From NCBI GenBank assembly GCA_028281635.1, contig JANQJM010000005.1, forward strand, positions 1 to 64,000: a DNA stretch of 64,000 nucleotides, in the 5' to 3' direction. The translations under genes and the position numbers were made by a program. The notes below the pieces were generated by a model. The model searched no databases, was not told the origin of the DNA, and saw only the letters and a list, made by a program, of their open reading frames with translations. This stretch comes from Pseudomonadales bacterium (GTDB lineage: Bacteria > Pseudomonadota > Gammaproteobacteria > Pseudomonadales > Pseudohongiellaceae). This document shows positions 1-64,000 of the stretch, piece by piece (positions within the stretch are counted from its first letter, which is position 1; every line of letters starts with the position of its first letter).

Positions 1-1
1 G

Positions 2-118
2 CCTGGTGCTGAAGAGCCCTACCGAAAGAACATTTACTTCATCGATCCTGCGGGCTTTGAGGTGGAATTTGTCGAGTATTTGAGTGATGTGCCGACAGAA
101 CGCAATCAGGATAGCTGA
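2..118 (+). CDS. C-terminal fragment of a VOC/glyoxalase-family protein, cut by the window edge
   Basis: Frame from nt 2 reads PGAEEPYRKNIYFIDPAGFEVEFVEYLSDVPTERNQDS*; 'YFIDPAGFEVEFVEY' resembles the last beta strand region of VOC proteins. Confidence 0.65.
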   Translation, partial: PGAEEPYRKNIYFIDPAGFEVEFVEYLSDVPTERNQDS

Positions 119-440
119 GTAGTTTTGCATTGTCCGGCAAATAAGGAGAAGCGCCAATGCCCAGTGTCCTTTGCGTAAAGCCATCAACAGCGGGGTGGCT
201 GACTAACAAGCGCTTACGATTTTGTACCCCAATCGTTTTATTGTACCCATGCGCCTGTTTGATTGTGGCATCCGCTGTGCTGATTATAGAAATGGGAATG
301 CTAAATTAGCCAAATATGACAATCTGCATTCAAACTGCTTCAACAACACCAAACACTGTTTCTGATGCTGGTGTTAACAGCGGCGAAGGAGTTGGGGGCG
401 GTTGGTAATCGCCAGCGGCCGTTAGGATGTTTACTAGAAA

Positions 441-1778
441 TTATTTGTTCGCCTGTGGTGGAGGGCGGCCAAAATCGTAGCTGCCATCGTTGTCAAGGCG
501 GTAGCGGAACAGATACTGCACTCCAGGCACATCCACCGCGAGGCCATCCCTGATGCGTGGCTGGAACTGAAAGTTCAACAATGCGTTTCTGGACGAGTTC
601 TCGAAATAGCCTGGCGGTTCTGCATCAACCATGGCTACTGAGTTAGGGTCGATAAGGCCATCTGCTCTCACTGTGAAACTATAGAGAATCCAGCCTTCAA
701 TGCCTTCGTCGGCTGCTCGCCTAGGATACATTGGAGATTGAGTTGATATCGGCAAATACTCTTGATCCAGTAAACCTTCACTGTCGGCAAATAGTTTTAC
801 ATTGTTGCCGGCTAGCGCGAACAAAGCCACAGCTAGCATAATTGTATTGAAAGCGGTTCGTGTAATTCCCTTCGAGATCTTACCTTCCAGGATATTTTGA
901 ATCCTCATAGTTAGTTCCCCTCCATCAAACATGGGTTGAGCGAGTAGGCCTCTGCTCGTAACTAACTTTTGCTGCCTGGCTAGATGCAGCAGGTCTTCGG
1001 CGTAGCGAATTCGGTCTACCTCGTCTATTGCGATGGCCGAATCACAAGCCTGTTCAGATTCATCGTGTAAGCGTTTAGCTGCGATCCACATCATGGGATT
1101 AATCCAGAGCAGGCTACAAAGAACTCGAGTAAATATGAGTGACAGCCAATCCAGACGCTTGATGTGATTTAACTCATGTAGGAGGACTTCTTGCTTTATT
1201 GCATCTTCCCAGGTAAAGAACTCCTTGGGTACAAGTACTATAGGATTCAGCAACCCGTAGGAGAGAGGGCCTTGTATCCAGGCGTTGCACTGAAGTTTCA
1301 CCCGCCGTTTAATGCCGATAGAACTGGCCAATGTATCAAAGTGCTTATGCAAATGGGCATCGTCGATGTCGAAACTCCGCCTGTGCAAACGGGCAAGCTG
1401 GTTCGCGCTATTGGCCAGTAGGCCAAGCAATGCCAATGAGCCAGACAGGTAGAAAAGCGCAAACAATAAGCCCACTGGTACGATTGATTCAGACGGCGCG
1501 GCAGCAACTTTGCTACTTACAGTGAAAACAGTGAGTGTCCCAAATCCAGCAAGCGGATCAGTCATAGCACGGGTTACTACCGCGATCACTGGAATAAGCG
1601 CGATGCAAACAAAAGTCGCCAGTAACATCAGGTGAGCACTGGTACTGGAGATGCGTTGTCTGATCAGACTGAGAAGTACGAATACCACACAGAGCAAAAC
1701 AATGGATTTGAACAATGTATCCAGGCCCAGCTGAACCATGGGGTTTTGCAAGACGCTATAACTGACTATGAATTCCAT
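441..1778 (-). CDS. BlaR1-like M56 membrane metallopeptidase with C-terminal TonB-like domain
   Basis: HELNHIKR (HExxH) after several TM segments; C-terminus 'PMYPRRAADEGIEGWILYSFTVRADG' is TonB_C-like. ORF extends to 1865 but MEFIVSY at 1778 is preferred because it avoids a long overlap with the regulator. Confidence 0.85.
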   Translation of the reverse strand: MEFIVSYSVLQNPMVQLGLDTLFKSIVLLCVVFVLLSLIRQRISSTSAHLMLLATFVCIALIPVIAVVTRAMTDPLAGFGTLTVFTVSSKVAAAPSESIVPVGLLFALFYLSGSLALLGLLANSANQLARLHRRSFDIDDAHLHKHFDTLASSIGIKRRVKLQCNAWIQGPLSYGLLNPIVLVPKEFFTWEDAIKQEVLLHELNHIKRLDWLSLIFTRVLCSLLWINPMMWIAAKRLHDESEQACDSAIAIDEVDRIRYAEDLLHLARQQKLVTSRGLLAQPMFDGGELTMRIQNILEGKISKGITRTAFNTIMLAVALFALAGNNVKLFADSEGLLDQEYLPISTQSPMYPRRAADEGIEGWILYSFTVRADGLIDPNSVAMVDAEPPGYFENSSRNALLNFQFQPRIRDGLAVDVPGVQYLFRYRLDNDGSYDFGRPPPQANK

Positions 1779-1788
1779 TGCGCTATCC

Positions 1789-2178
1789 TCACTTATCTTT
1801 AAGAGATTTCTTCTTTTTCTGGATGAGTTTTTCCAGTTCCGCGATTTCTTCGTCTGAGATCTCATCCATGGACATATCGAGTAATGAGTTCACTGCCATT
1901 ACTGGAGAGTCGGAGAAGAATGTCTTCACCAGGTTAGAAAGCGCGGAAGTGGAAGCTCTTTCCCTGCCTACCACCGGCGTGTACACGTATTTCTTGCCGC
2001 TTTCTCGATGATTGATGTGACCCTTCTCTTCCAATTTTCTGAGAAAGGTACGCACGGAAGAGTAGTTAAGAGAATCCTCCAGGTTTTCCATCACCTCTTT
2101 GGCACTGGCTTCCCCGAGTCGATAAAGGATGTCCATGATTTGGCGTTCTCTGCGGCTGAGCTTGCTGGTCTTGGTCAT
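1789..2178 (-). CDS. BlaI/MecI/CopY-family transcriptional repressor
   Basis: LSRRERQIMDILYRLGEASAKEVMENL...YSSVRTFLRKLEEKGHINHRESGKKYVYTPVV winged-helix pattern; adjacent to the BlaR1-like gene. Confidence 0.92.
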   Translation of the reverse strand: MTKTSKLSRRERQIMDILYRLGEASAKEVMENLEDSLNYSSVRTFLRKLEEKGHINHRESGKKYVYTPVVGRERASTSALSNLVKTFFSDSPVMAVNSLLDMSMDEISDEEIAELEKLIQKKKKSLKDK

Positions 2179-2228
2179 ACTGTCTCCTTGTGCGGGAGCA
2201 TATTATGGCTGCCTATCCTGCTAATAAA

Positions 2229-2243
2229 TTAACATTATGTTAA
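2229..2243. promoter_or_regulatory. Putative BlaI-type operator, palindrome TTAACAT-T-ATGTTAA
   Basis: Perfect 7+1+7 dyad in the intergenic region between the divergent BlaI-like gene and the DUF1592 gene. Confidence 0.55.
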
Positions 2244-2459
2244 GAAATTAACAGATGCAAGCACTTTTCCAAAATCTATTGCTTTTAGCCTTGGTGTTCA
2301 TACTGCCAGTCAGGTTGTATTGCAGTCATGACGCGGCTGCGGTAGGGTCATTCTTGGCAATAGCGATTAAACGCCGAAGTAATAATAAGGAACAAGGAGA
2401 GCTTGATTATCAGCTCTGTTGCAATGGTCGGAATCTCCTTGTGATAACCAGGTAGCGTC

Positions 2460-4934
2460 GTGCCCGATTGCAAAAAATATTTCCCTGCTTTTGTTGCTAG
2501 CAGCCTGCTAGTAGCGATCACGACTTCGCATGCAGCCGACAACAGCTTCTCTGCTGATGACATGCAACAGCAAGTCAATTCCTATTGCCTTAGTTGCCAC
2601 AATGATGTGTTGGCTACTGCGGACTTTTCATTGCAGAGCATCGATTTTAGTCAGCCTGGCCTGCACGCGGCGGAATTGGAAAAGGTAGTTAAAAAACTTC
2701 GTGCCCATATGATGCCTCCCGCGGGCATGCCGAGACCCGCTTTCGAAACCTATGCCGTGATGACCAACTGGCTGGAATCGGAATTGGATGCAGCCTGGGC
2801 GACAAACCCCAATCCCGGTCGAGTGACCCCGATTCATCGCATGAATCGATTCGAATACAACAACACTATCAATGATTTGTTGGGCCTGGACGTGGATATC
2901 ATGGAGCTACTACCCGGTGACCCCACCGCAGACGGTAGCTTCGATAACATTGCTGCTTCTTTGCCTTTCACCACTGCCCATATGGAACGCTACATGTCGG
3001 TGGCGCGGGAGGTGACTAGACTTGCTACTGGACTACCCCCACTGGGTCCCAGCATAGCCAGCTATGAGATACCGCTCTATATGAGCCAGGATTGGCGGCA
3101 AACCGAAGACATGCCCTTTGGCTCCAGGGGTGGCGTCTCGGTCGAACACTATTTCCCGGTTGATGGTGAATACGTCATCAGGGTTGCTCTGGAAACCAAC
3201 TACCAGGACTACATCAAAGGCCTGGGTTGGGCCCAGCTACTCGAAATTCGTATGGATGGACGCTTACTTGAGCGCTTCAGCATCGGGGGAGAAGCACCTG
3301 GGACACCTGCCCCCTTAAGTTTCAGTGGCACTGGAGAGCCAGGCAGCACTGACTGGGAGCAGTATATGCTTTACCAGGCAGGGGAAGGCTTGGAAGTAAG
3401 GGTGCCGGTTTCAGCGGGACCTCACACTATTACCGCTTCCTATGTGCGCCAGCAGGTCGAAGAGGAGGGTATCCCACAACCTCGACAAGGGGGTCGGCTA
3501 CCGGCCAATGACGAAGCCTATCTTGCTTATCAAAAAGTGCATGCAGTCGAAATCGGTGGGCCCTATGTTGCGAGCGGTAATAGTAATCAATCGCCCAGTT
3601 GGCGTGCGATTTTCTCCTGCTATCCCGATCAGCGCACAGAAGAGATGAGCTGCGCCACAGAAATTCTCAATCGCTTGGCACGTAAAGCCTATCGACGCAG
3701 CATCACCGACGATGACACGGAATTGTTACTGGGGTTTTTCAATAGCGGCAGGGAGCAGGGTGGGAGCTTTGATACTGGTATTCAATTTGCCCTGGAGTAT
3801 CTGCTTTCCGATCCGGAGTTCCTGATTAGGAGCTATCAACAGGGAGAATCGGTAGCTGCCAATGAAAATTTCAGACTGCAGGATTCTGAATTAGCATCGA
3901 GGCTGTCTTTCTTTTTGTGGAGCAGTCTACCCGATGAAGAATTATTGCAACTTGCCGAGCAGGGGCGTCTAAGTGATCCGGTAATTTACGAGCAACAGGT
4001 TCGCCGTTTGCTGGCAGATAGTCGTGGAATCACTACTCTGGTAGAAGATTTTGCCGCCCAATGGTTAAACCTGAGGCGCTTGGAAGAAGTCAACATCAAT
4101 ACAGTGCTGTTCCCGCAATATGATGTAAGTCTGATCGAAGCCTTTGCTCGTGAATCGGAAATGTTCGTTGCCGATTCAATTCGAACGGATAGCAGCATTA
4201 TGGATTTAATCGGTGCCAGACATACCTACGTCAACGAACGCCTTGCCAGACACTATGGTATCAGTGATGTTTACGGTAGCCGCTTTCGACGGGTCGAAAT
4301 TCCAGATACTACTCAGCGTGGCGGCTTGCTGGCGCAAGGTGCTTTGCTAACTGTGACATCCTACCCAGGAAGGACTTCACCGGTACTGCGCGGAAAATGG
4401 CTGTTGGACAATATGCTGGGTACGCCTCCTCCGCCACCGCCTCCTAATGTGCCAATTCTGGCCGAGGCCAGCAGCGGCGATGCGCCGTCGTCGATTCGAG
4501 AACGTTTGGCGCAGCACCGTGTTGACCCGGTCTGTTCTTCATGTCACGTGGTGATTGATCCCATTGGTTTCGCCCTGGAAAATTTTGATGTGATAGGTGC
4601 CTGGCGTGAATTCGATGAAGCCGGAAACCCGGTTGATCCCAACGGAAATTATCCGGGTGGCGTAGAATTTGCCGGATATGCTGATCTTCGAGATTGGATG
4701 TTGGAGCGCCCGGATCAGTTTGCTCATACCGTGACTGAAAAACTCATGACCTATGCCTTGGGCAGGCGAGTAGAATATTACGATCAGCCTGTCATCAGGA
4801 AAATCGTTCGGGAAGCTGCCGAGCAAGATTATCGATGGTCTGCAATAGTCCTGGGAATCACCAACAGTGCTCCCTTTACTATGAGCCGAGCTCAAACAGG
4901 TCCAAGTCTTGCCAGTGCCAATAGCCAGGATTGA
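2460..4934 (+). CDS. DUF1592/DUF1588-type (PSD1-like) secreted protein with two CxxCH heme motifs
   Basis: Signal peptide; CLSCH near the N-terminus and CSSCH near the C-terminus; MNRFEYNNTINDLLG (DUF1587-like), LASRLSFFLWSSLPDEELL (DUF1592-like), PVCSSCHVVIDPIGFALENFD (DUF1588-like). GTG start. Confidence 0.88.
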   Translation: MPDCKKYFPAFVASSLLVAITTSHAADNSFSADDMQQQVNSYCLSCHNDVLATADFSLQSIDFSQPGLHAAELEKVVKKLRAHMMPPAGMPRPAFETYAVMTNWLESELDAAWATNPNPGRVTPIHRMNRFEYNNTINDLLGLDVDIMELLPGDPTADGSFDNIAASLPFTTAHMERYMSVAREVTRLATGLPPLGPSIASYEIPLYMSQDWRQTEDMPFGSRGGVSVEHYFPVDGEYVIRVALETNYQDYIKGLGWAQLLEIRMDGRLLERFSIGGEAPGTPAPLSFSGTGEPGSTDWEQYMLYQAGEGLEVRVPVSAGPHTITASYVRQQVEEEGIPQPRQGGRLPANDEAYLAYQKVHAVEIGGPYVASGNSNQSPSWRAIFSCYPDQRTEEMSCATEILNRLARKAYRRSITDDDTELLLGFFNSGREQGGSFDTGIQFALEYLLSDPEFLIRSYQQGESVAANENFRLQDSELASRLSFFLWSSLPDEELLQLAEQGRLSDPVIYEQQVRRLLADSRGITTLVEDFAAQWLNLRRLEEVNINTVLFPQYDVSLIEAFARESEMFVADSIRTDSSIMDLIGARHTYVNERLARHYGISDVYGSRFRRVEIPDTTQRGGLLAQGALLTVTSYPGRTSPVLRGKWLLDNMLGTPPPPPPPNVPILAEASSGDAPSSIRERLAQHRVDPVCSSCHVVIDPIGFALENFDVIGAWREFDEAGNPVDPNGNYPGGVEFAGYADLRDWMLERPDQFAHTVTEKLMTYALGRRVEYYDQPVIRKIVREAAEQDYRWSAIVLGITNSAPFTMSRAQTGPSLASANSQD

Positions 4935-4939
4935 ACACG

Positions 4940-6274
4940 ATGAAACTCAAAAAATCTTCAGCACCGAGTTACGTAACGAAAAAATCTCTATCCCGCCGCA
5001 CTCTATTGAAGGGAGCGGGCACCGCTCTGGCATTGCCACTGTTGGACGCGATGACTCCAGCTTTTGCCCAGGCAGCGGCGCCCATACATCGCTTCCAAAC
5101 GGTATACATCCCCAACGGTATGGCCATGGAATACTGGTCGCCGAAGACAAATGGGCCTGATCTGGAAATTACGCCAGTCCTGCAGCCACTTTCCCGTTAT
5201 CGGGAGCGCATGTTGTTCTTGTCAGGAATCAAAGCAAATTGGAATGTTGCCCACGCCGGTGCCGGCGGTTCTTTCCTTACCGGTGTGACCAGAGGTGGAC
5301 GCAATGAAACTGAGATTCTTGCTGGTATCTCCATGGATCAATTGTTAGCCGATAAGTTGGGCAAAGAGACCCAGTTATCTTCATTGGAGTTATCTATGGA
5401 TGCGCCGGCACTCGCGGGTGCCTGCACTGTGAATCTCAGTTGTGTCTACACCCATACCTTATCCTGGCGCGGCAAAACAGAACCGCTGCCAACAGAACAC
5501 AATCCACGTGCTGTTTTTGAGCGACTCTTCGGTGATTCGGGTTCTACCGCCCAGGCGGCCCGAGCAAATCGCCTGAGTCAGCAATCCAGCATCCTGGATG
5601 CAGTGATGGATAAGTTACAGGGACTTGAGAAGCAGTTAGCTGGCTCGGATCGACATTTGGTCAATAGCTATACCGATTCTGTCCGTGATATAGAGCGCCG
5701 AATTGAAAAGGCTGAGCAACAAATAGACATGGAACTTCCACAGCTGGAACAACCAGCCGGTGTTCCCTCGACCTTTGAAGCTCATATGGAGCTAATGCAG
5801 GATCTGCAGGTTCTCGCGCTGCAGTCGGATTTGACTCGAGTCATTACGTTTATGATGAGCAAGGAGCAAAGTGCGCGTCCCTATCCGCAGATTGGCGTAC
5901 CAGATGCTCATCATCCGTTGTCACATCACAATAACGCGCCAGAACTGATAGAGCGAATGTCGAAGATCAATATTCACCATACATCTTTGTTTGCAAACTA
6001 CCTGGATAAGTTGTCTGCGGTTCCAGAAGGTGATGGGAATCTGCTGGATAATATGACCATCCTCTATGGGGGCGGCATCTCCAACAGCACATTCCATTCT
6101 GGAGACAATTTGCCAGTGCTGTTAGTCGGAGGTGGTGCTGGTTGGTTTGCCGGAAACAGACATCTGCATTATACAGGTGAGCCTACCATGGCTGATCTAC
6201 ACCTGACGCTGCTTAGTAAGTTTGATGTTCACATCGACAAGCTGGGCGGCAGCACCGGCCCTTTGGCGATTTAG
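4940..6274 (+). CDS. DUF1552-family protein with twin-arginine-type leader
   Basis: SRRTLLKGAGTALALPLLDAM leader; YIPNGMAMEYWSPKT and HHPLSHHNN are DUF1552-like; overlaps the DUF1592 gene end. Confidence 0.85.
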   Translation: MKLKKSSAPSYVTKKSLSRRTLLKGAGTALALPLLDAMTPAFAQAAAPIHRFQTVYIPNGMAMEYWSPKTNGPDLEITPVLQPLSRYRERMLFLSGIKANWNVAHAGAGGSFLTGVTRGGRNETEILAGISMDQLLADKLGKETQLSSLELSMDAPALAGACTVNLSCVYTHTLSWRGKTEPLPTEHNPRAVFERLFGDSGSTAQAARANRLSQQSSILDAVMDKLQGLEKQLAGSDRHLVNSYTDSVRDIERRIEKAEQQIDMELPQLEQPAGVPSTFEAHMELMQDLQVLALQSDLTRVITFMMSKEQSARPYPQIGVPDAHHPLSHHNNAPELIERMSKINIHHTSLFANYLDKLSAVPEGDGNLLDNMTILYGGGISNSTFHSGDNLPVLLVGGGAGWFAGNRHLHYTGEPTMADLHLTLLSKFDVHIDKLGGSTGPLAI

Positions 6275-6283
6275 ATTATTCGT

Positions 6284-7705
6284 TTGATGATGAGTCAGCA
6301 AAGTTCGCAGAATAAACCTGTCGGGTACGCCACGATTACTTTATTGGTGATCTGCTTGTGCCTGAGTGCTACCTCGCGTGCGCAAAACATGCCACTCGTA
6401 GTGAGTCTGGCTAAAGACCAGGATTGGAGTCAGCTTGTGACTGTGGTTGAAGATGGTCTGGACCCCAATGTGGCATATGGAGATGGCACAACCGCATTGC
6501 ACTGGAGCAGTTACCACGATGCTGATGAAGTGGCCCGCTTGTTACTTACTGCCAGTGCCGATGTAAATGCCACCACAGACCTTGGTGTTACGCCATTATG
6601 GCTAGCGGCTGAAAACGGCAGTCTCGAAATGACCCGCCTTTTGCTGGATGCCGGAGCTGACCCAGGCATACCGTTGCTTTCGGGTGAAACCATCGTCATG
6701 ACTGCTGCACAGAGCGGCAACGGCGCAGTAGTAAGAGCCTTACTGGCTGCCGGTGCTAATCCAAACGCTGCAGTTACTCGCGAACAGACCGCATTAATGT
6801 GGGCGGCCCACCGTGGTCATTCTGAAGCCGTAGCTGCGCTTATAGAATTTGGTGCAGATGTACACGCGCGATCATTAGTGCGAGAGCATTATGTGAAGTC
6901 AGAGAAAGAACAAGATAGTAGCGATGATTATAAGTATTGGATCGAGTTAGGGGGCAACACTCCGCTGTTGTTCGCCGCCCGCAACGGACATCAGGAATCT
7001 GCGCGACATCTATTGAATGCCGGGGCTGATATTAATGGTGTTAATGCATTCGGTACCAGTCCCCTGATCATGGCGGTGCACAGCAGAAATCAGGAACTGG
7101 TGAGTTACCTGATCGAGCAGGGTGCCAATCTGGAGGAGAACAGCAGTGGGCACACCGCACTCCACGCCGCCGTGCTTCGTGGTGAACAGGCTATGGTACA
7201 GGCCTTAATTGATGCAGGTGCTGATCTGGAAAGTGAAGTAGTCAAGCCAACCCCGGTTAGACGACAGGCGACAGATTACAATTTCCACGATGCCCTGATC
7301 GGCTCAACTCCGCTCTGGTTGGCAGCTCGATTTGCCGAGCCGCAGATTATGCAAGCGCTGATCGATGCGGGTGCTGATGTCAATACGACCAATCAAGTCG
7401 TCTACCCTGCACAACGTCTTGGTGAGAACTTCATTGTTGACGAAGGTGAGATCTCTCTATTAATGGCGGCAGTGGGCATGGGTCATAGGCGTTTGCGTGT
7501 TAGTTGGTGGACCCCTGAGCGCAGGGCAGGGCAACTGCAGAAAGATCGCGAGGGATTTGTTCTTGAAGCAGCAACAATCGCGCTGCAGGCCGGGGTCGAC
7601 AGCGGTCTGCGCAATGCGGACGGTCAGACGGCGCTCGCCTTTGCTCGAGAGCGCCGCTATCAATCGGTGGTGGGTTTGCTCGAAACAACAGGCGCTGAAG
7701 AGTAG
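6284..7705 (+). CDS. Secreted ankyrin-repeat protein
   Basis: N-terminal hydrophobic leader and multiple repeats such as GVTPLWLAAENGSLEMTRLLLDAGADP. Confidence 0.9.
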   Translation: MMMSQQSSQNKPVGYATITLLVICLCLSATSRAQNMPLVVSLAKDQDWSQLVTVVEDGLDPNVAYGDGTTALHWSSYHDADEVARLLLTASADVNATTDLGVTPLWLAAENGSLEMTRLLLDAGADPGIPLLSGETIVMTAAQSGNGAVVRALLAAGANPNAAVTREQTALMWAAHRGHSEAVAALIEFGADVHARSLVREHYVKSEKEQDSSDDYKYWIELGGNTPLLFAARNGHQESARHLLNAGADINGVNAFGTSPLIMAVHSRNQELVSYLIEQGANLEENSSGHTALHAAVLRGEQAMVQALIDAGADLESEVVKPTPVRRQATDYNFHDALIGSTPLWLAARFAEPQIMQALIDAGADVNTTNQVVYPAQRLGENFIVDEGEISLLMAAVGMGHRRLRVSWWTPERRAGQLQKDREGFVLEAATIALQAGVDSGLRNADGQTALAFARERRYQSVVGLLETTGAEE

Positions 7706-7727
7706 CTGCTGAGCAGTTGTAACAGCC

Positions 7728-7991
7728 ATGATTTACCGTTGGCGCAATTTGGCGCATATTCTTCGCCATTGTGTTTCTACTCCCTATCGTAGTTTTCGTT
7801 ATCTGCTCTTCGTTTTCATCTTTCTGGCTCTTGAAGTCACTCTGTTACTCTTCGTGAGAGTGCTGCAACTGCTCGACCATTTGCTGTTTCCTGGATTCAA
7901 ACATCTTCGTGTGCGTGAATACCGGTCGATACCCATCTACTCATGCACGAAGTTTTACAGAAGTCATATCGAATATGGAAAAAGCAGGTAG
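7728..7991 (+). pseudogene. Possible truncated N-terminus of a sulfotransferase-family protein
   Basis: 87-aa ORF: TM segment then LLDHLLFPGFKHLRVRE, which resembles the region just before the PxFIxGxPRSGTT motif; that motif and the rest of the domain are absent. Confidence 0.35.
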
Positions 7992-8055
7992 CTTATAGTT
8001 TCAGGCTGAACACAACTTCCTGGTTAAACTGTATCCACTCATTTGTAAAGTTTTC

Positions 8056-8952
8056 TTATAGCCCCAAACGTAGTGAAGGCAACGTTCTGGCATGACTTGG
8101 CAATGTTACTGCCGGTAAGCGAAATGCTCGTACCTCCCGGTTCGGCCGACTAATCCCGTAGATTATCCGTTCAGTGGACGACTTATCCCAGGCAAAAGCT
8201 TGTCCTTCCAGATCAATGGCAATAGTCGCGATGTGCACCAACTTTGGACCCATCGCGGGCGCGCCGAGCACATACATTTCAGGTCTATCATGGCCTGTTA
8301 GGTAGAGCAGTCCGTCAGGACCAAGTGCGCCACCGGAAGCTGCATGAGGTTGCATGCGGTCAATGACTGACTCAGGAAGCATCCAGCCTCCGGTTCGCCG
8401 CCATTGATTGTCATAACGAATGATGGAGGCAAAAGAATGATCTTTATAATCAAGCCCACCATTTTCATCATAGTGAGCAAAGCCCGCAATCCACCCTTCC
8501 CCCAAACGATCAAACCAGGTTAATGAGCCTTCTTCCAATACTCCGAAGCTGTAGCTTTGCACATGTTGCATATCACCAGTGCTGAATACTTCGATAGAAC
8601 TTGCCATGGGCACTTCGGGGAAGTTGGAATTAGCACAAAACAATTTCTCATCATCCACATAACAACTGTTTAGGTGTCGGACGGGTCCTCCTCTTGGGCT
8701 AAGGAACCGAGCAAGCAACTGCCCGCTGTTCTTTTCATACTTTCCAATAACTGTATTTACAATGGCATAAAAATGCTGACTATCGGCTGCAGCCCCTTGT
8801 CCAGCTTCTGCTGCTGGGTAGCGACCTACTTCTTCGGCAACATAGGACTGCACGGTGGGTGCTTGCCATTGAGGTAGCTCCAGCCGTTGTGCTAACGCTT
8901 GTTGCATAACTGTTAAGGTCAGGCCGAGAAGAACTAGTTTGTTGAGATTCAT
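8056..8952 (-). CDS. Secreted protein of unknown function, possibly beta-propeller-like
   Basis: 298 aa, signal peptide MNLNKLVLLGLTLTVMQQALAQ, repeats of short beta-rich segments. Confidence 0.6.
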   Translation of the reverse strand: MNLNKLVLLGLTLTVMQQALAQRLELPQWQAPTVQSYVAEEVGRYPAAEAGQGAAADSQHFYAIVNTVIGKYEKNSGQLLARFLSPRGGPVRHLNSCYVDDEKLFCANSNFPEVPMASSIEVFSTGDMQHVQSYSFGVLEEGSLTWFDRLGEGWIAGFAHYDENGGLDYKDHSFASIIRYDNQWRRTGGWMLPESVIDRMQPHAASGGALGPDGLLYLTGHDRPEMYVLGAPAMGPKLVHIATIAIDLEGQAFAWDKSSTERIIYGISRPNREVRAFRLPAVTLPSHARTLPSLRLGL

Positions 8953-9063
8953 GTTTTAGCCCCAGCGTAATGGTGATTGCTTGCCAACCTTACTCCAATT
9001 TTATTGCATTGTTTAGACAGGGCTGGGCAACGCAAGCTGGAAATACTGGGTAGGCTGGCGTAG

Positions 9064-9648
9064 TCTTGCGACAACTCTATCAAAGTTGAGATTTTTGCTA
9101 TCGAAAACACCAGCTATCACATAGACAGCACTGATCGCATCACCTGGGTAGGAGAACGGTGGGATGGTTTTGCTGAGGAAAACAAAGCGCCTGAGCTGGC
9201 ACAACAGGGAGTCATTGGACGCTCATTGTTTGAATTCGTAGCCGATCCGGGTAATCGCCATATTTATACCCTGCTAATGAATCGAGTGCGAGAGACCGGT
9301 CGCAGTGTGAACTTCTCATTCCGCTGTGATGCGCCCGATTTGCGTCGGTTCATGCAGATGGAGATCGGTGCATTGAGCAATGGTGGGCTGGCTTTTGTAA
9401 GCCGCACGGTGCGGGAGGAGACACGCAAGTCGATTGCGCTATTGGATTCAGAGTCACCGAGGTCAGATGAGCTGCTGGGAATCTGCAGCTGGTGTAAGAA
9501 AGTGCGGCTCGATGAAGCAGACGAATGGGTCGAAGTGGAGGATGCGATTAAACATCTCAACTTGTTTGAGTCCACGTTGCTGCCCCAACTCTCACACGGA
9601 GTCTGCCCCGAATGTTATGAGAGCGCCCTGAAGGCAGAAGGAGTATGA
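9064..9648 (+). pseudogene. PAS-like protein with C-terminal CxxC...CPxCY module, lacking a canonical start codon
   Basis: Open from the in-frame stop at 9061 to 9648; reads ...YHIDSTDRITWVGERWDGFAEE...ICSWCKKVR...LSHGVCPECYE. First ATG/GTG/TTG is TTG at 9226, inside the PAS-like domain. Confidence 0.5.
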
Positions 9649-9663
9649 AGTGTGGAACCTCTG

Positions 9664-12090
9664 TTATGCGATTCTCTCGTCAGTTGAAACCCGGCTTTTT
9701 TGAGAGACATCTGCCGGCAGGATCAATCTGAATACAGATCCGCTTCCAGCTTCGCTATCCACTAATATATCACCTCCTAGTATTTCGCTATGTTTTTTCA
9801 CCAAGGATAAACCCAGGCCCAGACCACCATGTTCACGGGTATTGGAATTGTCTGCTTGTTCGAAAGGTTCAAACAGAGTAGGGATTTGCCCGGTTTCGAT
9901 GCCGGTGCCCGTGTCAGAAACAGCAAACTCTAGTTGATCAAAGTCGGATTCCACCACGCGCTTTGCACTCAAACTCACTCTGCCAGACTTGGTGAATTTG
10001 GCCGCATTGTCGAGTAAGTGCATTAACAGATCAGTAAGTTTGTTCGGATCAGTCTCAATCTCACCGATGTCTTCCTGACATTCCACCAGCAGATGATTAT
10101 TGTTCGTTTTCATCTTTGGTTCAATTGCCTTGGCGATCTCCTGAAACAATGAATCTATAGCCACGATACGAGACTCACAGGTTTGTTCAGTGTCCAGTGC
10201 CTTCGTAAAGTTGACGATATCGGTAATCGTTTTCAACAACTGCTCACCGGCGTTATGGACCTTGTTTAGAAGTTCCAGTTGCGATGTGTCATTGTTGGGA
10301 GAAGTTTTTTCGATTAACAATTCACTATAACTAACGATAGCGGTAAGGGGTGTGCGTAATTCATGGCTCATATTGGAGAGAAATTGTGACTTCGCCTCGT
10401 TAGCTGCTTCTGCTTTCTGGTTAGCAGATATCAGGAACCGTTCAGTGTTTTTTGCTTCTGTTACATCGCGACTAGAGATAACGACGCCCACAACACGGTT
10501 GTTCTCATCCTTGTGAGGGTCAAACAACATCTCGAAACATCTAGGTTCTAATCCATGAAGACTATCCCAGGATTCAGTTTGCAAGCGCTCTCCCTTTAGA
10601 CAAGAGTCCAACAAGGGTTTCATTTTTTTGTTGAAGAATCTCTTGCCATGCACTTCCTGAATATGGTGACCGATAACCTGTTCTTGTGTTCTCCCAATGG
10701 TCTTCAGGTAGCTCTGATTTGCAGCCTGAAACACGTAGTTTCTATCCACAAAAATCATTAGCTCTCGCGTGGTCGAAATAATATGCCCAAATATTCGCAG
10801 ATCATGGCCCTGTTCTTTGACCTCCCTTTCCAGCGCAGTCTTGCGGAGCAACAGGGAATGCTCAGTTAATTTACGTTCCGTGATGTCTCTGGCGATTTTT
10901 GAAATTGCAACGACTTTACCTGAGTCATCGAAAATGGGGGAGCAAGTGACAGAGATTGGAAATAATGAACCGTCTTTTCGTTGCCGGACAGTTTCGAAAT
11001 GCTCTACTCGATTTCCAGACGAGATTTGCTCAATAATGCTCTTTTCTTCATCGGCAAGCATTGGTGGAAAAAGTATCAGTATAGACTTTCCAATAACTTC
11101 TTCAGCTTTGTAACCGAACATCTTCTCAGCCCCGAAATTCCAGCTGGTAATTATGCTGTCCAATGTTTTGCTGATGATGGCGTCATCTGACGTTTCAATG
11201 ATTGCCCTGAAGCGAGCCCGCTCCTCTTCTGCTTCTTTTCGATCACTAATGTCTTTGATGGTGCATATACATTTGGGTTGTCCCTGAACAGTTACTTCAA
11301 TAATTGAAAGATCCACCGGTAACTGACTTCCATCTGCTTTAACAATCTCAACGTCGCGCAAGAATGACCGTTTGTTGTTGGCGTCGCGATTGTCGAAGGG
11401 AAATCCTTGTAACAAGGGAATAAAACTGCTGATGGATTGTTTGACAACTCCTTCTTGAGTGCAGCCAAACAAGCTTTCTGCAGCCCGATTAGTTGATTCT
11501 ACTGCCCCGAATTTGTTAACGGTAATGATTCCATCGGAAGTATTGTCAACTAAGGCGCCTAGATACGACTGGTGATCTTCAAGCAGTTGGGTTCTGTCTG
11601 ATTGCGTAAACGCTTCCAATTGTAGTTGGACCAGTTTGCTGAGATCCCGCAACATCTCCAATTGACTGTCTGTCAATTCCCGGGGTTTGGTGTCAACTAT
11701 GCAAAGTGCACCGATCGGAAAACCCGAAGCTGTTGTTAGCGGTGATCCTGCATACATTCTTACGCCTGGTTCTCCAGTAACGAGGGGATTGTCTGCAAAA
11801 CGTTCGTCTTCCAGTGTGTCTGGAATGTAGAAAATATTGGACTGAAGAATGGTGTGACCACAAAAAGAGATGCTTCTATCTGTTTCGCAAGAATCTAGAC
11901 CATATTTAGATTTAAACCACTGTCTGTCCTTGTCAACCAGGCTTACGAGCGAAATAGGAACATCGAAAAGATGAGCTGTTAGGCGCGTGATGCAATCGAA
12001 GCGCTCTTCGGGCTCACTGTCGAGCAAGCTTAAGCGTGCAAGTTCGGTAAGCCGTTCCTGCTCATTTTCGGGGAAGGGTGTGATTAGCAT
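9664..12090 (-). CDS. GAF-PAS-PAS-PAS sensor histidine kinase
   Basis: N-terminal GAF (DRSISFCGHTILQ), PAS repeats, His[25 protein letters not shown], HATPase GTGI...GGLGLGLSLVKKH. Confidence 0.92.
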   Translation of the reverse strand: MLITPFPENEQERLTELARLSLLDSEPEERFDCITRLTAHLFDVPISLVSLVDKDRQWFKSKYGLDSCETDRSISFCGHTILQSNIFYIPDTLEDERFADNPLVTGEPGVRMYAGSPLTTASGFPIGALCIVDTKPRELTDSQLEMLRDLSKLVQLQLEAFTQSDRTQLLEDHQSYLGALVDNTSDGIITVNKFGAVESTNRAAESLFGCTQEGVVKQSISSFIPLLQGFPFDNRDANNKRSFLRDVEIVKADGSQLPVDLSIIEVTVQGQPKCICTIKDISDRKEAEEERARFRAIIETSDDAIISKTLDSIITSWNFGAEKMFGYKAEEVIGKSILILFPPMLADEEKSIIEQISSGNRVEHFETVRQRKDGSLFPISVTCSPIFDDSGKVVAISKIARDITERKLTEHSLLLRKTALEREVKEQGHDLRIFGHIISTTRELMIFVDRNYVFQAANQSYLKTIGRTQEQVIGHHIQEVHGKRFFNKKMKPLLDSCLKGERLQTESWDSLHGLEPRCFEMLFDPHKDENNRVVGVVISSRDVTEAKNTERFLISANQKAEAANEAKSQFLSNMSHELRTPLTAIVSYSELLIEKTSPNNDTSQLELLNKVHNAGEQLLKTITDIVNFTKALDTEQTCESRIVAIDSLFQEIAKAIEPKMKTNNNHLLVECQEDIGEIETDPNKLTDLLMHLLDNAAKFTKSGRVSLSAKRVVESDFDQLEFAVSDTGTGIETGQIPTLFEPFEQADNSNTREHGGLGLGLSLVKKHSEILGGDILVDSEAGSGSVFRLILPADVSQKSRVSTDERIA

Positions 12091-12176
12091 TATATTTTAC
12101 TTCGCTCTGACTTTTGGGTGCGCGAAAGACTGAGGTTTTGACCAAAAAACAAAACGATCAAATTAAGTGACTGGAT

Positions 12177-12203
12177 ATTACGACAGGGAATGGAATAACT
12201 TTA
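12177..12203 (-). promoter_or_regulatory. Sigma-28-like promoter TAAAG-N14-GTCGTAAT upstream of the kinase at 9664-12090
   Basis: Reverse strand TAAAGTTATTCCATTCCCTGTCGTAAT; same spacing and -10 as the site upstream of fliC. Confidence 0.65.
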
Positions 12204-12358
12204 GTTATATGGTTGCTGGGGGTTTTAGTCGGAACCAAAATACAGGGAGGGTAGTAAGTGTAGAAAGAAAAGGTGGAATTGAAAGTAACTGGAGGCCGCG
12301 GTTAAGTGCTGACAGACAGCCAGTGAGACTATCCCTAGTTCGGCCTAGGAGCTTCGAG

Positions 12359-13153
12359 CTATTGCCCAAGAATTTCTATTTCAATCTCTTGATAATCCCG
12401 AAGCAGGGGCTCCATGATTCGTTGAAATTCTCCTGACTCCACAACTTTTTGATAGGCCCATTCGAGTCTGTCGACGACTAATCTACTGGTTTCTTTGCTG
12501 ACTGAAATGTACATACTGTCGGCCATTTCTTCTAATCTTATGACGCCAACCAAATCGTTTTCATTGAAACCATTTCCACGCACAAACATTCCCGCATGTA
12601 GCTTGGTGTACGGAAACAAATCGATACGGCCTCTCTGTAGCATAACTATGTTGAGCGAGGGGTCTCGTACATACACTAGGTTATTAAACTCCTTGGTCTC
12701 CAGATAGTTTCCAACAACGTCTGCACGAATTACCCCAACTCGCGAATTCTTCGCTTCCTCAAGCGTTCGGGGCAGAAACTCCAGATTCTCCTTTAGACCA
12801 TAGAGGTAATAATCCAGTGGTAAAGTCTTACCAATCCAGTGGTACTTATGTTCCCTATCTTGAGACCTTGCCATGGAATAAACCATGACATTGGCTGAGT
12901 TATCGATTGCGTGAACAGCTCTGGCCCAGGGAACTAAGGAGATATCATAGTCATATCCAGCTTCATGCATTACCGCTCTCACCAAGTTTGTGACATGTCC
13001 AGTGACTGGCCCTTCATCCGAGTCATTTGCTATGTAACTGTTTGGCTCGGAAAGCTCAGTGTAGATCTGAATAAACACGTCATCTTCAGCGCTACTCAAA
13101 TACGATGACAGGGTTATAACACTTGAAATAAGGGTTTGTAGAACTCTCTTCAT
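12359..13153 (-). CDS. Periplasmic solute-binding protein, SBP_bac_3-like
   Basis: Signal peptide; GPVTGHVTNLVRAVMHEAGYDYDISLVPWARAVHAI is a typical extracellular solute-binding N-lobe. Confidence 0.82.
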   Translation of the reverse strand: MKRVLQTLISSVITLSSYLSSAEDDVFIQIYTELSEPNSYIANDSDEGPVTGHVTNLVRAVMHEAGYDYDISLVPWARAVHAIDNSANVMVYSMARSQDREHKYHWIGKTLPLDYYLYGLKENLEFLPRTLEEAKNSRVGVIRADVVGNYLETKEFNNLVYVRDPSLNIVMLQRGRIDLFPYTKLHAGMFVRGNGFNENDLVGVIRLEEMADSMYISVSKETSRLVVDRLEWAYQKVVESGEFQRIMEPLLRDYQEIEIEILGQ

Positions 13154-13260
13154 AATGCTTTGGGCTACAGTTTCGAAATAGACGACAGATACCCGTTAAT
13201 ACTAAGATTCAATTTAATATAATTTATACTGACTTTATTTGTCCTATATCATAACAGTTT

Positions 13261-15558
13261 GTGACAATCAAAACTGATTGCAATAGTTTTACCTTGTTAG
13301 AGTTCTTAAAGAAAAGACTAGCTCTCCGGCTGGCAAGCTACACCATACTTATGGCAATCGTGGTGGGTGCCTTAGTGGCTGCCTGGGAAGTATCTAGGGA
13401 TTTCTCTAGGTCTACAGGTGAGATTGTGTCTACTGCAGAACAACTGCTCGAGCTCACCCTGGATGCGGCTCAAGAAACTGTATATCAACTTGACGTCGCG
13501 CAGGCAGAAAACTTAATAAGCGGATTGATGCAGCATGAATTGTTTGTGCAAGCTGCGTTGATTGATGAGTTGGGGCAAGTGTTAGCAGTTTCGCAGCGAA
13601 CCCCACAAGAATTTAGTGGTGTGATGGGCTTTCTGGATATACCCATGACTGAATTCGAGTATGATTTGCCGCTCTCTGAAGCGGGTGACGTTTCGGGCAA
13701 ATTAATTGCGACTCTGGATGTAAAAGCCGGGCTCACTCCGTTCGTAGAATTGTCCATTGCCGTGGCAATTGGTTTGATGTTTGAAGCGCTGGTGGTTGCG
13801 ATTCTCATCTTCCTGGTGGTGGTTGTTACTGTCACTAACCCTATCGGAAATTTGGCCCGCAGGTTAACCAATATTGAGCCCGGCTCTGGAGAGAGGCTGG
13901 ACCTGGACAAGTATCATGGGCGCGATGAGATCGGGCATTTAATCGGTTCGGCAAATCGCTACCTGGACACAGCATCTCGGTATCAGTCGGAGCTCGAGCA
14001 AAGCAAGCAGATTCTGCAAGACACATTGAATAGTCTTCTGGAGGGCGTGATCACCGCCGATGAGCAAGGTGCCATCATTTCTATCAATTCGGCAGGTCAG
14101 CAAATGTTCGGCTACTCTGCTGACCAGGCGATAGGTTTGGACTTGCAACGACTGTTCGAAAAAAAACCAGCCTCGCATAGCCGCGACGGCATTAATAGCG
14201 CCATAGCAGGTAAGAATGCTGGCTTAAGGGCGACTGGTATTAAAGCGTCTGGCGAATCTTTTCCAGTGGAGTTGGCGACCTCAGAGATTCGCTACCCGGA
14301 AGGAACCTACCGTTTGTGGACGATTCGGGATGTATCCGAACATGTTCAATTGGAACGGGAGCGGTTAAAGCTCGAAGACAAGCTACGACATTCGCAAAAA
14401 ATGGAGGCCATGGGCACACTCGCAGGTGGTATAGCACATGACTTTAACAATATCTTAGGCGGGGTTGCTGGATTCACTGAGCTCGCAATCCTGGAGTCAG
14501 AGAAAGACAGTTCGATCCAAGGACATCTCTCGAATGTTCTTGCGGGCACCGAAAAAGCAGCTCAGCTGGTTAAGCGTATTCTGGCCTTTAGTCGCAAGCA
14601 AGCGGAAGAAAAAGCCGACATTAACCTGGTACATACGGTAAATGAGTGTCTGGCGCTGATCAAGCAAACCATCCCGTCAACAATCAAATTGGAAGCCGAG
14701 TTTGATGCCGATAAGTTCATCGTATATGCCAGCGAATCAATGATGTTACAGGTACTGATGAACTTGTATACCAACGCGGCGAGCGCTATTGGCGATGCTC
14801 CTGGGAGCATTCACCTGAAGATGGAGCTTACAGACTCCGCTAACGAAGCTATGCTGAATATTTTCGACCAAGTCTCGGGTAGATTGCATATTGACAGGCA
14901 GTACTTGAGGATTTCAATTCAAGACTCTGGTCCAGGAATACCTGCAGAAATATTGCACAGAATTTTCGAGCCCTACTTTACAACCAAGGAGTTAGGCGCG
15001 GGAACGGGCATGGGGCTGGCGATGGTTCATTCTATCGTAGAGGCCCACGACGGATTCGTGCAAGCCGAAAACTGTGCGACAGGTGGTGCACTTTTTTCAA
15101 TATTTCTGCCTTTAGCAACCAGCCAGTCAGAGATGGCTGAAGATTTCATCGAAGATGTACAAAACAACAGTGATTGCCCCGTTGGTAAGGAGCGAATTCT
15201 GGTAGTGGATGACAACGAAATGTTGACTGAATTATTCAGCAAGGCCCTGAGTCGTTTCGGCTATGAAGTAGTCGTCAGCAACAATGGCGACCACGCACTA
15301 AGTGAGTTCTCCAAGTCCGATAGCCACTTTGATCTCGTGATCAGTGATCAGACGATGCCAGGGATGAATGGCGACAAGTTGTTTTCAAAGATTCATGCTC
15401 TCAAACCCAGTCAACGCACTATCTTGTGTACGGGATTCAGCAATTCCATATCCCGAGAGCAGGCAGAGGCACAAGGAATAAAGCGCTATTTGCAGAAACC
15501 AGTTGCCGTTAGCTCAATGTGCCAAGTCGTTAGAGAAGTTTTGGATGAACCTGTGTAA
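13261..15558 (+). CDS. Hybrid sensor histidine kinase (TM-periplasmic-TM, HAMP-like, PAS, HisKA, HATPase, REC)
   Basis: HSQKMEAMGTLAGGIAHDFNNILGG; GMGLAMVHSI; C-terminal ILVVDDNEMLTELF...DLVISDQTMPGMNG. GTG start. Confidence 0.92.
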   Translation: MTIKTDCNSFTLLEFLKKRLALRLASYTILMAIVVGALVAAWEVSRDFSRSTGEIVSTAEQLLELTLDAAQETVYQLDVAQAENLISGLMQHELFVQAALIDELGQVLAVSQRTPQEFSGVMGFLDIPMTEFEYDLPLSEAGDVSGKLIATLDVKAGLTPFVELSIAVAIGLMFEALVVAILIFLVVVVTVTNPIGNLARRLTNIEPGSGERLDLDKYHGRDEIGHLIGSANRYLDTASRYQSELEQSKQILQDTLNSLLEGVITADEQGAIISINSAGQQMFGYSADQAIGLDLQRLFEKKPASHSRDGINSAIAGKNAGLRATGIKASGESFPVELATSEIRYPEGTYRLWTIRDVSEHVQLERERLKLEDKLRHSQKMEAMGTLAGGIAHDFNNILGGVAGFTELAILESEKDSSIQGHLSNVLAGTEKAAQLVKRILAFSRKQAEEKADINLVHTVNECLALIKQTIPSTIKLEAEFDADKFIVYASESMMLQVLMNLYTNAASAIGDAPGSIHLKMELTDSANEAMLNIFDQVSGRLHIDRQYLRISIQDSGPGIPAEILHRIFEPYFTTKELGAGTGMGLAMVHSIVEAHDGFVQAENCATGGALFSIFLPLATSQSEMAEDFIEDVQNNSDCPVGKERILVVDDNEMLTELFSKALSRFGYEVVVSNNGDHALSEFSKSDSHFDLVISDQTMPGMNGDKLFSKIHALKPSQRTILCTGFSNSISREQAEAQGIKRYLQKPVAVSSMCQVVREVLDEPV

Positions 15559-15927
15559 CTAAAAAGAGAAATGCAGGCTTAAGGAGTTTTCAGAATCCGT
15601 GTGGGCATGACTCTTCAGAACTAATCAATCTATCAACTGGCGCGAGAAGCAGAGGTGTTTACAGTTCAGCCAAAGCGCTACTGAGAGTATCAACATGATC
15701 AAGAGCCTCAATTCGAAAAAGAACTAAGGAAATCTCTAGGTTCTTCTCTTCACGTAGATCATTAGTGATAGAAAAACTATCACTCTTTTAAAGATATCAT
15801 TGCGACACTATTAGCTAGTGAATATAGTATGCAGCGCGCAGTAAATCAGGTTCTCCTGTCACTTTTTTGACACTTCGGTTTGTGCTTCATAGAACGACCG
15901 TTTGGGTACTGGTTTGCTTGGGGTGAT

Positions 15928-15946
15928 AATTACTCGTGTAGTAATT
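15928..15946. promoter_or_regulatory. Dyad symmetry AATTACT-CGTGT-AGTAATT upstream of the kinase gene at 15987
   Basis: Perfect 7-bp arms with a 5-nt spacer, 40 bp before the start codon. Confidence 0.4.
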
Positions 15947-15986
15947 CGAAGAGTTAACAGAGAATAATTGCAGTCAGTCACTACTC

Positions 15987-18779
15987 ATGCATGATCCGGA
16001 ACCAGATGAAATATCGAATACATTAACGCTGCCAGCTCCTTCTCGCCGATTGCAATGCTTATTGGAAACGGTCGTCGACGATATCCGGCACGGAGTGGTT
16101 AAGCAACAATTGGCTATTGTCAGCAATCAGGTGCCTCTGGCACTTTCCATCTCTCTTATAGCTTGCATTACGTTAGTGGCGTACTCCTACGCCTACTATC
16201 CATCGACTAACGTTCAGGTTTGGGGGGCTATCAACTTTGCAGTCACACTCCTCGCTGGATTCAGGCATATGTTGGCGGCCAGGCGTAGGGAGCGTCCCAG
16301 ATTGGACGGGAGTTTACAAAGAACCTACAGAGGGCTGATAAAGGCCTGCGTCCAGGTGTTGACCCTTGGGAGTATTTGGGGGGTTCTGGTCTACCTAATC
16401 CCGAGCACAGATCATCTATTGAGCATGGCAATATTATTTGTGCTTGGAGGTACGGCCGCTGGCGGTGCAATACTCCTCGCTGCAATTCCTCTGCTCTCAT
16501 TACTGTGGATCACTTCTAGCCTGCTGCCCGCCGTGATCTATCTTGCGACTACTGGACAAGAGGCGTTTCCAGGAATCGTTTGGATCTGGCTGGTCTACCT
16601 GGTTGTGATTGCTACTCTCTCTGTGCTTATGCACAGTGTAATGAATTCATTAAGGCAAACTGATCAACTTAACATTCGTCTGGAAGGGGCAAGAGTAAAC
16701 AATGCAATCGCTGCGAGTGTAAACCAGGCGGAGTCCCTGGATGAGGCGATTCAGAACTGTCTGCAACTCATCATTGACTATTCAGAATGGGCCTTGGGCC
16801 ATATGCGAGTAGTGGATTCTCAATCAGCCGAGCTGGTGCTGAAGAGCAAAACTATCTGGGCTGAGCGAGAGCCCGGTGAATATGCTGCGTTCACTATGGA
16901 TCACCAGAATAGACTACAGTCTCCGGGTGACTATCCAGAAGAACTATCCAGCGATTTGCCAATCGTCGTTGATTTTCAAGAAGCAGCGCAGGATGAGAAT
17001 CGTGCCCCCACGCTAGCCTGGATGCATAGTTGCAAGCAGGCTGGTCTGAAGCGCTGTCTGGTAGCGCCCATTTCTATCGGTAGTCAGGTGCAAGCGGTTG
17101 TTGAGTTATTTGATGATAGTTCAGGGCCTGTTTCTCAAGAGTTATTCGAGAAAGCCATGCTTGTCAGTATGCAACTGGGACGAGCTATAGAGCGACGCAA
17201 TCTTGCCAGACAGACCCAATTCTTGTCAGCGGTGCTGAAGAATATTGAGGATGAAATAGTCGCTTGTGACGCGGATGGCTACTTGTTTTACAACAACGAT
17301 CCAGATTCGATTACCAACCCAAATATCAGCATTCGTCCAATACCGGTATCAGAGTGGACCAGCCGATTTGAGCTGTTTCACAGTGACGGCAAAACGCGAT
17401 TGAAACTGGATGAGATGCCTCTCTATCAGGCCTGGTTAGGACAGGAAGTTCGAGATTTCGACATGGTAAACGTGGTTGATGGAGTGGCAAAACGCTTCCT
17501 GGTGTCTGGACAACCGATCTATGACGCGCATGGGGAGTCCATGGGGGGCATGGTGTCGATGCACAATGTTTCCGATATGCGTCGATTGGAGAATCAACTG
17601 GCTCACGCTCGAAAAATGGAGATGATGGGGCAACTGGCGGGCGGGGTAGCGCATGACTTTAACAATGTTCTGATGGTTGCCAGAGGAAATCTTGAGTTGC
17701 TCGAGATGGAAGCGAATCCGGGCAGTGAGTCAGCAGGGCTAATCAGAAATATAGCGGCTGCCATGGATGATGCAGCAAATTTGACGAATCAACTGTTGTC
17801 TGTATCTCGCCGCCAGAAGCTTAACTCTCAGGTGATTGATATAGCAGGTTTGGTGCATGACACTGCCGAAATGCTGGCGCGAACACTGGGAACCAATGTA
17901 AGAATTAAGGTGGGGATGGACGACAATTTATGGCCTGTCAAAATCGACGTTGAGCAGCTAAAGATGGCCTTGATGAACATCTTGATAAACGCCCGCGATG
18001 CTATGGAAGGTGTTGGTCGCATTTCCATTTCAGCTTGCAATACTATTATTGGAGCGAATCTGGCAAGAATGCATGAGTTATCTGTAGGCGACTATGTTTG
18101 TTTGTCAATTAAAGACAGTGGTCCTGGAATTTTTCAGGAAGATATACAGCGAATATTTGAGCCATTCTTCACAACCAAAAAAGAGTCCAAGGGTACTGGG
18201 CTCGGTCTAAGTATCGTTCACGGATTTCTAAAACAATCAGATGGCGCAATCGTCGCGAGGAATAACTCCGAAGGAGGCGCCTGTTTTAGTCTCTACATAC
18301 CGCGCTTTAATGGGTTACCTCAGGATATCCAGCAAAGTAATCAACTCGATAACACGGAATCCCGACACGATGAAGTGGAGAAGAAGGAAGAGAAGCTCAG
18401 GATACTGGTAGTGGAAGACAAGCGGCCGCTATTGGATCTAATCGAGCGTGTATTAAGCAAAAACGGATTCGGGGTCTACAAGGCGGAAGATGAGGAAGCG
18501 TTTAGATCAGAACTAAAGACGCACGGTCCGTTTGATCTACTGTTATCAGACATCATGCTACAAGGCTCCTGCAATGGTTTTGATCTGGCAAGCGAAATGA
18601 AGGAGTGCTATCCAAACTGTCAGATGATGTTTATGACTGGATATGTAGATCCCGCCAATCTGGCTATGGCTTCAGAATGGAGCGAATCCCAAGTTCTAAA
18701 GAAACCCTTCAAGCTGGATAACTTGCTGCGAGAAATAAACTTCTTGATGAGCAACAGGAAGTCGAAATTCGTGGCATGA
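15987..18779 (+). CDS. Hybrid sensor histidine kinase (multi-TM, GAF-like, HisKA, HATPase, REC)
   Basis: MEMMGQLAGGVAHDFNNVLMVARGNLELLE; GTGLGLSIVHGF; C-terminal ILVVEDKRPLLDLIE...DLLLSDIMLQG. Confidence 0.92.
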   Translation: MHDPEPDEISNTLTLPAPSRRLQCLLETVVDDIRHGVVKQQLAIVSNQVPLALSISLIACITLVAYSYAYYPSTNVQVWGAINFAVTLLAGFRHMLAARRRERPRLDGSLQRTYRGLIKACVQVLTLGSIWGVLVYLIPSTDHLLSMAILFVLGGTAAGGAILLAAIPLLSLLWITSSLLPAVIYLATTGQEAFPGIVWIWLVYLVVIATLSVLMHSVMNSLRQTDQLNIRLEGARVNNAIAASVNQAESLDEAIQNCLQLIIDYSEWALGHMRVVDSQSAELVLKSKTIWAEREPGEYAAFTMDHQNRLQSPGDYPEELSSDLPIVVDFQEAAQDENRAPTLAWMHSCKQAGLKRCLVAPISIGSQVQAVVELFDDSSGPVSQELFEKAMLVSMQLGRAIERRNLARQTQFLSAVLKNIEDEIVACDADGYLFYNNDPDSITNPNISIRPIPVSEWTSRFELFHSDGKTRLKLDEMPLYQAWLGQEVRDFDMVNVVDGVAKRFLVSGQPIYDAHGESMGGMVSMHNVSDMRRLENQLAHARKMEMMGQLAGGVAHDFNNVLMVARGNLELLEMEANPGSESAGLIRNIAAAMDDAANLTNQLLSVSRRQKLNSQVIDIAGLVHDTAEMLARTLGTNVRIKVGMDDNLWPVKIDVEQLKMALMNILINARDAMEGVGRISISACNTIIGANLARMHELSVGDYVCLSIKDSGPGIFQEDIQRIFEPFFTTKKESKGTGLGLSIVHGFLKQSDGAIVARNNSEGGACFSLYIPRFNGLPQDIQQSNQLDNTESRHDEVEKKEEKLRILVVEDKRPLLDLIERVLSKNGFGVYKAEDEEAFRSELKTHGPFDLLLSDIMLQGSCNGFDLASEMKECYPNCQMMFMTGYVDPANLAMASEWSESQVLKKPFKLDNLLREINFLMSNRKSKFVA

Positions 18780-18807
18780 GAGTTACGTACTGGAATCATT
18801 CGGAAAA

Positions 18808-18834
18808 TAAAGTTTTTGGTATTTCTGGCGTAGT
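18808..18834 (+). promoter_or_regulatory. Sigma-28-like promoter TAAAG-N14-GGCGTAGT upstream of the kinase at 18954
   Basis: TAAAGTTTTTGGTATTTCTGGCGTAGT. Confidence 0.55.
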
Positions 18835-18953
18835 TAGTCTGAAACACTTGCCGAAGGGTTGTGAACTGAATCTTTTGGGAGACACAGCGGCGTATAAAAT
18901 TGTTAGCTGTCTGTGCTCAATGGGTCAGGGAGCTAAGTTTCCCTATTGCAAAT

Positions 18954-20336
18954 ATGCACAAGTCTGCTAACAAGATGATTTCCTCTCTCATAGATTTTTT
19001 TGTCTACAGGGGCGATGAGCGAATACCTGCTATCAGTGCATTTAGAGCGAAAGTACTGGTATTGTCCTCACTTTTTACAGCAGTGTTTCTCATTCCATTC
19101 TTGTTCCTGCGAGTCAGTTGGGAAGGAATCGCCGATATAAAAAACTGTGTTCTGTGGACGGCCCTGTTCATATTGGTGACAGCGCCCTTTATCTACAAAA
19201 AAACTCGATCAATCCGAGGTGTAGGCATTTATGTAAACTTCGGCTCCACTCTCGTTGCGATGACCTATGCATTTCTGGATGGTGGTTTCTATTCGACGGC
19301 ATTACATTGGTATCCTATTTTACCTTTGTTCGCTGTATTTTATTCAGGTGTGCGCTACGGGCTGGTTATTGCTGCCATTCTTTTCGTCAATGTTGTCTTC
19401 TTATACTACGCTCACGTAGCCGGTTTTATTCCTCCAATAACAATAAGCGAGGAAAGCATGACTCTGCTTCATTTCATCAGCATTGTATCGGTTGCTGCCA
19501 TTGTGCTGACCCTGGCTTGTCTTTATTTGTTCGGTCAGCAAACTATCCAGAAAGAGCTGGTGTTGGCTAACAGCGCAAAAAATGACTTCCTATCGGGTGT
19601 CTCTCATGAGCTAAGGACACCTCTTAATTCGATTCTGGGGTTTTCTGACGTATTGACTCGTGGCTACGTTGGCGATCTCAATGAAAAACAGGTCGAGTAC
19701 GTAGGGTATATCAATCTTTGCGGAGATCATCTACTGGCTCTAGTCGATGGATTATTGGATATAGCAAAGATTGAGTCAGGAAAATTTGAGCTTGAATTAA
19801 AACCAGTTTGTTTGCCAGAGTTGTTCGCCTCAGTACTTCATATCTATCGGAGTAAGGCTGAAGAAAAACAGACTAAGGCTTCGTTCACCGTAGATGATTG
19901 CATCGCTGAGTATCATTTTAACGTGGACGAAATCAAATTGACTCAAGTGATAATAAACCTGGTAGGCAACGCCATTAAGTTTTCACCGCCTGAAAGCACA
20001 GTGCTGATAGATGCAAGGTATGAAAAAGGCTCCGTCGTTATCGAAGTGATCGATAATGGGCCAGGAGTACCAGCTGAATTGCACGACAAGATATTTGATC
20101 GTTTTTTCCAAATAAATACAGCTTCAGCAGGAAAAGATCCAGGCGCCGGATTAGGTTTGGCTATTAGTCGATTTTTCATCGAAATGCACAGTGGCAAGCT
20201 TTACTTGAGCGAAGCGGATGAAGGTGCAGGAAGTCGGTTTGTTTGCGATATTCCCAGCGACAAATTGCAACCGATAGCAGGTACCAATGACGAATGGCGT
20301 GCAGCCAACAACGTTGTAGAAGGAGTCACGGTTTGA
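18954..20336 (+). CDS. Membrane sensor histidine kinase
   Basis: About six TM segments; [38 protein letters not shown]. The ORF track starts at a TTG (18900); ATG 18954 or 18975 is more plausible. Confidence 0.88.
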   Translation: MHKSANKMISSLIDFFVYRGDERIPAISAFRAKVLVLSSLFTAVFLIPFLFLRVSWEGIADIKNCVLWTALFILVTAPFIYKKTRSIRGVGIYVNFGSTLVAMTYAFLDGGFYSTALHWYPILPLFAVFYSGVRYGLVIAAILFVNVVFLYYAHVAGFIPPITISEESMTLLHFISIVSVAAIVLTLACLYLFGQQTIQKELVLANSAKNDFLSGVSHELRTPLNSILGFSDVLTRGYVGDLNEKQVEYVGYINLCGDHLLALVDGLLDIAKIESGKFELELKPVCLPELFASVLHIYRSKAEEKQTKASFTVDDCIAEYHFNVDEIKLTQVIINLVGNAIKFSPPESTVLIDARYEKGSVVIEVIDNGPGVPAELHDKIFDRFFQINTASAGKDPGAGLGLAISRFFIEMHSGKLYLSEADEGAGSRFVCDIPSDKLQPIAGTNDEWRAANNVVEGVTV

Positions 20337-20728
20337 ATACATCTGTGTTGGTGGTAGAAGATAATAAACTGAATCTCGAATTACTTGTTACCGTGCTCAG
20401 TTCCAACGGTTATGAAGTCTTGCCTGCGGAAGGTGCACTTACCGCGGTCGAAATTGCTCAGTCCAGGATACCGGAACTAATCTTGATGGATATTCAGATG
20501 CCGGATATAGACGGTTATATGGCTCTTGAGATGCTACGAGAGGATGAGAAAACAGCTAAGATCCCTGTTATTGCTGTTACTGGAAATGCCATGTCCCATG
20601 ATATCGAGAATGTCAAAAAGAAGGGCTTTGATAATTTTGTCACTAAGCCGTTCAGGATCGCCCACTTGCTCGATGTTGTCAGCCAAACCTTGCAGTCTGC
20701 AAATTTTGGTAGCCAAAGAAACCATTGA
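20333..20728 (+). CDS. Stand-alone receiver-domain response regulator
   Basis: TTG start overlapping the stop of the previous kinase; LVVEDNKLNLELL...PELILMDIQMPDIDGY...VIAVTGNAM...FVTKPF. No output domain. Confidence 0.9.
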   Translation: MNTSVLVVEDNKLNLELLVTVLSSNGYEVLPAEGALTAVEIAQSRIPELILMDIQMPDIDGYMALEMLREDEKTAKIPVIAVTGNAMSHDIENVKKKGFDNFVTKPFRIAHLLDVVSQTLQSANFGSQRNH

Positions 20729-20804
20729 TAATTACTCAAACACGAATATTGGGCGACTAGTTTTGCCTTGATGATCATTTGCCAAACCTTGTGCTTGTAA
20801 GAAT

Positions 20805-22970
20805 ATGGACCTTCAAAACTCAGCAGAATTCTTAAGTATCTTTTTTATCATTCTGATAAACATGTACGCACTGATAATGGTGCTCACTGAATATCGGCGA
20901 GCTAAACAGCAGTTTGTTGCCTACGTCGGTCTCGGGCAGCTAGCCATCCTGGGTTGGCACATTCTTACCTTCTTTCTGATTGCTTCCCCTGGGTCAAATT
21001 TGGCACTTGGCTCAGTCAGTGTGCTGGTATTGTGTAGTAGTGTTTGTTTTCTGTTCGCCGCAGCGTTGAGAAGTCAATTCGACGTGATACCTTGGCTCAG
21101 GCCGCAACGCGTTGCTGCAATTGTTCTGGCGCTGCTGCTATCTGCAGCTTTTGCCGGCAGTATTTACGACAATCCTGTTTATGGTGTGTTGTGGATTCTG
21201 ACATCACTCGCGTTTCTGGCTAGTTCCTGGATTACTTTGCACGACAGGAATTTTGATGCACGGCGTCCAGTTGGCGTTTTGCAGTTCCTGATAGCGCCGT
21301 GTTACGGGTACGGAATAGTAGTTCTTCTAACTGCGATCCCCGAGCTTGGTGGGCTATTCTATCTCGTTGTCGGCATGATTTTCCCGACCATATGCCTCTT
21401 ATACGTCCAGGATTCTATGGAAATCTCTTTCAAGGGATTGCAACAGAGTAATGCAATCCATCGCGAGCTGTTTAATAGTGTGCGCGATGTGTTTTTTCGA
21501 ACGACCCCTGACGGTGTGATTGAAGTAATATCGAATTCTGTCTCCCAATTTGGTTATTTGGCTGAAAATCTGGTTCAAATTTCACTGGAAGCACTCTACG
21601 TCAATCCCAAAGAATGTGAGCAGCTGTTGAATGAAGTCTCGGCGCCGGAGATCAAAGAATCCGTGCCGGTTGAAGTGAAAGCGAGTAATGGGGACAGTAT
21701 AGAGTGTGAGTTGTCTGCGACACCAGTGTTTGATGATGCGGGTCAGCAGATAGCAATTGTTGGCACCATTCGCGATGTTAGTGAGCGTAACCTTTTAGAG
21801 AGGCAGTTTCAGGAATCTCAACGCCGAGAAAGCCTTGGCATTCTCGCCGGCGGTATGGCCCATGATTTTAACAATCTACTGCAGGCCATAGTCGGTCGCG
21901 TTGATCTCATACTTATGGATTCAGAAAACTCTAACCCTGAGATAAAAGAACATCTGGATGTAGTGCTCGAAGCGGCCAATACCGCAGCACTGCTATGCAA
22001 GCATCTTTTGGATTACACCGGAAAGTCGCAGATCTATCCCAAGGCACTAAAGGTTGAACAAGTCGTTGGGGACGTGGTTGAGATGATAAATCCAACAGTC
22101 CCAAACAATATTCACCTTCAGTACATAGTCAAACAAGGAGATTTGACGGTGGAATCTGATGTCACGCAGCTCAAGCAAGTGCTATTCAACCTCATAAAGA
22201 ATGGAATCGAAGCAATCGAAGATTGCGCAAACGGGGGGTCCATAATTGTCAGTCTTGGTTATCGTGACTTAACGGAGCCTACTCTGATAGGAATGGCAAA
22301 GCAGAATCGCGAGTTGTTGCCGGGCGAATACGCTTGCATAGAAGTCACAGATACTGGGCCAGGAATCGATCCAGAAATATCCAATCGTATCTTCGATCCC
22401 TTTTTCTCGACCAAGCAAAATGGTCACGGTTTAGGTCTCTCTTCAATCGCTGGCATACTCAGGTCTCACGGTGCTGGAATTGAGGTGCAGTCTGCTTTGG
22501 GAAGAGGTTCTACATTCCGGGTCTTACTGCCGCTCTCCGATCGTAGTGACAATGAGGTGCAGGATGTTGTTCCTTCAGTAGTCGTTGGGCACAACAAAAC
22601 CATACTGTTAGTCGATGATGAGCAGAACCTTAGAGAAGCTGCATCGCGTGTATTGCAGGCTCATGGTTATCAGGTCCTGCAAGCCGCAGATGGTCATCAG
22701 GCCGTGGAACTATTCCGCAGTAATCTGGAATCGATCTCTGCCGTATTAATGGATATCAAGATGCCAAATAAAGACGGAATTGAAGCAGCGCGTGAAATCC
22801 GGAGCATTCGACCCGGGTTCCCAATAATATTGACTTCAGGCTACCTGAGTGTGGCCGATAGGCTTACGTCATCTGAAGCTGTGAGCTTGCGATTTCTCAG
22901 CAAGCCCTATCAGAGCGCCAAGCTCTTGAGAAGTATTGATAGTATTGTTACTAACTCTGCGACGGTTTGA
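20805..22970 (+). CDS. Hybrid sensor histidine kinase (multi-TM, PAS, HisKA, HATPase, REC)
   Basis: RRESLGILAGGMAHDFNNLLQAIVG; GHGLGLSSIAGI; ILLVDDEQNLREAAS...AVLMDIKMPNKDG. Confidence 0.92.
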   Translation: MDLQNSAEFLSIFFIILINMYALIMVLTEYRRAKQQFVAYVGLGQLAILGWHILTFFLIASPGSNLALGSVSVLVLCSSVCFLFAAALRSQFDVIPWLRPQRVAAIVLALLLSAAFAGSIYDNPVYGVLWILTSLAFLASSWITLHDRNFDARRPVGVLQFLIAPCYGYGIVVLLTAIPELGGLFYLVVGMIFPTICLLYVQDSMEISFKGLQQSNAIHRELFNSVRDVFFRTTPDGVIEVISNSVSQFGYLAENLVQISLEALYVNPKECEQLLNEVSAPEIKESVPVEVKASNGDSIECELSATPVFDDAGQQIAIVGTIRDVSERNLLERQFQESQRRESLGILAGGMAHDFNNLLQAIVGRVDLILMDSENSNPEIKEHLDVVLEAANTAALLCKHLLDYTGKSQIYPKALKVEQVVGDVVEMINPTVPNNIHLQYIVKQGDLTVESDVTQLKQVLFNLIKNGIEAIEDCANGGSIIVSLGYRDLTEPTLIGMAKQNRELLPGEYACIEVTDTGPGIDPEISNRIFDPFFSTKQNGHGLGLSSIAGILRSHGAGIEVQSALGRGSTFRVLLPLSDRSDNEVQDVVPSVVVGHNKTILLVDDEQNLREAASRVLQAHGYQVLQAADGHQAVELFRSNLESISAVLMDIKMPNKDGIEAAREIRSIRPGFPIILTSGYLSVADRLTSSEAVSLRFLSKPYQSAKLLRSIDSIVTNSATV

Positions 22971-23175
22971 GGCGATGTATGTCAGTCGCAAGATGTTTTG
23001 CTATCTATCGATTCTGCAATTACCGCAAATTTCGTGACATTACAAATTCTTGCCCGGATAAAACACTCGGATTAGACTTTAGAGCAATGCTGAATGAACA
23101 ACATATCCATGCGTTATACACTGCCCTTTAAATCTGGAAAACTCCCTACAAATAATCTGTTGATGGTTCATCGAA

Positions 23176-24372
23176 ATGTCTTCCCCCGAAAAACCCACTG
23201 AATTGAAATCACCAAGCGCACTGAACAGCAATGACGAAGCACTTGACAGCCTTGGCATTGTGGTTGGTGAGATTGCCCATGAGTTCAACAACGTGCTATC
23301 ACTCATTTTTGGTTATGTCGAGATGGCGCTAAGCGAACTCCCTGAGGGTGAGCGTGCGCGCTCCGATCTTGAGCATGTGCTGGCAACCAGGGATCACGCC
23401 CGGGATTTTGTGTCACGCATTCTTACCTTCAGCAAGAGCACGAAATTGCAACGAAAACCAATAGAGGTTGAAGGTTTGCTTTCCAAAGCTATTCAGTTTA
23501 TTCAGGAGAGACTGCCGCAGAATATAAAACTAACGACAAGTCTGCAGCCTGACGATGGTCGTCAGATTACCAGCAATCAGATGGAAATATTCAAATTAGT
23601 TAACAATATCTGCTCGAATAGCGTTCAGGCGATGCCAGAGGATGGTGGCGAAATCATGGTAAGCCTTGATTACATCAATCCAGGTTCAGAATATCACCAA
23701 CAACACTCTGGTTTGCCGGCAAAGTCGTTTGCAAGAATTACTATCCAGGATGATGGTTGCGGTATGGCCATTGATACTCTGGAAAAAATGTATACACCGT
23801 TTTTCACAACGGCTCGTGGTGATGGTGGCGGAAAAAGAAGAGCCGGTCTGGGTTTAACGACCGTATCGAACATTGTTAGTTCACACGATGGCTATATATT
23901 TGTCGATTCCGCACCGAATATCGGGACAAAGATGGAAATTTGTCTCCCGTTGGTAGATTCCAGTGGTAAAGATCAGGGCCTGGTATCAGGAGATGCAGCC
24001 AGCAAGTCCCGGGTTGTAAATATCTTATTGGTTGACGATGAACCGCCAATCTTAACTATGACTGAAAAGATGCTAAGCCAACACGGCTACTCGGTGAATA
24101 GTTTCTCGGATGGGAATGCGGCGCTGGAACACTTCAGGCAGCATCCGCATGAGTTTGACCTCATTATTACTGATCTCGTTATGCCGAGCATTAGCGGGAC
24201 TGAACTCGCTGAAAAACTATCTGCAGTAAACCCTAATGTCCCTGTAGTGCTCACAACTGGCTTTAGCGAAAACATTTCCGACACTGCGTGCCGGCGATGG
24301 GGGATTAATGCCGTTATCAACAAACCGTTCACTATGAATGACTTATTGAATACGATAGAAAATCAATACTAG
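23176..24372 (+). CDS. Soluble hybrid histidine kinase (HisKA, HATPase, REC) without a recognisable sensor domain
   Basis: LGIVVGEIAHEFNNVLSLIFGYVEMAL; AGLGLTTVSNIV; ILLVDDEPPILTMTE...LIITDLVMPSISG. Confidence 0.9.
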   Translation: MSSPEKPTELKSPSALNSNDEALDSLGIVVGEIAHEFNNVLSLIFGYVEMALSELPEGERARSDLEHVLATRDHARDFVSRILTFSKSTKLQRKPIEVEGLLSKAIQFIQERLPQNIKLTTSLQPDDGRQITSNQMEIFKLVNNICSNSVQAMPEDGGEIMVSLDYINPGSEYHQQHSGLPAKSFARITIQDDGCGMAIDTLEKMYTPFFTTARGDGGGKRRAGLGLTTVSNIVSSHDGYIFVDSAPNIGTKMEICLPLVDSSGKDQGLVSGDAASKSRVVNILLVDDEPPILTMTEKMLSQHGYSVNSFSDGNAALEHFRQHPHEFDLIITDLVMPSISGTELAEKLSAVNPNVPVVLTTGFSENISDTACRRWGINAVINKPFTMNDLLNTIENQY

Positions 24373-24524
24373 AAGTGCAATCAGATTTCTGTCTACGCCA
24401 TTAAGAGTCTATTCAGTTCCTGTAGGCCCGCAGCGCGAATCACTGGCATTTCTGCGCAGGCCTCTTTAAGTACATGTGATGAGGTATTTACAATCACTTT
24501 GTACTCAGCCTCTCGTCTTTGAAG

Positions 24525-24551
24525 TAAAGGAATTCATTGTATCGTCGTAAT
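24525..24551 (+). promoter_or_regulatory. Sigma-28-like promoter TAAAG-N14-GTCGTAAT upstream of the kinase at 24586
   Basis: TAAAGGAATTCATTGTATCGTCGTAAT closely matches the fliC upstream site TTAAGGAATTTATTGCAGCGTCGTAAT. Confidence 0.75.
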
Positions 24552-24585
24552 ACGAAGAGAAGTTGTATCTCTCAGTATTCTGACA

Positions 24586-26121
24586 ATGTCTGTATTCTAT
24601 CCACCTCTGATTCAAGGCCTGGAGCCAATGAGTGGCTCACCCCCAGTGAGTGAGTTTGATTCGTGGGGTCGACTGTTAGATCTATTGGATGTTGCCGTCG
24701 CTTTGTTGGATGAAAGATTCTTTCTGCTGTATCGGAATGTCTATTGGGAACAATTGATCTCCAGACAAGAAATACCCAAGCCTGGCCAACCGATCTATTC
24801 CGGTAGCAACCTAAGTCAGAAAGAACTCTTACGCATTAACCGCGAAATGGTGAGTAACGGTCAATGGCAGGGAGTCATAACCTTAAATGACAGACCATTG
24901 TCAGCGAGAATCTTTCGATTTACAGATTTCGCATCAGAGGCTGGGGATCTCTCAAACGTGGCGTTTCTCATAACTGTGCAACCAGCAATCGATACTACAG
25001 CCCGAATGGCTGAAGCAAGCAATACTGCTCAGCAAAGAGATGCAATAGCTAGTCAGAAAATAGACATTTTGTCGCAAACCAGTCATGAGCTAAGAACACC
25101 TCTCAATGCAATTCTTGGCTTCGCACAACTGCTGGCAGCGGGCACTGACCTCTCCGTTGAACAACAGGACTATGTCCAGGAAATCAACTCGGCAAGCGCC
25201 TACTTGCTGAAATTAGTTAACAGGTTATTGTCTTTTTCCAAGACAAATCATGAGTATTCAGATCTAAAGCTGGCACAGGAGAACTTCAGATTTTCAGAGT
25301 TAGTTTCTGAATGTCAGTCGCTAGTTGAACCTCTCGCAACCAAGGCTGGCGTAAAAATACACTTCCATGGCGAAGACTCACCTTTGATGCTCGATAGGGT
25401 TCGGCTAAAACAAGTAATGCTCAACCTATTGTCTAATGCCATTAAGTACAACCGTGTGTCTGGAGAGGTAGTAGTACGTAGTTTTGTCGCTAAAAATTCC
25501 GTGACGCATATAGAGGTACAGGATACAGGAAAGGGCATCGCCAACTCCGTGATAGATACTATATTCAACCCGTTTGAGCGCTTAGGTGTTAAAGACGAGA
25601 AGGTTGAAGGAACAGGTATTGGACTGATGATAACCCGACGTCTGGTAGATTTGATGGGAGGTACAGTGAGTGTAGTGAGCGAGCCGGAGTCCGGGAGCGT
25701 GTTTTCCCTTGAGTTTCCCGACAGTCCAGCGACAACTACTACGCTCGATGGTTCAGGCGCAGCCGTGGTCTGGGTTGGTCAGTCATCCACTGCCTCTTCA
25801 TTTGTGCAACGCTTGAGTCAATTGCGCCCCGGACTGACCTTTTTGCAAACGGAATCAGTATGTTTGCATGATGAGGAGCGGTCTGAAGTGCTATCGACAA
25901 AACGCATTTTGGTGTTAATTGACGCCAGTGATTCTCAGTCATTGAATAAAGCCTATTTGCCAAACCCGGAATTCATGGTGAGTAACCACTTTCTGGTTTC
26001 GACGCAACAGGATTTTCACCAGTACAAAGAGCTGTATCCTGAACTAGCTATCGGGAATCTAAGAATCCCGATCTCTCCTGTCGAGTTCCTTTCTCTGGTC
26101 GATCGTCATCTGGCTGGATGA
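24586..26121 (+). CDS. Histidine kinase (PAS-like, HisKA, HATPase) with C-terminal degenerate receiver-like region
   Basis: [44 protein letters not shown]; tail lacks the N-terminal acidic pair expected of a receiver. Confidence 0.9.
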   Translation: MSVFYPPLIQGLEPMSGSPPVSEFDSWGRLLDLLDVAVALLDERFFLLYRNVYWEQLISRQEIPKPGQPIYSGSNLSQKELLRINREMVSNGQWQGVITLNDRPLSARIFRFTDFASEAGDLSNVAFLITVQPAIDTTARMAEASNTAQQRDAIASQKIDILSQTSHELRTPLNAILGFAQLLAAGTDLSVEQQDYVQEINSASAYLLKLVNRLLSFSKTNHEYSDLKLAQENFRFSELVSECQSLVEPLATKAGVKIHFHGEDSPLMLDRVRLKQVMLNLLSNAIKYNRVSGEVVVRSFVAKNSVTHIEVQDTGKGIANSVIDTIFNPFERLGVKDEKVEGTGIGLMITRRLVDLMGGTVSVVSEPESGSVFSLEFPDSPATTTTLDGSGAAVVWVGQSSTASSFVQRLSQLRPGLTFLQTESVCLHDEERSEVLSTKRILVLIDASDSQSLNKAYLPNPEFMVSNHFLVSTQQDFHQYKELYPELAIGNLRIPISPVEFLSLVDRHLAG

Positions 26122-26179
26122 CGGAGTCGCACAACACTCCTGGATACCCTCCTTGCTTCAATAAAAATCGATGCGGCAC

Positions 26180-26207
26180 TCAAGGCTTCCTCGCAAGCTG
26201 TCGTAGT
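26180..26207 (+). promoter_or_regulatory. Sigma-28-like promoter TCAAG-N15-GTCGTAGT upstream of the small ORF at 26241
   Basis: TCAAGGCTTCCTCGCAAGCTGTCGTAGT, ending 33 bp before ATG 26241. Confidence 0.6.
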
Positions 26208-26240
26208 AGATCTATACCTAGAAATAGTGGATTAGTTGTC

Positions 26241-26615
26241 ATGAGCAGCGATTACAGAGGCACAGTTGATCTGTCTTGGGTAAATAGTTCGGAAAATTCC
26301 GTCAAATCTAAGATTCTCCAGTTACCCTCTCACTCTGGCCAACAAAATCTTCGTAAAAGCAACTCGTTCTACGGATGGCTGCTTGTGAACGGAGACACAG
26401 AGGAGACGCTTGAGATCCAGAAAGAGTGTGCTCTGATGTTACTGGAGGGGGTTTCAGATCAACTACTACTTGACTGTGAAAAGCCTGTCTGCAACGAAGA
26501 TTCGTCGCCAGGTGACAGCAAGACTGGCGGAGCTGAGAATAAGTCCAAGACTTCAGAAAATCCCTCGCAAAAGACATGTCGAAACATTGATCCCAAGGAT
26601 ATTTACAATGATTGA
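26241..26615 (+). CDS. Small protein of unknown function, probably translationally coupled to the downstream hybrid kinase
   Basis: MSSDYRGTVDLSWVNSSENSVKSKILQLP...; overlaps the next kinase start by 8 nt (ATGATTGA). The ORF track starts at 26118, but the promoter-like site supports 26241. Confidence 0.55.
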   Translation: MSSDYRGTVDLSWVNSSENSVKSKILQLPSHSGQQNLRKSNSFYGWLLVNGDTEETLEIQKECALMLLEGVSDQLLLDCEKPVCNEDSSPGDSKTGGAENKSKTSENPSQKTCRNIDPKDIYND

Positions 26616-29600
26616 GCCGATCTATTGGATAGCCATCATGGTTCCAGTGCTAGCTGCAGGATGGCTTTTGAGTTCTCGTAAAGCAATGAATAAAGAACTG
26701 AAAGAGGCGCATCAGTTCTCTAAGAACGTAATCCGGGAAAATTCTGAATTAAAAAAATTTCGTCGAGAACTATTCGACTTCGTGCCAGATGGTTTGCTGC
26801 TGGTCAATGCCGAAGGCAATATCGTAAACGGCAACGACAAAATCTTTGATTTGTTTGGCTGGAGTATAGATGAACTGATCGGCAAGCCTGTTGAAACCCT
26901 GATGCCTGTAGCTGGGAGAAAGGCACATCGCAAGCTGGTTACAAAATTCATATCTGAAAATCGCGAAAGGCTGATGATGCCTGATCAACTGGCTGACAAG
27001 ATGATGGGGTTGCATAAGAGCAATCGATTGTTTGCCATCGAAATATCTCTTAAGCCAATTGAATACTTAGAACAACAAATGGTAGTCGCGTGTATACGAG
27101 ATATCTCTGACAGAATTAAAAAAAGTGAAGAGATAAGTCAAGTATTGGTCGCTCTTGATGCGTCTGAAGATGCCATATTTGTATTCGATGCTGACAATTG
27201 GGGTTTAACTTATGCCAATGCCGGCGCCACGAGTCAACTGGGATATAGCCGGGATGCTTTTCTTAGTATGAGCGCAAAAGATGTATTGGCTGAAAACGAA
27301 GGCACAACGATCTCCAAACTGTTTCGAGAAGCCATGCAGGCGGACGGGAAGACTCTGCACAGGGCGGGATCCTATCGAACCCAGGATGGCGATCTCATTC
27401 CTGTGGAAATTGCGACTCGTTATGTAAATGAAACCAAGAATCCCTACATCGTTTGCGTCGGTCGCGATGTATCTGAACGAATGCAGGCGATTGAATCACT
27501 CAAAACACACTCAGAGCAGTTGAATAGATTGAACCAGGAACTGGAAGCTGAGCGGCAGAACCTTGAATTTGAGGTACAGGAACGCACCAGTGAGTTGGAA
27601 AAGGCCAGACAGAAAGCGGAAGACGCGAATTTAGCTAAATCATCATTTCTCGCCGCGATGAGTCATGAGATTCGAACTCCCATGAACGGCGTAATCGGTA
27701 TGATTGAGCTGCTATTGATGACAGAACTTGATCAGAATCAGCAGCATCGGGTTACGACTTTACAAGAGTCTGCGTTAAGTTTGTTGACAATCATCGATGA
27801 AATTCTGGATTTCTCAAAGATAGAAGCTGGAAAAATAGAATTATCGAATGAGCCGGTAGATTTACCGCACACAATCGATTCTGTACATAGCTCACTGCTG
27901 GCAATTGCACAAAGCAAAAACGTGGAGTTGTATTGCTATCGAGATCCGAATCTCTCGCCTGAAATCATTTCGGACGCTCTCCGTCTAAGGCAGATAATTA
28001 CGAATCTAGTTGGGAACTCCATAAAATTTTCTAGTCGACAGAATCGCAAGGGTAAAGTCTCTATGCGGCTTGAAGTTGACTCCAGATGCGGTTTCAGAAT
28101 TATCGTCGAAGACAATGGAATCGGGATTGCCAAGGACTCTATCACGTCAATATTTGAACCCTTCAAACAACAAGACGCATCGACGGTTCATCATTTTGGT
28201 GGAACGGGTTTGGGTCTTCCAATTACGAAAGCTCTCGTGGAAAAGATGAACGGCAGCATTGAGGTTGAAAGCGAACTTGGAGAGTACACCAAATTTGTAG
28301 TGCGACTGCCTGTCGTGACAACTGACGATCCCGGCGAAGTTTCACTGCCAATAAGTCTGACTGGAATTTCGTGCCTACTGTATTGTGATCACAATCAACA
28401 GGTTAAGGATTGGGAGCAACTATTAGGCTGTGTTGGTGCAATTGTTACAGTCGCTGAGGATGAGGAAGACTTCGCCACGCGACTTAACTCGAACCCAGAT
28501 GCCGGCAATAAGCTGCTTGGATTATCCATTGGCGATGAAGTCGATATTGAGAGACTTGTCGCATTATCTAGAGAACCAGAAATCTGTGGATTACAGAAGT
28601 TATTGGTTGTTGCCTCGACAGCAGAAGCAGATATCGAAAAAGGAGATGGAATCATGTCTTTTGTTGAGGGAGACTCAAATCAAAACACTGCCTTCGCTCG
28701 AGTGCTGGAAGTGCTGGTTGATGAAATACACCTCTTCAAGCAAGCCGATTCAGCGACAACGACACAGAAACAGGAAGAGAGTGAGAGTGACGAAATAAAT
28801 TTAGTCCACCGACAAGTCCTTATCGCTGAGGATAATGTTATTAATCAGAATGTAATTAGCAACCAATTGGAAACTATTGGATATACATTCGACATTGCGA
28901 ACGATGGGGAAGAAGCGTTAGAGATGTGGCAATCAAACAGTTACTCCATGCTATTGACAGATTTACATATGCCGCGAATGGATGGTTATACCCTGGCGAC
29001 CCGGATACGAGAGCAAGAGCAGGGCGGTGCCAGAATGCCGATTGTTGCATACACTGCAAATGCTCTGAAAGGGGAGCGGGAGCGGTGCCTGGACTGTGGT
29101 ATGGATGAGTATCTGACGAAACCAATTGCCATAAAGGATCTGGAAAAAACACTAAATACCTGGGTTGATGAACGACAGTCCGAGAGTGCCGCCAATGACA
29201 ACAAGCCAGAGCTGCCAGTTAGAAATGAAAAAACTGTTCACGCTCAATCTGACGACCTGGCAGTTCTCAATGTCGGCGTTCTTGAGTCCTTAGTCGGTGA
29301 TGACCCAGAAGTTGTAAAGGATTTTCTCGTACAGTTTCGAGATGTAGCTGAGCAATCTGCGCAAGAACTCGAAAGGGCACTTGATGACAGAAGCTGGAAC
29401 GATGTCGTTGATATCGCACATCGGCTGAAGTCGTCCTCCAGGTCTGTTGGTGCCACGATTCTCGGGGATGCTTGTGCCACAATTGAAGAGTTGGGAAGCA
29501 AACATGACGGCGCAAACCTGCAAGAATTGAAATTGAAGTTTGAGGAAGCGCTTTATGACGTTTATCAAGCCTTACCTGTGAACTTGAATCTACCCAACGG

Positions 29601-29643
29601 ATTGAATTCGACAGATTCCAACTCGCCCGGTGTATTCAATTGA
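26608..29643 (+). CDS. Hybrid histidine kinase (TM, PAS, PAS, HisKA, HATPase, degenerate REC, REC, Hpt)
   Basis: SSFLAAMSHEIRTPMNGVIGMIELLL; VLIAEDNVINQNVIS...MLLTDLHMPRMDGY; Hpt DVVDIAHRLKSSSRSVGA. Start assigned to MIEPIYW at 26608. Confidence 0.93.
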   Translation: MIEPIYWIAIMVPVLAAGWLLSSRKAMNKELKEAHQFSKNVIRENSELKKFRRELFDFVPDGLLLVNAEGNIVNGNDKIFDLFGWSIDELIGKPVETLMPVAGRKAHRKLVTKFISENRERLMMPDQLADKMMGLHKSNRLFAIEISLKPIEYLEQQMVVACIRDISDRIKKSEEISQVLVALDASEDAIFVFDADNWGLTYANAGATSQLGYSRDAFLSMSAKDVLAENEGTTISKLFREAMQADGKTLHRAGSYRTQDGDLIPVEIATRYVNETKNPYIVCVGRDVSERMQAIESLKTHSEQLNRLNQELEAERQNLEFEVQERTSELEKARQKAEDANLAKSSFLAAMSHEIRTPMNGVIGMIELLLMTELDQNQQHRVTTLQESALSLLTIIDEILDFSKIEAGKIELSNEPVDLPHTIDSVHSSLLAIAQSKNVELYCYRDPNLSPEIISDALRLRQIITNLVGNSIKFSSRQNRKGKVSMRLEVDSRCGFRIIVEDNGIGIAKDSITSIFEPFKQQDASTVHHFGGTGLGLPITKALVEKMNGSIEVESELGEYTKFVVRLPVVTTDDPGEVSLPISLTGISCLLYCDHNQQVKDWEQLLGCVGAIVTVAEDEEDFATRLNSNPDAGNKLLGLSIGDEVDIERLVALSREPEICGLQKLLVVASTAEADIEKGDGIMSFVEGDSNQNTAFARVLEVLVDEIHLFKQADSATTTQKQEESESDEINLVHRQVLIAEDNVINQNVISNQLETIGYTFDIANDGEEALEMWQSNSYSMLLTDLHMPRMDGYTLATRIREQEQGGARMPIVAYTANALKGERERCLDCGMDEYLTKPIAIKDLEKTLNTWVDERQSESAANDNKPELPVRNEKTVHAQSDDLAVLNVGVLESLVGDDPEVVKDFLVQFRDVAEQSAQELERALDDRSWNDVVDIAHRLKSSSRSVGATILGDACATIEELGSKHDGANLQELKLKFEEALYDVYQALPVNLNLPNGLNSTDSNSPGVFN

Positions 29644-29849
29644 AACACGAATCACACTTAGCCAATTGCAAGTATCTGAATTCCGGCTATCGTGGCCTGG
29701 GAGGATACTGATGTATCACCAGTTGAAGTCGAATTGTGCAGTATCTTTGTGCTATCACCTTGTGTCTCAGTGCTTAAAGCTGATTATCGACCCTGTAGTT
29801 TGTCGCAGGAAGTGCTGCAGAGAAACTGGTTAGCTAGTGAGAACTGGAA

Positions 29850-31421
29850 ATGAGATTGTCACCCATGTTTGACAACTTGACTGTTAGCTTCATCGTAGTC
29901 GATGAGCAGGGAACAGTTCGCGAGTTCAATCCAGCAGCGACCAACACATTCGGCTACCCAAGGGATTCTGCAGTAGGTCGCCCGATCGATTCGCTATTGT
30001 CTCTTTCTGAAGTATTCGCTTGTGATTCCTCTCCGGGGTCGGCCTCCGACACTGACTCCCATAGCAGCGATTTCAGGGTCGAAGGTGAAGTATATTGCCG
30101 TCGCATTGATGGAAGTCGTTTCAAAGGATATCTTTCACATGGGAGTTATGACGAGCATGGCGAACCACTCACGGCTTTGATAGTCCATACTGCATCTCAT
30201 TCTGCGAAATCAGACTCACGACTCTTGGAAGCGGCCCGTAAGGCCGATCAGGCGTCGAATGCGAAATCAGAATTTCTCGCCAATATGAGCCATGAGATCA
30301 GAACACCACTAAACGGGGTCATGGGTATGCTGGAGCTGCTGATGGGAACTACCCTGGACACCCGTCAGGAAAGCTTTGTTAAAACTGCCTATCATTCGGC
30401 TACTTCTTTGGTAACCGTAATTGATGCGATCCTGGATTTTTCAAGAATCGAGTCTAATGCCTTGGAAGTGAAACCAATGGCATTCAATGTGCGTGAGGAA
30501 ATTGAGCACAGTACTACAATTGCAATCCAGGGCAGCAGAGGCAAAGACATTGAAGTATCGTTCAGCCTGGAGCCCGATGTACCCAGCACTGTAAAAGGTG
30601 ACGTCGGTCACCTGAGACAAGTGTTAGTTAACCTACTTTCAAACTCAGTCAAGTTTACTGAGTCCGGTAGAATCGTCGTGAGTGTATCCCTTGTTGCGAG
30701 ATCGGATAGTAGTGTTCAACTTTTGTTTGAAGTTGAAGACACGGGGATCGGTATTCCTGATGATAAATTGTCTAACTTGTTTGAACCGTTTACTCAGGGC
30801 GATTCTTCCTCGACACGGGAGCACGGTGGTTCAGGTTTGGGGCTCACTATCGCGAAGCGCCTTATTGAGCTAATGAATGGGCAGATTGGGGCGCGTAGCA
30901 GGCAGGGGCACGGCACAACATTTTGGTTCACCTTGTGCTTTGAGTCCTTCACAGAAGATAGCAGCAACATTATAGAAAGCAGTAACTGGCTTCCTTCCCC
31001 GCAATTGCCTCCTAATCAAGATTCCGATGATCAGGAACCTCTAAACGATAAACGTGTGCTCGTAGTTGATGATGTGGCTGCGAATCGGCGTGTATGCACC
31101 GAGATGTTACGTAAACTGGGTGTAGAGGCCGATGTCGCCAGCAATGGCCGTGATGCGCTCGAAGCACTGTCTCTGGGTAGCTATGACCTGGTATTAATGG
31201 ACTGTCAAATGCCAGTGATGGATGGATACGATGCCACTCGCCAAATCAGACTACTTGAGAACCAGCAGAGTGAAGGCAAGCACCTGCCCGTAATTGCATT
31301 GACAGCGCATGCCATGGAAGGAGATCGTGAGGCAACTGTGCATGCTGGAATGGACGACTACCTTACCAAGCCACTAATGCTTTCTGACCTGGAATCAGTC
31401 ATCGGGCGCTGGCTCGCTTGA
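29850..31421 (+). CDS. Hybrid histidine kinase (PAS, HisKA, HATPase, REC)
   Basis: KSEFLANMSHEIRTPLNGVMGMLELL; GGSGLGLTIAKRLIELM; VLVVDDVAANRRVC...LVLMDCQMPVMDGYDATRQIR. Confidence 0.92.
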   Translation: MRLSPMFDNLTVSFIVVDEQGTVREFNPAATNTFGYPRDSAVGRPIDSLLSLSEVFACDSSPGSASDTDSHSSDFRVEGEVYCRRIDGSRFKGYLSHGSYDEHGEPLTALIVHTASHSAKSDSRLLEAARKADQASNAKSEFLANMSHEIRTPLNGVMGMLELLMGTTLDTRQESFVKTAYHSATSLVTVIDAILDFSRIESNALEVKPMAFNVREEIEHSTTIAIQGSRGKDIEVSFSLEPDVPSTVKGDVGHLRQVLVNLLSNSVKFTESGRIVVSVSLVARSDSSVQLLFEVEDTGIGIPDDKLSNLFEPFTQGDSSSTREHGGSGLGLTIAKRLIELMNGQIGARSRQGHGTTFWFTLCFESFTEDSSNIIESSNWLPSPQLPPNQDSDDQEPLNDKRVLVVDDVAANRRVCTEMLRKLGVEADVASNGRDALEALSLGSYDLVLMDCQMPVMDGYDATRQIRLLENQQSEGKHLPVIALTAHAMEGDREATVHAGMDDYLTKPLMLSDLESVIGRWLA

Positions 31422-31521
31422 TCTTACCTGCTCAACTTTCCAGGCAATCAGTTTGGCTCTTAACCCAGGCTTGCCTCTGGCTTGCAGGATCTCACAAGGC
31501 CAGGATGACGATCTCCCTTAG

Positions 31522-33948
31522 TTAACGACGCAACAGCTTTGTAACAGTACGCTGAACTTCTTTAACTTTGATGGGCTTCGTAATGTATGCCTCAAACCCA
31601 CAATCCATGGCTGACTGAATGGCCTGCGGAGTCGCGTCTGCAGAGATAGCCACTACCGGTATCTGTTCCGTTTCCCGTAAGCCTCTTAGCTTTTCGACTG
31701 CTTCGATGCCATTAATGCCAGGTAAGTTTATGTCCATTAGAATACCATCCGGATTATGGGTTCTGGCCAAATCGATACCTGCTTCAGCATTGTGTGCTGT
31801 TAGTAGTCTGATATCAAAGGTAGTCAGCTTCGCCAAAATGTGCTTCATCAGGCTTTGATTGTCCGGGTCATCTTCAATATAGAGTAGTTGTCTGTGATTG
31901 ACATCTTCCACTGAAGTTTTGATCGAAGTCGATGAGGGTTTACCGGATAGTCTTTCAGATTCATCTCGAGCGCCACTTAATGGGATATCGACCCAGAACA
32001 CGCTTCCTTCTCCCACTTCACTCTCATAACCAATTTCTCCATCCAGCAGTTCTATCACTCTCTTGGCAATTGTTAGGCCGATGCCGGTCCCTTCGATTGG
32101 GCCTGTTTCACGACCCAGTCGTTCAAACGGGGTGAAGAGGTTTTTGCGGCGGTGAGGAGGGATGCCAGCACCGGTATCTGCCACGCTAATGCGTAACATG
32201 CCGTTGCTGTCGGGGCTGCAGCTAACCGTGACCGTACCACCTTCCTTGTTGTATTTGATGGCATTGCTTAGCAGGTTCAGTAGTAACTGTTTGAGTCTGG
32301 TCACATCGCTGGCAAGTGCTGGGGATGGGTTATCTGCACACCGTTGATCAATGATCCGAATATTTCTTTCGCTAGCTCTGAGTTGCACTTGTTCGAGACA
32401 GTCGTCGATTACCCGGTCAATTTCAACGTGGTCAATCTTTAAGGACATGCGCCCTTCCTCGATGGTATTGAGCTCCAGCACGTCAGTAACAAGGTTTAGT
32501 AGGTGCTCCCCACTGGACAAGATGTGACGAATATGAAGGATCTGCTCTTCAGTCATATTTTTTTCACTGAGTTCCAGCAACTGGGCGAACCCCAGTATGC
32601 AGTTGAGGGGTGTCCGCAATTCGTGGCTCATGCTGGCAAGAAATTCGCTCTTTGCGCGACTGGCTTTCTCGGCCTCTTCTTTTGCTGCTTCCAGCTCTTG
32701 TTGAGCTTCAGCCGCTTGCTGGTTAGCCAGTACTTGAGAAGTTACATCACTAATGCTGCCTCGATATCCCTGAAACTCTCCTCCGGGGTTAAAGACGGGT
32801 ATGCCGCTGATACTTACGTATCGCTCTCCCAATTCTCCATGCGAGTGTTTGAACTGCAGGTTTCTGAATAGTCTGCGATTTGTAAGCTCTTCCAAATAAG
32901 AGTTCCAGGTTGTTGTATCGGCAACACCTTCCTCAATGGCTCGGCAAGTGAGAGCGGTGAACACAGAGGCTGCACTTCCGTTATCAACAAGAAATGAATT
33001 CTCAATATTGCAAAACTCCAGATCAGCATTGGTCTCCCATATACCATCAGCAAGGGTGCTGGCGATATCGCGAAATCTTTCTTCGCTTAATTTAAGGGCG
33101 ATTTCGAATTCCCTGCGTTGGTCTATTTCGATCTGGAGTTGCTTTGTACGTTCTTTGACACGCCTTTCAAGATCTTGTTGGGCTATTCGCAACTGTTTTT
33201 CATATTCTCTATGCTCGGTTAAGTCGCGAGATATAGTAACCACAACCCAATGCCCATCCAGGTTTAAGGCGCTGGCTTTTACTTCGATAATAAATTGCCT
33301 TCCTGATTTCGATGTCAGTTCGAACTCCGAGAAGAAGCCTTTTGGTCCAGCAGCAATCGCTTCATCGATGAGATTTCTGACCACCTTGGGGCTAACATTC
33401 AGGATGTTTTCTGGACCAAGCTCCATGAACTCTTCGTTGCAATAACCAGAGCCATTTTGCGCTGCCTTGTTGGCGTAAATAAATCGTAGAGTTTCGGCAT
33501 CGACAATTGTTATTGCATCAGAAGTGGCATCGACTGCGGTTCTGAATTTATGCATCTCCGCTTCTTGTTGCTTGCGGGCTGTTACATTCCGAGTTGATGT
33601 AATAAGCATACGGCGACCAGCAACCCTGACTGCTCGTCGACAAACCTCGATCCAGTCACCTTTGGTGGGGCCACTTAATTCTTGAACTTCTACCGTCATT
33701 CCCTTGTCGCCAGCCGATTCGATTTCCCCAAAATCCATCCAGGCTGGATAGTCAGGGTGTTGGCAATTCATCATGGTTTCTGGCGCCATTGTTAACAGCT
33801 GTTCTCTCGTTAAGCCCTGCTTGGTCAAAGTCGCTTGATCCCCATACAGATAACATCCTGAATCGAAATCCTGGATAAAGAAGGAGTCGCCTAGAGCTCC
33901 GATTTCCTCGCACCTGTGAATCGGGTGCGTGTTCGATTTTATGTTCAC
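31522..33948 (-). CDS. Hybrid histidine kinase (multiple PAS, HisKA, HATPase, REC)
   Basis: [61 protein letters not shown]...[16 protein letters not shown]. Confidence 0.92.
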
Positions 33949-33984
33949 AATTGGTTGGTCTCGATTGGTTTGAAATGTGTTCTT

Positions 33985-34263
33985 TTACTGATGCTGTGCG
34001 CAGTCTCTTTCTACGTCTTGGGCAAATGCTAGAACTTCACTAATAGCGAAGAGCAAAATGTCTGGAATGTCATCTCCAGGACTGATGGTGCTAAGCCGCT
34101 GACTCAATGCGAAGTTTTGCAAGACCGGGATGTTGTGATGGCGGGCAGTGCGCTCAATTAGTTTACCCAGGTCTCCATGTCCAGAAGCGACAACTGCCGG
34201 TGTTTGTTCTGCATCCAGCTTGATAGCAGAAGCGAAAAACTGATCAATTTCCTGGTCAGACAT
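33985..34263 (-). CDS. FlhB C-terminal-like (EscU/YscU-family) small protein
   Basis: TPAVVASGHGDLGKLIERTARHHNIPVLQNFALSQRLS...AISEVLAFAQDVE resembles the FlhB cytoplasmic domain but lacks NPTH; overlaps the fliK end. Confidence 0.82.
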   Translation of the reverse strand: MSDQEIDQFFASAIKLDAEQTPAVVASGHGDLGKLIERTARHHNIPVLQNFALSQRLSTISPGDDIPDILLFAISEVLAFAQDVERDCAQHQ

Positions 34264-35404
34264 GCTCAGCACCACCATTGACTAGCTGATGCTCGATGTT
34301 ACCTACTGTCAAACCAGCTTCCTGTAACCTTGCACGTAGTTTCGGGAAGTGTCGGTCCAGCAATTCTCGCGTTTGTGGGCGATCGGTGCCTACTTTGAGT
34401 TCCGCTGCAGAGCCTTCAATATTGATCTCCACTTGCAGCCAGCCCGCTGCAGGCAATGCCATGGAAAACTTTGCGCCCATCTGATTGCCATGATGTTTGT
34501 TTGTGTATTCAACCCGGTCTCGATAGAGCGTTATGGCGATAGTCAATACTTCCGACCCCACAATGACGGGTAGAGTGTGCATCCAGTACTCTCGGTCAGC
34601 GGACGACTCGTAGAGTGAGCGTTTCTGTTTAGCAATGATGTTGCGCAGTGACTCCTCCGTTGCCCACTTCAGTTCATTGACACTGTCTTCCGGCATGCCG
34701 TTGTCATGTACATCAGCATATTGGGCGCACTGCTGATAAGTTCTGCTTCTTGAATGCTCGCCATGACTAATACCGGTTCTGCCATGTAGCGACTTAAACA
34801 GTTGGAGCAAGATTGCCTTGATATCTGAACCTGCGATCAGGCTCTGCATCCCTGCATGATTGACCTGTAAAGCGAGCTTCTGCTCGAGTAGCAAACCTGA
34901 ATTGTTCAGGGCAAGTTTTAGTTTTTTTGGATCGGTAAGCTCTCTAAATTTCCCTATCGATTTATTCAGCGTCTGCAGGAGTCTCATGCTATTGGCAGGA
35001 ATAGCGGCGGAAGATGTTGCGCTTACCTTGAAAAGGTACGAATAAAAATCTGATACGTTGCCATTGGCGGCTGCGTAGCTGCGAGCTTGCGACAAGCTCA
35101 TCGCGTTTGATTGTACGCTCGACTCAGTAGTCTTTTTCTCCGCTGAATCAATTGGAGTGAGGATCACTTGTGGAGATAGGGCAATGACCTTTAGTCGTAT
35201 AGTGCTCCCCGGCTCAAGGGAAGTCTCGCTCAGGGGCATATAGTGCCTCCCATTTATTAGTAGCGAATGCCGACTTCCACGATGATTTTTCATTACCGTA
35301 GCAATCAAATTTTGATTGAGGTGCCAGTCGCTGCGGGCATCAGAGGCTCGCGCAATTCCGGCCGCACCTTTAGTCGTTTTTAAACCGATGCGTAGCGTCT
35401 CCAC
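34256..35404 (-). CDS. fliK: Flagellar hook-length control protein FliK
   Basis: C-terminal FliK-like domain (AAGWLQVEINIEGSAAELKVGTDRPQTRELLDRHFPKLRARLQEAGL) in a flagellar context. Confidence 0.8.
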   Translation of the reverse strand: METLRIGLKTTKGAAGIARASDARSDWHLNQNLIATVMKNHRGSRHSLLINGRHYMPLSETSLEPGSTIRLKVIALSPQVILTPIDSAEKKTTESSVQSNAMSLSQARSYAAANGNVSDFYSYLFKVSATSSAAIPANSMRLLQTLNKSIGKFRELTDPKKLKLALNNSGLLLEQKLALQVNHAGMQSLIAGSDIKAILLQLFKSLHGRTGISHGEHSRSRTYQQCAQYADVHDNGMPEDSVNELKWATEESLRNIIAKQKRSLYESSADREYWMHTLPVIVGSEVLTIAITLYRDRVEYTNKHHGNQMGAKFSMALPAAGWLQVEINIEGSAAELKVGTDRPQTRELLDRHFPKLRARLQEAGLTVGNIEHQLVNGGAEHV

Positions 35405-35438
35405 GATAGACCTTTGTCTCCTCGAAGCTGTCGCAATT

Positions 35439-35466
35439 ACTACGACATCGAAATCGATCTTCTTTA
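35439..35466 (-). promoter_or_regulatory. Sigma-28-like promoter TAAAG-N15-GTCGTAGT upstream of fliK
   Basis: Reverse strand TAAAGAAGATCGATTTCGATGTCGTAGT, 34 bp before the fliK start. Confidence 0.65.
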
Positions 35467-35693
35467 GCTTCCTACCATTTCATTTGCCTCTGGCATAGTA
35501 ATTGCTGATCTAGCTAGAGCAGCAAAAAAAGACAGGTTTTGCTTAATCTACGGCCCCTCAACCAGCGGAATACGGCAGTCAGCAGAGTAACTAAGGGCAA
35601 GTGTCAACAAGTGAACAGGGTACAGAAATGACGTTGTCAATAGATTGACTAGCTGATCGTGCTCCTCAGGACAAAGAAGACTTTTAAAACACC

Positions 35694-36710
35694 ATGAACG
35701 CCAGACGAAAAAATGCAGTGAAAACAGGGCCGGAAAAGGCGGCGCAGTTTCTGATGGTCATGGGAGAGGAAGGCGCAGCGGGTGTGCTGAAACAGCTGAA
35801 CTCTGATGAAGTGCAGAAGATTGGGCTCGAGATGACTCAGATGGGCGAGATGAGTACTGATGAAGTCAACTCCATCCTGTCCACATTCCTCGAGGATTGC
35901 CAAACCGATGGATCGATCAACATCGTTGCAGACGAGTACACCAAATCTGTGTTGGTTCAGGCGCTCGGTGAAGAGGCCGCAAGTGGTGTGCTGGAAAAAA
36001 TCCTTATGGGAGGCAATACCCGGGGCCTGGATTCCTTGAAATGGATGGAGCCGCAGTTGGTGGCGGGCATTATTCAGAACGAACACCCACAGATTCAAGC
36101 AATCGTCATTTCCTATCTTGGTCCAGAGCTGTCCGGTGAAGTGTTAACACATATGCCAGAAAGCAGCGTTGTAGAGCTGATTATTCGCATGGCAGAGATG
36201 GAGTCTGTGGACCCCAAGGCATTGCATGAGCTCAACTACTCTTTGGAGAAGCAGGTTGAGGGTGTGGTGAGTAAGCAGAGTTCTGCTATGGGTGGTGTGA
36301 AGAACGTCGCCAACATATTGAATAGTCTGGAAAAAAACTTCGAAGACAGTCTGATGGAAAGGATTACTGAGATCAGCGCGGAGACAGCAACCCGGATTCA
36401 GGAACAGATGTTCGTGTTCGATGATCTTAAGGCGATTCCTGATCGGGATTTCCAGCAGATTCTACGCGAAGTCGCTACAGATAAACTCGCCCTGGCTCTG
36501 AAGGGGGCTGAAGATTCGGTGCGGGATAAAGTATTGAAGAATATGTCAGCACGAGCAGTGGAGATATTTGTTGAAGACATGGAAGCACTGGGACCAGTCA
36601 AGGTCAGCGACGTTGAAGCAGCACAAAAAGAGATTTTGGCAATTACCAAGAAGATGGCTGACTCAGGTCAGATTGAGCTGAGCGAAGATAGTTCGGCAAT
36701 GATCGGATAG
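35694..36710 (+). CDS. fliG: Flagellar motor switch protein FliG
   Basis: EKAAQFLMVMGEEGAAGVLKQL...EHPQIQAIVISYL...MFVFDDL. Confidence 0.97.
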   Translation: MNARRKNAVKTGPEKAAQFLMVMGEEGAAGVLKQLNSDEVQKIGLEMTQMGEMSTDEVNSILSTFLEDCQTDGSINIVADEYTKSVLVQALGEEAASGVLEKILMGGNTRGLDSLKWMEPQLVAGIIQNEHPQIQAIVISYLGPELSGEVLTHMPESSVVELIIRMAEMESVDPKALHELNYSLEKQVEGVVSKQSSAMGGVKNVANILNSLEKNFEDSLMERITEISAETATRIQEQMFVFDDLKAIPDRDFQQILREVATDKLALALKGAEDSVRDKVLKNMSARAVEIFVEDMEALGPVKVSDVEAAQKEILAITKKMADSGQIELSEDSSAMIG

Positions 36711-36726
36711 GGTCGGGAAACAAAGA

Positions 36727-37659
36727 ATGAGTGACTTGCTTTCACAAAACGAGATTGATGCGTTATTACACGGACCGGAGACCCGGCCCAAGGAAACGGG
36801 TCAAATTTCGGCAGAAGACTATGAACTCTATGATCTCACCAGTGGTATGGATCGGGTTCAGGGCTGGACAAACGAAGTCAAAATTGTCGATGAGCGGATT
36901 CAAACGAATCTGAGCATCAGACTGCTCCAGTTGCTGCATAAAAGCGTTGAAGTGAAGCGCCAGGACATCCAGATACTGAAATACGGTGAGTACGTCAAAT
37001 CGCTTTACGTGCCAACCAGCATCAATACGTTTTCACTGGATGGCATGGTGGGATACACCGCGATCGTGTTGGATGCAAAGTTGGTCTATGCACTGGTGAA
37101 TGTTTTCTTTGGCGGCGGTGCCCGTCCAATTCAAATTGTGGGCAGAGAGTTCACTCACACCGAGCAAAGAGTAATCAAGTTGACCCTGGAAACCATAATC
37201 GATGCCATCAAGAACAGTTGGAAAGAACTATCGGAGATCAATTTCGCCAATGTAGAAACTGAAATGAATCCTGCTCACCTGTCCGCCTATTCCGATTCTG
37301 ATGTGTTGATGATTCGTCCGTTTAAGGTTGAATTTTCAGGGGGTGGCGGAGAAGTGCAACTGCTCATGCCGGGGAACATTGTCGATGCCATTTTTCGCAA
37401 CAGAAAATCAAAGTTCGGCAATGATGAGGTAGCTGCCAAAGAAGTGATGAAAGCCCGGGCCCTGACTTATGAAACCGACGTTACCGGCGAACTTAGTGGC
37501 GCGAATCTGACCATAGGTGAAATTTTCCGACTTTCCAAGGGCGACATAATCAACGTCGACTCGCCAGAAGAAGTTGATGTGCACGTCAATGGAGTGCCGA
37601 AATTCAAGGCAAGAATGGGCGAAATTAACGGCAAGGTTGGCTTGAAAATCCTTCCCTGA
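36727..37659 (+). CDS. fliM: Flagellar motor switch protein FliM
   Basis: MSDLLSQNEIDALLHG...; NVFFGGGARP. Confidence 0.98.
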   Translation: MSDLLSQNEIDALLHGPETRPKETGQISAEDYELYDLTSGMDRVQGWTNEVKIVDERIQTNLSIRLLQLLHKSVEVKRQDIQILKYGEYVKSLYVPTSINTFSLDGMVGYTAIVLDAKLVYALVNVFFGGGARPIQIVGREFTHTEQRVIKLTLETIIDAIKNSWKELSEINFANVETEMNPAHLSAYSDSDVLMIRPFKVEFSGGGGEVQLLMPGNIVDAIFRNRKSKFGNDEVAAKEVMKARALTYETDVTGELSGANLTIGEIFRLSKGDIINVDSPEEVDVHVNGVPKFKARMGEINGKVGLKILP

Positions 37660-37706
37660 CAGTACACGAGATTAGCGACTAGGTTAAACCTGGAGAACAA
37701 CTGCAT

Positions 37707-38144
37707 ATGAGCACTCAGATAGACGATGAATCCCCAACAACAGAGAACATGACGTTGGATGGAGAGTTGCTTGACGCAAATGCCATGGGCGATTCAGTGC
37801 TGCCCATGTCCTTAAACAATCTCGACAATTTGCCTCCTGCAGTAAAGGTACCCGCACCTCGAAGTACAACTAGACACTCTTTGGACATGATGGCAGATGT
37901 CCCGATTACTTTGGTCTTCGAGGTAGGCAGATTGAACATCACGATCAAACAATTAATGGAGTTATCAGAAGGCTCCTATGTAGACCTACGAAACATGGCA
38001 GTGGATTCAATCGATGTGCGGGTCAACGATAAATTGATCGCGCAGGCTGAGACCATTGCATTGCCACAGCGCTATGGCATCCGCTTTGGCGAAGTAGAGG
38101 CGTTTTCAATGCACAGCACAGGGGAGATTGATGACCACGGTTAG
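37707..38144 (+). CDS. fliN: Flagellar motor switch protein FliN
   Basis: DVPITLVFEVGRLNITIKQLMELSEGSYVDL...YGIRFGE. Confidence 0.95.
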   Translation: MSTQIDDESPTTENMTLDGELLDANAMGDSVLPMSLNNLDNLPPAVKVPAPRSTTRHSLDMMADVPITLVFEVGRLNITIKQLMELSEGSYVDLRNMAVDSIDVRVNDKLIAQAETIALPQRYGIRFGEVEAFSMHSTGEIDDHG

Positions 38145-38646
38145 TGCAGTCATTCGGAGCATTAATTCGGTTGGATTGGCTATCGCTTTTCATCTGCCAA
38201 TTCTGTTCGGGCTCGTTGTCTTCCCGGGCTTCGCGCTGGCTGCAGCCGAGGAAGAGGTAGTGGCAATTGAAAGCGCCGCCGCGACCAGCTCGGTTGCAGG
38301 CAACTTGCAAGTCTCCGATGTGCTGCAAGTAGTCACCGCACTAGCTGGCATCATCGTCTTAATTGTTTTACTCGCAGTACTGGCGAAAAGAGTAAGTGGT
38401 GTTTCCGGTCACGCTAACGGCCAGATCAGAGTTGTTTCCGGTGTTTCCCTGACGAACAAAGATCGGTTGCTCCTCGTCAATGCAGGAGGCAGTTACCTGT
38501 TGTTGGGGGTTAGCCCCGGCCGAATCTCCAAGTTACAAGAACTAACTGACTACGAAGAGCCTTCGCGGCTAACAACCGATAGTGATTCAGCTCCACCTGG
38601 TTTTCCGGCGCTTCTTAGTTCCTTTGCTGGGAGATTTAATTCATGA
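38128..38646 (+). CDS. fliO: Flagellar biosynthesis protein FliO
   Basis: TM segment, small basic domain (NKDRLLLVNAGGSYLLLGVSPGRISKL), between fliN and fliP. Confidence 0.88.
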   Translation: MMTTVSAVIRSINSVGLAIAFHLPILFGLVVFPGFALAAAEEEVVAIESAAATSSVAGNLQVSDVLQVVTALAGIIVLIVLLAVLAKRVSGVSGHANGQIRVVSGVSLTNKDRLLLVNAGGSYLLLGVSPGRISKLQELTDYEEPSRLTTDSDSAPPGFPALLSSFAGRFNS

Positions 38647-39392
38647 GATTGGTTTTCTGCGTGATTCTGTTGCTGACAGTGACAACTCCTGAACTTGCTA
38701 ATGCCGCGTCTTCCGATGTAACTCTATTGACGTCTCAGTCCGGCGCAGAAGGGGAGACTACCTACAGTGTCAGTTTACAGATTCTGTTTCTGATGACCAT
38801 GCTGACCATGTTGCCAGCCGCTTTGATGTCGATGACATCGTTTACGCGCATTGTTGTTGTACTCGCAATACTGCGCCAGGCCTTGGGCATGATGCAGACC
38901 CCTTCAAACCAAATCATCATTGGCCTGGCCCTGTTCACCACTTTCTTTATCATGAGTCCGGTGTTCGAGCTTTCCTATCGCAACGGAATTGAGCCATATA
39001 TGGAGGAACAGCTCGGATTCGAGGATGCGCTGAGCGCAGCGGGCGATCCGTTCCATAATTTCATGTCTGCTCAGGCCCGCGACACTGATCTCGCATTGTT
39101 CTCAGAAATGGCTGGTTATGAAGAGCTTAACTCAGTAAGTGAAATCCCGTTCAGAATACTGATCCCTGCTTACATTACGAGTGAACTAAAAACCGCCTTT
39201 CAAATTGGTTTTCTTATTTTTATCCCTTTTCTGGTAATCGATCTGGTAGTGGCCAGCATCTTGATGTCAATGGGCATGATGATGTTGTCGCCGATGTTGG
39301 TCTCGCTGCCATTCAAAATCATGCTGTTCGTGATGGTCGATGGTTGGACGCTGGTCATGGGCTCACTGGCTGCCAGTTTTCTCGCGGCCTGA
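38643..39392 (+). CDS. fliP: Flagellar export protein FliP
   Basis: MTSFTRIVVVLAILRQALGMMQTPSNQI. Confidence 0.98.
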   Translation: MRLVFCVILLLTVTTPELANAASSDVTLLTSQSGAEGETTYSVSLQILFLMTMLTMLPAALMSMTSFTRIVVVLAILRQALGMMQTPSNQIIIGLALFTTFFIMSPVFELSYRNGIEPYMEEQLGFEDALSAAGDPFHNFMSAQARDTDLALFSEMAGYEELNSVSEIPFRILIPAYITSELKTAFQIGFLIFIPFLVIDLVVASILMSMGMMMLSPMLVSLPFKIMLFVMVDGWTLVMGSLAASFLAA

Positions 39393-39409
39393 CAATAAAG
39401 GAGTGGAGG

Positions 39410-39679
39410 ATGAGCGAAGATCTGGTACTGCAAATTGGAAGGGAAGCTCTGTTTCTGATCGTTACCCTCTCGGCGCCACTATTGCTTTCAGCACTAGTAG
39501 TTGGGTTGTTAGTCGGCATATTGCAGGCGGCCACTCAGATTCAGGAACAGACTTTGAGTTTTATTCCCAAGCTACTGGCGTTGGTTGTGACCTTGGGCCT
39601 GATGGGTCCATGGTTGCTGGATTCCTGGGTAACTTTCACGCAAGCGCTCATCCTTAACATTCCTGACTTAATCGGATGA
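39410..39679 (+). CDS. fliQ: Flagellar export protein FliQ
   Basis: LIVTLSAPLLLSALVVGLLVGILQAATQIQEQTLSFIPK. Confidence 0.97.
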   Translation: MSEDLVLQIGREALFLIVTLSAPLLLSALVVGLLVGILQAATQIQEQTLSFIPKLLALVVTLGLMGPWLLDSWVTFTQALILNIPDLIG

Positions 39680-39722
39680 AAACAGGTGTGGCTGATCGGA
39701 TCGCAATGCCATAGGTGAGATA

Positions 39723-40493
39723 GTGGAGCTGAGATTAGAAGACATTGCTGGCTGGGTAGGGGATTTTCTGTGGCCTTTTCTGAGGTTCGGGGCCCTATTT
39801 TTGGCTGCGCCGGTATTTGGAGCCAGATCAGTGCCGTTGCGAATCAGGATCACCTTAACCCTGGTCGTGACATTGTTGGTTCAACCTACTTTGTCGAGTT
39901 TGGAGCCAATCGATCCATTCAGTTTGTCCGGCATGCTAATGGTTTTGCAACAGCTACTGATCGGGATATTGATTGGCCTGACTCTGCAAATCCTCTTTGG
40001 CAGTCTGGTCATGGCGGGACAAATCATAGCAACCACCATGGGTTTAGGGTTCGCATCCTCGGTGGATCCGCAAAACGGTGTTCAGGTCACCATGTTAGGC
40101 CAGCTTTATCTTCTTGTCGCAACCTTGGTTTTTCTGGTTGTCGATGGCCACTTGTTAATGATTAAAGTCCTGGCAGACAGTTTCGTCGCCATTCCCGTCA
40201 GCACGGAACTACTTCCCGCTCAGGTTTTGATGGACTTCGTTGCTTTTTCTGCACAGCTGTTTCAGTTCGCTGTGCTCGTGTCATTACCCATCATGTCAGG
40301 AGTGTTGCTAGTCAATGTAGGCTTCGGCGTTATGGCGCGAGCCGCGCCGCAATTGAATCTATTTGCCGTCGGTTTCCCAACCACAATTCTTTCTGGTTTT
40401 GTATTGATGTTTCTCTGCCTGCCAGCGGCGATACCAATCTTGCGCGACTTATTTTCACTTGGCTTTGATTTTCTCCGCTTGATGGTGAACTAG
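39723..40493 (+). CDS. fliR: Flagellar export protein FliR
   Basis: Polytopic protein following fliQ, with FASSVDPQNGVQVTMLGQLYLLVATLVFLVVDGHL. Confidence 0.97.
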   Translation: MELRLEDIAGWVGDFLWPFLRFGALFLAAPVFGARSVPLRIRITLTLVVTLLVQPTLSSLEPIDPFSLSGMLMVLQQLLIGILIGLTLQILFGSLVMAGQIIATTMGLGFASSVDPQNGVQVTMLGQLYLLVATLVFLVVDGHLLMIKVLADSFVAIPVSTELLPAQVLMDFVAFSAQLFQFAVLVSLPIMSGVLLVNVGFGVMARAAPQLNLFAVGFPTTILSGFVLMFLCLPAAIPILRDLFSLGFDFLRLMVN

Positions 40494-40502
40494 GGAGGAG
40501 CT

Positions 40503-41654
40503 GTGGCGGAAAACACCGGACAAGAACGCACCGAAGAGGCGACAGAGAAACGCAAAGCGGACACCCGGAAGAAGGGTCAGGTCCCACGTTCTAAAGAGCT
40601 GGAAACACTGGCTTCTCTTTTTGCAGCGGGATTTGGGATGCTGATATTCGGAGAGGGGATCGTGGCGGACATCAATTCGATCATGATCGGCAATCTCAGT
40701 TTCGGGTCTGAAGAAGCGTTCAGTGAATCAGTAATCATCGCGCAGATGTCCAGTGCTGGTTCAGCATTTCTACAGTTGTTACTGCCCCTGCTAGTTCTAC
40801 TCTGTGGAATAGTTTTACTGAGCCCTCTGGCTTTGGGCGGTTGGATATTCAGTTTTTCACAACTGCTGCCCAAAGCCGAACGCATTAGTCCGATCAAAGG
40901 TTTTGGGCGCATATTTTCTTCACGCTCTGTGATGGAGCTACTAAAAGCTCTGTCTAAGTTCGGTTTGGTTGCAGCATTGACCATCTATGTCCTCAACCAG
41001 GCATTGGACGATCTGTACATGTTGTCACTACAGCCTCTGGTGGCTGCATTTAGCGCTGCAGGCTCACTGTTTGTCTGGAGTTTTCTAGCCTTTAGTTCAG
41101 CTTTGATTCTGGTCGTGGCCCTGGACATACCGTATCAGGTTTGGAGCTTCAAAAAACAAATCATGATGACCAAGCAGGAAGTAAAGGATGAATCCAAGGA
41201 AACCGATGGTCGGCCTGAGATCAAGAGTGCGGTTCGTGAGCGACAACAGGAAATGTCCCGTCGCAGAATGATGGCTGAAGTACCGGAGGCGGACGTGGTC
41301 ATTACTAACCCTACACACTATGCCGTTGCCTTGCGCTATGAACAGGACGGTACCGGTGCTCCGCGGGTTGTAGCCAAAGGTCAGGATCAGGTAGCAGGCA
41401 AGATACGGGAAGTCGCGCGAGAGCATGGTGTTACGGTTTTCTCTGCTCCGCCATTGGCGCGCGCACTGTATGCATCTACCGAGTTGAATCAGGAAATCCC
41501 CGCCAATTTATTCATGGCGGTAGCTCAGGTACTTGCATATGTTTTTCAACTCAAGCAGGCAACTGCTGGATTGTGCATGATGCCATCGAAGCCAGTTGAT
41601 CTGCCTGTACCTGAAGAATACTCGGATAGCCTTGCCACAGGAGGTAATTTCTAG
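40503..41654 (+). CDS. flhB: Flagellar export protein FlhB
   Basis: GQERTEEATEKRKADTRKKGQVPRSKE; intact NPTHYAVALRYE cleavage motif. Confidence 0.98.
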   Translation: MAENTGQERTEEATEKRKADTRKKGQVPRSKELETLASLFAAGFGMLIFGEGIVADINSIMIGNLSFGSEEAFSESVIIAQMSSAGSAFLQLLLPLLVLLCGIVLLSPLALGGWIFSFSQLLPKAERISPIKGFGRIFSSRSVMELLKALSKFGLVAALTIYVLNQALDDLYMLSLQPLVAAFSAAGSLFVWSFLAFSSALILVVALDIPYQVWSFKKQIMMTKQEVKDESKETDGRPEIKSAVRERQQEMSRRRMMAEVPEADVVITNPTHYAVALRYEQDGTGAPRVVAKGQDQVAGKIREVAREHGVTVFSAPPLARALYASTELNQEIPANLFMAVAQVLAYVFQLKQATAGLCMMPSKPVDLPVPEEYSDSLATGGNF

Positions 41655-43774
41655 TGGCGACCGCAATGGGTACAGCGAATCAGCAGTCTTTATTTGGACT
41701 GAGCCTGCGCTTCGTCGGCCTGGGTGCGCCGATACTGATTATTCTGTTGCTGGCAATGACCATATTGCCCTTGCCTCCATTTATTCTGGACTTTCTTTTT
41801 ACCTTTAACATCGCTCTTTCACTAATCGTACTGTTGGTGGCTGTCTATATCGACAGACCGTTGGACTTTGGTGTATTCCCCAGTGTGCTGCTGGTTGCGA
41901 CTTTGCTTCGTCTGGCGTTAAACGTTGCTTCAACCCGAGTCGTGTTGCTCGAAGGTCACAATGGCACTGCTGCTGCCGGCCGGGTAATCCAGGCTTTTGG
42001 TGACTTCGTCGTTGGTGGTAACTACGCAGTTGGTCTGGTTGTGTTTGCAATTCTGGTGATCATCAACTTTGTTGTTGTTACCAAGGGTGCTGGCAGAATC
42101 TCGGAAGTTACTGCGCGTTTCACATTAGATGCCATGCCGGGTAAACAGATGGCAATCGATGCCGATCTCAATTCCGGATTGATCACGCAGGATGTTGCCA
42201 GCGCAAGACGCGAAGAAGTGTCCCGGGAAGCGAGTTTCTACGGTGCTATGGATGGCGCGAGTAAGTTTGTTCGAGGTGATGCAATAGCAGGAATTTTGAT
42301 TCTGTTTATTAACATCGCTGGCGGATTTGCTATTGGTATGCTGCAACATGATCTTTCAGCCAGCCTGGCAGCAACCAACTATGTATTGCTCACCATCGGT
42401 GATGGCTTGGTCGCACAAATACCTTCCCTGCTGCTGTCAGTCGCTGCCGCCCTTATCGTCACCAGGGTAGGTACAGCTTCAGATATTGGTGAACAGGTCC
42501 GCGCCCAGGTTTTTGCGAGCCCCCGCGTATTCATCATTACTGGTGTTGTTATTGGTTCGCTGGGATTGATACCCGGGATGCCCAATCTGGTTTTCATTTT
42601 CATTGCCTGTGCTTCTCTCGGTGTCGGATTCGTGCTTTCTCAACTGGATAAGGCTGAAATCGAAGATGTGTCATCTGATGACGAGATCGAAGCAGAGGAT
42701 GAAGTCCAAACTGAATTGAGTTGGGACGATATTCTTGGCGTCGATATCATCGGGCTGGAAGTGGGCTATCGACTTATATCGCTGGTTGACAAAAACCAGG
42801 GTGGAGAGTTGTTAGGGCGTATTCGGGGAGTGCGCAAAAAGATCTCTCAAGACCTGGGGTTTCTTGTCCATTCCGTACATATTCATGACAACCTGAGTCT
42901 GGCGCCGAACGCGTACCGCATTACCTTGTCGGATGTTCCGGTTTCACAAGGGGAAGTACACCCTGGCATGGAAATGGCGATCAATCCAGGCCATGTCTAT
43001 GGTGAGCTGGATGGCATCCCTGGCAAGGATCCAACATTTAATCTCGATACAGTTTGGATTGAGCCAGCTTTAAAGGAGGAAGCTCAGTCCAAAGGCTACA
43101 CCGTTGTCGATTGCAGTACAGTAATCGCAACTCATCTCAGTCATACGCTCAAGACTCATGCTCATGAACTATTGGGTCACGACGAAGTGCAGAAACTGCT
43201 GGATGCTCTGGCCAAGTCTGCTCCCAAGTTAGTAGAAAACCTCGTCCCTCAGGTGATTTCCCTAGGGGTCATTTCCAAAGTGTTACAGAACCTGCTGGAA
43301 GAGGGTGTTTCTATCAGGGATATGCGCAATATCGTTGAGGCCCTGGCCGAACATGGCGCGAATGATGCGCAGAATCCTGATGCGCTGACTGCCGCTGCGC
43401 GCGTCGCCCTGGGTCGCACTATCTGTCAAAGCATTATCGGCGAAGCGGAGGAGATGCAAGTGATGACTCTGCATTCGGAAATGGAACGGATATTGCTTGA
43501 TACAGTTACAAGAGATAAATCCGTAATCACGGCAGAGATAGAACCAGGGTTGGCTGAGACATTGTTAACTGAAGTGCAGACAAAGAGCCAGGAACTTGAA
43601 GTTGGCGGACAGACGCCAGTATTGCTGGTGTCCGATCGCTTGCGGCAATGGTTGTCGCGGTTTGTGCGCCGGGCAAATTCAAGGCTGAAGGTTTTGGCCT
43701 ATGAGGAAATCGCCAGCAACAGACATATAAGAGTTGTGTCAACAATTGGACAGTTTCAAGTAGATGCAGCCTAG
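41654..43774 (+). CDS. flhA: Flagellar export gate protein FlhA
   Basis: FPSVLLVATLLRLALNVASTRVVLLEG; VTARFTLDAMPGKQMAIDADLNSGLI. Confidence 0.99.
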   Translation: MATAMGTANQQSLFGLSLRFVGLGAPILIILLLAMTILPLPPFILDFLFTFNIALSLIVLLVAVYIDRPLDFGVFPSVLLVATLLRLALNVASTRVVLLEGHNGTAAAGRVIQAFGDFVVGGNYAVGLVVFAILVIINFVVVTKGAGRISEVTARFTLDAMPGKQMAIDADLNSGLITQDVASARREEVSREASFYGAMDGASKFVRGDAIAGILILFINIAGGFAIGMLQHDLSASLAATNYVLLTIGDGLVAQIPSLLLSVAAALIVTRVGTASDIGEQVRAQVFASPRVFIITGVVIGSLGLIPGMPNLVFIFIACASLGVGFVLSQLDKAEIEDVSSDDEIEAEDEVQTELSWDDILGVDIIGLEVGYRLISLVDKNQGGELLGRIRGVRKKISQDLGFLVHSVHIHDNLSLAPNAYRITLSDVPVSQGEVHPGMEMAINPGHVYGELDGIPGKDPTFNLDTVWIEPALKEEAQSKGYTVVDCSTVIATHLSHTLKTHAHELLGHDEVQKLLDALAKSAPKLVENLVPQVISLGVISKVLQNLLEEGVSIRDMRNIVEALAEHGANDAQNPDALTAAARVALGRTICQSIIGEAEEMQVMTLHSEMERILLDTVTRDKSVITAEIEPGLAETLLTEVQTKSQELEVGGQTPVLLVSDRLRQWLSRFVRRANSRLKVLAYEEIASNRHIRVVSTIGQFQVDAA

Positions 43775-43843
43775 AAAGAATGTGATGACACAACAACTAC
43801 TAGTTAGCCCACGAACTATAGTTTGTGTGATGGAGGAAGCAAG

Positions 43844-45034
43844 GTGAGAGTCGAAAAGTTTCAGGAAGACGACATGCAGAAAGCAATGGCAAAAGTGCGT
43901 TCTGTATTGGGAAAAGATGCGGTACTCATCTCTAGCGGTAAGGTAGATGGGCGTACTGAGGTATTAGCCGCTGTCGACTATGATCCGGAACAACTGGAGT
44001 CACAGATTGCGCAGTTCAAGGCTGGTTCGGCCCGTACTGCCGAAGCCGAACACGACGACTTCCTGTTCGAGTTAATGGGTGAAGAGGTAGACAAAAATTC
44101 GGAAAAGGCACCCTCATTGATGGATATGCAGGAGGAGCTTGGAAAGCTACGAAAACTATTCGAGGGTGAACTGGCGCAGTTGGCCTGGCGCGACTCAGGC
44201 AATCGTCAGCCCAATCGGATGGCCCTGCTCACGCGCCTGGAGACAGTTGGTATTAGCCGGGTTCTGGGTCGCAAGCTGGTGGAAAAAGTCTTGCCCTGCG
44301 CCGATCTGGAATTGGGTTGGAAGAAAGTATTGAAGCTGCTTAGTAGAGCGATCAAGCTGCCAGATCAGGATTTGCTTGATGAAGGTGGTGTGATTGCCAT
44401 GCTCGGACCAACCGGCGTTGGAAAGACCACCACCGCGGCAAAAATTGCCGCTCAGTTTGCCGCCCGGCATGGTAGGCATCAAGTGGCATTTGTTACCACG
44501 GATGCGTTGAGAATTGGTGGTAGCGATCAACTGGTCTCTTTGGGAAGTGCGCTGGGAATCCCTGTTCAGGTTGCGACTAACCGTGATGAACTTGAACGCA
44601 CGCTGGAAAGTTTCTCGGGACGCAAGCTGGTTGTCATCGATACCGCAGGAATGAGCCAGCGCAGCACAGACCTAGTTACACAGTTCGAAGCTTTGGCAGC
44701 AGAAAGCGCGAGTATCAGACCCTACCTGGTGCTCTCAGCAACAACCCAGGAACTGGTTATCAATGAAACCATCGATGCCTTCTCCGATTTCAATCTTGCA
44801 GGCGCAATCGTAACCAAGCTTGATGAATGTGGATCAATCGGCGCAGCCTTGTCTGGTTTGGTCAGGCACCGATTGCCCATTGCTTTCGTTGGCAATGGGC
44901 AGCGTATTCCAGAAGATCTGGAACCGGCGAGTGCAACAGTGTTTCTACGAAAACTCCTGCAATCGTTTCATGAGTCTCGCAATATAAAATCAGCTTCCGC
45001 AAGCAAAGCACAACGGATCGTAGCCAATGCATAG
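43844..45034 (+). CDS. flhF: Flagellar SRP-like GTPase FlhF
   Basis: GPTGVGKTTTAAKIAAQFA; VVIDTAGMSQRS; TKLDE. GTG start preceded by GGAGG. Confidence 0.96.
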   Translation: MRVEKFQEDDMQKAMAKVRSVLGKDAVLISSGKVDGRTEVLAAVDYDPEQLESQIAQFKAGSARTAEAEHDDFLFELMGEEVDKNSEKAPSLMDMQEELGKLRKLFEGELAQLAWRDSGNRQPNRMALLTRLETVGISRVLGRKLVEKVLPCADLELGWKKVLKLLSRAIKLPDQDLLDEGGVIAMLGPTGVGKTTTAAKIAAQFAARHGRHQVAFVTTDALRIGGSDQLVSLGSALGIPVQVATNRDELERTLESFSGRKLVVIDTAGMSQRSTDLVTQFEALAAESASIRPYLVLSATTQELVINETIDAFSDFNLAGAIVTKLDECGSIGAALSGLVRHRLPIAFVGNGQRIPEDLEPASATVFLRKLLQSFHESRNIKSASASKAQRIVANA

Positions 45035-45881
45035 TGAGCATCCAGTCAAAGTCATTGCAGTATCCAGTGGCAAAGGTGGAGTCGGCAAGAGCAGCGTCGC
45101 GGTGAATCTTGCGGCTGGACTGGCCGGTATTGGCAAGTCGGTGATGTTGCTGGATGCCGATCTTGGTATGGCGAATGTTGACGTCCTGTTAGGGGTGAAG
45201 ACCAAGTTTGATTTACAGCACGTTGTTTCTGGTGAGCGCACATTGGACGAGATAGTTGTCGACTATTCCTCCGGGCTGAAAATTATTCCAGCGGCGTCTG
45301 GTATCTCAAAAATGGCAGACCTGTCACCGATGGAGCAAGCTAGCCTGATTCGAGCATTTGGCGAGCTGAATGATCTGGTTGATGTGATGGTTGTCGATAC
45401 GGCTGCAGGAATATCAAGCAGCGTGATTAGTTTTACCAAGGCATCACATGAGGTCCTGGTAGTGGTTTGTGATGAGCCTGCCTCGATTACTGACGCCTAT
45501 GCTTTGATTAAGGTCCTTAGCCAGGAGCATGGCATTAATCGGTTTCAGATAGTAGCGAATAGAGTCGTCGATGCAGAGCAGGGGCGAAAGCTTTACGAAA
45601 AACTGGTGTCCGTGGCGGACCTGTATCTCGATGCAGCATTGGGATATCTGGGGTGCATTCCAGAAGATAAGAAACTTAAAGAAGCCGTGGCTTCACAGTG
45701 CACAGTGGTTGAAAAGCATCCTTACAGCGCCTCTGGAATAGCGTTTCAAAACCTGGTTCGGAGAGTCGATGAGTTAACTCCATGTAAGCCTACCACTGGG
45801 TATATGGAATTCTTTGTTGAAAAAATTTTCAGGCCAGAAGTAAGTCATCAAGTTAGTAGCATAGGACAGATAGATGGTTAG
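45027..45881 (+). CDS. flhG: MinD-like flagellar number regulator FlhG/FleN
   Basis: VIAVSSGKGGVGKSSVAVNLAAGLA; LLDADLGMANVDVLLG; between flhF and fliA. Confidence 0.96.
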   Translation: MHSEHPVKVIAVSSGKGGVGKSSVAVNLAAGLAGIGKSVMLLDADLGMANVDVLLGVKTKFDLQHVVSGERTLDEIVVDYSSGLKIIPAASGISKMADLSPMEQASLIRAFGELNDLVDVMVVDTAAGISSSVISFTKASHEVLVVVCDEPASITDAYALIKVLSQEHGINRFQIVANRVVDAEQGRKLYEKLVSVADLYLDAALGYLGCIPEDKKLKEAVASQCTVVEKHPYSASGIAFQNLVRRVDELTPCKPTTGYMEFFVEKIFRPEVSHQVSSIGQIDG

Positions 45882-46602
45882 TGCAGTTCAGGTATATCTA
45901 GATGAAGACACTTCCTCTGAAACGCTGTTTCAGGAGCATTTGCCGCTGGTAAAGATTATTGCAAATCACATCAGTGTTCGGTTGCCGCCAGGAAAAACCG
46001 TAGATGATCTGATTCAAGTCGGAATGATAGGGCTGCTTGACGCGTCAAGAACTTATGTTCCAAACATGGGCGCGGAGTTCAAGTCTTATGCCAGCATTCG
46101 AATTCGTGGTGCCATAATCGATGAATTGCGGCGTGAAACCTGGATGCCACGCTCTGTGCAACAGATGTCTCGCAGTCTCTCAAAAGCGATTCAAAGCGTG
46201 GAGAACAGGTTGGGTCGAAGTGCTACAGATAGAGAAATTGCAGATGAGATGGGTGTTTCTATCGACGAGTACAACAGCATAGTCGAATCGGTGGCAGGCT
46301 GTTCTATTCTAAGTTTGGATGACACCAATTGCTTTAGCGAAATTGAAGATAAGGAAGAAACTCCTTTGCAGCATGCGCAGAGAGATTCACTCAAGTCAAC
46401 GCTGGCCGACGCGATCGGAGAGTTGTCCGAGCAAGAGCAGGCTGTTGTGGCCTTGTACTACGATTACGGGCTCAATCTGCGAGAAATCGGGCAGGTACTG
46501 GAGGTTAGCGAATCGCGTGCGTGCCAAATTCACAGTCAGGCGACCAGTCGTCTGCGCTCCAAAATGCTTGAAATGAAAATGCAGAACGAATTAAAGCAAT
46601 AA
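45874..46602 (+). CDS. fliA: Flagellar sigma-28 factor FliA
   Basis: LPPGKTVDDLIQVGMIGLLDASRTYVPNMGAEFKSYASIRIRGAIIDELR; region 4 NLREIGQVLEVSESRACQIHSQA. Confidence 0.97.
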   Translation: MVSAVQVYLDEDTSSETLFQEHLPLVKIIANHISVRLPPGKTVDDLIQVGMIGLLDASRTYVPNMGAEFKSYASIRIRGAIIDELRRETWMPRSVQQMSRSLSKAIQSVENRLGRSATDREIADEMGVSIDEYNSIVESVAGCSILSLDDTNCFSEIEDKEETPLQHAQRDSLKSTLADAIGELSEQEQAVVALYYDYGLNLREIGQVLEVSESRACQIHSQATSRLRSKMLEMKMQNELKQ

Positions 46603-46619
46603 CTTTATCCGGACGTATG
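46592..46619 (+). promoter_or_regulatory. Weaker sigma-28-like site TAAAG-N15-GACGTATG upstream of motC/motD
   Basis: TAAAGCAATAACTTTATCCGGACGTATG, overlapping the end of fliA. Confidence 0.35.
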
Positions 46620-46701
46620 TGGAGTAAGCATCGAATACAAACTCACAGTTGCCTGACTGCGTGTTTAAAGCTGTAAAAGGAACACAGAGGCGGAAATAAA
46701 A

Positions 46702-47439
46702 ATGGACATCATGACAATATTAGGCCTTGTCTTCGGCCTTGGAGCGATTGTTGGGGGCAATATCCTTGAGGGAGGTCATACCGAATCCCTAATGATCTTC
46801 ACCGCCTTCTTCATCGTATTCGGTGGCACCCTGGGTGCCGTGATGGTTCAGACGCCGCTATCCGTGTTTTTACATAGCTTGAAACGAATTGTGTGGATGA
46901 TCAAACCACCGAAAGTGGATAGCAAGACCATGATTGAAAAAATCGTCAATTGGAGTCAGTTAGCCAGGCAGGAAGGCCTGCTAAGTCTGCAGAGCATTGC
47001 CGAAGAAGAGGAAGACAGTTTTTCAAAGAGTGGTCTGCAGATGCTCGCTGATGGCAGTGAACCGGAAGTCATGCGCAGTGTGTTGGAAGTCGAGTTATCC
47101 ATGACCGAACACAAAGATCTGCTGGCAGCAAAGGTATTTGAGGGATTCGGTGGTTATTCACCCACTATCGGTATCATCGGCGCTGTAATGGGCCTGATTC
47201 ACGTGATGAACAATCTGTCCGATCCCGCCGCGCTTGGTCCCGGAATTGCGGTTGCCTTTGTTGCGACTATTTATGGCGTGGGTCTCGCCAATCTTATTTT
47301 TCTGCCCATGGCCAACAAAATCAAGACACTGGTAGGCAGCCAGACTCAATACCGAGAAATGATTGTGGATGGCCTGGTCTGCATCGCAGAAGGGGAAAAC
47401 CCTCGCAACATCGACAGTAAATTGAAGGGCTACCTGTAA
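46702..47439 (+). CDS. motC: Flagellar stator protein, MotC type (MotA/PomA family)
   Basis: IVGGNILEGGHTESLM...GGTLGAVMVQTPLSVFLHSLKR resembles Pseudomonas MotC. Confidence 0.88.
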   Translation: MDIMTILGLVFGLGAIVGGNILEGGHTESLMIFTAFFIVFGGTLGAVMVQTPLSVFLHSLKRIVWMIKPPKVDSKTMIEKIVNWSQLARQEGLLSLQSIAEEEEDSFSKSGLQMLADGSEPEVMRSVLEVELSMTEHKDLLAAKVFEGFGGYSPTIGIIGAVMGLIHVMNNLSDPAALGPGIAVAFVATIYGVGLANLIFLPMANKIKTLVGSQTQYREMIVDGLVCIAEGENPRNIDSKLKGYL

Positions 47440-47462
47440 CCCGGAATTAAAGTAGGAATAGC

Positions 47463-48347
47463 ATGGCCAGGAAGAAGAAAGCAGAAGAGCATGAAAATCA
47501 TGAGCGTTGGTTAGTATCTTATGCCGACTTCATCACTCTGCTGTTTGCATTCTTTGTGGTTATGTATTCAGTGTCTTCGGTTAATGAAGGCAAGTACCGC
47601 GTATTGTCAGCTTCCATGGTTGCCGCTTTTTCTCCCACAACACGCTCTCTTAGCCCAATACAGATCGGTGAACTCATGCGGTCACCACCCCCGCCATTTC
47701 AATTGATTTCACAAACACCTGAGCCGGTCAAGCTCGCACCTATTGCATACGCTCGTCAGATGACTCCGTTTTTTCTGGAAGAAGGTGTGACAGAAGAAGA
47801 GCTGATGCTGGCTAAGATTGCCGGAGAGTTTGACCGCATTGCCGAAGCCACTATGGGTATGTTTGCCCAGTTGATCGAAGACAAACAAATTGCGGTGAGG
47901 AAACATCCATTGTGGTTGGAAGTTGAGATAAAGAGTCAGATTCTGTTTGCCAGTGGCAGCGCCGTAATGGCAGATGAGGCTGAGCAAGTGCTGCAACGGC
48001 TGGCAAACGTGCTTGTTAACTACCCAAACAGTATCGTTGTGCAAGGATTCACCGACGATCAGCCAATAAATAGCCAGGTCTATCCGTCCAATTGGGAGCT
48101 TTCTTCAGCGCGGGCTTCGTCGGTAATTCGAACGCTGGCTGATCACGGAGTCGCGGCGCATCGCATGTCATCGGTTGGATTCGGTGAATTCAGACCAATT
48201 GACAGCAACGAAAGTGAGATAGGAAGGGCGAAGAACCGCCGTGTGTCGATAATAATTCTCGCGAATATAGGGGAGAGTGAAGACGGCAACGAACTGCTAT
48301 TTCTGAATCTGGATTTGTCGGGCCAACCTGAGTTTCTCCAGCAATAG
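47463..48347 (+). CDS. motD: Flagellar stator protein, MotD type (MotB family, OmpA-like C-terminus)
   Basis: HERWLVSYADFITLLFAFFVVMYSVSSVNEGKYRVLS; OmpA-like GFTDDQPINS...NWELSSARASSVIRTL. Confidence 0.9.
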   Translation: MARKKKAEEHENHERWLVSYADFITLLFAFFVVMYSVSSVNEGKYRVLSASMVAAFSPTTRSLSPIQIGELMRSPPPPFQLISQTPEPVKLAPIAYARQMTPFFLEEGVTEEELMLAKIAGEFDRIAEATMGMFAQLIEDKQIAVRKHPLWLEVEIKSQILFASGSAVMADEAEQVLQRLANVLVNYPNSIVVQGFTDDQPINSQVYPSNWELSSARASSVIRTLADHGVAAHRMSSVGFGEFRPIDSNESEIGRAKNRRVSIIILANIGESEDGNELLFLNLDLSGQPEFLQQ

Positions 48348-48405
48348 TCAATCCCGCTGCAGCTGTAATTAGTGACAGGTTGGTGGTATCGGGCAAGCTC
48401 TCGAC

Positions 48406-48810
48406 TTAGCTGCTTGTACCGAGTCCAATTTCTTCCAACTTAGAGCGATCTTCAATGGCGTTGGTCAAGTGAATAGATAGCGCGCCCAACGCTCGTTCAA
48501 CCACCACCATCTCTTCTTCCTTAAATGGCAGTTCACGGGTCATTGTCACCTTACCCAGTTCCATCCCTGAATCATTGATCATGTATTGACAGGTATGTAG
48601 TTGCGGTACTCCCCGGAAGAAGTGAATTTCGCCTGGCAGGTATTCATACTCAAAACTATCGTATTCCACACTGTCTTCCAGTTCATTGGCAAACAGGCAA
48701 ATAAGCTCGTCAATTGGAAGAGTGGTCGGCAATCGATCATTGGTTTGTTCTTGTATCACTGTATTTTCCTCGTCAGTATAGTCAAAGGCTAAAGATTCGA
48801 TGCTTTTCAT
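48406..48810 (-). CDS. Small soluble protein of unknown function, possibly GAF-like
   Basis: MKSIESLAFDYTDEENTVIQEQ...MVVVERALGALSIHLTNAIEDRSKLEEI; alone between motD and ycgR. The ORF track starts at 48822. Confidence 0.6.
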   Translation of the reverse strand: MKSIESLAFDYTDEENTVIQEQTNDRLPTTLPIDELICLFANELEDSVEYDSFEYEYLPGEIHFFRGVPQLHTCQYMINDSGMELGKVTMTRELPFKEEEMVVVERALGALSIHLTNAIEDRSKLEEIGLGTSS

Positions 48811-49032
48811 GTAAATTCCCATAGTCTTCTTCGCTTACAAATGAAGGACCGATATAGGTCGATTTAGGTTTTAATATCTAGAAACACGCAATACTTGTGC
48901 CAGGATTTGTCTGTGTCAAAGCAAGAGAATATGGGGGGTTCGGAGGTGGAGTCACAAAAGTGACTACTTTAATGACGCTTTTTTTCCAGGGTAGTCCACA
49001 AAATGACAAGCCACAGGAAGCCCTGGATTGTG

Positions 49033-49734
49033 CTATTTGATGAGGTTTTGCCTTTCTATTTTAACAATTGCTGATTTGATGGCATTGACCTGGGAGTGAG
49101 ACAGCTCCTGAAACTCCAGTCCTACCAGGCTGTCACCAGCAGGAGTTTGATCGATATGACAGATCCTGACTCTGCAGTTCAAGCGCAGATAGTCCGGCAC
49201 TTCAATAAGGCAGTCATGATGCAGGTCAGAACCCAGTGTGGAAACTGGATCGGTGAGCTGCAGCTGGGCACCAGTCTGGGACAGATCTCTACATGATCCA
49301 TCATGGGATCGTTCCTGGTCGCTGGTAAGAATAGCCCTGGAATCGAATTGTAGTAGAGAGACCCTGAATGATGCCCGTAACTGCGTGCGTTTGAGCCGCT
49401 TGGGGATAGCCACTCGACAATACAGATTGTCCATCGAGCTGTCGGCTGCTGAAAGATTACTATTGAATTGAATGGTTCCCTGCGGTACGTGACAGGTCAC
49501 TACAATGCCATTATCGTGTTCGAACTGTTGCAGCCAGTCAAAGGCTTTCGGGCGATGTAGTACCAGTTCGTTGGTATCAGAATCTACTTTAACGAGGCTG
49601 GATGTAAATCGGATTTCCGAGTCGACATCAGCGAGGGCAACATTCAATGGTACCCCCTGGTCAGTCATACCGTGTAAATAGCGCAGGATTTCTCGTGCAC
49701 TCGATACAGTGGTAGTAGGTGCGCCGGGGTTCAT
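49033..49734 (-). CDS. ycgR: YcgR-type PilZ-domain flagellar brake protein
   Basis: PilZ RxxxR (RTQLR) and DLSQTGAQL motifs after a YcgR-N-like domain; next to flgN/flgM. Confidence 0.85.
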   Translation of the reverse strand: MNPGAPTTTVSSAREILRYLHGMTDQGVPLNVALADVDSEIRFTSSLVKVDSDTNELVLHRPKAFDWLQQFEHDNGIVVTCHVPQGTIQFNSNLSAADSSMDNLYCRVAIPKRLKRTQLRASFRVSLLQFDSRAILTSDQERSHDGSCRDLSQTGAQLQLTDPVSTLGSDLHHDCLIEVPDYLRLNCRVRICHIDQTPAGDSLVGLEFQELSHSQVNAIKSAIVKIERQNLIK

Positions 49735-49741
49735 GCGCCAA

Positions 49742-50245
49742 TTAGACCTTGGTTAAGCAGAAAAAAGCGTTGCGTGAGTTATCAGGCTCAGCGGTTGAAC
49801 CCGATTCGGCATAGGTGAGACCTTGAGCTTCTGCTGAGGGAGAGAGTACGCTTAGTGTTTGAGTAATAAGATGAGTGCGTCGATTGATCAATTGACCAAT
49901 CAGTCTGTTCTCAGAGAAGCACTGCTGGGCTACCTCCGATAGCTGTATAAAGAGGATATCCAGTTCTGTATTGCGATTAGCTGTGATTTTGTATTCTTCG
50001 ATTAAGGCAGGGACATAGGTCAGATCATGCTGCTTCATAAGTGCGATACGGGCTTCACTCGCTTCTTGCAGGTCTTTGATCAACCTTTGCTTTGCCGCAG
50101 TGTCAATATGGGCTAACTTGTTATCAACATTCGCTAGCGCGGCACTTTCGTTTTTTAAAGAATGGTATAGGGCTCTGGCGCACGAAATTTCTTTCTGCAG
50201 CACCTTAGATAGTGATTTCTTCAATTGTTGATGATCGCGTTCCAT
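49742..50245 (-). CDS. flgN: Flagellar export chaperone FlgN
   Basis: Coiled-coil, about 167 aa, directly downstream of flgM. Confidence 0.75.
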   Translation of the reverse strand: MERDHQQLKKSLSKVLQKEISCARALYHSLKNESAALANVDNKLAHIDTAAKQRLIKDLQEASEARIALMKQHDLTYVPALIEEYKITANRNTELDILFIQLSEVAQQCFSENRLIGQLINRRTHLITQTLSVLSPSAEAQGLTYAESGSTAEPDNSRNAFFCLTKV

Positions 50246-50263
50246 CGAGTGCTGATGCAGCCG

Positions 50264-50596
50264 CTATTTCTGGGCCGGATCTGTGACGCCGGTCTCCAAC
50301 TCAATGACTTTCGAAGCGATTCTTTCTCGATCAATTTCGAGTTCTCCAGCGTCGAATATCTGTTTGAATTCAGCAACAAGCTCTGTATTGATATCGGGGA
50401 TTTCGGCCAAGGTTCTTTCCACTCCCTGTAACTCAGACACTTTGTCAGTCATGCTGACAGTGTCTGCAGTATTGCTCTTCTGTGCATGCTCGGTGGTGGG
50501 AGGCGCCGGATTCTGGTTGACCGCCCTGGAACTCTCACGGCTGGAAGCGCTCGTCAGGTTCCCCGGTAATTTTATGGGTTGAATATCATTACTCAT
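50264..50596 (-). CDS. flgM: Anti-sigma-28 factor FlgM
   Basis: MSNDIQPIKLPG... with C-terminal helices DINTELVAEFKQIFDAGELEIDRERIASKVIELE. Confidence 0.88.
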   Translation of the reverse strand: MSNDIQPIKLPGNLTSASSRESSRAVNQNPAPPTTEHAQKSNTADTVSMTDKVSELQGVERTLAEIPDINTELVAEFKQIFDAGELEIDRERIASKVIELETGVTDPAQK

Positions 50597-50643
50597 GAGG
50601 TTTACTCCCTCTGAATGTTGGTGCTTGGCTGTTCTCTCGCCTA

Positions 50644-50671
50644 ACTACGACAGTAAATTTAAATAACTTTA
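50644..50671 (-). promoter_or_regulatory. Sigma-28-like promoter TAAAG-N15-GTCGTAGT upstream of flgM
   Basis: Reverse strand TAAAGTTATTTAAATTTACTGTCGTAGT. Confidence 0.7.
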
Positions 50672-50680
50672 GCGTTTTTC

Positions 50681-51406
50681 TCAGTTTTTTACTCTCACCG
50701 TGCCTGCATCCACGACCCTGGCTTCGATACTGCGATCTGAACTGGCATTTCTGACCTGAATAAGTGAGCCCAGAGCGCCACTTTCCATGGCAACGCCGCT
50801 AGCCCGGACGCTAATGCCACCACCGTCTGCGATGATGGCCACTTCCTGACCTCGAACAATGATTTTCCTGGGCTGAAGTGCCGACAGTGTAATGATGTCA
50901 TCGGCATTGACTGGTCTGGAAAGTTCCATATTTTGTAGTTGCTCCACATCGCTAATTGCGTTTGCCGGGAGCTGATCCAGGGCAACAAGTCTGGTTGTCA
51001 GTCTGTCTGTCAACAGAGGCTCGCCTCTGGCCAGTGGCTGCAGCGCAATAACGGCGGGTGCCTGGGCGCTTATTTGAACGGGTACGTAAAGTGTCCAGGG
51101 TTTCGATCCCGTGCAGCGCACCCCAACTGTGGTTCTCGAAAGACTTCGTTGCGTAGACGTTGCGAAGGCTTGAAGAGGTTCGCTGCAACGTTGAAGTTGC
51201 AAGCGGGAGTCCAGGCTCGAGGCCTGTGCCTGTAGCTGTTCAAGACCCTTATCTCTGAGTTGGATTAGTGCGAAGTTTTCGGCTACAGACCTTATAGTTG
51301 TCAGGGATTCAGTTTCGCTGGCCTGTAACAAGCTGAGCCAGCTACTGATAAAGAGGCCAACTATCAGCCGCAAGCAATTGTTGATCTTGGATGCAAAGCG
51401 ATTCAT
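50681..51406 (-). CDS. flgA: P-ring assembly chaperone FlgA
   Basis: Signal peptide; SAF-like C-terminus RPVNADDIITLSALQPRKIIVRGQEVAIIADGGGISVRASGVAMESG. Confidence 0.92.
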   Translation of the reverse strand: MNRFASKINNCLRLIVGLFISSWLSLLQASETESLTTIRSVAENFALIQLRDKGLEQLQAQASSLDSRLQLQRCSEPLQAFATSTQRSLSRTTVGVRCTGSKPWTLYVPVQISAQAPAVIALQPLARGEPLLTDRLTTRLVALDQLPANAISDVEQLQNMELSRPVNADDIITLSALQPRKIIVRGQEVAIIADGGGISVRASGVAMESGALGSLIQVRNASSDRSIEARVVDAGTVRVKN

Positions 51407-51474
51407 GGAACGAGTCCTGTTTCTAGAGTGACGGCTGATGGCAGCGCATAGTGAATAGATTTGTGAATTAGAAA

Positions 51475-51490
51475 TGCAAACCCTATGCCA
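51475..51490 (-). promoter_or_regulatory. Sigma-54-type promoter TGGCATAGGGTTTGCA upstream of flgA
   Basis: GG-N10-GC spacing matching the -24/-12 pattern. Confidence 0.75.
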
Positions 51491-51651
51491 CTACTTTAAC
51501 TATTGCATCATTTGTCTATTGCGCTGATGTTCTTCCTTGATCAGCGGCAACGGCAATCCTTGCCGCTGATATGACCTCGCATTGCCGTAAGCCAGCTCAT
51601 CGCTGCCCTGTATTCATCCTAAACCTATGAAATCCCGGTCAATCACGAGAT

Positions 51652-51667
51652 TGGCATAGCAGTTGCA
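51652..51667 (+). promoter_or_regulatory. Sigma-54-type promoter TGGCATAGCAGTTGCA upstream of flgB
   Basis: GG-N10-GC, 68 bp before the flgB start. Confidence 0.82.
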
Positions 51668-51734
51668 CTTCTTGGTTTAACCAGGTCAAAGACAAGAAAC
51701 GGCTTTAATAAATCATTGATATGAGTAATGACCC

Positions 51735-52124
51735 ATGAACTGGATTGATAACGCACTCGGGATACATCCTAAAGCGTTGGTTCTACGATCACAGCGCACG
51801 GAGATACTGGCAGCGAATCTTGCCAACTCTGACACGCCCGGTTTCAAAGCCAGGGACATTAACTTCGAAGACGTGCTGCGCAGTGCAGGTAAAGCGAATC
51901 TTCAATTAGAAACAACCCACGCCTCCCATACGAGTAATTTCAATTCCGGAGTCGGAGAAGCATTGCTCTATCGTGTTCCAAACAAGGATTCGATAGCTGG
52001 CAACACGGTGGAGCCCGAAGTTGAACAAGCTGCGTTTTCTGAAAACGCGGTGAGATATCAAACTACACTGCAGTTTATTAATGGAACCTTTGCGGGTTTA
52101 CGGCTTGCGATCAAAGGACAGTAA
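51735..52124 (+). CDS. flgB: Flagellar rod protein FlgB
   Basis: RTEILAANLANSDTPGFKARDINFEDVL. Confidence 0.96.
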   Translation: MNWIDNALGIHPKALVLRSQRTEILAANLANSDTPGFKARDINFEDVLRSAGKANLQLETTHASHTSNFNSGVGEALLYRVPNKDSIAGNTVEPEVEQAAFSENAVRYQTTLQFINGTFAGLRLAIKGQ

Positions 52125-52126
52125 CG

Positions 52127-52588
52127 ATGGGATTAACGAATATATTTAAGATCACTGGCACCGCACTCAACGCGCACAGTCTGCACATAGATTTGATTGC
52201 CAAGAACATGGCTAACTCGCAGGTTGTCAGCGGCAGCGAAGCCGGCGCCTATCGAGCAAATCGTCCAGTATTCGCTTCCTTACTTAATTCAGGATTTGGC
52301 AGATCTGATGCACGTGGTTCTGCTGCAACTTCATTGTCATTTGGTCGTTCCGAGGTTAGCGGAGTTCAAGTCAGTGAAATTGCCCGCAGCGATACACCGA
52401 TTGAGAAACAGCGCATGCCTGGCAGTCCTCTCGCTGACGCTGACGGTTATGTCTATCTCTCCAACGTTAATCTGGTAGAAGAAATGGCATACATGATGCA
52501 GGCGTCACGTAGCTACCAGTCGAACGTGGAAGTCATGAATACATCCAAACAACTGATGCTGCGGACTTTGAGTATGGGGTCTCGCTAG
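52127..52588 (+). CDS. flgC: Flagellar rod protein FlgC
   Basis: LNAHSLHIDLIAKNMANSQV; YVYLSNVNLVEEMAYMMQASRSYQSNVEVMNTSK. Confidence 0.96.
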   Translation: MGLTNIFKITGTALNAHSLHIDLIAKNMANSQVVSGSEAGAYRANRPVFASLLNSGFGRSDARGSAATSLSFGRSEVSGVQVSEIARSDTPIEKQRMPGSPLADADGYVYLSNVNLVEEMAYMMQASRSYQSNVEVMNTSKQLMLRTLSMGSR

Positions 52589-52615
52589 CATTCGACGGCA
52601 CGGAATACTTAGGAG

Positions 52616-53284
52616 ATGGTTATGTTGGATCAAATTAGTGGCATCACCCTGGCGGAGACAGCCAGCACATCGAGTCGAAAGACCAATGAACTTGGCCAGG
52701 AAGACTTTCTGAAGTTACTGGTAGCGCAATTGAAGAATCAGGATCCGGCGAACCCCGCAGACAATGGCGAATTCCTTGGTCAGATTGCACAGTTCAGCAT
52801 CGTTTCCGGAGTTGATGATTTAGGTGAATCGTTCGACGGTATTGCCAGCAGTCTGTTCGCTTCACAATCAGTGCAGGCATCCCAGTTAGTTGGCAAGGAA
52901 GTCCTGGTGGATTCCAACATCGTAGCGCGAGATGAAGAAGAGACAGTTTCTGGTTTTGTCGATCTCCCTATTCCCGCCAGCCACATCAGAATGCAGTTTA
53001 TAGATGAAGCAGGCAGCGTCGTGAAAACTCTTAGTCTTGGCGACGCCGGTGTGGGTAGTCACAGTTTTGAATGGGACGGTACAGATGAGGATGGCACTGC
53101 AACAGCGCCCGGCACTTTCGAAATTAGAGCGGAAGGTCTTGTAAACGGAGAGCTCCAGGCACTACCCGTTAGTAGTTTCAATACCGTTGCCAGTGTATTG
53201 GTTGACCGGGCAAATACCCGAATCCAGCTTAATCTCGCCGGTAACCAGAATATTAATTTCTCACAAGTTCGAGAATTCAAGTAA
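52616..53284 (+). CDS. flgD: Hook-capping protein FlgD
   Basis: LGQEDFLKLLVAQLKNQDPANPADNGEFLGQIAQFS. Confidence 0.96.
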   Translation: MVMLDQISGITLAETASTSSRKTNELGQEDFLKLLVAQLKNQDPANPADNGEFLGQIAQFSIVSGVDDLGESFDGIASSLFASQSVQASQLVGKEVLVDSNIVARDEEETVSGFVDLPIPASHIRMQFIDEAGSVVKTLSLGDAGVGSHSFEWDGTDEDGTATAPGTFEIRAEGLVNGELQALPVSSFNTVASVLVDRANTRIQLNLAGNQNINFSQVREFK

Positions 53285-53309
53285 GTAATCATCTAAACAG
53301 GAGACAACT

Positions 53310-54578
53310 ATGTCCTTCGATACTGCAGTTTCAGGAATCAAAGCTTCCAGCGTCGATCTCGGCATTATTGGTAACAATATTGCGAATGCTGGCACCACTG
53401 GATTCAAGGCATCCAGAGGTGAGTTTGCCGATGTATTTGCTTCTAGCTTGCTCGGGACATCTTCGAATGCCATTGGTAAAGGGGTGGCTGTGGTTGGCGT
53501 CAATCAGTCTTTCTCACAAGGCAATATCAGTTTTACAGACAACGTGCTGGACATGGCGATAAATGGTACAGGTTTTTTCGTGTTGAATGACAGTGGTACT
53601 CATGTCTACAGCCGGGCTGGCAATTTTCAGGTCGATAGATCGGGTTATGTAGTGAATTCCGCAGGTAACCGGCTGATGACTTTTAATACGACGGATGATG
53701 GGGTTCCCACCGGCGGTATCGGAGAACTGCTTATCGATACTTCTTTGATTCAACCGAAGTCCACCGCGGAGGTTAAGATGGTAGCAAACCTGGATTCTCG
53801 CGCACTGGTTCCCTCTGTCGCCTGGCCGGGTGCCGGCTTTGATGCCTTTGCAACTCCTCCCACGGCTCCCTCTCCGGACATGTTCAATTCCTCAACCTCA
53901 GTCACAATCTATGACAGCCTGGGCAATTCGCATATCCAGAGTCTGTATTTTGTAAAAACGGCAACACAGAACCAATGGAATGTGTACACACTGATCGATG
54001 GTGTGTCCCAGACTGGTCCTGATACTCTGACTTTCGACTCATCGGGCCAGATTCCTGCTGCCAGTCTACCTTTTGAAGTCAGTGTTGCCGGCTGGACGCC
54101 ACTGGATGCCACCGGCGTTGCCAATGGTGCTGCAGCACAGACCTTCACAGTCAATCTGTCGGATGTCTCACAATTCGGTAGTGAGTTTAGTGTCACGGAT
54201 ATTGACCAAGACGGTTTCACTACCGGACAGTTGAAAGGCGTTGAAGTTGGGGACGGTGGCATAGTATTCGCTCGTTTCACCAACGGACAGGCGCGCGCAT
54301 TGGGACAGGTTGCACTGTCGAATTTCTCAAATACAGCAGGCTTACAACCCTTAGGCGGCAGCCTGTGGGCTGAAACTTTTGCTTCAGGCCAGCCTACTCT
54401 TAGTGCTCCTGGTTCAGGAGGATTGGGAGTTGTCCAGTCCGGTGCACTTGAAGATTCCAATGTGGAAGTTACTCAACAACTGGTGGACATGATTGTGGCC
54501 CAGCGCAACTTTCAGGCCAATGCCAAAGTGATCCAGACGGAAGATACCATCACTCAAGCAGTGATTAACCTAGGATAA
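53310..54578 (+). CDS. flgE: Flagellar hook protein FlgE
   Basis: MSFDTAVSGIKASSVDLGIIGNNIANAGTTGFK; C-terminal LVDMIVAQRNFQANAKVIQTEDTI. Confidence 0.97.
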   Translation: MSFDTAVSGIKASSVDLGIIGNNIANAGTTGFKASRGEFADVFASSLLGTSSNAIGKGVAVVGVNQSFSQGNISFTDNVLDMAINGTGFFVLNDSGTHVYSRAGNFQVDRSGYVVNSAGNRLMTFNTTDDGVPTGGIGELLIDTSLIQPKSTAEVKMVANLDSRALVPSVAWPGAGFDAFATPPTAPSPDMFNSSTSVTIYDSLGNSHIQSLYFVKTATQNQWNVYTLIDGVSQTGPDTLTFDSSGQIPAASLPFEVSVAGWTPLDATGVANGAAAQTFTVNLSDVSQFGSEFSVTDIDQDGFTTGQLKGVEVGDGGIVFARFTNGQARALGQVALSNFSNTAGLQPLGGSLWAETFASGQPTLSAPGSGGLGVVQSGALEDSNVEVTQQLVDMIVAQRNFQANAKVIQTEDTITQAVINLG

Positions 54579-54626
54579 ATTGGTGAGCACCGGTGACGCT
54601 GTTTTGAAACCGGCTTCGAGGTAACT

Positions 54627-55337
54627 ATGAGTCAATTACTTACTACTGCTATGAAAAGCGCCAATCAAATCATGCACGCTCAGGCAGTTAACGCCAACAA
54701 TCTGGCTAACATCAGCACGGCGGGCTTTAAGGCAGAGCTCACCTATGTCTCTTCAAATAACAACGGTGGCGAAGTGTACAGTAGTCCGGACCTGGGCCCC
54801 GGCGCAGTCAGAACTACCGGACGTAGTCTGGACATCAGTATCAAAGGCGAAGGATGGATTGCGGTGGTGGCGCCCGATGGCACCGAGGCTTACTCACGTC
54901 GTGGTGACCTGCATGTCGATGCCTTGGGTCAGCTTAGCGACGGGGCCGGCAATCCCATTATTGGAAACAGCGGGCCAATCGCACTGCCTCCATTCTCCTC
55001 TGTCGAAATCGCTACCGATGGCACAATCTCAATTCGGCCGGTCGGACAGACACCCAACACTGTGGCAGTGGTGGACCGCATAAAGCTGGTGAAGATTGCC
55101 GATGTTGACTTGCAGCGTCATGAGGATGGTTTGATGCGCATGCCGGATGGGGAAATTGCCAGCCCCGATGCCACGGTGAATGTCACCTCAGGCAGCCTTG
55201 AAGGCAGCAACGTCAATGCAATCAGAGAAATGGTGAATATGATCGAACTGTCTCGCCGTTTTGAGGGGCAGGTTAACCTCATGCAAGCAGCGAAAGAAAA
55301 CGCCAGTGCGCTTTCCAAGATTATGACTATGAGTTAA
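54627..55337 (+). CDS. flgF: Flagellar rod protein FlgF
   Basis: Rod/hook N-terminal motif NANNLANISTAGFKAEL; position between flgE and flgG. Confidence 0.94.
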   Translation: MSQLLTTAMKSANQIMHAQAVNANNLANISTAGFKAELTYVSSNNNGGEVYSSPDLGPGAVRTTGRSLDISIKGEGWIAVVAPDGTEAYSRRGDLHVDALGQLSDGAGNPIIGNSGPIALPPFSSVEIATDGTISIRPVGQTPNTVAVVDRIKLVKIADVDLQRHEDGLMRMPDGEIASPDATVNVTSGSLEGSNVNAIREMVNMIELSRRFEGQVNLMQAAKENASALSKIMTMS

Positions 55338-55371
55338 TGGCGAACCGAGTGTTCAATAACAGGAGAACAGC

Positions 55372-56157
55372 ATGACACAGGCATTGTGGATAGCGAAAAC
55401 CGGTCTTGATGCACAACAGACCAAGATGTCGGTGATTTCCAACAACCTGGCTAACGCCAGTACCTCAGGATTCAAACGCAGTAGGGCAGTGTTCGAAGAC
55501 TTGCTGTATCAAAATCAGAGGCAGCCAGGCGCGCAGTCGTCCCAAAATACGCTCTATTCTTCCGGTTTGATGCTGGGTACCGGAGTACGTACGGTGGCGA
55601 CGGAAAAACTATTTAGTCAGGGCGCCGTTGCTCAGACCAACAACCCCATGGATTTGGCTATTGAGGGCAAAGGTTTCTTTCAAGTGCTGATGCCGGATGG
55701 ATCACTGGCCTTCAGCCGTGATGGTTCAATGCAGATTGATAGCCAGGGTCAATTGGTCACGCCGAATGGATACCTGATTCAGCCTACCATCAACATCCCT
55801 CCCAATACACAATCGGTCACTATTGGTACGGACGGGACGGTTTCGGTGACGCTGCCCGGTGCTTCGACTTCTTCGCAGGTCGGTAATGTGCAGCTATCGG
55901 ACTTCGTCAATCCTGGAGGGCTGCAGCCGATTGGCAACAATCTGTATCTGGAAACTACTTCCAGCGGCGCTCCGCAGGCAGGCTCTCCCGGGCTCAATGG
56001 TTTGGGTACTCTGTTACAGGGATACATCGAAGGTTCTAACGTCAATGTGGTAGAAGAGCTGGTGAGTATGATCGAAACCCAGCGCGCCTATGAAATGAAT
56101 AGCAAGGCGATTTCTACAGCCGATCAGATGTTGCAATACGTCAACAACAATCTATAG
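55372..56157 (+). CDS. flgG: Flagellar distal rod protein FlgG
   Basis: [47 protein letters not shown]. Confidence 0.98.
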
Positions 56158-56168
56158 GGACAACTACA

Positions 56169-56846
56169 ATGCAGATTGAAAACAGGCTATGGCGTTATCT
56201 CTTTCTCGGGGCAATCGTTTTAATGGTGACAGCTTGCGCGAATACGGCTGTCGAACCTGAACCCGATTCAGTGCCAAGCTATCAGCAGTTACGCAGGATC
56301 GAGATTGAGCGGCAACAAGGCGCGATTTATCAGGCCGGTTACGCGTTGGCTCTTTACGAGGACATCAAGGCGCGACGCATCGGTGATGTGCTTACTGTGC
56401 TGTTGGTTGAGGAAACCTCTGGGCAAAACAGTTCAGATAACAACATTAACCAAAGCACGGCCATGAATATTAGTGCGCCCACATTCGGTGGTAGAAGTCG
56501 TCCGCGGGCGGCAGTCGATATCGCTTCCGATCACGCTTTTACTGGCGAGAGCGGTAGCAGTCAGAGCAATCGTTTGAGCGGAAGTATCGCGGTGACGGTT
56601 CACGAGGTGCTGGCCAACGGCAATCTTGTCGTCCAGGGCGAAAAACGCATCCGCATAAATCAAGGTAATGAATACATCCGCCTGCAGGGTGTAGTTCGAC
56701 CCCGGGATATCGATCCCTTAAACACAGTTTTTTCCACCCAGGTGGCTGACGCCCGAATTTCCTATGGTGGTTCAGGCACTAATGCACAAGGCACGTCACC
56801 CGGTCTGGGTGCGCGAATCCTGTTTAGCCCACTGTGGCCATTCTAG
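56169..56846 (+). CDS. flgH: Flagellar L-ring protein FlgH
   Basis: Lipoprotein-type leader (VTACAN); [56 protein letters not shown]. Confidence 0.96.
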
Positions 56847-56869
56847 AACCGGCTCGGAGTTCACTACAT

Positions 56870-57982
56870 ATGCTGATTGTTAGATATTTTATTTCATCGC
56901 TAGTTCTCATCTTAGCCTCGGCTCCGGTTTGGGTTTATGCAGAACGAATCAAGGACATGGCCAGTATCGATGGCGTGCGGGCGAATCAGCTTGTCGGTTA
57001 CGGGTTAGTAGTCGGGCTGCCGGGCAGTGGGGATCAGACGATGCAGACCCAGTTTACGATACAAAGCCTGCGTACGACACTGGCGCAATTGGGTGTGGTT
57101 ATTCCCGAAACAGTAAACCCTCAACTCAATAATGTTGCCGCGGTATTGGTGCATGCCGAGTTGCCGGCATTTGCCAAGGCTGGACAGACAATTGACGTGA
57201 CAGTGTCTTCGGTTGGCAATGCCAATAGTCTGCGTGGTGGTTCCCTGTTGATGACTCCCTTAAAAGGCGCCGACGGCAATGTCTATGCCCTGGCGCAGGG
57301 AAATCTGGTAGTGGGCGGCTTCGGCGTGGAAGGGGCAGATGGTTCTTCAGTAACAGTAAATATTCCGAGCAGCGGTAGAATACCGAATGGCGCAATTGTC
57401 GAGCGGGAAGTGGTCAGTCCCTTTATCAATAATAGGGATCTGACCTTGAACCTGAATCACTCCGACTTCACAACTGCTGTCAATCTGGCGGAATCAATTA
57501 ATGGATTCTTCGGCGACGACACAGCGATTGCCCTGGATGGTTCTTCGGTGCATGTGCGTGGCCCACTGGATCCCACTCAAAAAGTTGCTTTCGTCTCCGA
57601 ACTGGAAAACATTGAAGTGGAACATGGTATCGCAGCGGCCCGTGTCATCGTCAACTCCCGTACTGGAACAGTCGTCATTGGTTCAGAAGTGCGGGTTGAT
57701 GAGGCGGCGGTAGCACATGGCAGTCTTATTGTAACGGTTTCCGAAGACTATTTTGTGAGTCAACCAGGACCATTTTCCCCCGGTGATACTGCCGTTGTCC
57801 CCAGTACTTCCGTCTATATCGAAGAAGAGGACAATCGCATGTTTCTGTTCCAGCCGGGGGTCTCACTCGATGAATTGGTGCGAGCTGTTAACCAGGTTGG
57901 CGCTTCACCGAGTGATTTGGTGGCCATACTTGAAGCCCTGCAACAGGTAGGCGCACTGCGAGCGCAATTGGTTGTGATTTAA
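56870..57982 (+). CDS. flgI: Flagellar P-ring protein FlgI
   Basis: [35 protein letters not shown] track start 56834 trimmed to ATG 56870. Confidence 0.97.
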
Positions 57983-58031
57983 TCGACAGAAACAAAATAA
58001 ATAGAACGCTACGATTTTGGAATCTATTAGC

Positions 58032-58358
58032 ATGGAACTACAGGCAACTGGTTTATACAACGAAGTTTCGAACTTAAGTGGTCTCAAGAATCAGGCTCGT
58101 ACCGATCCTGGCAAAGCGGCGAAAGAGGTTGCACAACAGTTCGAGGCCTTGTTCGTGGGTATGATGCTCAAGGCCATGCGCGATGCGGTTCCCGCAGGTG
58201 AACTGTTTGGCGGTCAGCAGATGAAGATGTATCAGGAGATGTTCGACAAGCAAATTGCCTTGCAGTTGTCGTCACAGAACAGCATTGGTATGGCACAGGT
58301 AATTGAACAACAAATTGCACCTGAAGTGAGTTCCGATGAGCGAGCATCCAGGGAATAA
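58032..58358 (+). CDS. flgJ: FlgJ rod-binding domain only, no peptidoglycan hydrolase domain
   Basis: AAKEVAQQFEALFVGMMLKAMRDAVPAGELFGGQQMKMYQEMFDKQIALQLSS, then stop at about 108 aa. Confidence 0.9.
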   Translation: MELQATGLYNEVSNLSGLKNQARTDPGKAAKEVAQQFEALFVGMMLKAMRDAVPAGELFGGQQMKMYQEMFDKQIALQLSSQNSIGMAQVIEQQIAPEVSSDERASRE

Positions 58359-58412
58359 CCGGCGCCATTCCGAGCACCGTAACGCAGTTATAGCACAGAA
58401 GCAGGTCTGCTG

Positions 58413-60335
58413 ATGGTTGATATATTGAAAATGGGGTCGAACTCACTGCGTTCCTTGCAGCATGGGCTCAGCACCACTGGACACAATATCGCGAACGTCA
58501 ATACGGAAGGCTACTCCCGTCAAACCGTACACTTTGCCAGTAACGAACCACAGAGGTTTGGCTTCGGGTTTGTGGGGCAGGGGGCAGAAGCGGTGAGTGT
58601 CGAGCGTTCCTATAATCGCTTCCTCACCTCACAGGTACAGAATTTCACTGCCAGTCAGAGTCGTTACGAGGCGTTCGTTGGATTCAGTGCCCGTGTCGAC
58701 AATATACTCGCCAACTCTGAAAGCAGTTTGAACACGTCCTTGCAGAAGTTTTTCAGCGCAGTAGCCGATGTCTCAGCAAATCCCTCTGCCCTCCCGGAAC
58801 GGCAGGTACTGGTTGGCGAATCGGAGAACCTGGTGAATCGCCACCAGAACATCAGTCGACTGCTGCAGCAGCTTAATGATGAGACAAACTCTGAAATGCG
58901 TTCTTCCGTGGTAGAAATTAATGGGTTGGCGAACAGTATTGGAGAACTTAATCGAGAGATAGTGAGTGCGTCTTCCTCTGGCCGAGGTGCCCTGCCTAAC
59001 GATTTGCTTGACGAAAGAGATCGTGTGATTAAACAACTGTCGCAGATAATTTCGGTGACAATCAATGAGCAGGATGATGGTTCTATCAATGTTTTTGTAG
59101 GCAAAGGGCAGGCACTGGTAGTGGGTAGCCAGACGACTCATCTACAAACTCAACGTAATCCCTTCGATAGCAGTCGTTTGGAAATCGGCGTGGCAGGGCA
59201 GCTCAACGTTAATGGCCGCAGCGAGTTTGTCTCTGGCGGAAAACTGCAGGGATTACTGGATTTTCGTGATCGGGTGTTATTACCAGCGCAATCCCGTCTA
59301 GGCTTGATCGCATTGGGAATGACGGAAACCGTGAATGCTCAGCATCGACTGGGCAAAGACATCAACGGCGACATGGGTGGTGATTTCTTTTCGCCACTTA
59401 CCATCACCGCGGCAGGTAATACCAACAATACTGGTACCGCTGATCCTGTCGTAACGATTACAGATGTGACACTTGTCAGAGCGTCGGACTACGAACTGGC
59501 CTATGACAGCGCGAACTGGCAGCTGACCCGACTCGACGATGGGACCAGCGTCACTGGTCCTGGACCTTTACAACTGGACGGCATCGATATTGACGTCAGC
59601 ACTGGAACTCCCGTTGCGGGTGATACTTTTATCATAAATCCTGGCAGAACCGCTGCCGCGGAATTTGCGGTAAGTCTGTCCGATCCACGTAAAATTGCTG
59701 CAGCTTATCCCGTAATCGTTGCTGAGGGTTCCAACAACACAGGCGCCGTCGCATTAACTGACTTAACAATTGATTCAGGTAGCGGACTTCCTTTGGCGGG
59801 GCCGATACAGCTGAGTTTTAATCCCGATGCCCTTGGTCTCGGTGTGCCAGGATTCGATGTGACTGGCGGCCCGGGAGGCGTGTTAGCTTACGATCCGGCG
59901 ACGGAGAGTGATGGCAAACAATTCACCCTCACCGGCATCGGTGTCAGCTTCCAACTTTCCGGCATCCCGCAAGCGGGGGATAGTTTTGAGATTGCGGACA
60001 ACGTCGGCAGTACAGGTGACAACCGTAATATTTTGGCTATTGGTGAGCTTCAGTATCAATCAGTCTTGAACGGAGGTCAGGACAACTACCAGGAATTCTA
60101 CGGAGCGATGGTGGCAGACGTCGGTGTGACTCATCGTCAGGGTGAAACCAATTTAACGGTAGAAACTTCGCTTCTGCAGCAGTCCCAGGAATTCCGGGAA
60201 AGCGCCAGTGGCGTAAATCTGGATGAGGAAGCTGCAAATCTGTTACGTCTGCAACAGGCCTACCAGGCTTCGGCGCAACTGGTAAAACTGGCGGATGAAT
60301 TGTTTCAGACTCTTATTAATTCGGTGAGCAGATAA
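58413..60335 (+). CDS. flgK: Hook-filament junction protein FlgK
   Basis: LRSLQHGLSTTGHNIANVNTEGYSRQ; C-terminal NLLRLQQAYQASAQLVKLADELFQTLI. Confidence 0.97.
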   Translation: MVDILKMGSNSLRSLQHGLSTTGHNIANVNTEGYSRQTVHFASNEPQRFGFGFVGQGAEAVSVERSYNRFLTSQVQNFTASQSRYEAFVGFSARVDNILANSESSLNTSLQKFFSAVADVSANPSALPERQVLVGESENLVNRHQNISRLLQQLNDETNSEMRSSVVEINGLANSIGELNREIVSASSSGRGALPNDLLDERDRVIKQLSQIISVTINEQDDGSINVFVGKGQALVVGSQTTHLQTQRNPFDSSRLEIGVAGQLNVNGRSEFVSGGKLQGLLDFRDRVLLPAQSRLGLIALGMTETVNAQHRLGKDINGDMGGDFFSPLTITAAGNTNNTGTADPVVTITDVTLVRASDYELAYDSANWQLTRLDDGTSVTGPGPLQLDGIDIDVSTGTPVAGDTFIINPGRTAAAEFAVSLSDPRKIAAAYPVIVAEGSNNTGAVALTDLTIDSGSGLPLAGPIQLSFNPDALGLGVPGFDVTGGPGGVLAYDPATESDGKQFTLTGIGVSFQLSGIPQAGDSFEIADNVGSTGDNRNILAIGELQYQSVLNGGQDNYQEFYGAMVADVGVTHRQGETNLTVETSLLQQSQEFRESASGVNLDEEAANLLRLQQAYQASAQLVKLADELFQTLINSVSR

Positions 60336-60365
60336 CGGCATGGTCTGCACTAAAGGAGCATCGAC

Positions 60366-61568
60366 TTGAGAATCTCAACCAGTCAGATTTACCAGCAGGG
60401 TGTAGATACCATGCAACGCCAGCAACAGAGTCTTCAGGAAACTGAACTGCAGATTGCCACAGGGCTGCGCATCATGAAGCCTTCCGACGATCCCTCGGGC
60501 GCGGTCAAAGTGCTTAATCTCACGTCCAACATTGATGCCATCAACCAGTTTTCACGTAATGTCTCGGTGGCACAGGCTTCCCTGGGCCTGGAAGAATCGG
60601 TGGTGACCAACATCAGTACCAATCTGCAGCGTATCAGGGAACTGGTAGTACAAGGCAATAACTCGACCAATCCTACCGGTGCTAAACAGAGCATAGCTCA
60701 GGAGATTGGCCAGCGACTCGATGAGCTGGTCGCGATGGCAAATACCCGTGATGCAGCGGGTGAGCATATCTTTGCAGGATACAAGGTCGGCTCACCACCT
60801 TTCGTCAAAGAGAATGGGGTTATCACCTATAAAGGCGATGATGGCCAACGCAAGATACAAATTGGTGAGGGTTCACAAGTGTCAATTCGGGACTCGGGAC
60901 GTGAGCTGTTTCTGAACATTCCGGCGGGAGACGGCAATATTCAATTGGCTCCGGCAGCCAACAATAATGGCACAGCGGTCATCGGTGAGTTTGGATTGAC
61001 CGGGAATTTCGTGCCCGACAGCTACACTATCAGCTTTACTAATGTCATAGATTCCAGCAGTGCTGATTTCACCATTAGGGATGGTCTGAATAATGTAGTG
61101 ACCACTGGTGTTTACCGTGAAGGTAATAGCATTTTCGTCGCCGGAGCGCAGTTCACTCTGAGCGGGATGCCCGCGGCGGGAGACAGTTTCGTGCTGGAAC
61201 CATCGCAGGATCGATCAGTGTTTGAGACTATACAGGGTCTGGCCGATGCTTTGTCAGTACCTGCTAATAATGGGCCGGAGCAGGCAGAATTCCATAATGC
61301 GATGGCCCTTGGCCTGGCCGATCTGGACCAGGCACTGGATAAAGTCCTCGGAGTACGTGCCGGTATTGGCGCCAGACTGAACAACATTGAAACCATCGAA
61401 ACGATGAACCAGGACTTCAAGCTGCATTTGGAAACAGCCTTGTCAGATACCCAGGATTTAGATTTTGCCGAGGCAATTGCAAGGTTTAACTTACAACTCA
61501 CGTCGCTGCAGGCGGCGCAACAAGCCTTCGTTAAAACCTCCAACTTGTCTCTTTTCCAATACCTGTAA
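60366..61568 (+). CDS. flgL: Hook-filament junction protein FlgL
   Basis: MRISTSQIYQQGVDTMQRQQQSLQETELQIATGLRI. TTG start. Confidence 0.96.
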   Translation: MRISTSQIYQQGVDTMQRQQQSLQETELQIATGLRIMKPSDDPSGAVKVLNLTSNIDAINQFSRNVSVAQASLGLEESVVTNISTNLQRIRELVVQGNNSTNPTGAKQSIAQEIGQRLDELVAMANTRDAAGEHIFAGYKVGSPPFVKENGVITYKGDDGQRKIQIGEGSQVSIRDSGRELFLNIPAGDGNIQLAPAANNNGTAVIGEFGLTGNFVPDSYTISFTNVIDSSSADFTIRDGLNNVVTTGVYREGNSIFVAGAQFTLSGMPAAGDSFVLEPSQDRSVFETIQGLADALSVPANNGPEQAEFHNAMALGLADLDQALDKVLGVRAGIGARLNNIETIETMNQDFKLHLETALSDTQDLDFAEAIARFNLQLTSLQAAQQAFVKTSNLSLFQYL

Positions 61569-61717
61569 GGATTAGCATCTCTTCACTAAGCACGCACAAC
61601 TTGCTGTTCTGCTGTCCAAATCCTCGTTTCCAGTCCCTTTATCACTCTTTCCCAAATTCGTAATTGGTATTTATTTCAATAACTTCCATTGTTTTCTCAG
61701 TTTTTTATGCAAACAGA

Positions 61718-61744
61718 TTAAGGAATTTATTGCAGCGTCGTAAT
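61718..61744 (+). promoter_or_regulatory. Sigma-28-like promoter TTAAG-N14-GTCGTAAT upstream of fliC
   Basis: TTAAGGAATTTATTGCAGCGTCGTAAT, 99 bp before the flagellin start. Confidence 0.7.
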
Positions 61745-61843
61745 AGCCAAAGACAGCAACACACGTTGCTTACTATTAACGGCAAGTAATGATCTCTGCA
61801 GTCTGGTACAGGCACCACTGAGGAGATGAATGAGGACTTAAAT

Positions 61844-63580
61844 ATGTCACAGGTAATAAATACCAATATTGCATCTTTGAATGCTCAGAGAAATCTGAAC
61901 AAATCACAGGGTATGCTATCTACCTCGTTGCAGCGTCTTTCATCTGGTATGCGAATTAACAGTGCTAAAGATGACGCAGCAGGTCTCGCTATTTCCGAAC
62001 GGTTTACCGCTCAGATTCGAGGTTTGAATCAGGCGGTACGAAACTCCAACGATGGTATTTCGCTGGCGCAGACAGCAGAAGGCGCACTCGGTGAGGTCAC
62101 CAACAATCTGCAGCGAATTCGTGAGCTGGCTGTACAGTCCGCTAATGCGACTAACAGCTCTTCCGACCGCGCCGCGATGCAGGCTGAGGTATCTCAGCTG
62201 ATGTCTGAAATCGATCGTGTTGCGTCACAGACCAACTTTAATGGTGTAAACCTGCTGGATGGATCTTTCTCCGCGCAGTCGTTCCAGGTTGGTGCAAACG
62301 TGGGTGAGACCATTAGCGTCACTACAATCATCAACGCCACTAAAGCGGGTCTTGGATTGGATAACGGTACTGCCAGCTATACCGCTGGAACAGCATTGAC
62401 CGGCACACTGCTTGCTGGTGACGTGACCATTAACGGCAACGACGTTGGTGTAGTTGCAACTCAAGACGCCAAGGCCATGGCTGACGCCATTTCCGCTACT
62501 AGTTCCACTGTTTCTGCTACGGCTACCAATGCGCAGACTCTGGCCTATACCGACATTGCTGGTACTGCTGGTTCTGCCGCCGTAGCCACTAACTCTACAG
62601 TATCCGGTGCTTTCACTGATCACACTGGCACCAGTGGTGGTGGCACACTGACTCTGACTATCGACGGTATCAGCGTCACTAACTATACAGATGCCGGCGC
62701 GAACTATGACGCTGCTGCGTTCCAGGCAGACGTGAACACCTTCCTGGCTGCCAACGCACTGTATTCCGCTACGGGTAGTGTAGCCGGTAATGACTTGGTC
62801 ATCTCCAAGGCAGATGGTACTGACATGGCTATCGTCGAAGGTGGTACGCTGGCTGGTGCTGCTGGTCTGGCCGGTGGTTTCCTGGCTACACACAACGGTG
62901 GTACTGCGGCTGTCGCTCAGGTTAATGCTGCCTACACATTGACTCTGGACGGTTCAACTGTTGATCTGAGTAGCTATCAGGGCGCTGGTGACTTCACTAT
63001 CAGTGCTTCCGACATGGCCGCTGCAATTAACGGGGTCTCCGGATTCACCGCTTCAGTGAACGGTGCCAACATCGACATCACCAAGACTGACGGAAGCAAC
63101 TTCACACTGGTTGAGTCGGGTGCTGACTCTGCTGGTGCAGAAGGTTTCGCTGGAACTGGCGGTACTTTCCGCGGAGTCATCAGCAACATTACCTCAACAG
63201 GTGCTGATCTGGTCATCGGTGGTGCAGGCGTTGCCAAGGCTGGATTGGCCACTGGTAGCACCGCTGCATCATCCAATACGCTTGATGTAACCACTGTTGC
63301 CAATTCCTCCGCATTGATCACAGCAGTCGATACTGCGCTGGATTCAGTAAACGGCTCTCGAGGTACTTTGGGTGCGGTTCAGAATCGATTCGAATCGGTA
63401 GTAACAAGCTTGCAGACATCTTCTGAAAGTCTGTCAGCTGCGCGATCTCGAATTCAGGATACTGACTTCGCCGCAGAGACCGCAAACCTGACCAAGGCGC
63501 AAATTCTGCAGCAAGCGGGTATGGCGATGATGGCTCAGGCAAATTCACTACCACAGAACGTGTTATCACTGTTGCAGTAA
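61844..63580 (+). CDS. fliC: Flagellin
   Basis: [52 protein letters not shown]-terminal [32 protein letters not shown]. Confidence 0.98.
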
Positions 63581-63604
63581 TGGTTGGTTGAATCAAAGAG
63601 AGTT

Positions 63605-63630
63605 AGTACAGCCCCATTAGGGGCTGTACT
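63605..63630 (+). terminator. Hairpin after fliC, probable terminator or transcript-stabilising stem
   Basis: AGTACAGCCCC-ATTA-GGGGCTGTACT: perfect 11-bp stem, 4-nt loop; T-tract weak. Confidence 0.75.
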
Positions 63631-63656
63631 TGCTTCCGGTTCAAAGGATAGTTGAA

Positions 63657-63684
63657 TCAAAATACTTAAGAGAAGGGACGTAGC
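63657..63684 (+). promoter_or_regulatory. Sigma-28-like promoter TCAAA-N15-GACGTAGC upstream of flaG
   Basis: TCAAAATACTTAAGAGAAGGGACGTAGC, 28 bp before flaG. Confidence 0.45.
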
Positions 63685-63712
63685 TACTATAAGTAAACTC
63701 GAGGTGTAGGTT

Positions 63713-64000
63713 ATGACAACTCTGGACAAAATAGATATGGGTGCAAGCATACTGCGCACCAACCAGGTTGAGGCAACAAAGGCGCTGCAAGGCCGGCAAG
63801 AAATTGCCGCCCAGGGCAAATCTGCGCCAGTCACTAAGCCAGTCGGAACCCCGTCGGAAGATAAAAAGAAGGAACTTGATCAAGCAGTAAAAAACCTCTC
63901 TGGCTATGTGCAAAACGTTACCAGAGAACTTAATTTCAGTATTGATGAAGAACTCCATCGCCCGGTGGTAACTGTTTTGGACAAAGAGACTGGTGAAGTT
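63713..64000 (+). CDS. flaG: FlaG family protein, cut by the window end
   Basis: Translated from ATG 63713: MTTLDKIDMGASILRTNQ...ELNFSIDEELHRPVVTVLDKETGEV; typical FlaG C-terminal motif. Confidence 0.88.
   Translation, partial: MTTLDKIDMGASILRTNQVEATKALQGRQEIAAQGKSAPVTKPVGTPSEDKKKELDQAVKNLSGYVQNVTRELNFSIDEELHRPVVTVLDKETGEV

Follow-up and report, generated by a model that had tools for sequence, protein, structure and literature searches.

A FliA-type promoter element shared by late flagellar genes and sensor histidine kinases: a candidate flagellum-coupled regulon

Among the known members of FliA regulons are chemoreceptors and a small number of c-di-GMP enzymes. The E. coli regulon includes yhjH and ycgR (PMC4183435), and both the P. 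putida phosphodiesterase BifA (PMC5026340) and the Legionella GGDEF gene lpp0952 (PMC5655016) are FliA-dependent. The terms 'histidine kinase' and 'sensor kinase' have no match in the text of the E. coli FliA map (PMC4183435). In the Pseudomonas HptB/HsbR/HsbA/HsbD pathway, hybrid kinases converge on a single relay connecting c-di-GMP with the FlgM/FliA checkpoint, and in non-aeruginosa species the flagellar region that carries fliK also houses the genes of this pathway (PMC5085249). The P. putida multisensor hybrid histidine kinase CfcA acts via CfcR, a receiver with c-di-GMP enzyme domains (PMC6849547). In P. aeruginosa, the chemotaxis-tied phosphodiesterase Pch/DipA, with CheA, sets c-di-GMP in flagellated cells (PMC3861689). 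The literature searched, which covered few subscription journals, held no report of a multi-sensor hybrid kinase set under the flagellar checkpoint.

We analysed a stretch of 64,000 nucleotides (the window) that carries late flagellar genes and an island of histidine kinases. The putative regulon resembles the class 3/class IV FliA regulons of E. coli and Pseudomonas in its FliA/FlgM pair, in its inclusion of c-di-GMP genes and in having sites at flgM, fliC, mot, fliS and chemotaxis genes. Unlike those regulons, it contains several multi-domain sensor kinases, and its -10 element reads GTCGTAA rather than GCCGATAA. Whereas the kinases of the HptB pathway act upstream of FlgM/FliA, those described here appear as FliA targets. 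By Pfam, the island genes include no stand-alone Hpt, HsbR-type REC-phosphatase or HsbA/STAS protein, and the only Hpt domain lies inside HK8. As with CfcA/CfcR, a receiver with a c-di-GMP enzyme domain (REC-EAL) accompanies the kinases: the two are genetically linked in the relatives G061, G089 and G065. CfcR is a cyclase under RpoS, ANR and FleQ, whereas the candidate output here is a REC-EAL protein whose gene has a FliA-type site. Pch has no receiver domain and is partnered by CheA, in contrast to the set of putative FliA-driven hybrid kinases seen here.

Sites were scored with a kinase-free weight matrix, for which the regions upstream of 267 other genes served as the null (maximum 12.0), and with a second matrix built from fliC, flgM and fliK promoters of other species only. 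The genome-wide view combined pattern searches with sampled stretches; part of this background was picked for containing pattern hits, so the null is conservative. The flagellar features are as follows.

33985..34278, minus strand: flhB2, FlhB C-terminal homologue overlapping fliK (PF01312)
34256..35404, minus strand: fliK (Flg_hook, PF02120)
35440..35466, minus strand: fliK promoter, TAAAG-N15-GTCGTAG (17.6 with the kinase-free matrix, 11.8 with the other-species matrix)
45874..46602, plus strand: fliA (sigma-28), region 2.4 PRSVQQM instead of PRSVRRN/PRSVHRN
46592..46618, plus strand: motC promoter, TAAAG-N15-GACGTAT, overlapping the end of fliA (score 17.6)
49033..49734, minus strand: YcgR-type PilZ protein of the flgM operon, a c-di-GMP flagellar brake (PF07317 and PF07238)
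50264..50596, minus strand: flgM, anti-sigma-28 (PF04316)
50645..50671, minus strand: flgM-flgN-ycgR promoter, FliA-type (score 24.5; conserved in six species)
61718..61743, plus strand: fliC promoter, FliA-type (score 22.4; conserved in six species)
61826..63580, plus strand: fliC, flagellin (sequence and homologues)
63657..63683, plus strand: flaG promoter, TCAAA-N15-GACGTAG, 29 bp from ATG 63713 (score 11.7, the weakest)

A FliA-family sigma factor and FlgM thus coexist in this genome. The assignment of flaG comes from a FlaG-like sequence recognised by eye, and a further site, absent from the first-pass annotation, precedes fliS just outside the window (contig position 66276). The element lies upstream of fliC and flgM in G000, G061, G089, G039, G040 and G013, which are all the flagellated species where both genes were readable, and upstream of fliK in four species (also in G061, G089 and G065). 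The canonical sigma-28 promoter is TAAAGTTT-N11-GCCGATAA (PMC7286023). The genus does not follow this -10 and uses GTCGTA(A/G/T) instead; the fliC of an outgroup retains GCCGATA. The shift from GCCGATAA to GTCGTAA is paired with changes in FliA region 2.4, for whose promoter contacts the literature search found no direct paper source. Sigma factor and -10 element would have drifted together, giving the genus consensus T(A/T/C)AAG-N14/15-GTCGTA(A/G/T). Judged from sequence, the element represents the sigma-28 (FliA) promoter as it exists in this genus.

Strict matches to the motif number nine in the window, whereas 200 dinucleotide shuffles gave 0.34 on average and never more than 2. They are confined to spacers N14 and N15; all other gaps from 5 to 30 gave none, except for one match at gap 6. 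Each match lies shortly upstream of a gene in sense orientation, its -10 ending 29-120 bp before the start codon. Eight of the nine avoid coding sequence or reach no more than 11 bp into the end of a gene. The ninth, the flaG site, coincides with nothing but an antisense ORF, which is likely spurious. All nine sites proposed by the first-pass annotation are present in the sequence, in the sense direction and at about the distances it gave (roughly 30-120 bp). Its coordinates were off by one on the minus strand, where we place the sites at 12178-12203, 35440-35466 and 50645-50671. It rightly called the motC site weaker, yet this site is still significant against the null maximum.

The corresponding features of the kinase island are listed next, scores being given for the kinase-free and then, where shown, the other-species matrix.

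9664..12090, minus strand: HK1, GAF-PAS-PAS-PAS-HisKA-HATPase, SHELRTP type (Pfam; His box)
12178..12203, minus strand: HK1 promoter, TAAAG-N14-GTCGTAA, 87 bp from the start (23.6; 24.4, window rank 1)
18808..18833, plus strand: HK4 promoter, TAAAG-N14-GGCGTAG (16.6; 17.5)
18900..20336, plus strand: HK4, membrane HisKA-HATPase kinase, SHELRTP type, likely start ATG 18954 (Pfam)
20294..20728, plus strand: single-domain response regulator overlapping HK4 (Pfam; gene overlap)
24525..24550, plus strand: HK7 promoter, TAAAG-N14-GTCGTAA, 35 bp from the ATG (23.4; 23.8)
24586..26121, plus strand: HK7, HisKA-HATPase kinase, SHELRTP type (Pfam; His box)
26180..26206, plus strand: HK8-unit promoter, TCAAG-N15-GTCGTAG, 34 bp from the small ORF (16.3; 16.4)
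26241..26615, plus strand: small ORF of 124 aa with no Pfam match, overlapping the HK8 start
26608..29643, plus strand: HK8, TM-PAS-PAS-HisKA-HATPase-REC-Hpt hybrid kinase (Pfam; orthologues; TM by eye)
29850..31421, plus strand: HK9, PAS-HisKA-HATPase-REC hybrid kinase with no site of its own (Pfam)
31522..33948, minus strand: HK10, PAS-HisKA-HATPase-REC hybrid kinase (Pfam; orthologues)

With the kinase-free matrix, all four kinase sites exceeded the null maximum. The other-species matrix, for which 0.2 sites scoring at least 14 are expected per 64 kb, ranks the kinase sites 1st, 3rd, 5th and 6th in the window, beside fliC and flgM.

Gene arrangement suggests how far transcription from these sites may extend. 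The response regulator at 20294..20728 is probably in one operon with HK4, and spacing points to a single transcription unit of the small ORF and HK8. HK9 may be read through from HK8, again from spacing (the two genes are 6 bp apart in G089). HK10, a kinase overlooked by the first-pass annotation, follows flhB2 in the same orientation after a gap of 36 bp; by this spacing it is probably a member of the fliK operon and so a fifth kinase. The C-terminal stretch of HK7 is possibly a degenerate receiver. The remaining four of the ten kinases (HK2, HK3, HK5 and HK6, of the AHDFNN/AHEFNN type) are not preceded by a site.

Conservation of the sites at orthologous kinases, the comparison the first-pass annotation had suggested, was found for HK7 and the HK8 units; the HK4 homologue of G061 has a weaker counterpart (10.3), and HK1, which has the best site, has no full-length orthologue among 84 genus genomes. 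In the sister species G061, an exact site lies 37 bp upstream of the HK7 orthologue, at nearly the same spacing, and forms an island of identity within otherwise diverged DNA. A search of 38 relatives for HK7 orthologues returned nothing above 41% identity outside its own genome, because G061 and G089 were outside that sample; genus-wide searches recovered both. Consensus sites precede the HK8 units of G061, where a different 230-aa ORF takes the position of the small ORF, and of G089; the HK8 site of G065 is weak (7.0). In G089, the kinase cluster has been relocated directly behind cheB of the chemotaxis cluster and has retained its sites, one upstream of REC-EAL-RR-HK10-HK7 and one upstream of HK8-HK9. 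Kinase homologues in three genomes without FliG (G057, G070 and G088) have no site. Neither do HK8-like paralogues in G013, G039 and G061 (contig C45), so the regulon excludes some related kinases. A kinase near fliK in G017 was rejected as a counterpart, being convergent with fliK, without a site and without orthology.

Beyond the window, the REC-EAL orthologue is found within the kinase group of G061, G089 and G065; in the genome studied here, the REC-EAL gene adjoins the chemotaxis cluster and carries a site (17.4). Other contigs of this genome hold further site-bearing targets that the first-pass annotation did not cover. At other loci of G061 and G089, intergenic sites lie upstream of two further kinases as well as of GGDEF, REC-HDOD, EAL-HDOD, REC-cyclase, YcgR and chemoreceptor-like genes. 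The signalling layer of kinases proposed by the first-pass annotation is too narrow: in this genome or in relatives, the regulon also takes in REC-EAL, GGDEF, REC-HDOD, EAL-HDOD, PilZ and chemoreceptor-like genes, and the layer is thus likely one of kinase-to-c-di-GMP and chemotaxis signalling. The idea that the kinases compensate for lost chemotaxis, as no che genes follow fliA, was rejected, a che cluster being present on contig C39.

It is very probable, on these comparisons, that the FliA late-gene regulon extends to the island kinases, with REC-EAL and c-di-GMP as their candidate output. FliA would drive fliC, flgM-flgN-ycgR, fliK, motCD, fliS and flaG, and likewise the SHE(L/I)RTP-type kinases, namely HK1, HK4 with its receiver, HK7 and the small-ORF/HK8 unit; HK10 would be driven through the fliK operon and HK9 possibly by read-through. 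Export of FlgM at hook completion would free FliA, so that the kinases would rise together with flagellin; their production after hook completion would follow from FliA/FlgM biology. The kinases would then sense cues via their GAF, PAS or membrane domains, and phosphate would flow from them to receiver proteins, partly through the HK8 REC-Hpt relay. The best candidate output is REC-EAL: a site precedes its gene, which in relatives is found amid these kinases. REC-EAL activity would tune the c-di-GMP that the YcgR brake, itself under FliA control, senses at the onset of swimming.

Could the kinase sites be chance matches of a short degenerate motif beside flagellar genes, without a role? Bare-pattern counts across the genome show no excess over a reversed-pattern control and in some counts fall below it. 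Several high scores occur inside genes by chance (21.6 in L029; 14.5 within HK8 of G061), and off-contig pattern matches in this genome are mostly inside genes. Six of its 15 TAAAG-N14/15-GNCGTAR sites fall on this 69-kb contig, which makes up 1.6% of the genome (binomial P about 8e-8). The four kinase sites outscore all 267 other upstream regions, the independent matrix places them beside fliC and flgM, and they recur at orthologous kinases despite different gene order while being absent in non-flagellated genomes. Shuffles, gap scan, gene-level null and other-species matrix led us to reject a chance origin, which we regard as very improbable. A FliA-type promoter common to late genes and a set of kinases, as first proposed, is strongly supported by the independent matrix, by conservation in relatives and by its absence from the non-flagellated genomes. 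That the element belongs to another factor, such as another sigma-70-family sigma co-regulating late flagellar genes, is most unlikely: its -10 differs from canonical GCCGATAA and the genome has many further sigma factors, but the genes it precedes (flgM, fliC, fliK, motC and fliS) are for the most part classical FliA targets, it has the -35 and spacing of a sigma-28 promoter, and the genus with the altered -10 also has a divergent FliA region 2.4.

Granting FliA-dependent promoters, the kinases may be ordinary chemotaxis or flagellar accessory sensors with CheY or other genes as output and no dedicated c-di-GMP relay. The G089 cluster directly behind cheB and the sites at chemoreceptor-like genes make this a serious possibility, if not a probable one; against it, REC-EAL with the same promoter type lies among the kinases in three relatives, YcgR is within the flgM operon, and the island genes examined in the window revealed no DNA-binding response regulator. 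It is somewhat unlikely that kinase transcription relies chiefly on other promoters in every condition, with FliA only adding a boost. The kinases without sites (HK2, HK3, HK5 and HK6) would fit such a role; sigma-70-like matches are present, but when the island was scanned for sigma-70 promoters and terminators, matches were at chance level only. Close to HK7, nothing but the FliA site stands out as a strong promoter-like feature, a weak counterargument with sigma-70 and RpoN poorly modelled.

The extended FliA regulon also admits a more specific form, which we offer tentatively, at just short of even confidence: a checkpoint-gated phosphorelay in which several hybrid kinases, a receiver, the REC-EAL phosphodiesterase and the YcgR brake would form one FliA regulon, hook completion would turn this regulon on, the regulon would set c-di-GMP for swimming, and the module would survive relocation from the flagellar to the chemotaxis cluster, with sigma factor and -10 co-evolved. 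The paired change in FliA region 2.4 and the -10 element would be a natural case of sigma-factor/promoter co-evolution, and the regulon predicts partners for orphan kinases, namely the REC-EAL protein. If true, building a single organelle would decide which environmental signals are open to the cell's sensors: this uncultured gammaproteobacterial group probably builds a sensing circuit only once the flagellum is nearly complete.

The first-pass annotation had proposed a flagellin-type promoter motif in front of late flagellar and histidine kinase genes. All nine of its sites were located in the window sequence, in the sense direction and 29–120 bp 5' of a start codon, within about the range it had given (30–120 bp); its minus-strand coordinates were off by one base. 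Counting both strands, the window contains nine matches to the strict pattern, all of them at these sites; dinucleotide shuffles yielded 0.34 on average and never more than 2. Scanning gaps of 5–30 nt revealed populated gaps of 14 (3+1) and 15 (3+2) only, bar one stray at gap 6. Six of the 15 TAAAG-type matches in the whole genome lie on this contig, and those on other contigs are mostly intragenic.

The same element stands 80–100 bp before fliC and 33–60 bp before flgM in this genome and in the same-genus relatives G061, G089, G039, G040 and G013, and it precedes fliK in G061, G089 and G065. Its −35 (TAAAG/TTAAG/TCAAG) and spacing match sigma-28, while its −10 is GTCGTA(A/G/T), not the canonical GCCGATAA (as quoted in PMC7286023). 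A relative from another family, G025, keeps the canonical form before fliC (TAAAG...GCCGATA). The simplest reading of these sequences is a lineage-specific FliA promoter. Region 2.4 of FliA (45874–46602) reads PRSVQ[QH][MK] across the genus, PRSVRRN in E. coli and PRSVHR[NK] in outgroups, shifting in step with the −10 change from GCCGATAA to GTCGTAA. In sigma-28 factors these residues contact the −10 element, as they presumably do here; the paired change is possibly a case of sigma-factor/promoter co-evolution.

A weight matrix from flagellar sites, the check suggested earlier, was trained on 17 late flagellar sites with no kinase site included. It scored the sites of the kinases HK1, HK7 and HK4 at 23.6, 23.4 and 16.6, and that of the unit comprising a small ORF and HK8 at 16.3, all above the best scores 5' of 267 other genes of the genome (median −3.0, 99th percentile 7.6, maximum 12.0). 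With training sites from other species only, the window order was HK1 (24.4), flgM (23.9), HK7 (23.8), fliC (23.0), HK4 (17.5), HK8 unit (16.4) and motC (15.3), where 0.2 sites of at least 14 are expected per 64 kb and the null maximum is 14.8. The kinase sites are not chance matches. A matrix score by itself is no proof, because strong matches exist within genes too, just as 30 of the 52 FliA sites known in E. coli lie inside genes (PMC4183435).

Sites of their own were found for the SHE(L/I)RTP-box kinases HK1, HK4, HK7 and HK8; the other window kinases of this class, HK9 and HK10, lie within or adjoining a FliA unit. None of the four AHDFNN/AHEFNN kinases in the window has a site immediately upstream. 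HK5 could be transcribed by read-through from HK4.

Conservation before orthologous kinases, another check suggested earlier, was seen in G061 and G089, which both carry orthologues of HK7, HK8, HK9 and HK10. The G061 HK7 orthologue (44% identical, against 87% for FliG) has TAAAGGTTGTTGATTCTTTGTCGTAA 37 bp 5' of its start, conspicuous in otherwise barely alignable upstream DNA, and another exact match lies ahead of a small ORF followed by HK8. That ORF differs between the genomes: 124 aa without a Pfam match in the window (26241–26615, between the FliA-type site and HK8), 230 aa in G061. In G089 the kinases lie away from fliK, after cheB of the chemotaxis cluster, in the order site, REC-EAL, receiver, HK10, HK7, then site, HK8, HK9. 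G065, with orthologues of HK10, HK7 and HK8, has the order HK10, HK7, REC-EAL, site, HK8, and the site there is weak (7.0). No sites precede the homologous kinases of G057, G070 and G088, three genomes in which FliG was not found. A FliA-type promoter common to late flagellar genes and kinases is highly probable.

Further candidate targets (site scores in brackets):
fliS, site at contig position 66276, just past the window end
Divergent REC-EAL genes, L027:6644-7924(−) and L027:8273-9475(+), contig C39, sites between them (17.4 and 6.3)
cheY, C39 (10.0)
346-aa gene without Pfam match, L264:372-1526, contig C225, site 87 bp before it (22.2)
PAS-PAS kinase, L259:3-1508(−), G089, intergenic (24.2)
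Further sensor kinase, L252:1709-3100(+), G061, intergenic (15.3)
CBS-GGDEF gene, L246:411-1400(−), G061/G089 set, intergenic (20.4)
REC-HDOD gene, same set, intergenic (15.5)
EAL-HDOD gene, same set, intergenic (21.2)
REC-nucleotide cyclase gene, same set, intergenic (18.9)
YcgR-PilZ gene, same set, intergenic (15.1)
PAS-HAMP chemoreceptor-like gene, same set, intergenic (15.8)
Hemerythrin gene, same set, intergenic (10.0)
One unknown gene, same set, intergenic (18.0)

The divergent REC-EAL pair adjoins the chemotaxis cluster, and one of the two genes has orthologues in three relatives, where they lie among the kinases. The 346-aa gene is directly 5' of a fleQ-like gene. The CBS-GGDEF gene is possibly a diguanylate cyclase sharing a regulon with phosphodiesterases. 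In flagellum-free genomes, intergenic matches stand before unrelated genes. Near the ycgR-flgN-flgM operon lies a small, conserved gene (48406–48822; 63% identity in G061) without a Pfam family.

The arrangement resembles the FliA class 3/IV regulon in the sequence features tested except the canonical −10; the kinases that it includes and the changed −10 set it apart. Like the Pseudomonas HptB network it ties hybrid kinases, c-di-GMP and the FlgM checkpoint together, but the HptB kinases act upstream of FliA.

Promoter elements, conservation and domain architecture were read from the DNA; the steps beyond them we infer. Going by what is established for FliA and FlgM (see the summaries in PMC5085249 and PMC5655016), hook completion would lead to FlgM export and free FliA, so the kinases would appear together with flagellin. 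Gene linkage suggests that the REC-EAL protein may be their main output, lowering c-di-GMP, and that YcgR, encoded in the flgM operon, may read its level. We give such a c-di-GMP relay a nearly even chance. FliA is known to increase a phosphodiesterase as part of a positive loop, with yhjH (PMC4183435) and BifA (PMC5026340) as examples; the relay, if true, would add sensory input to such loops.
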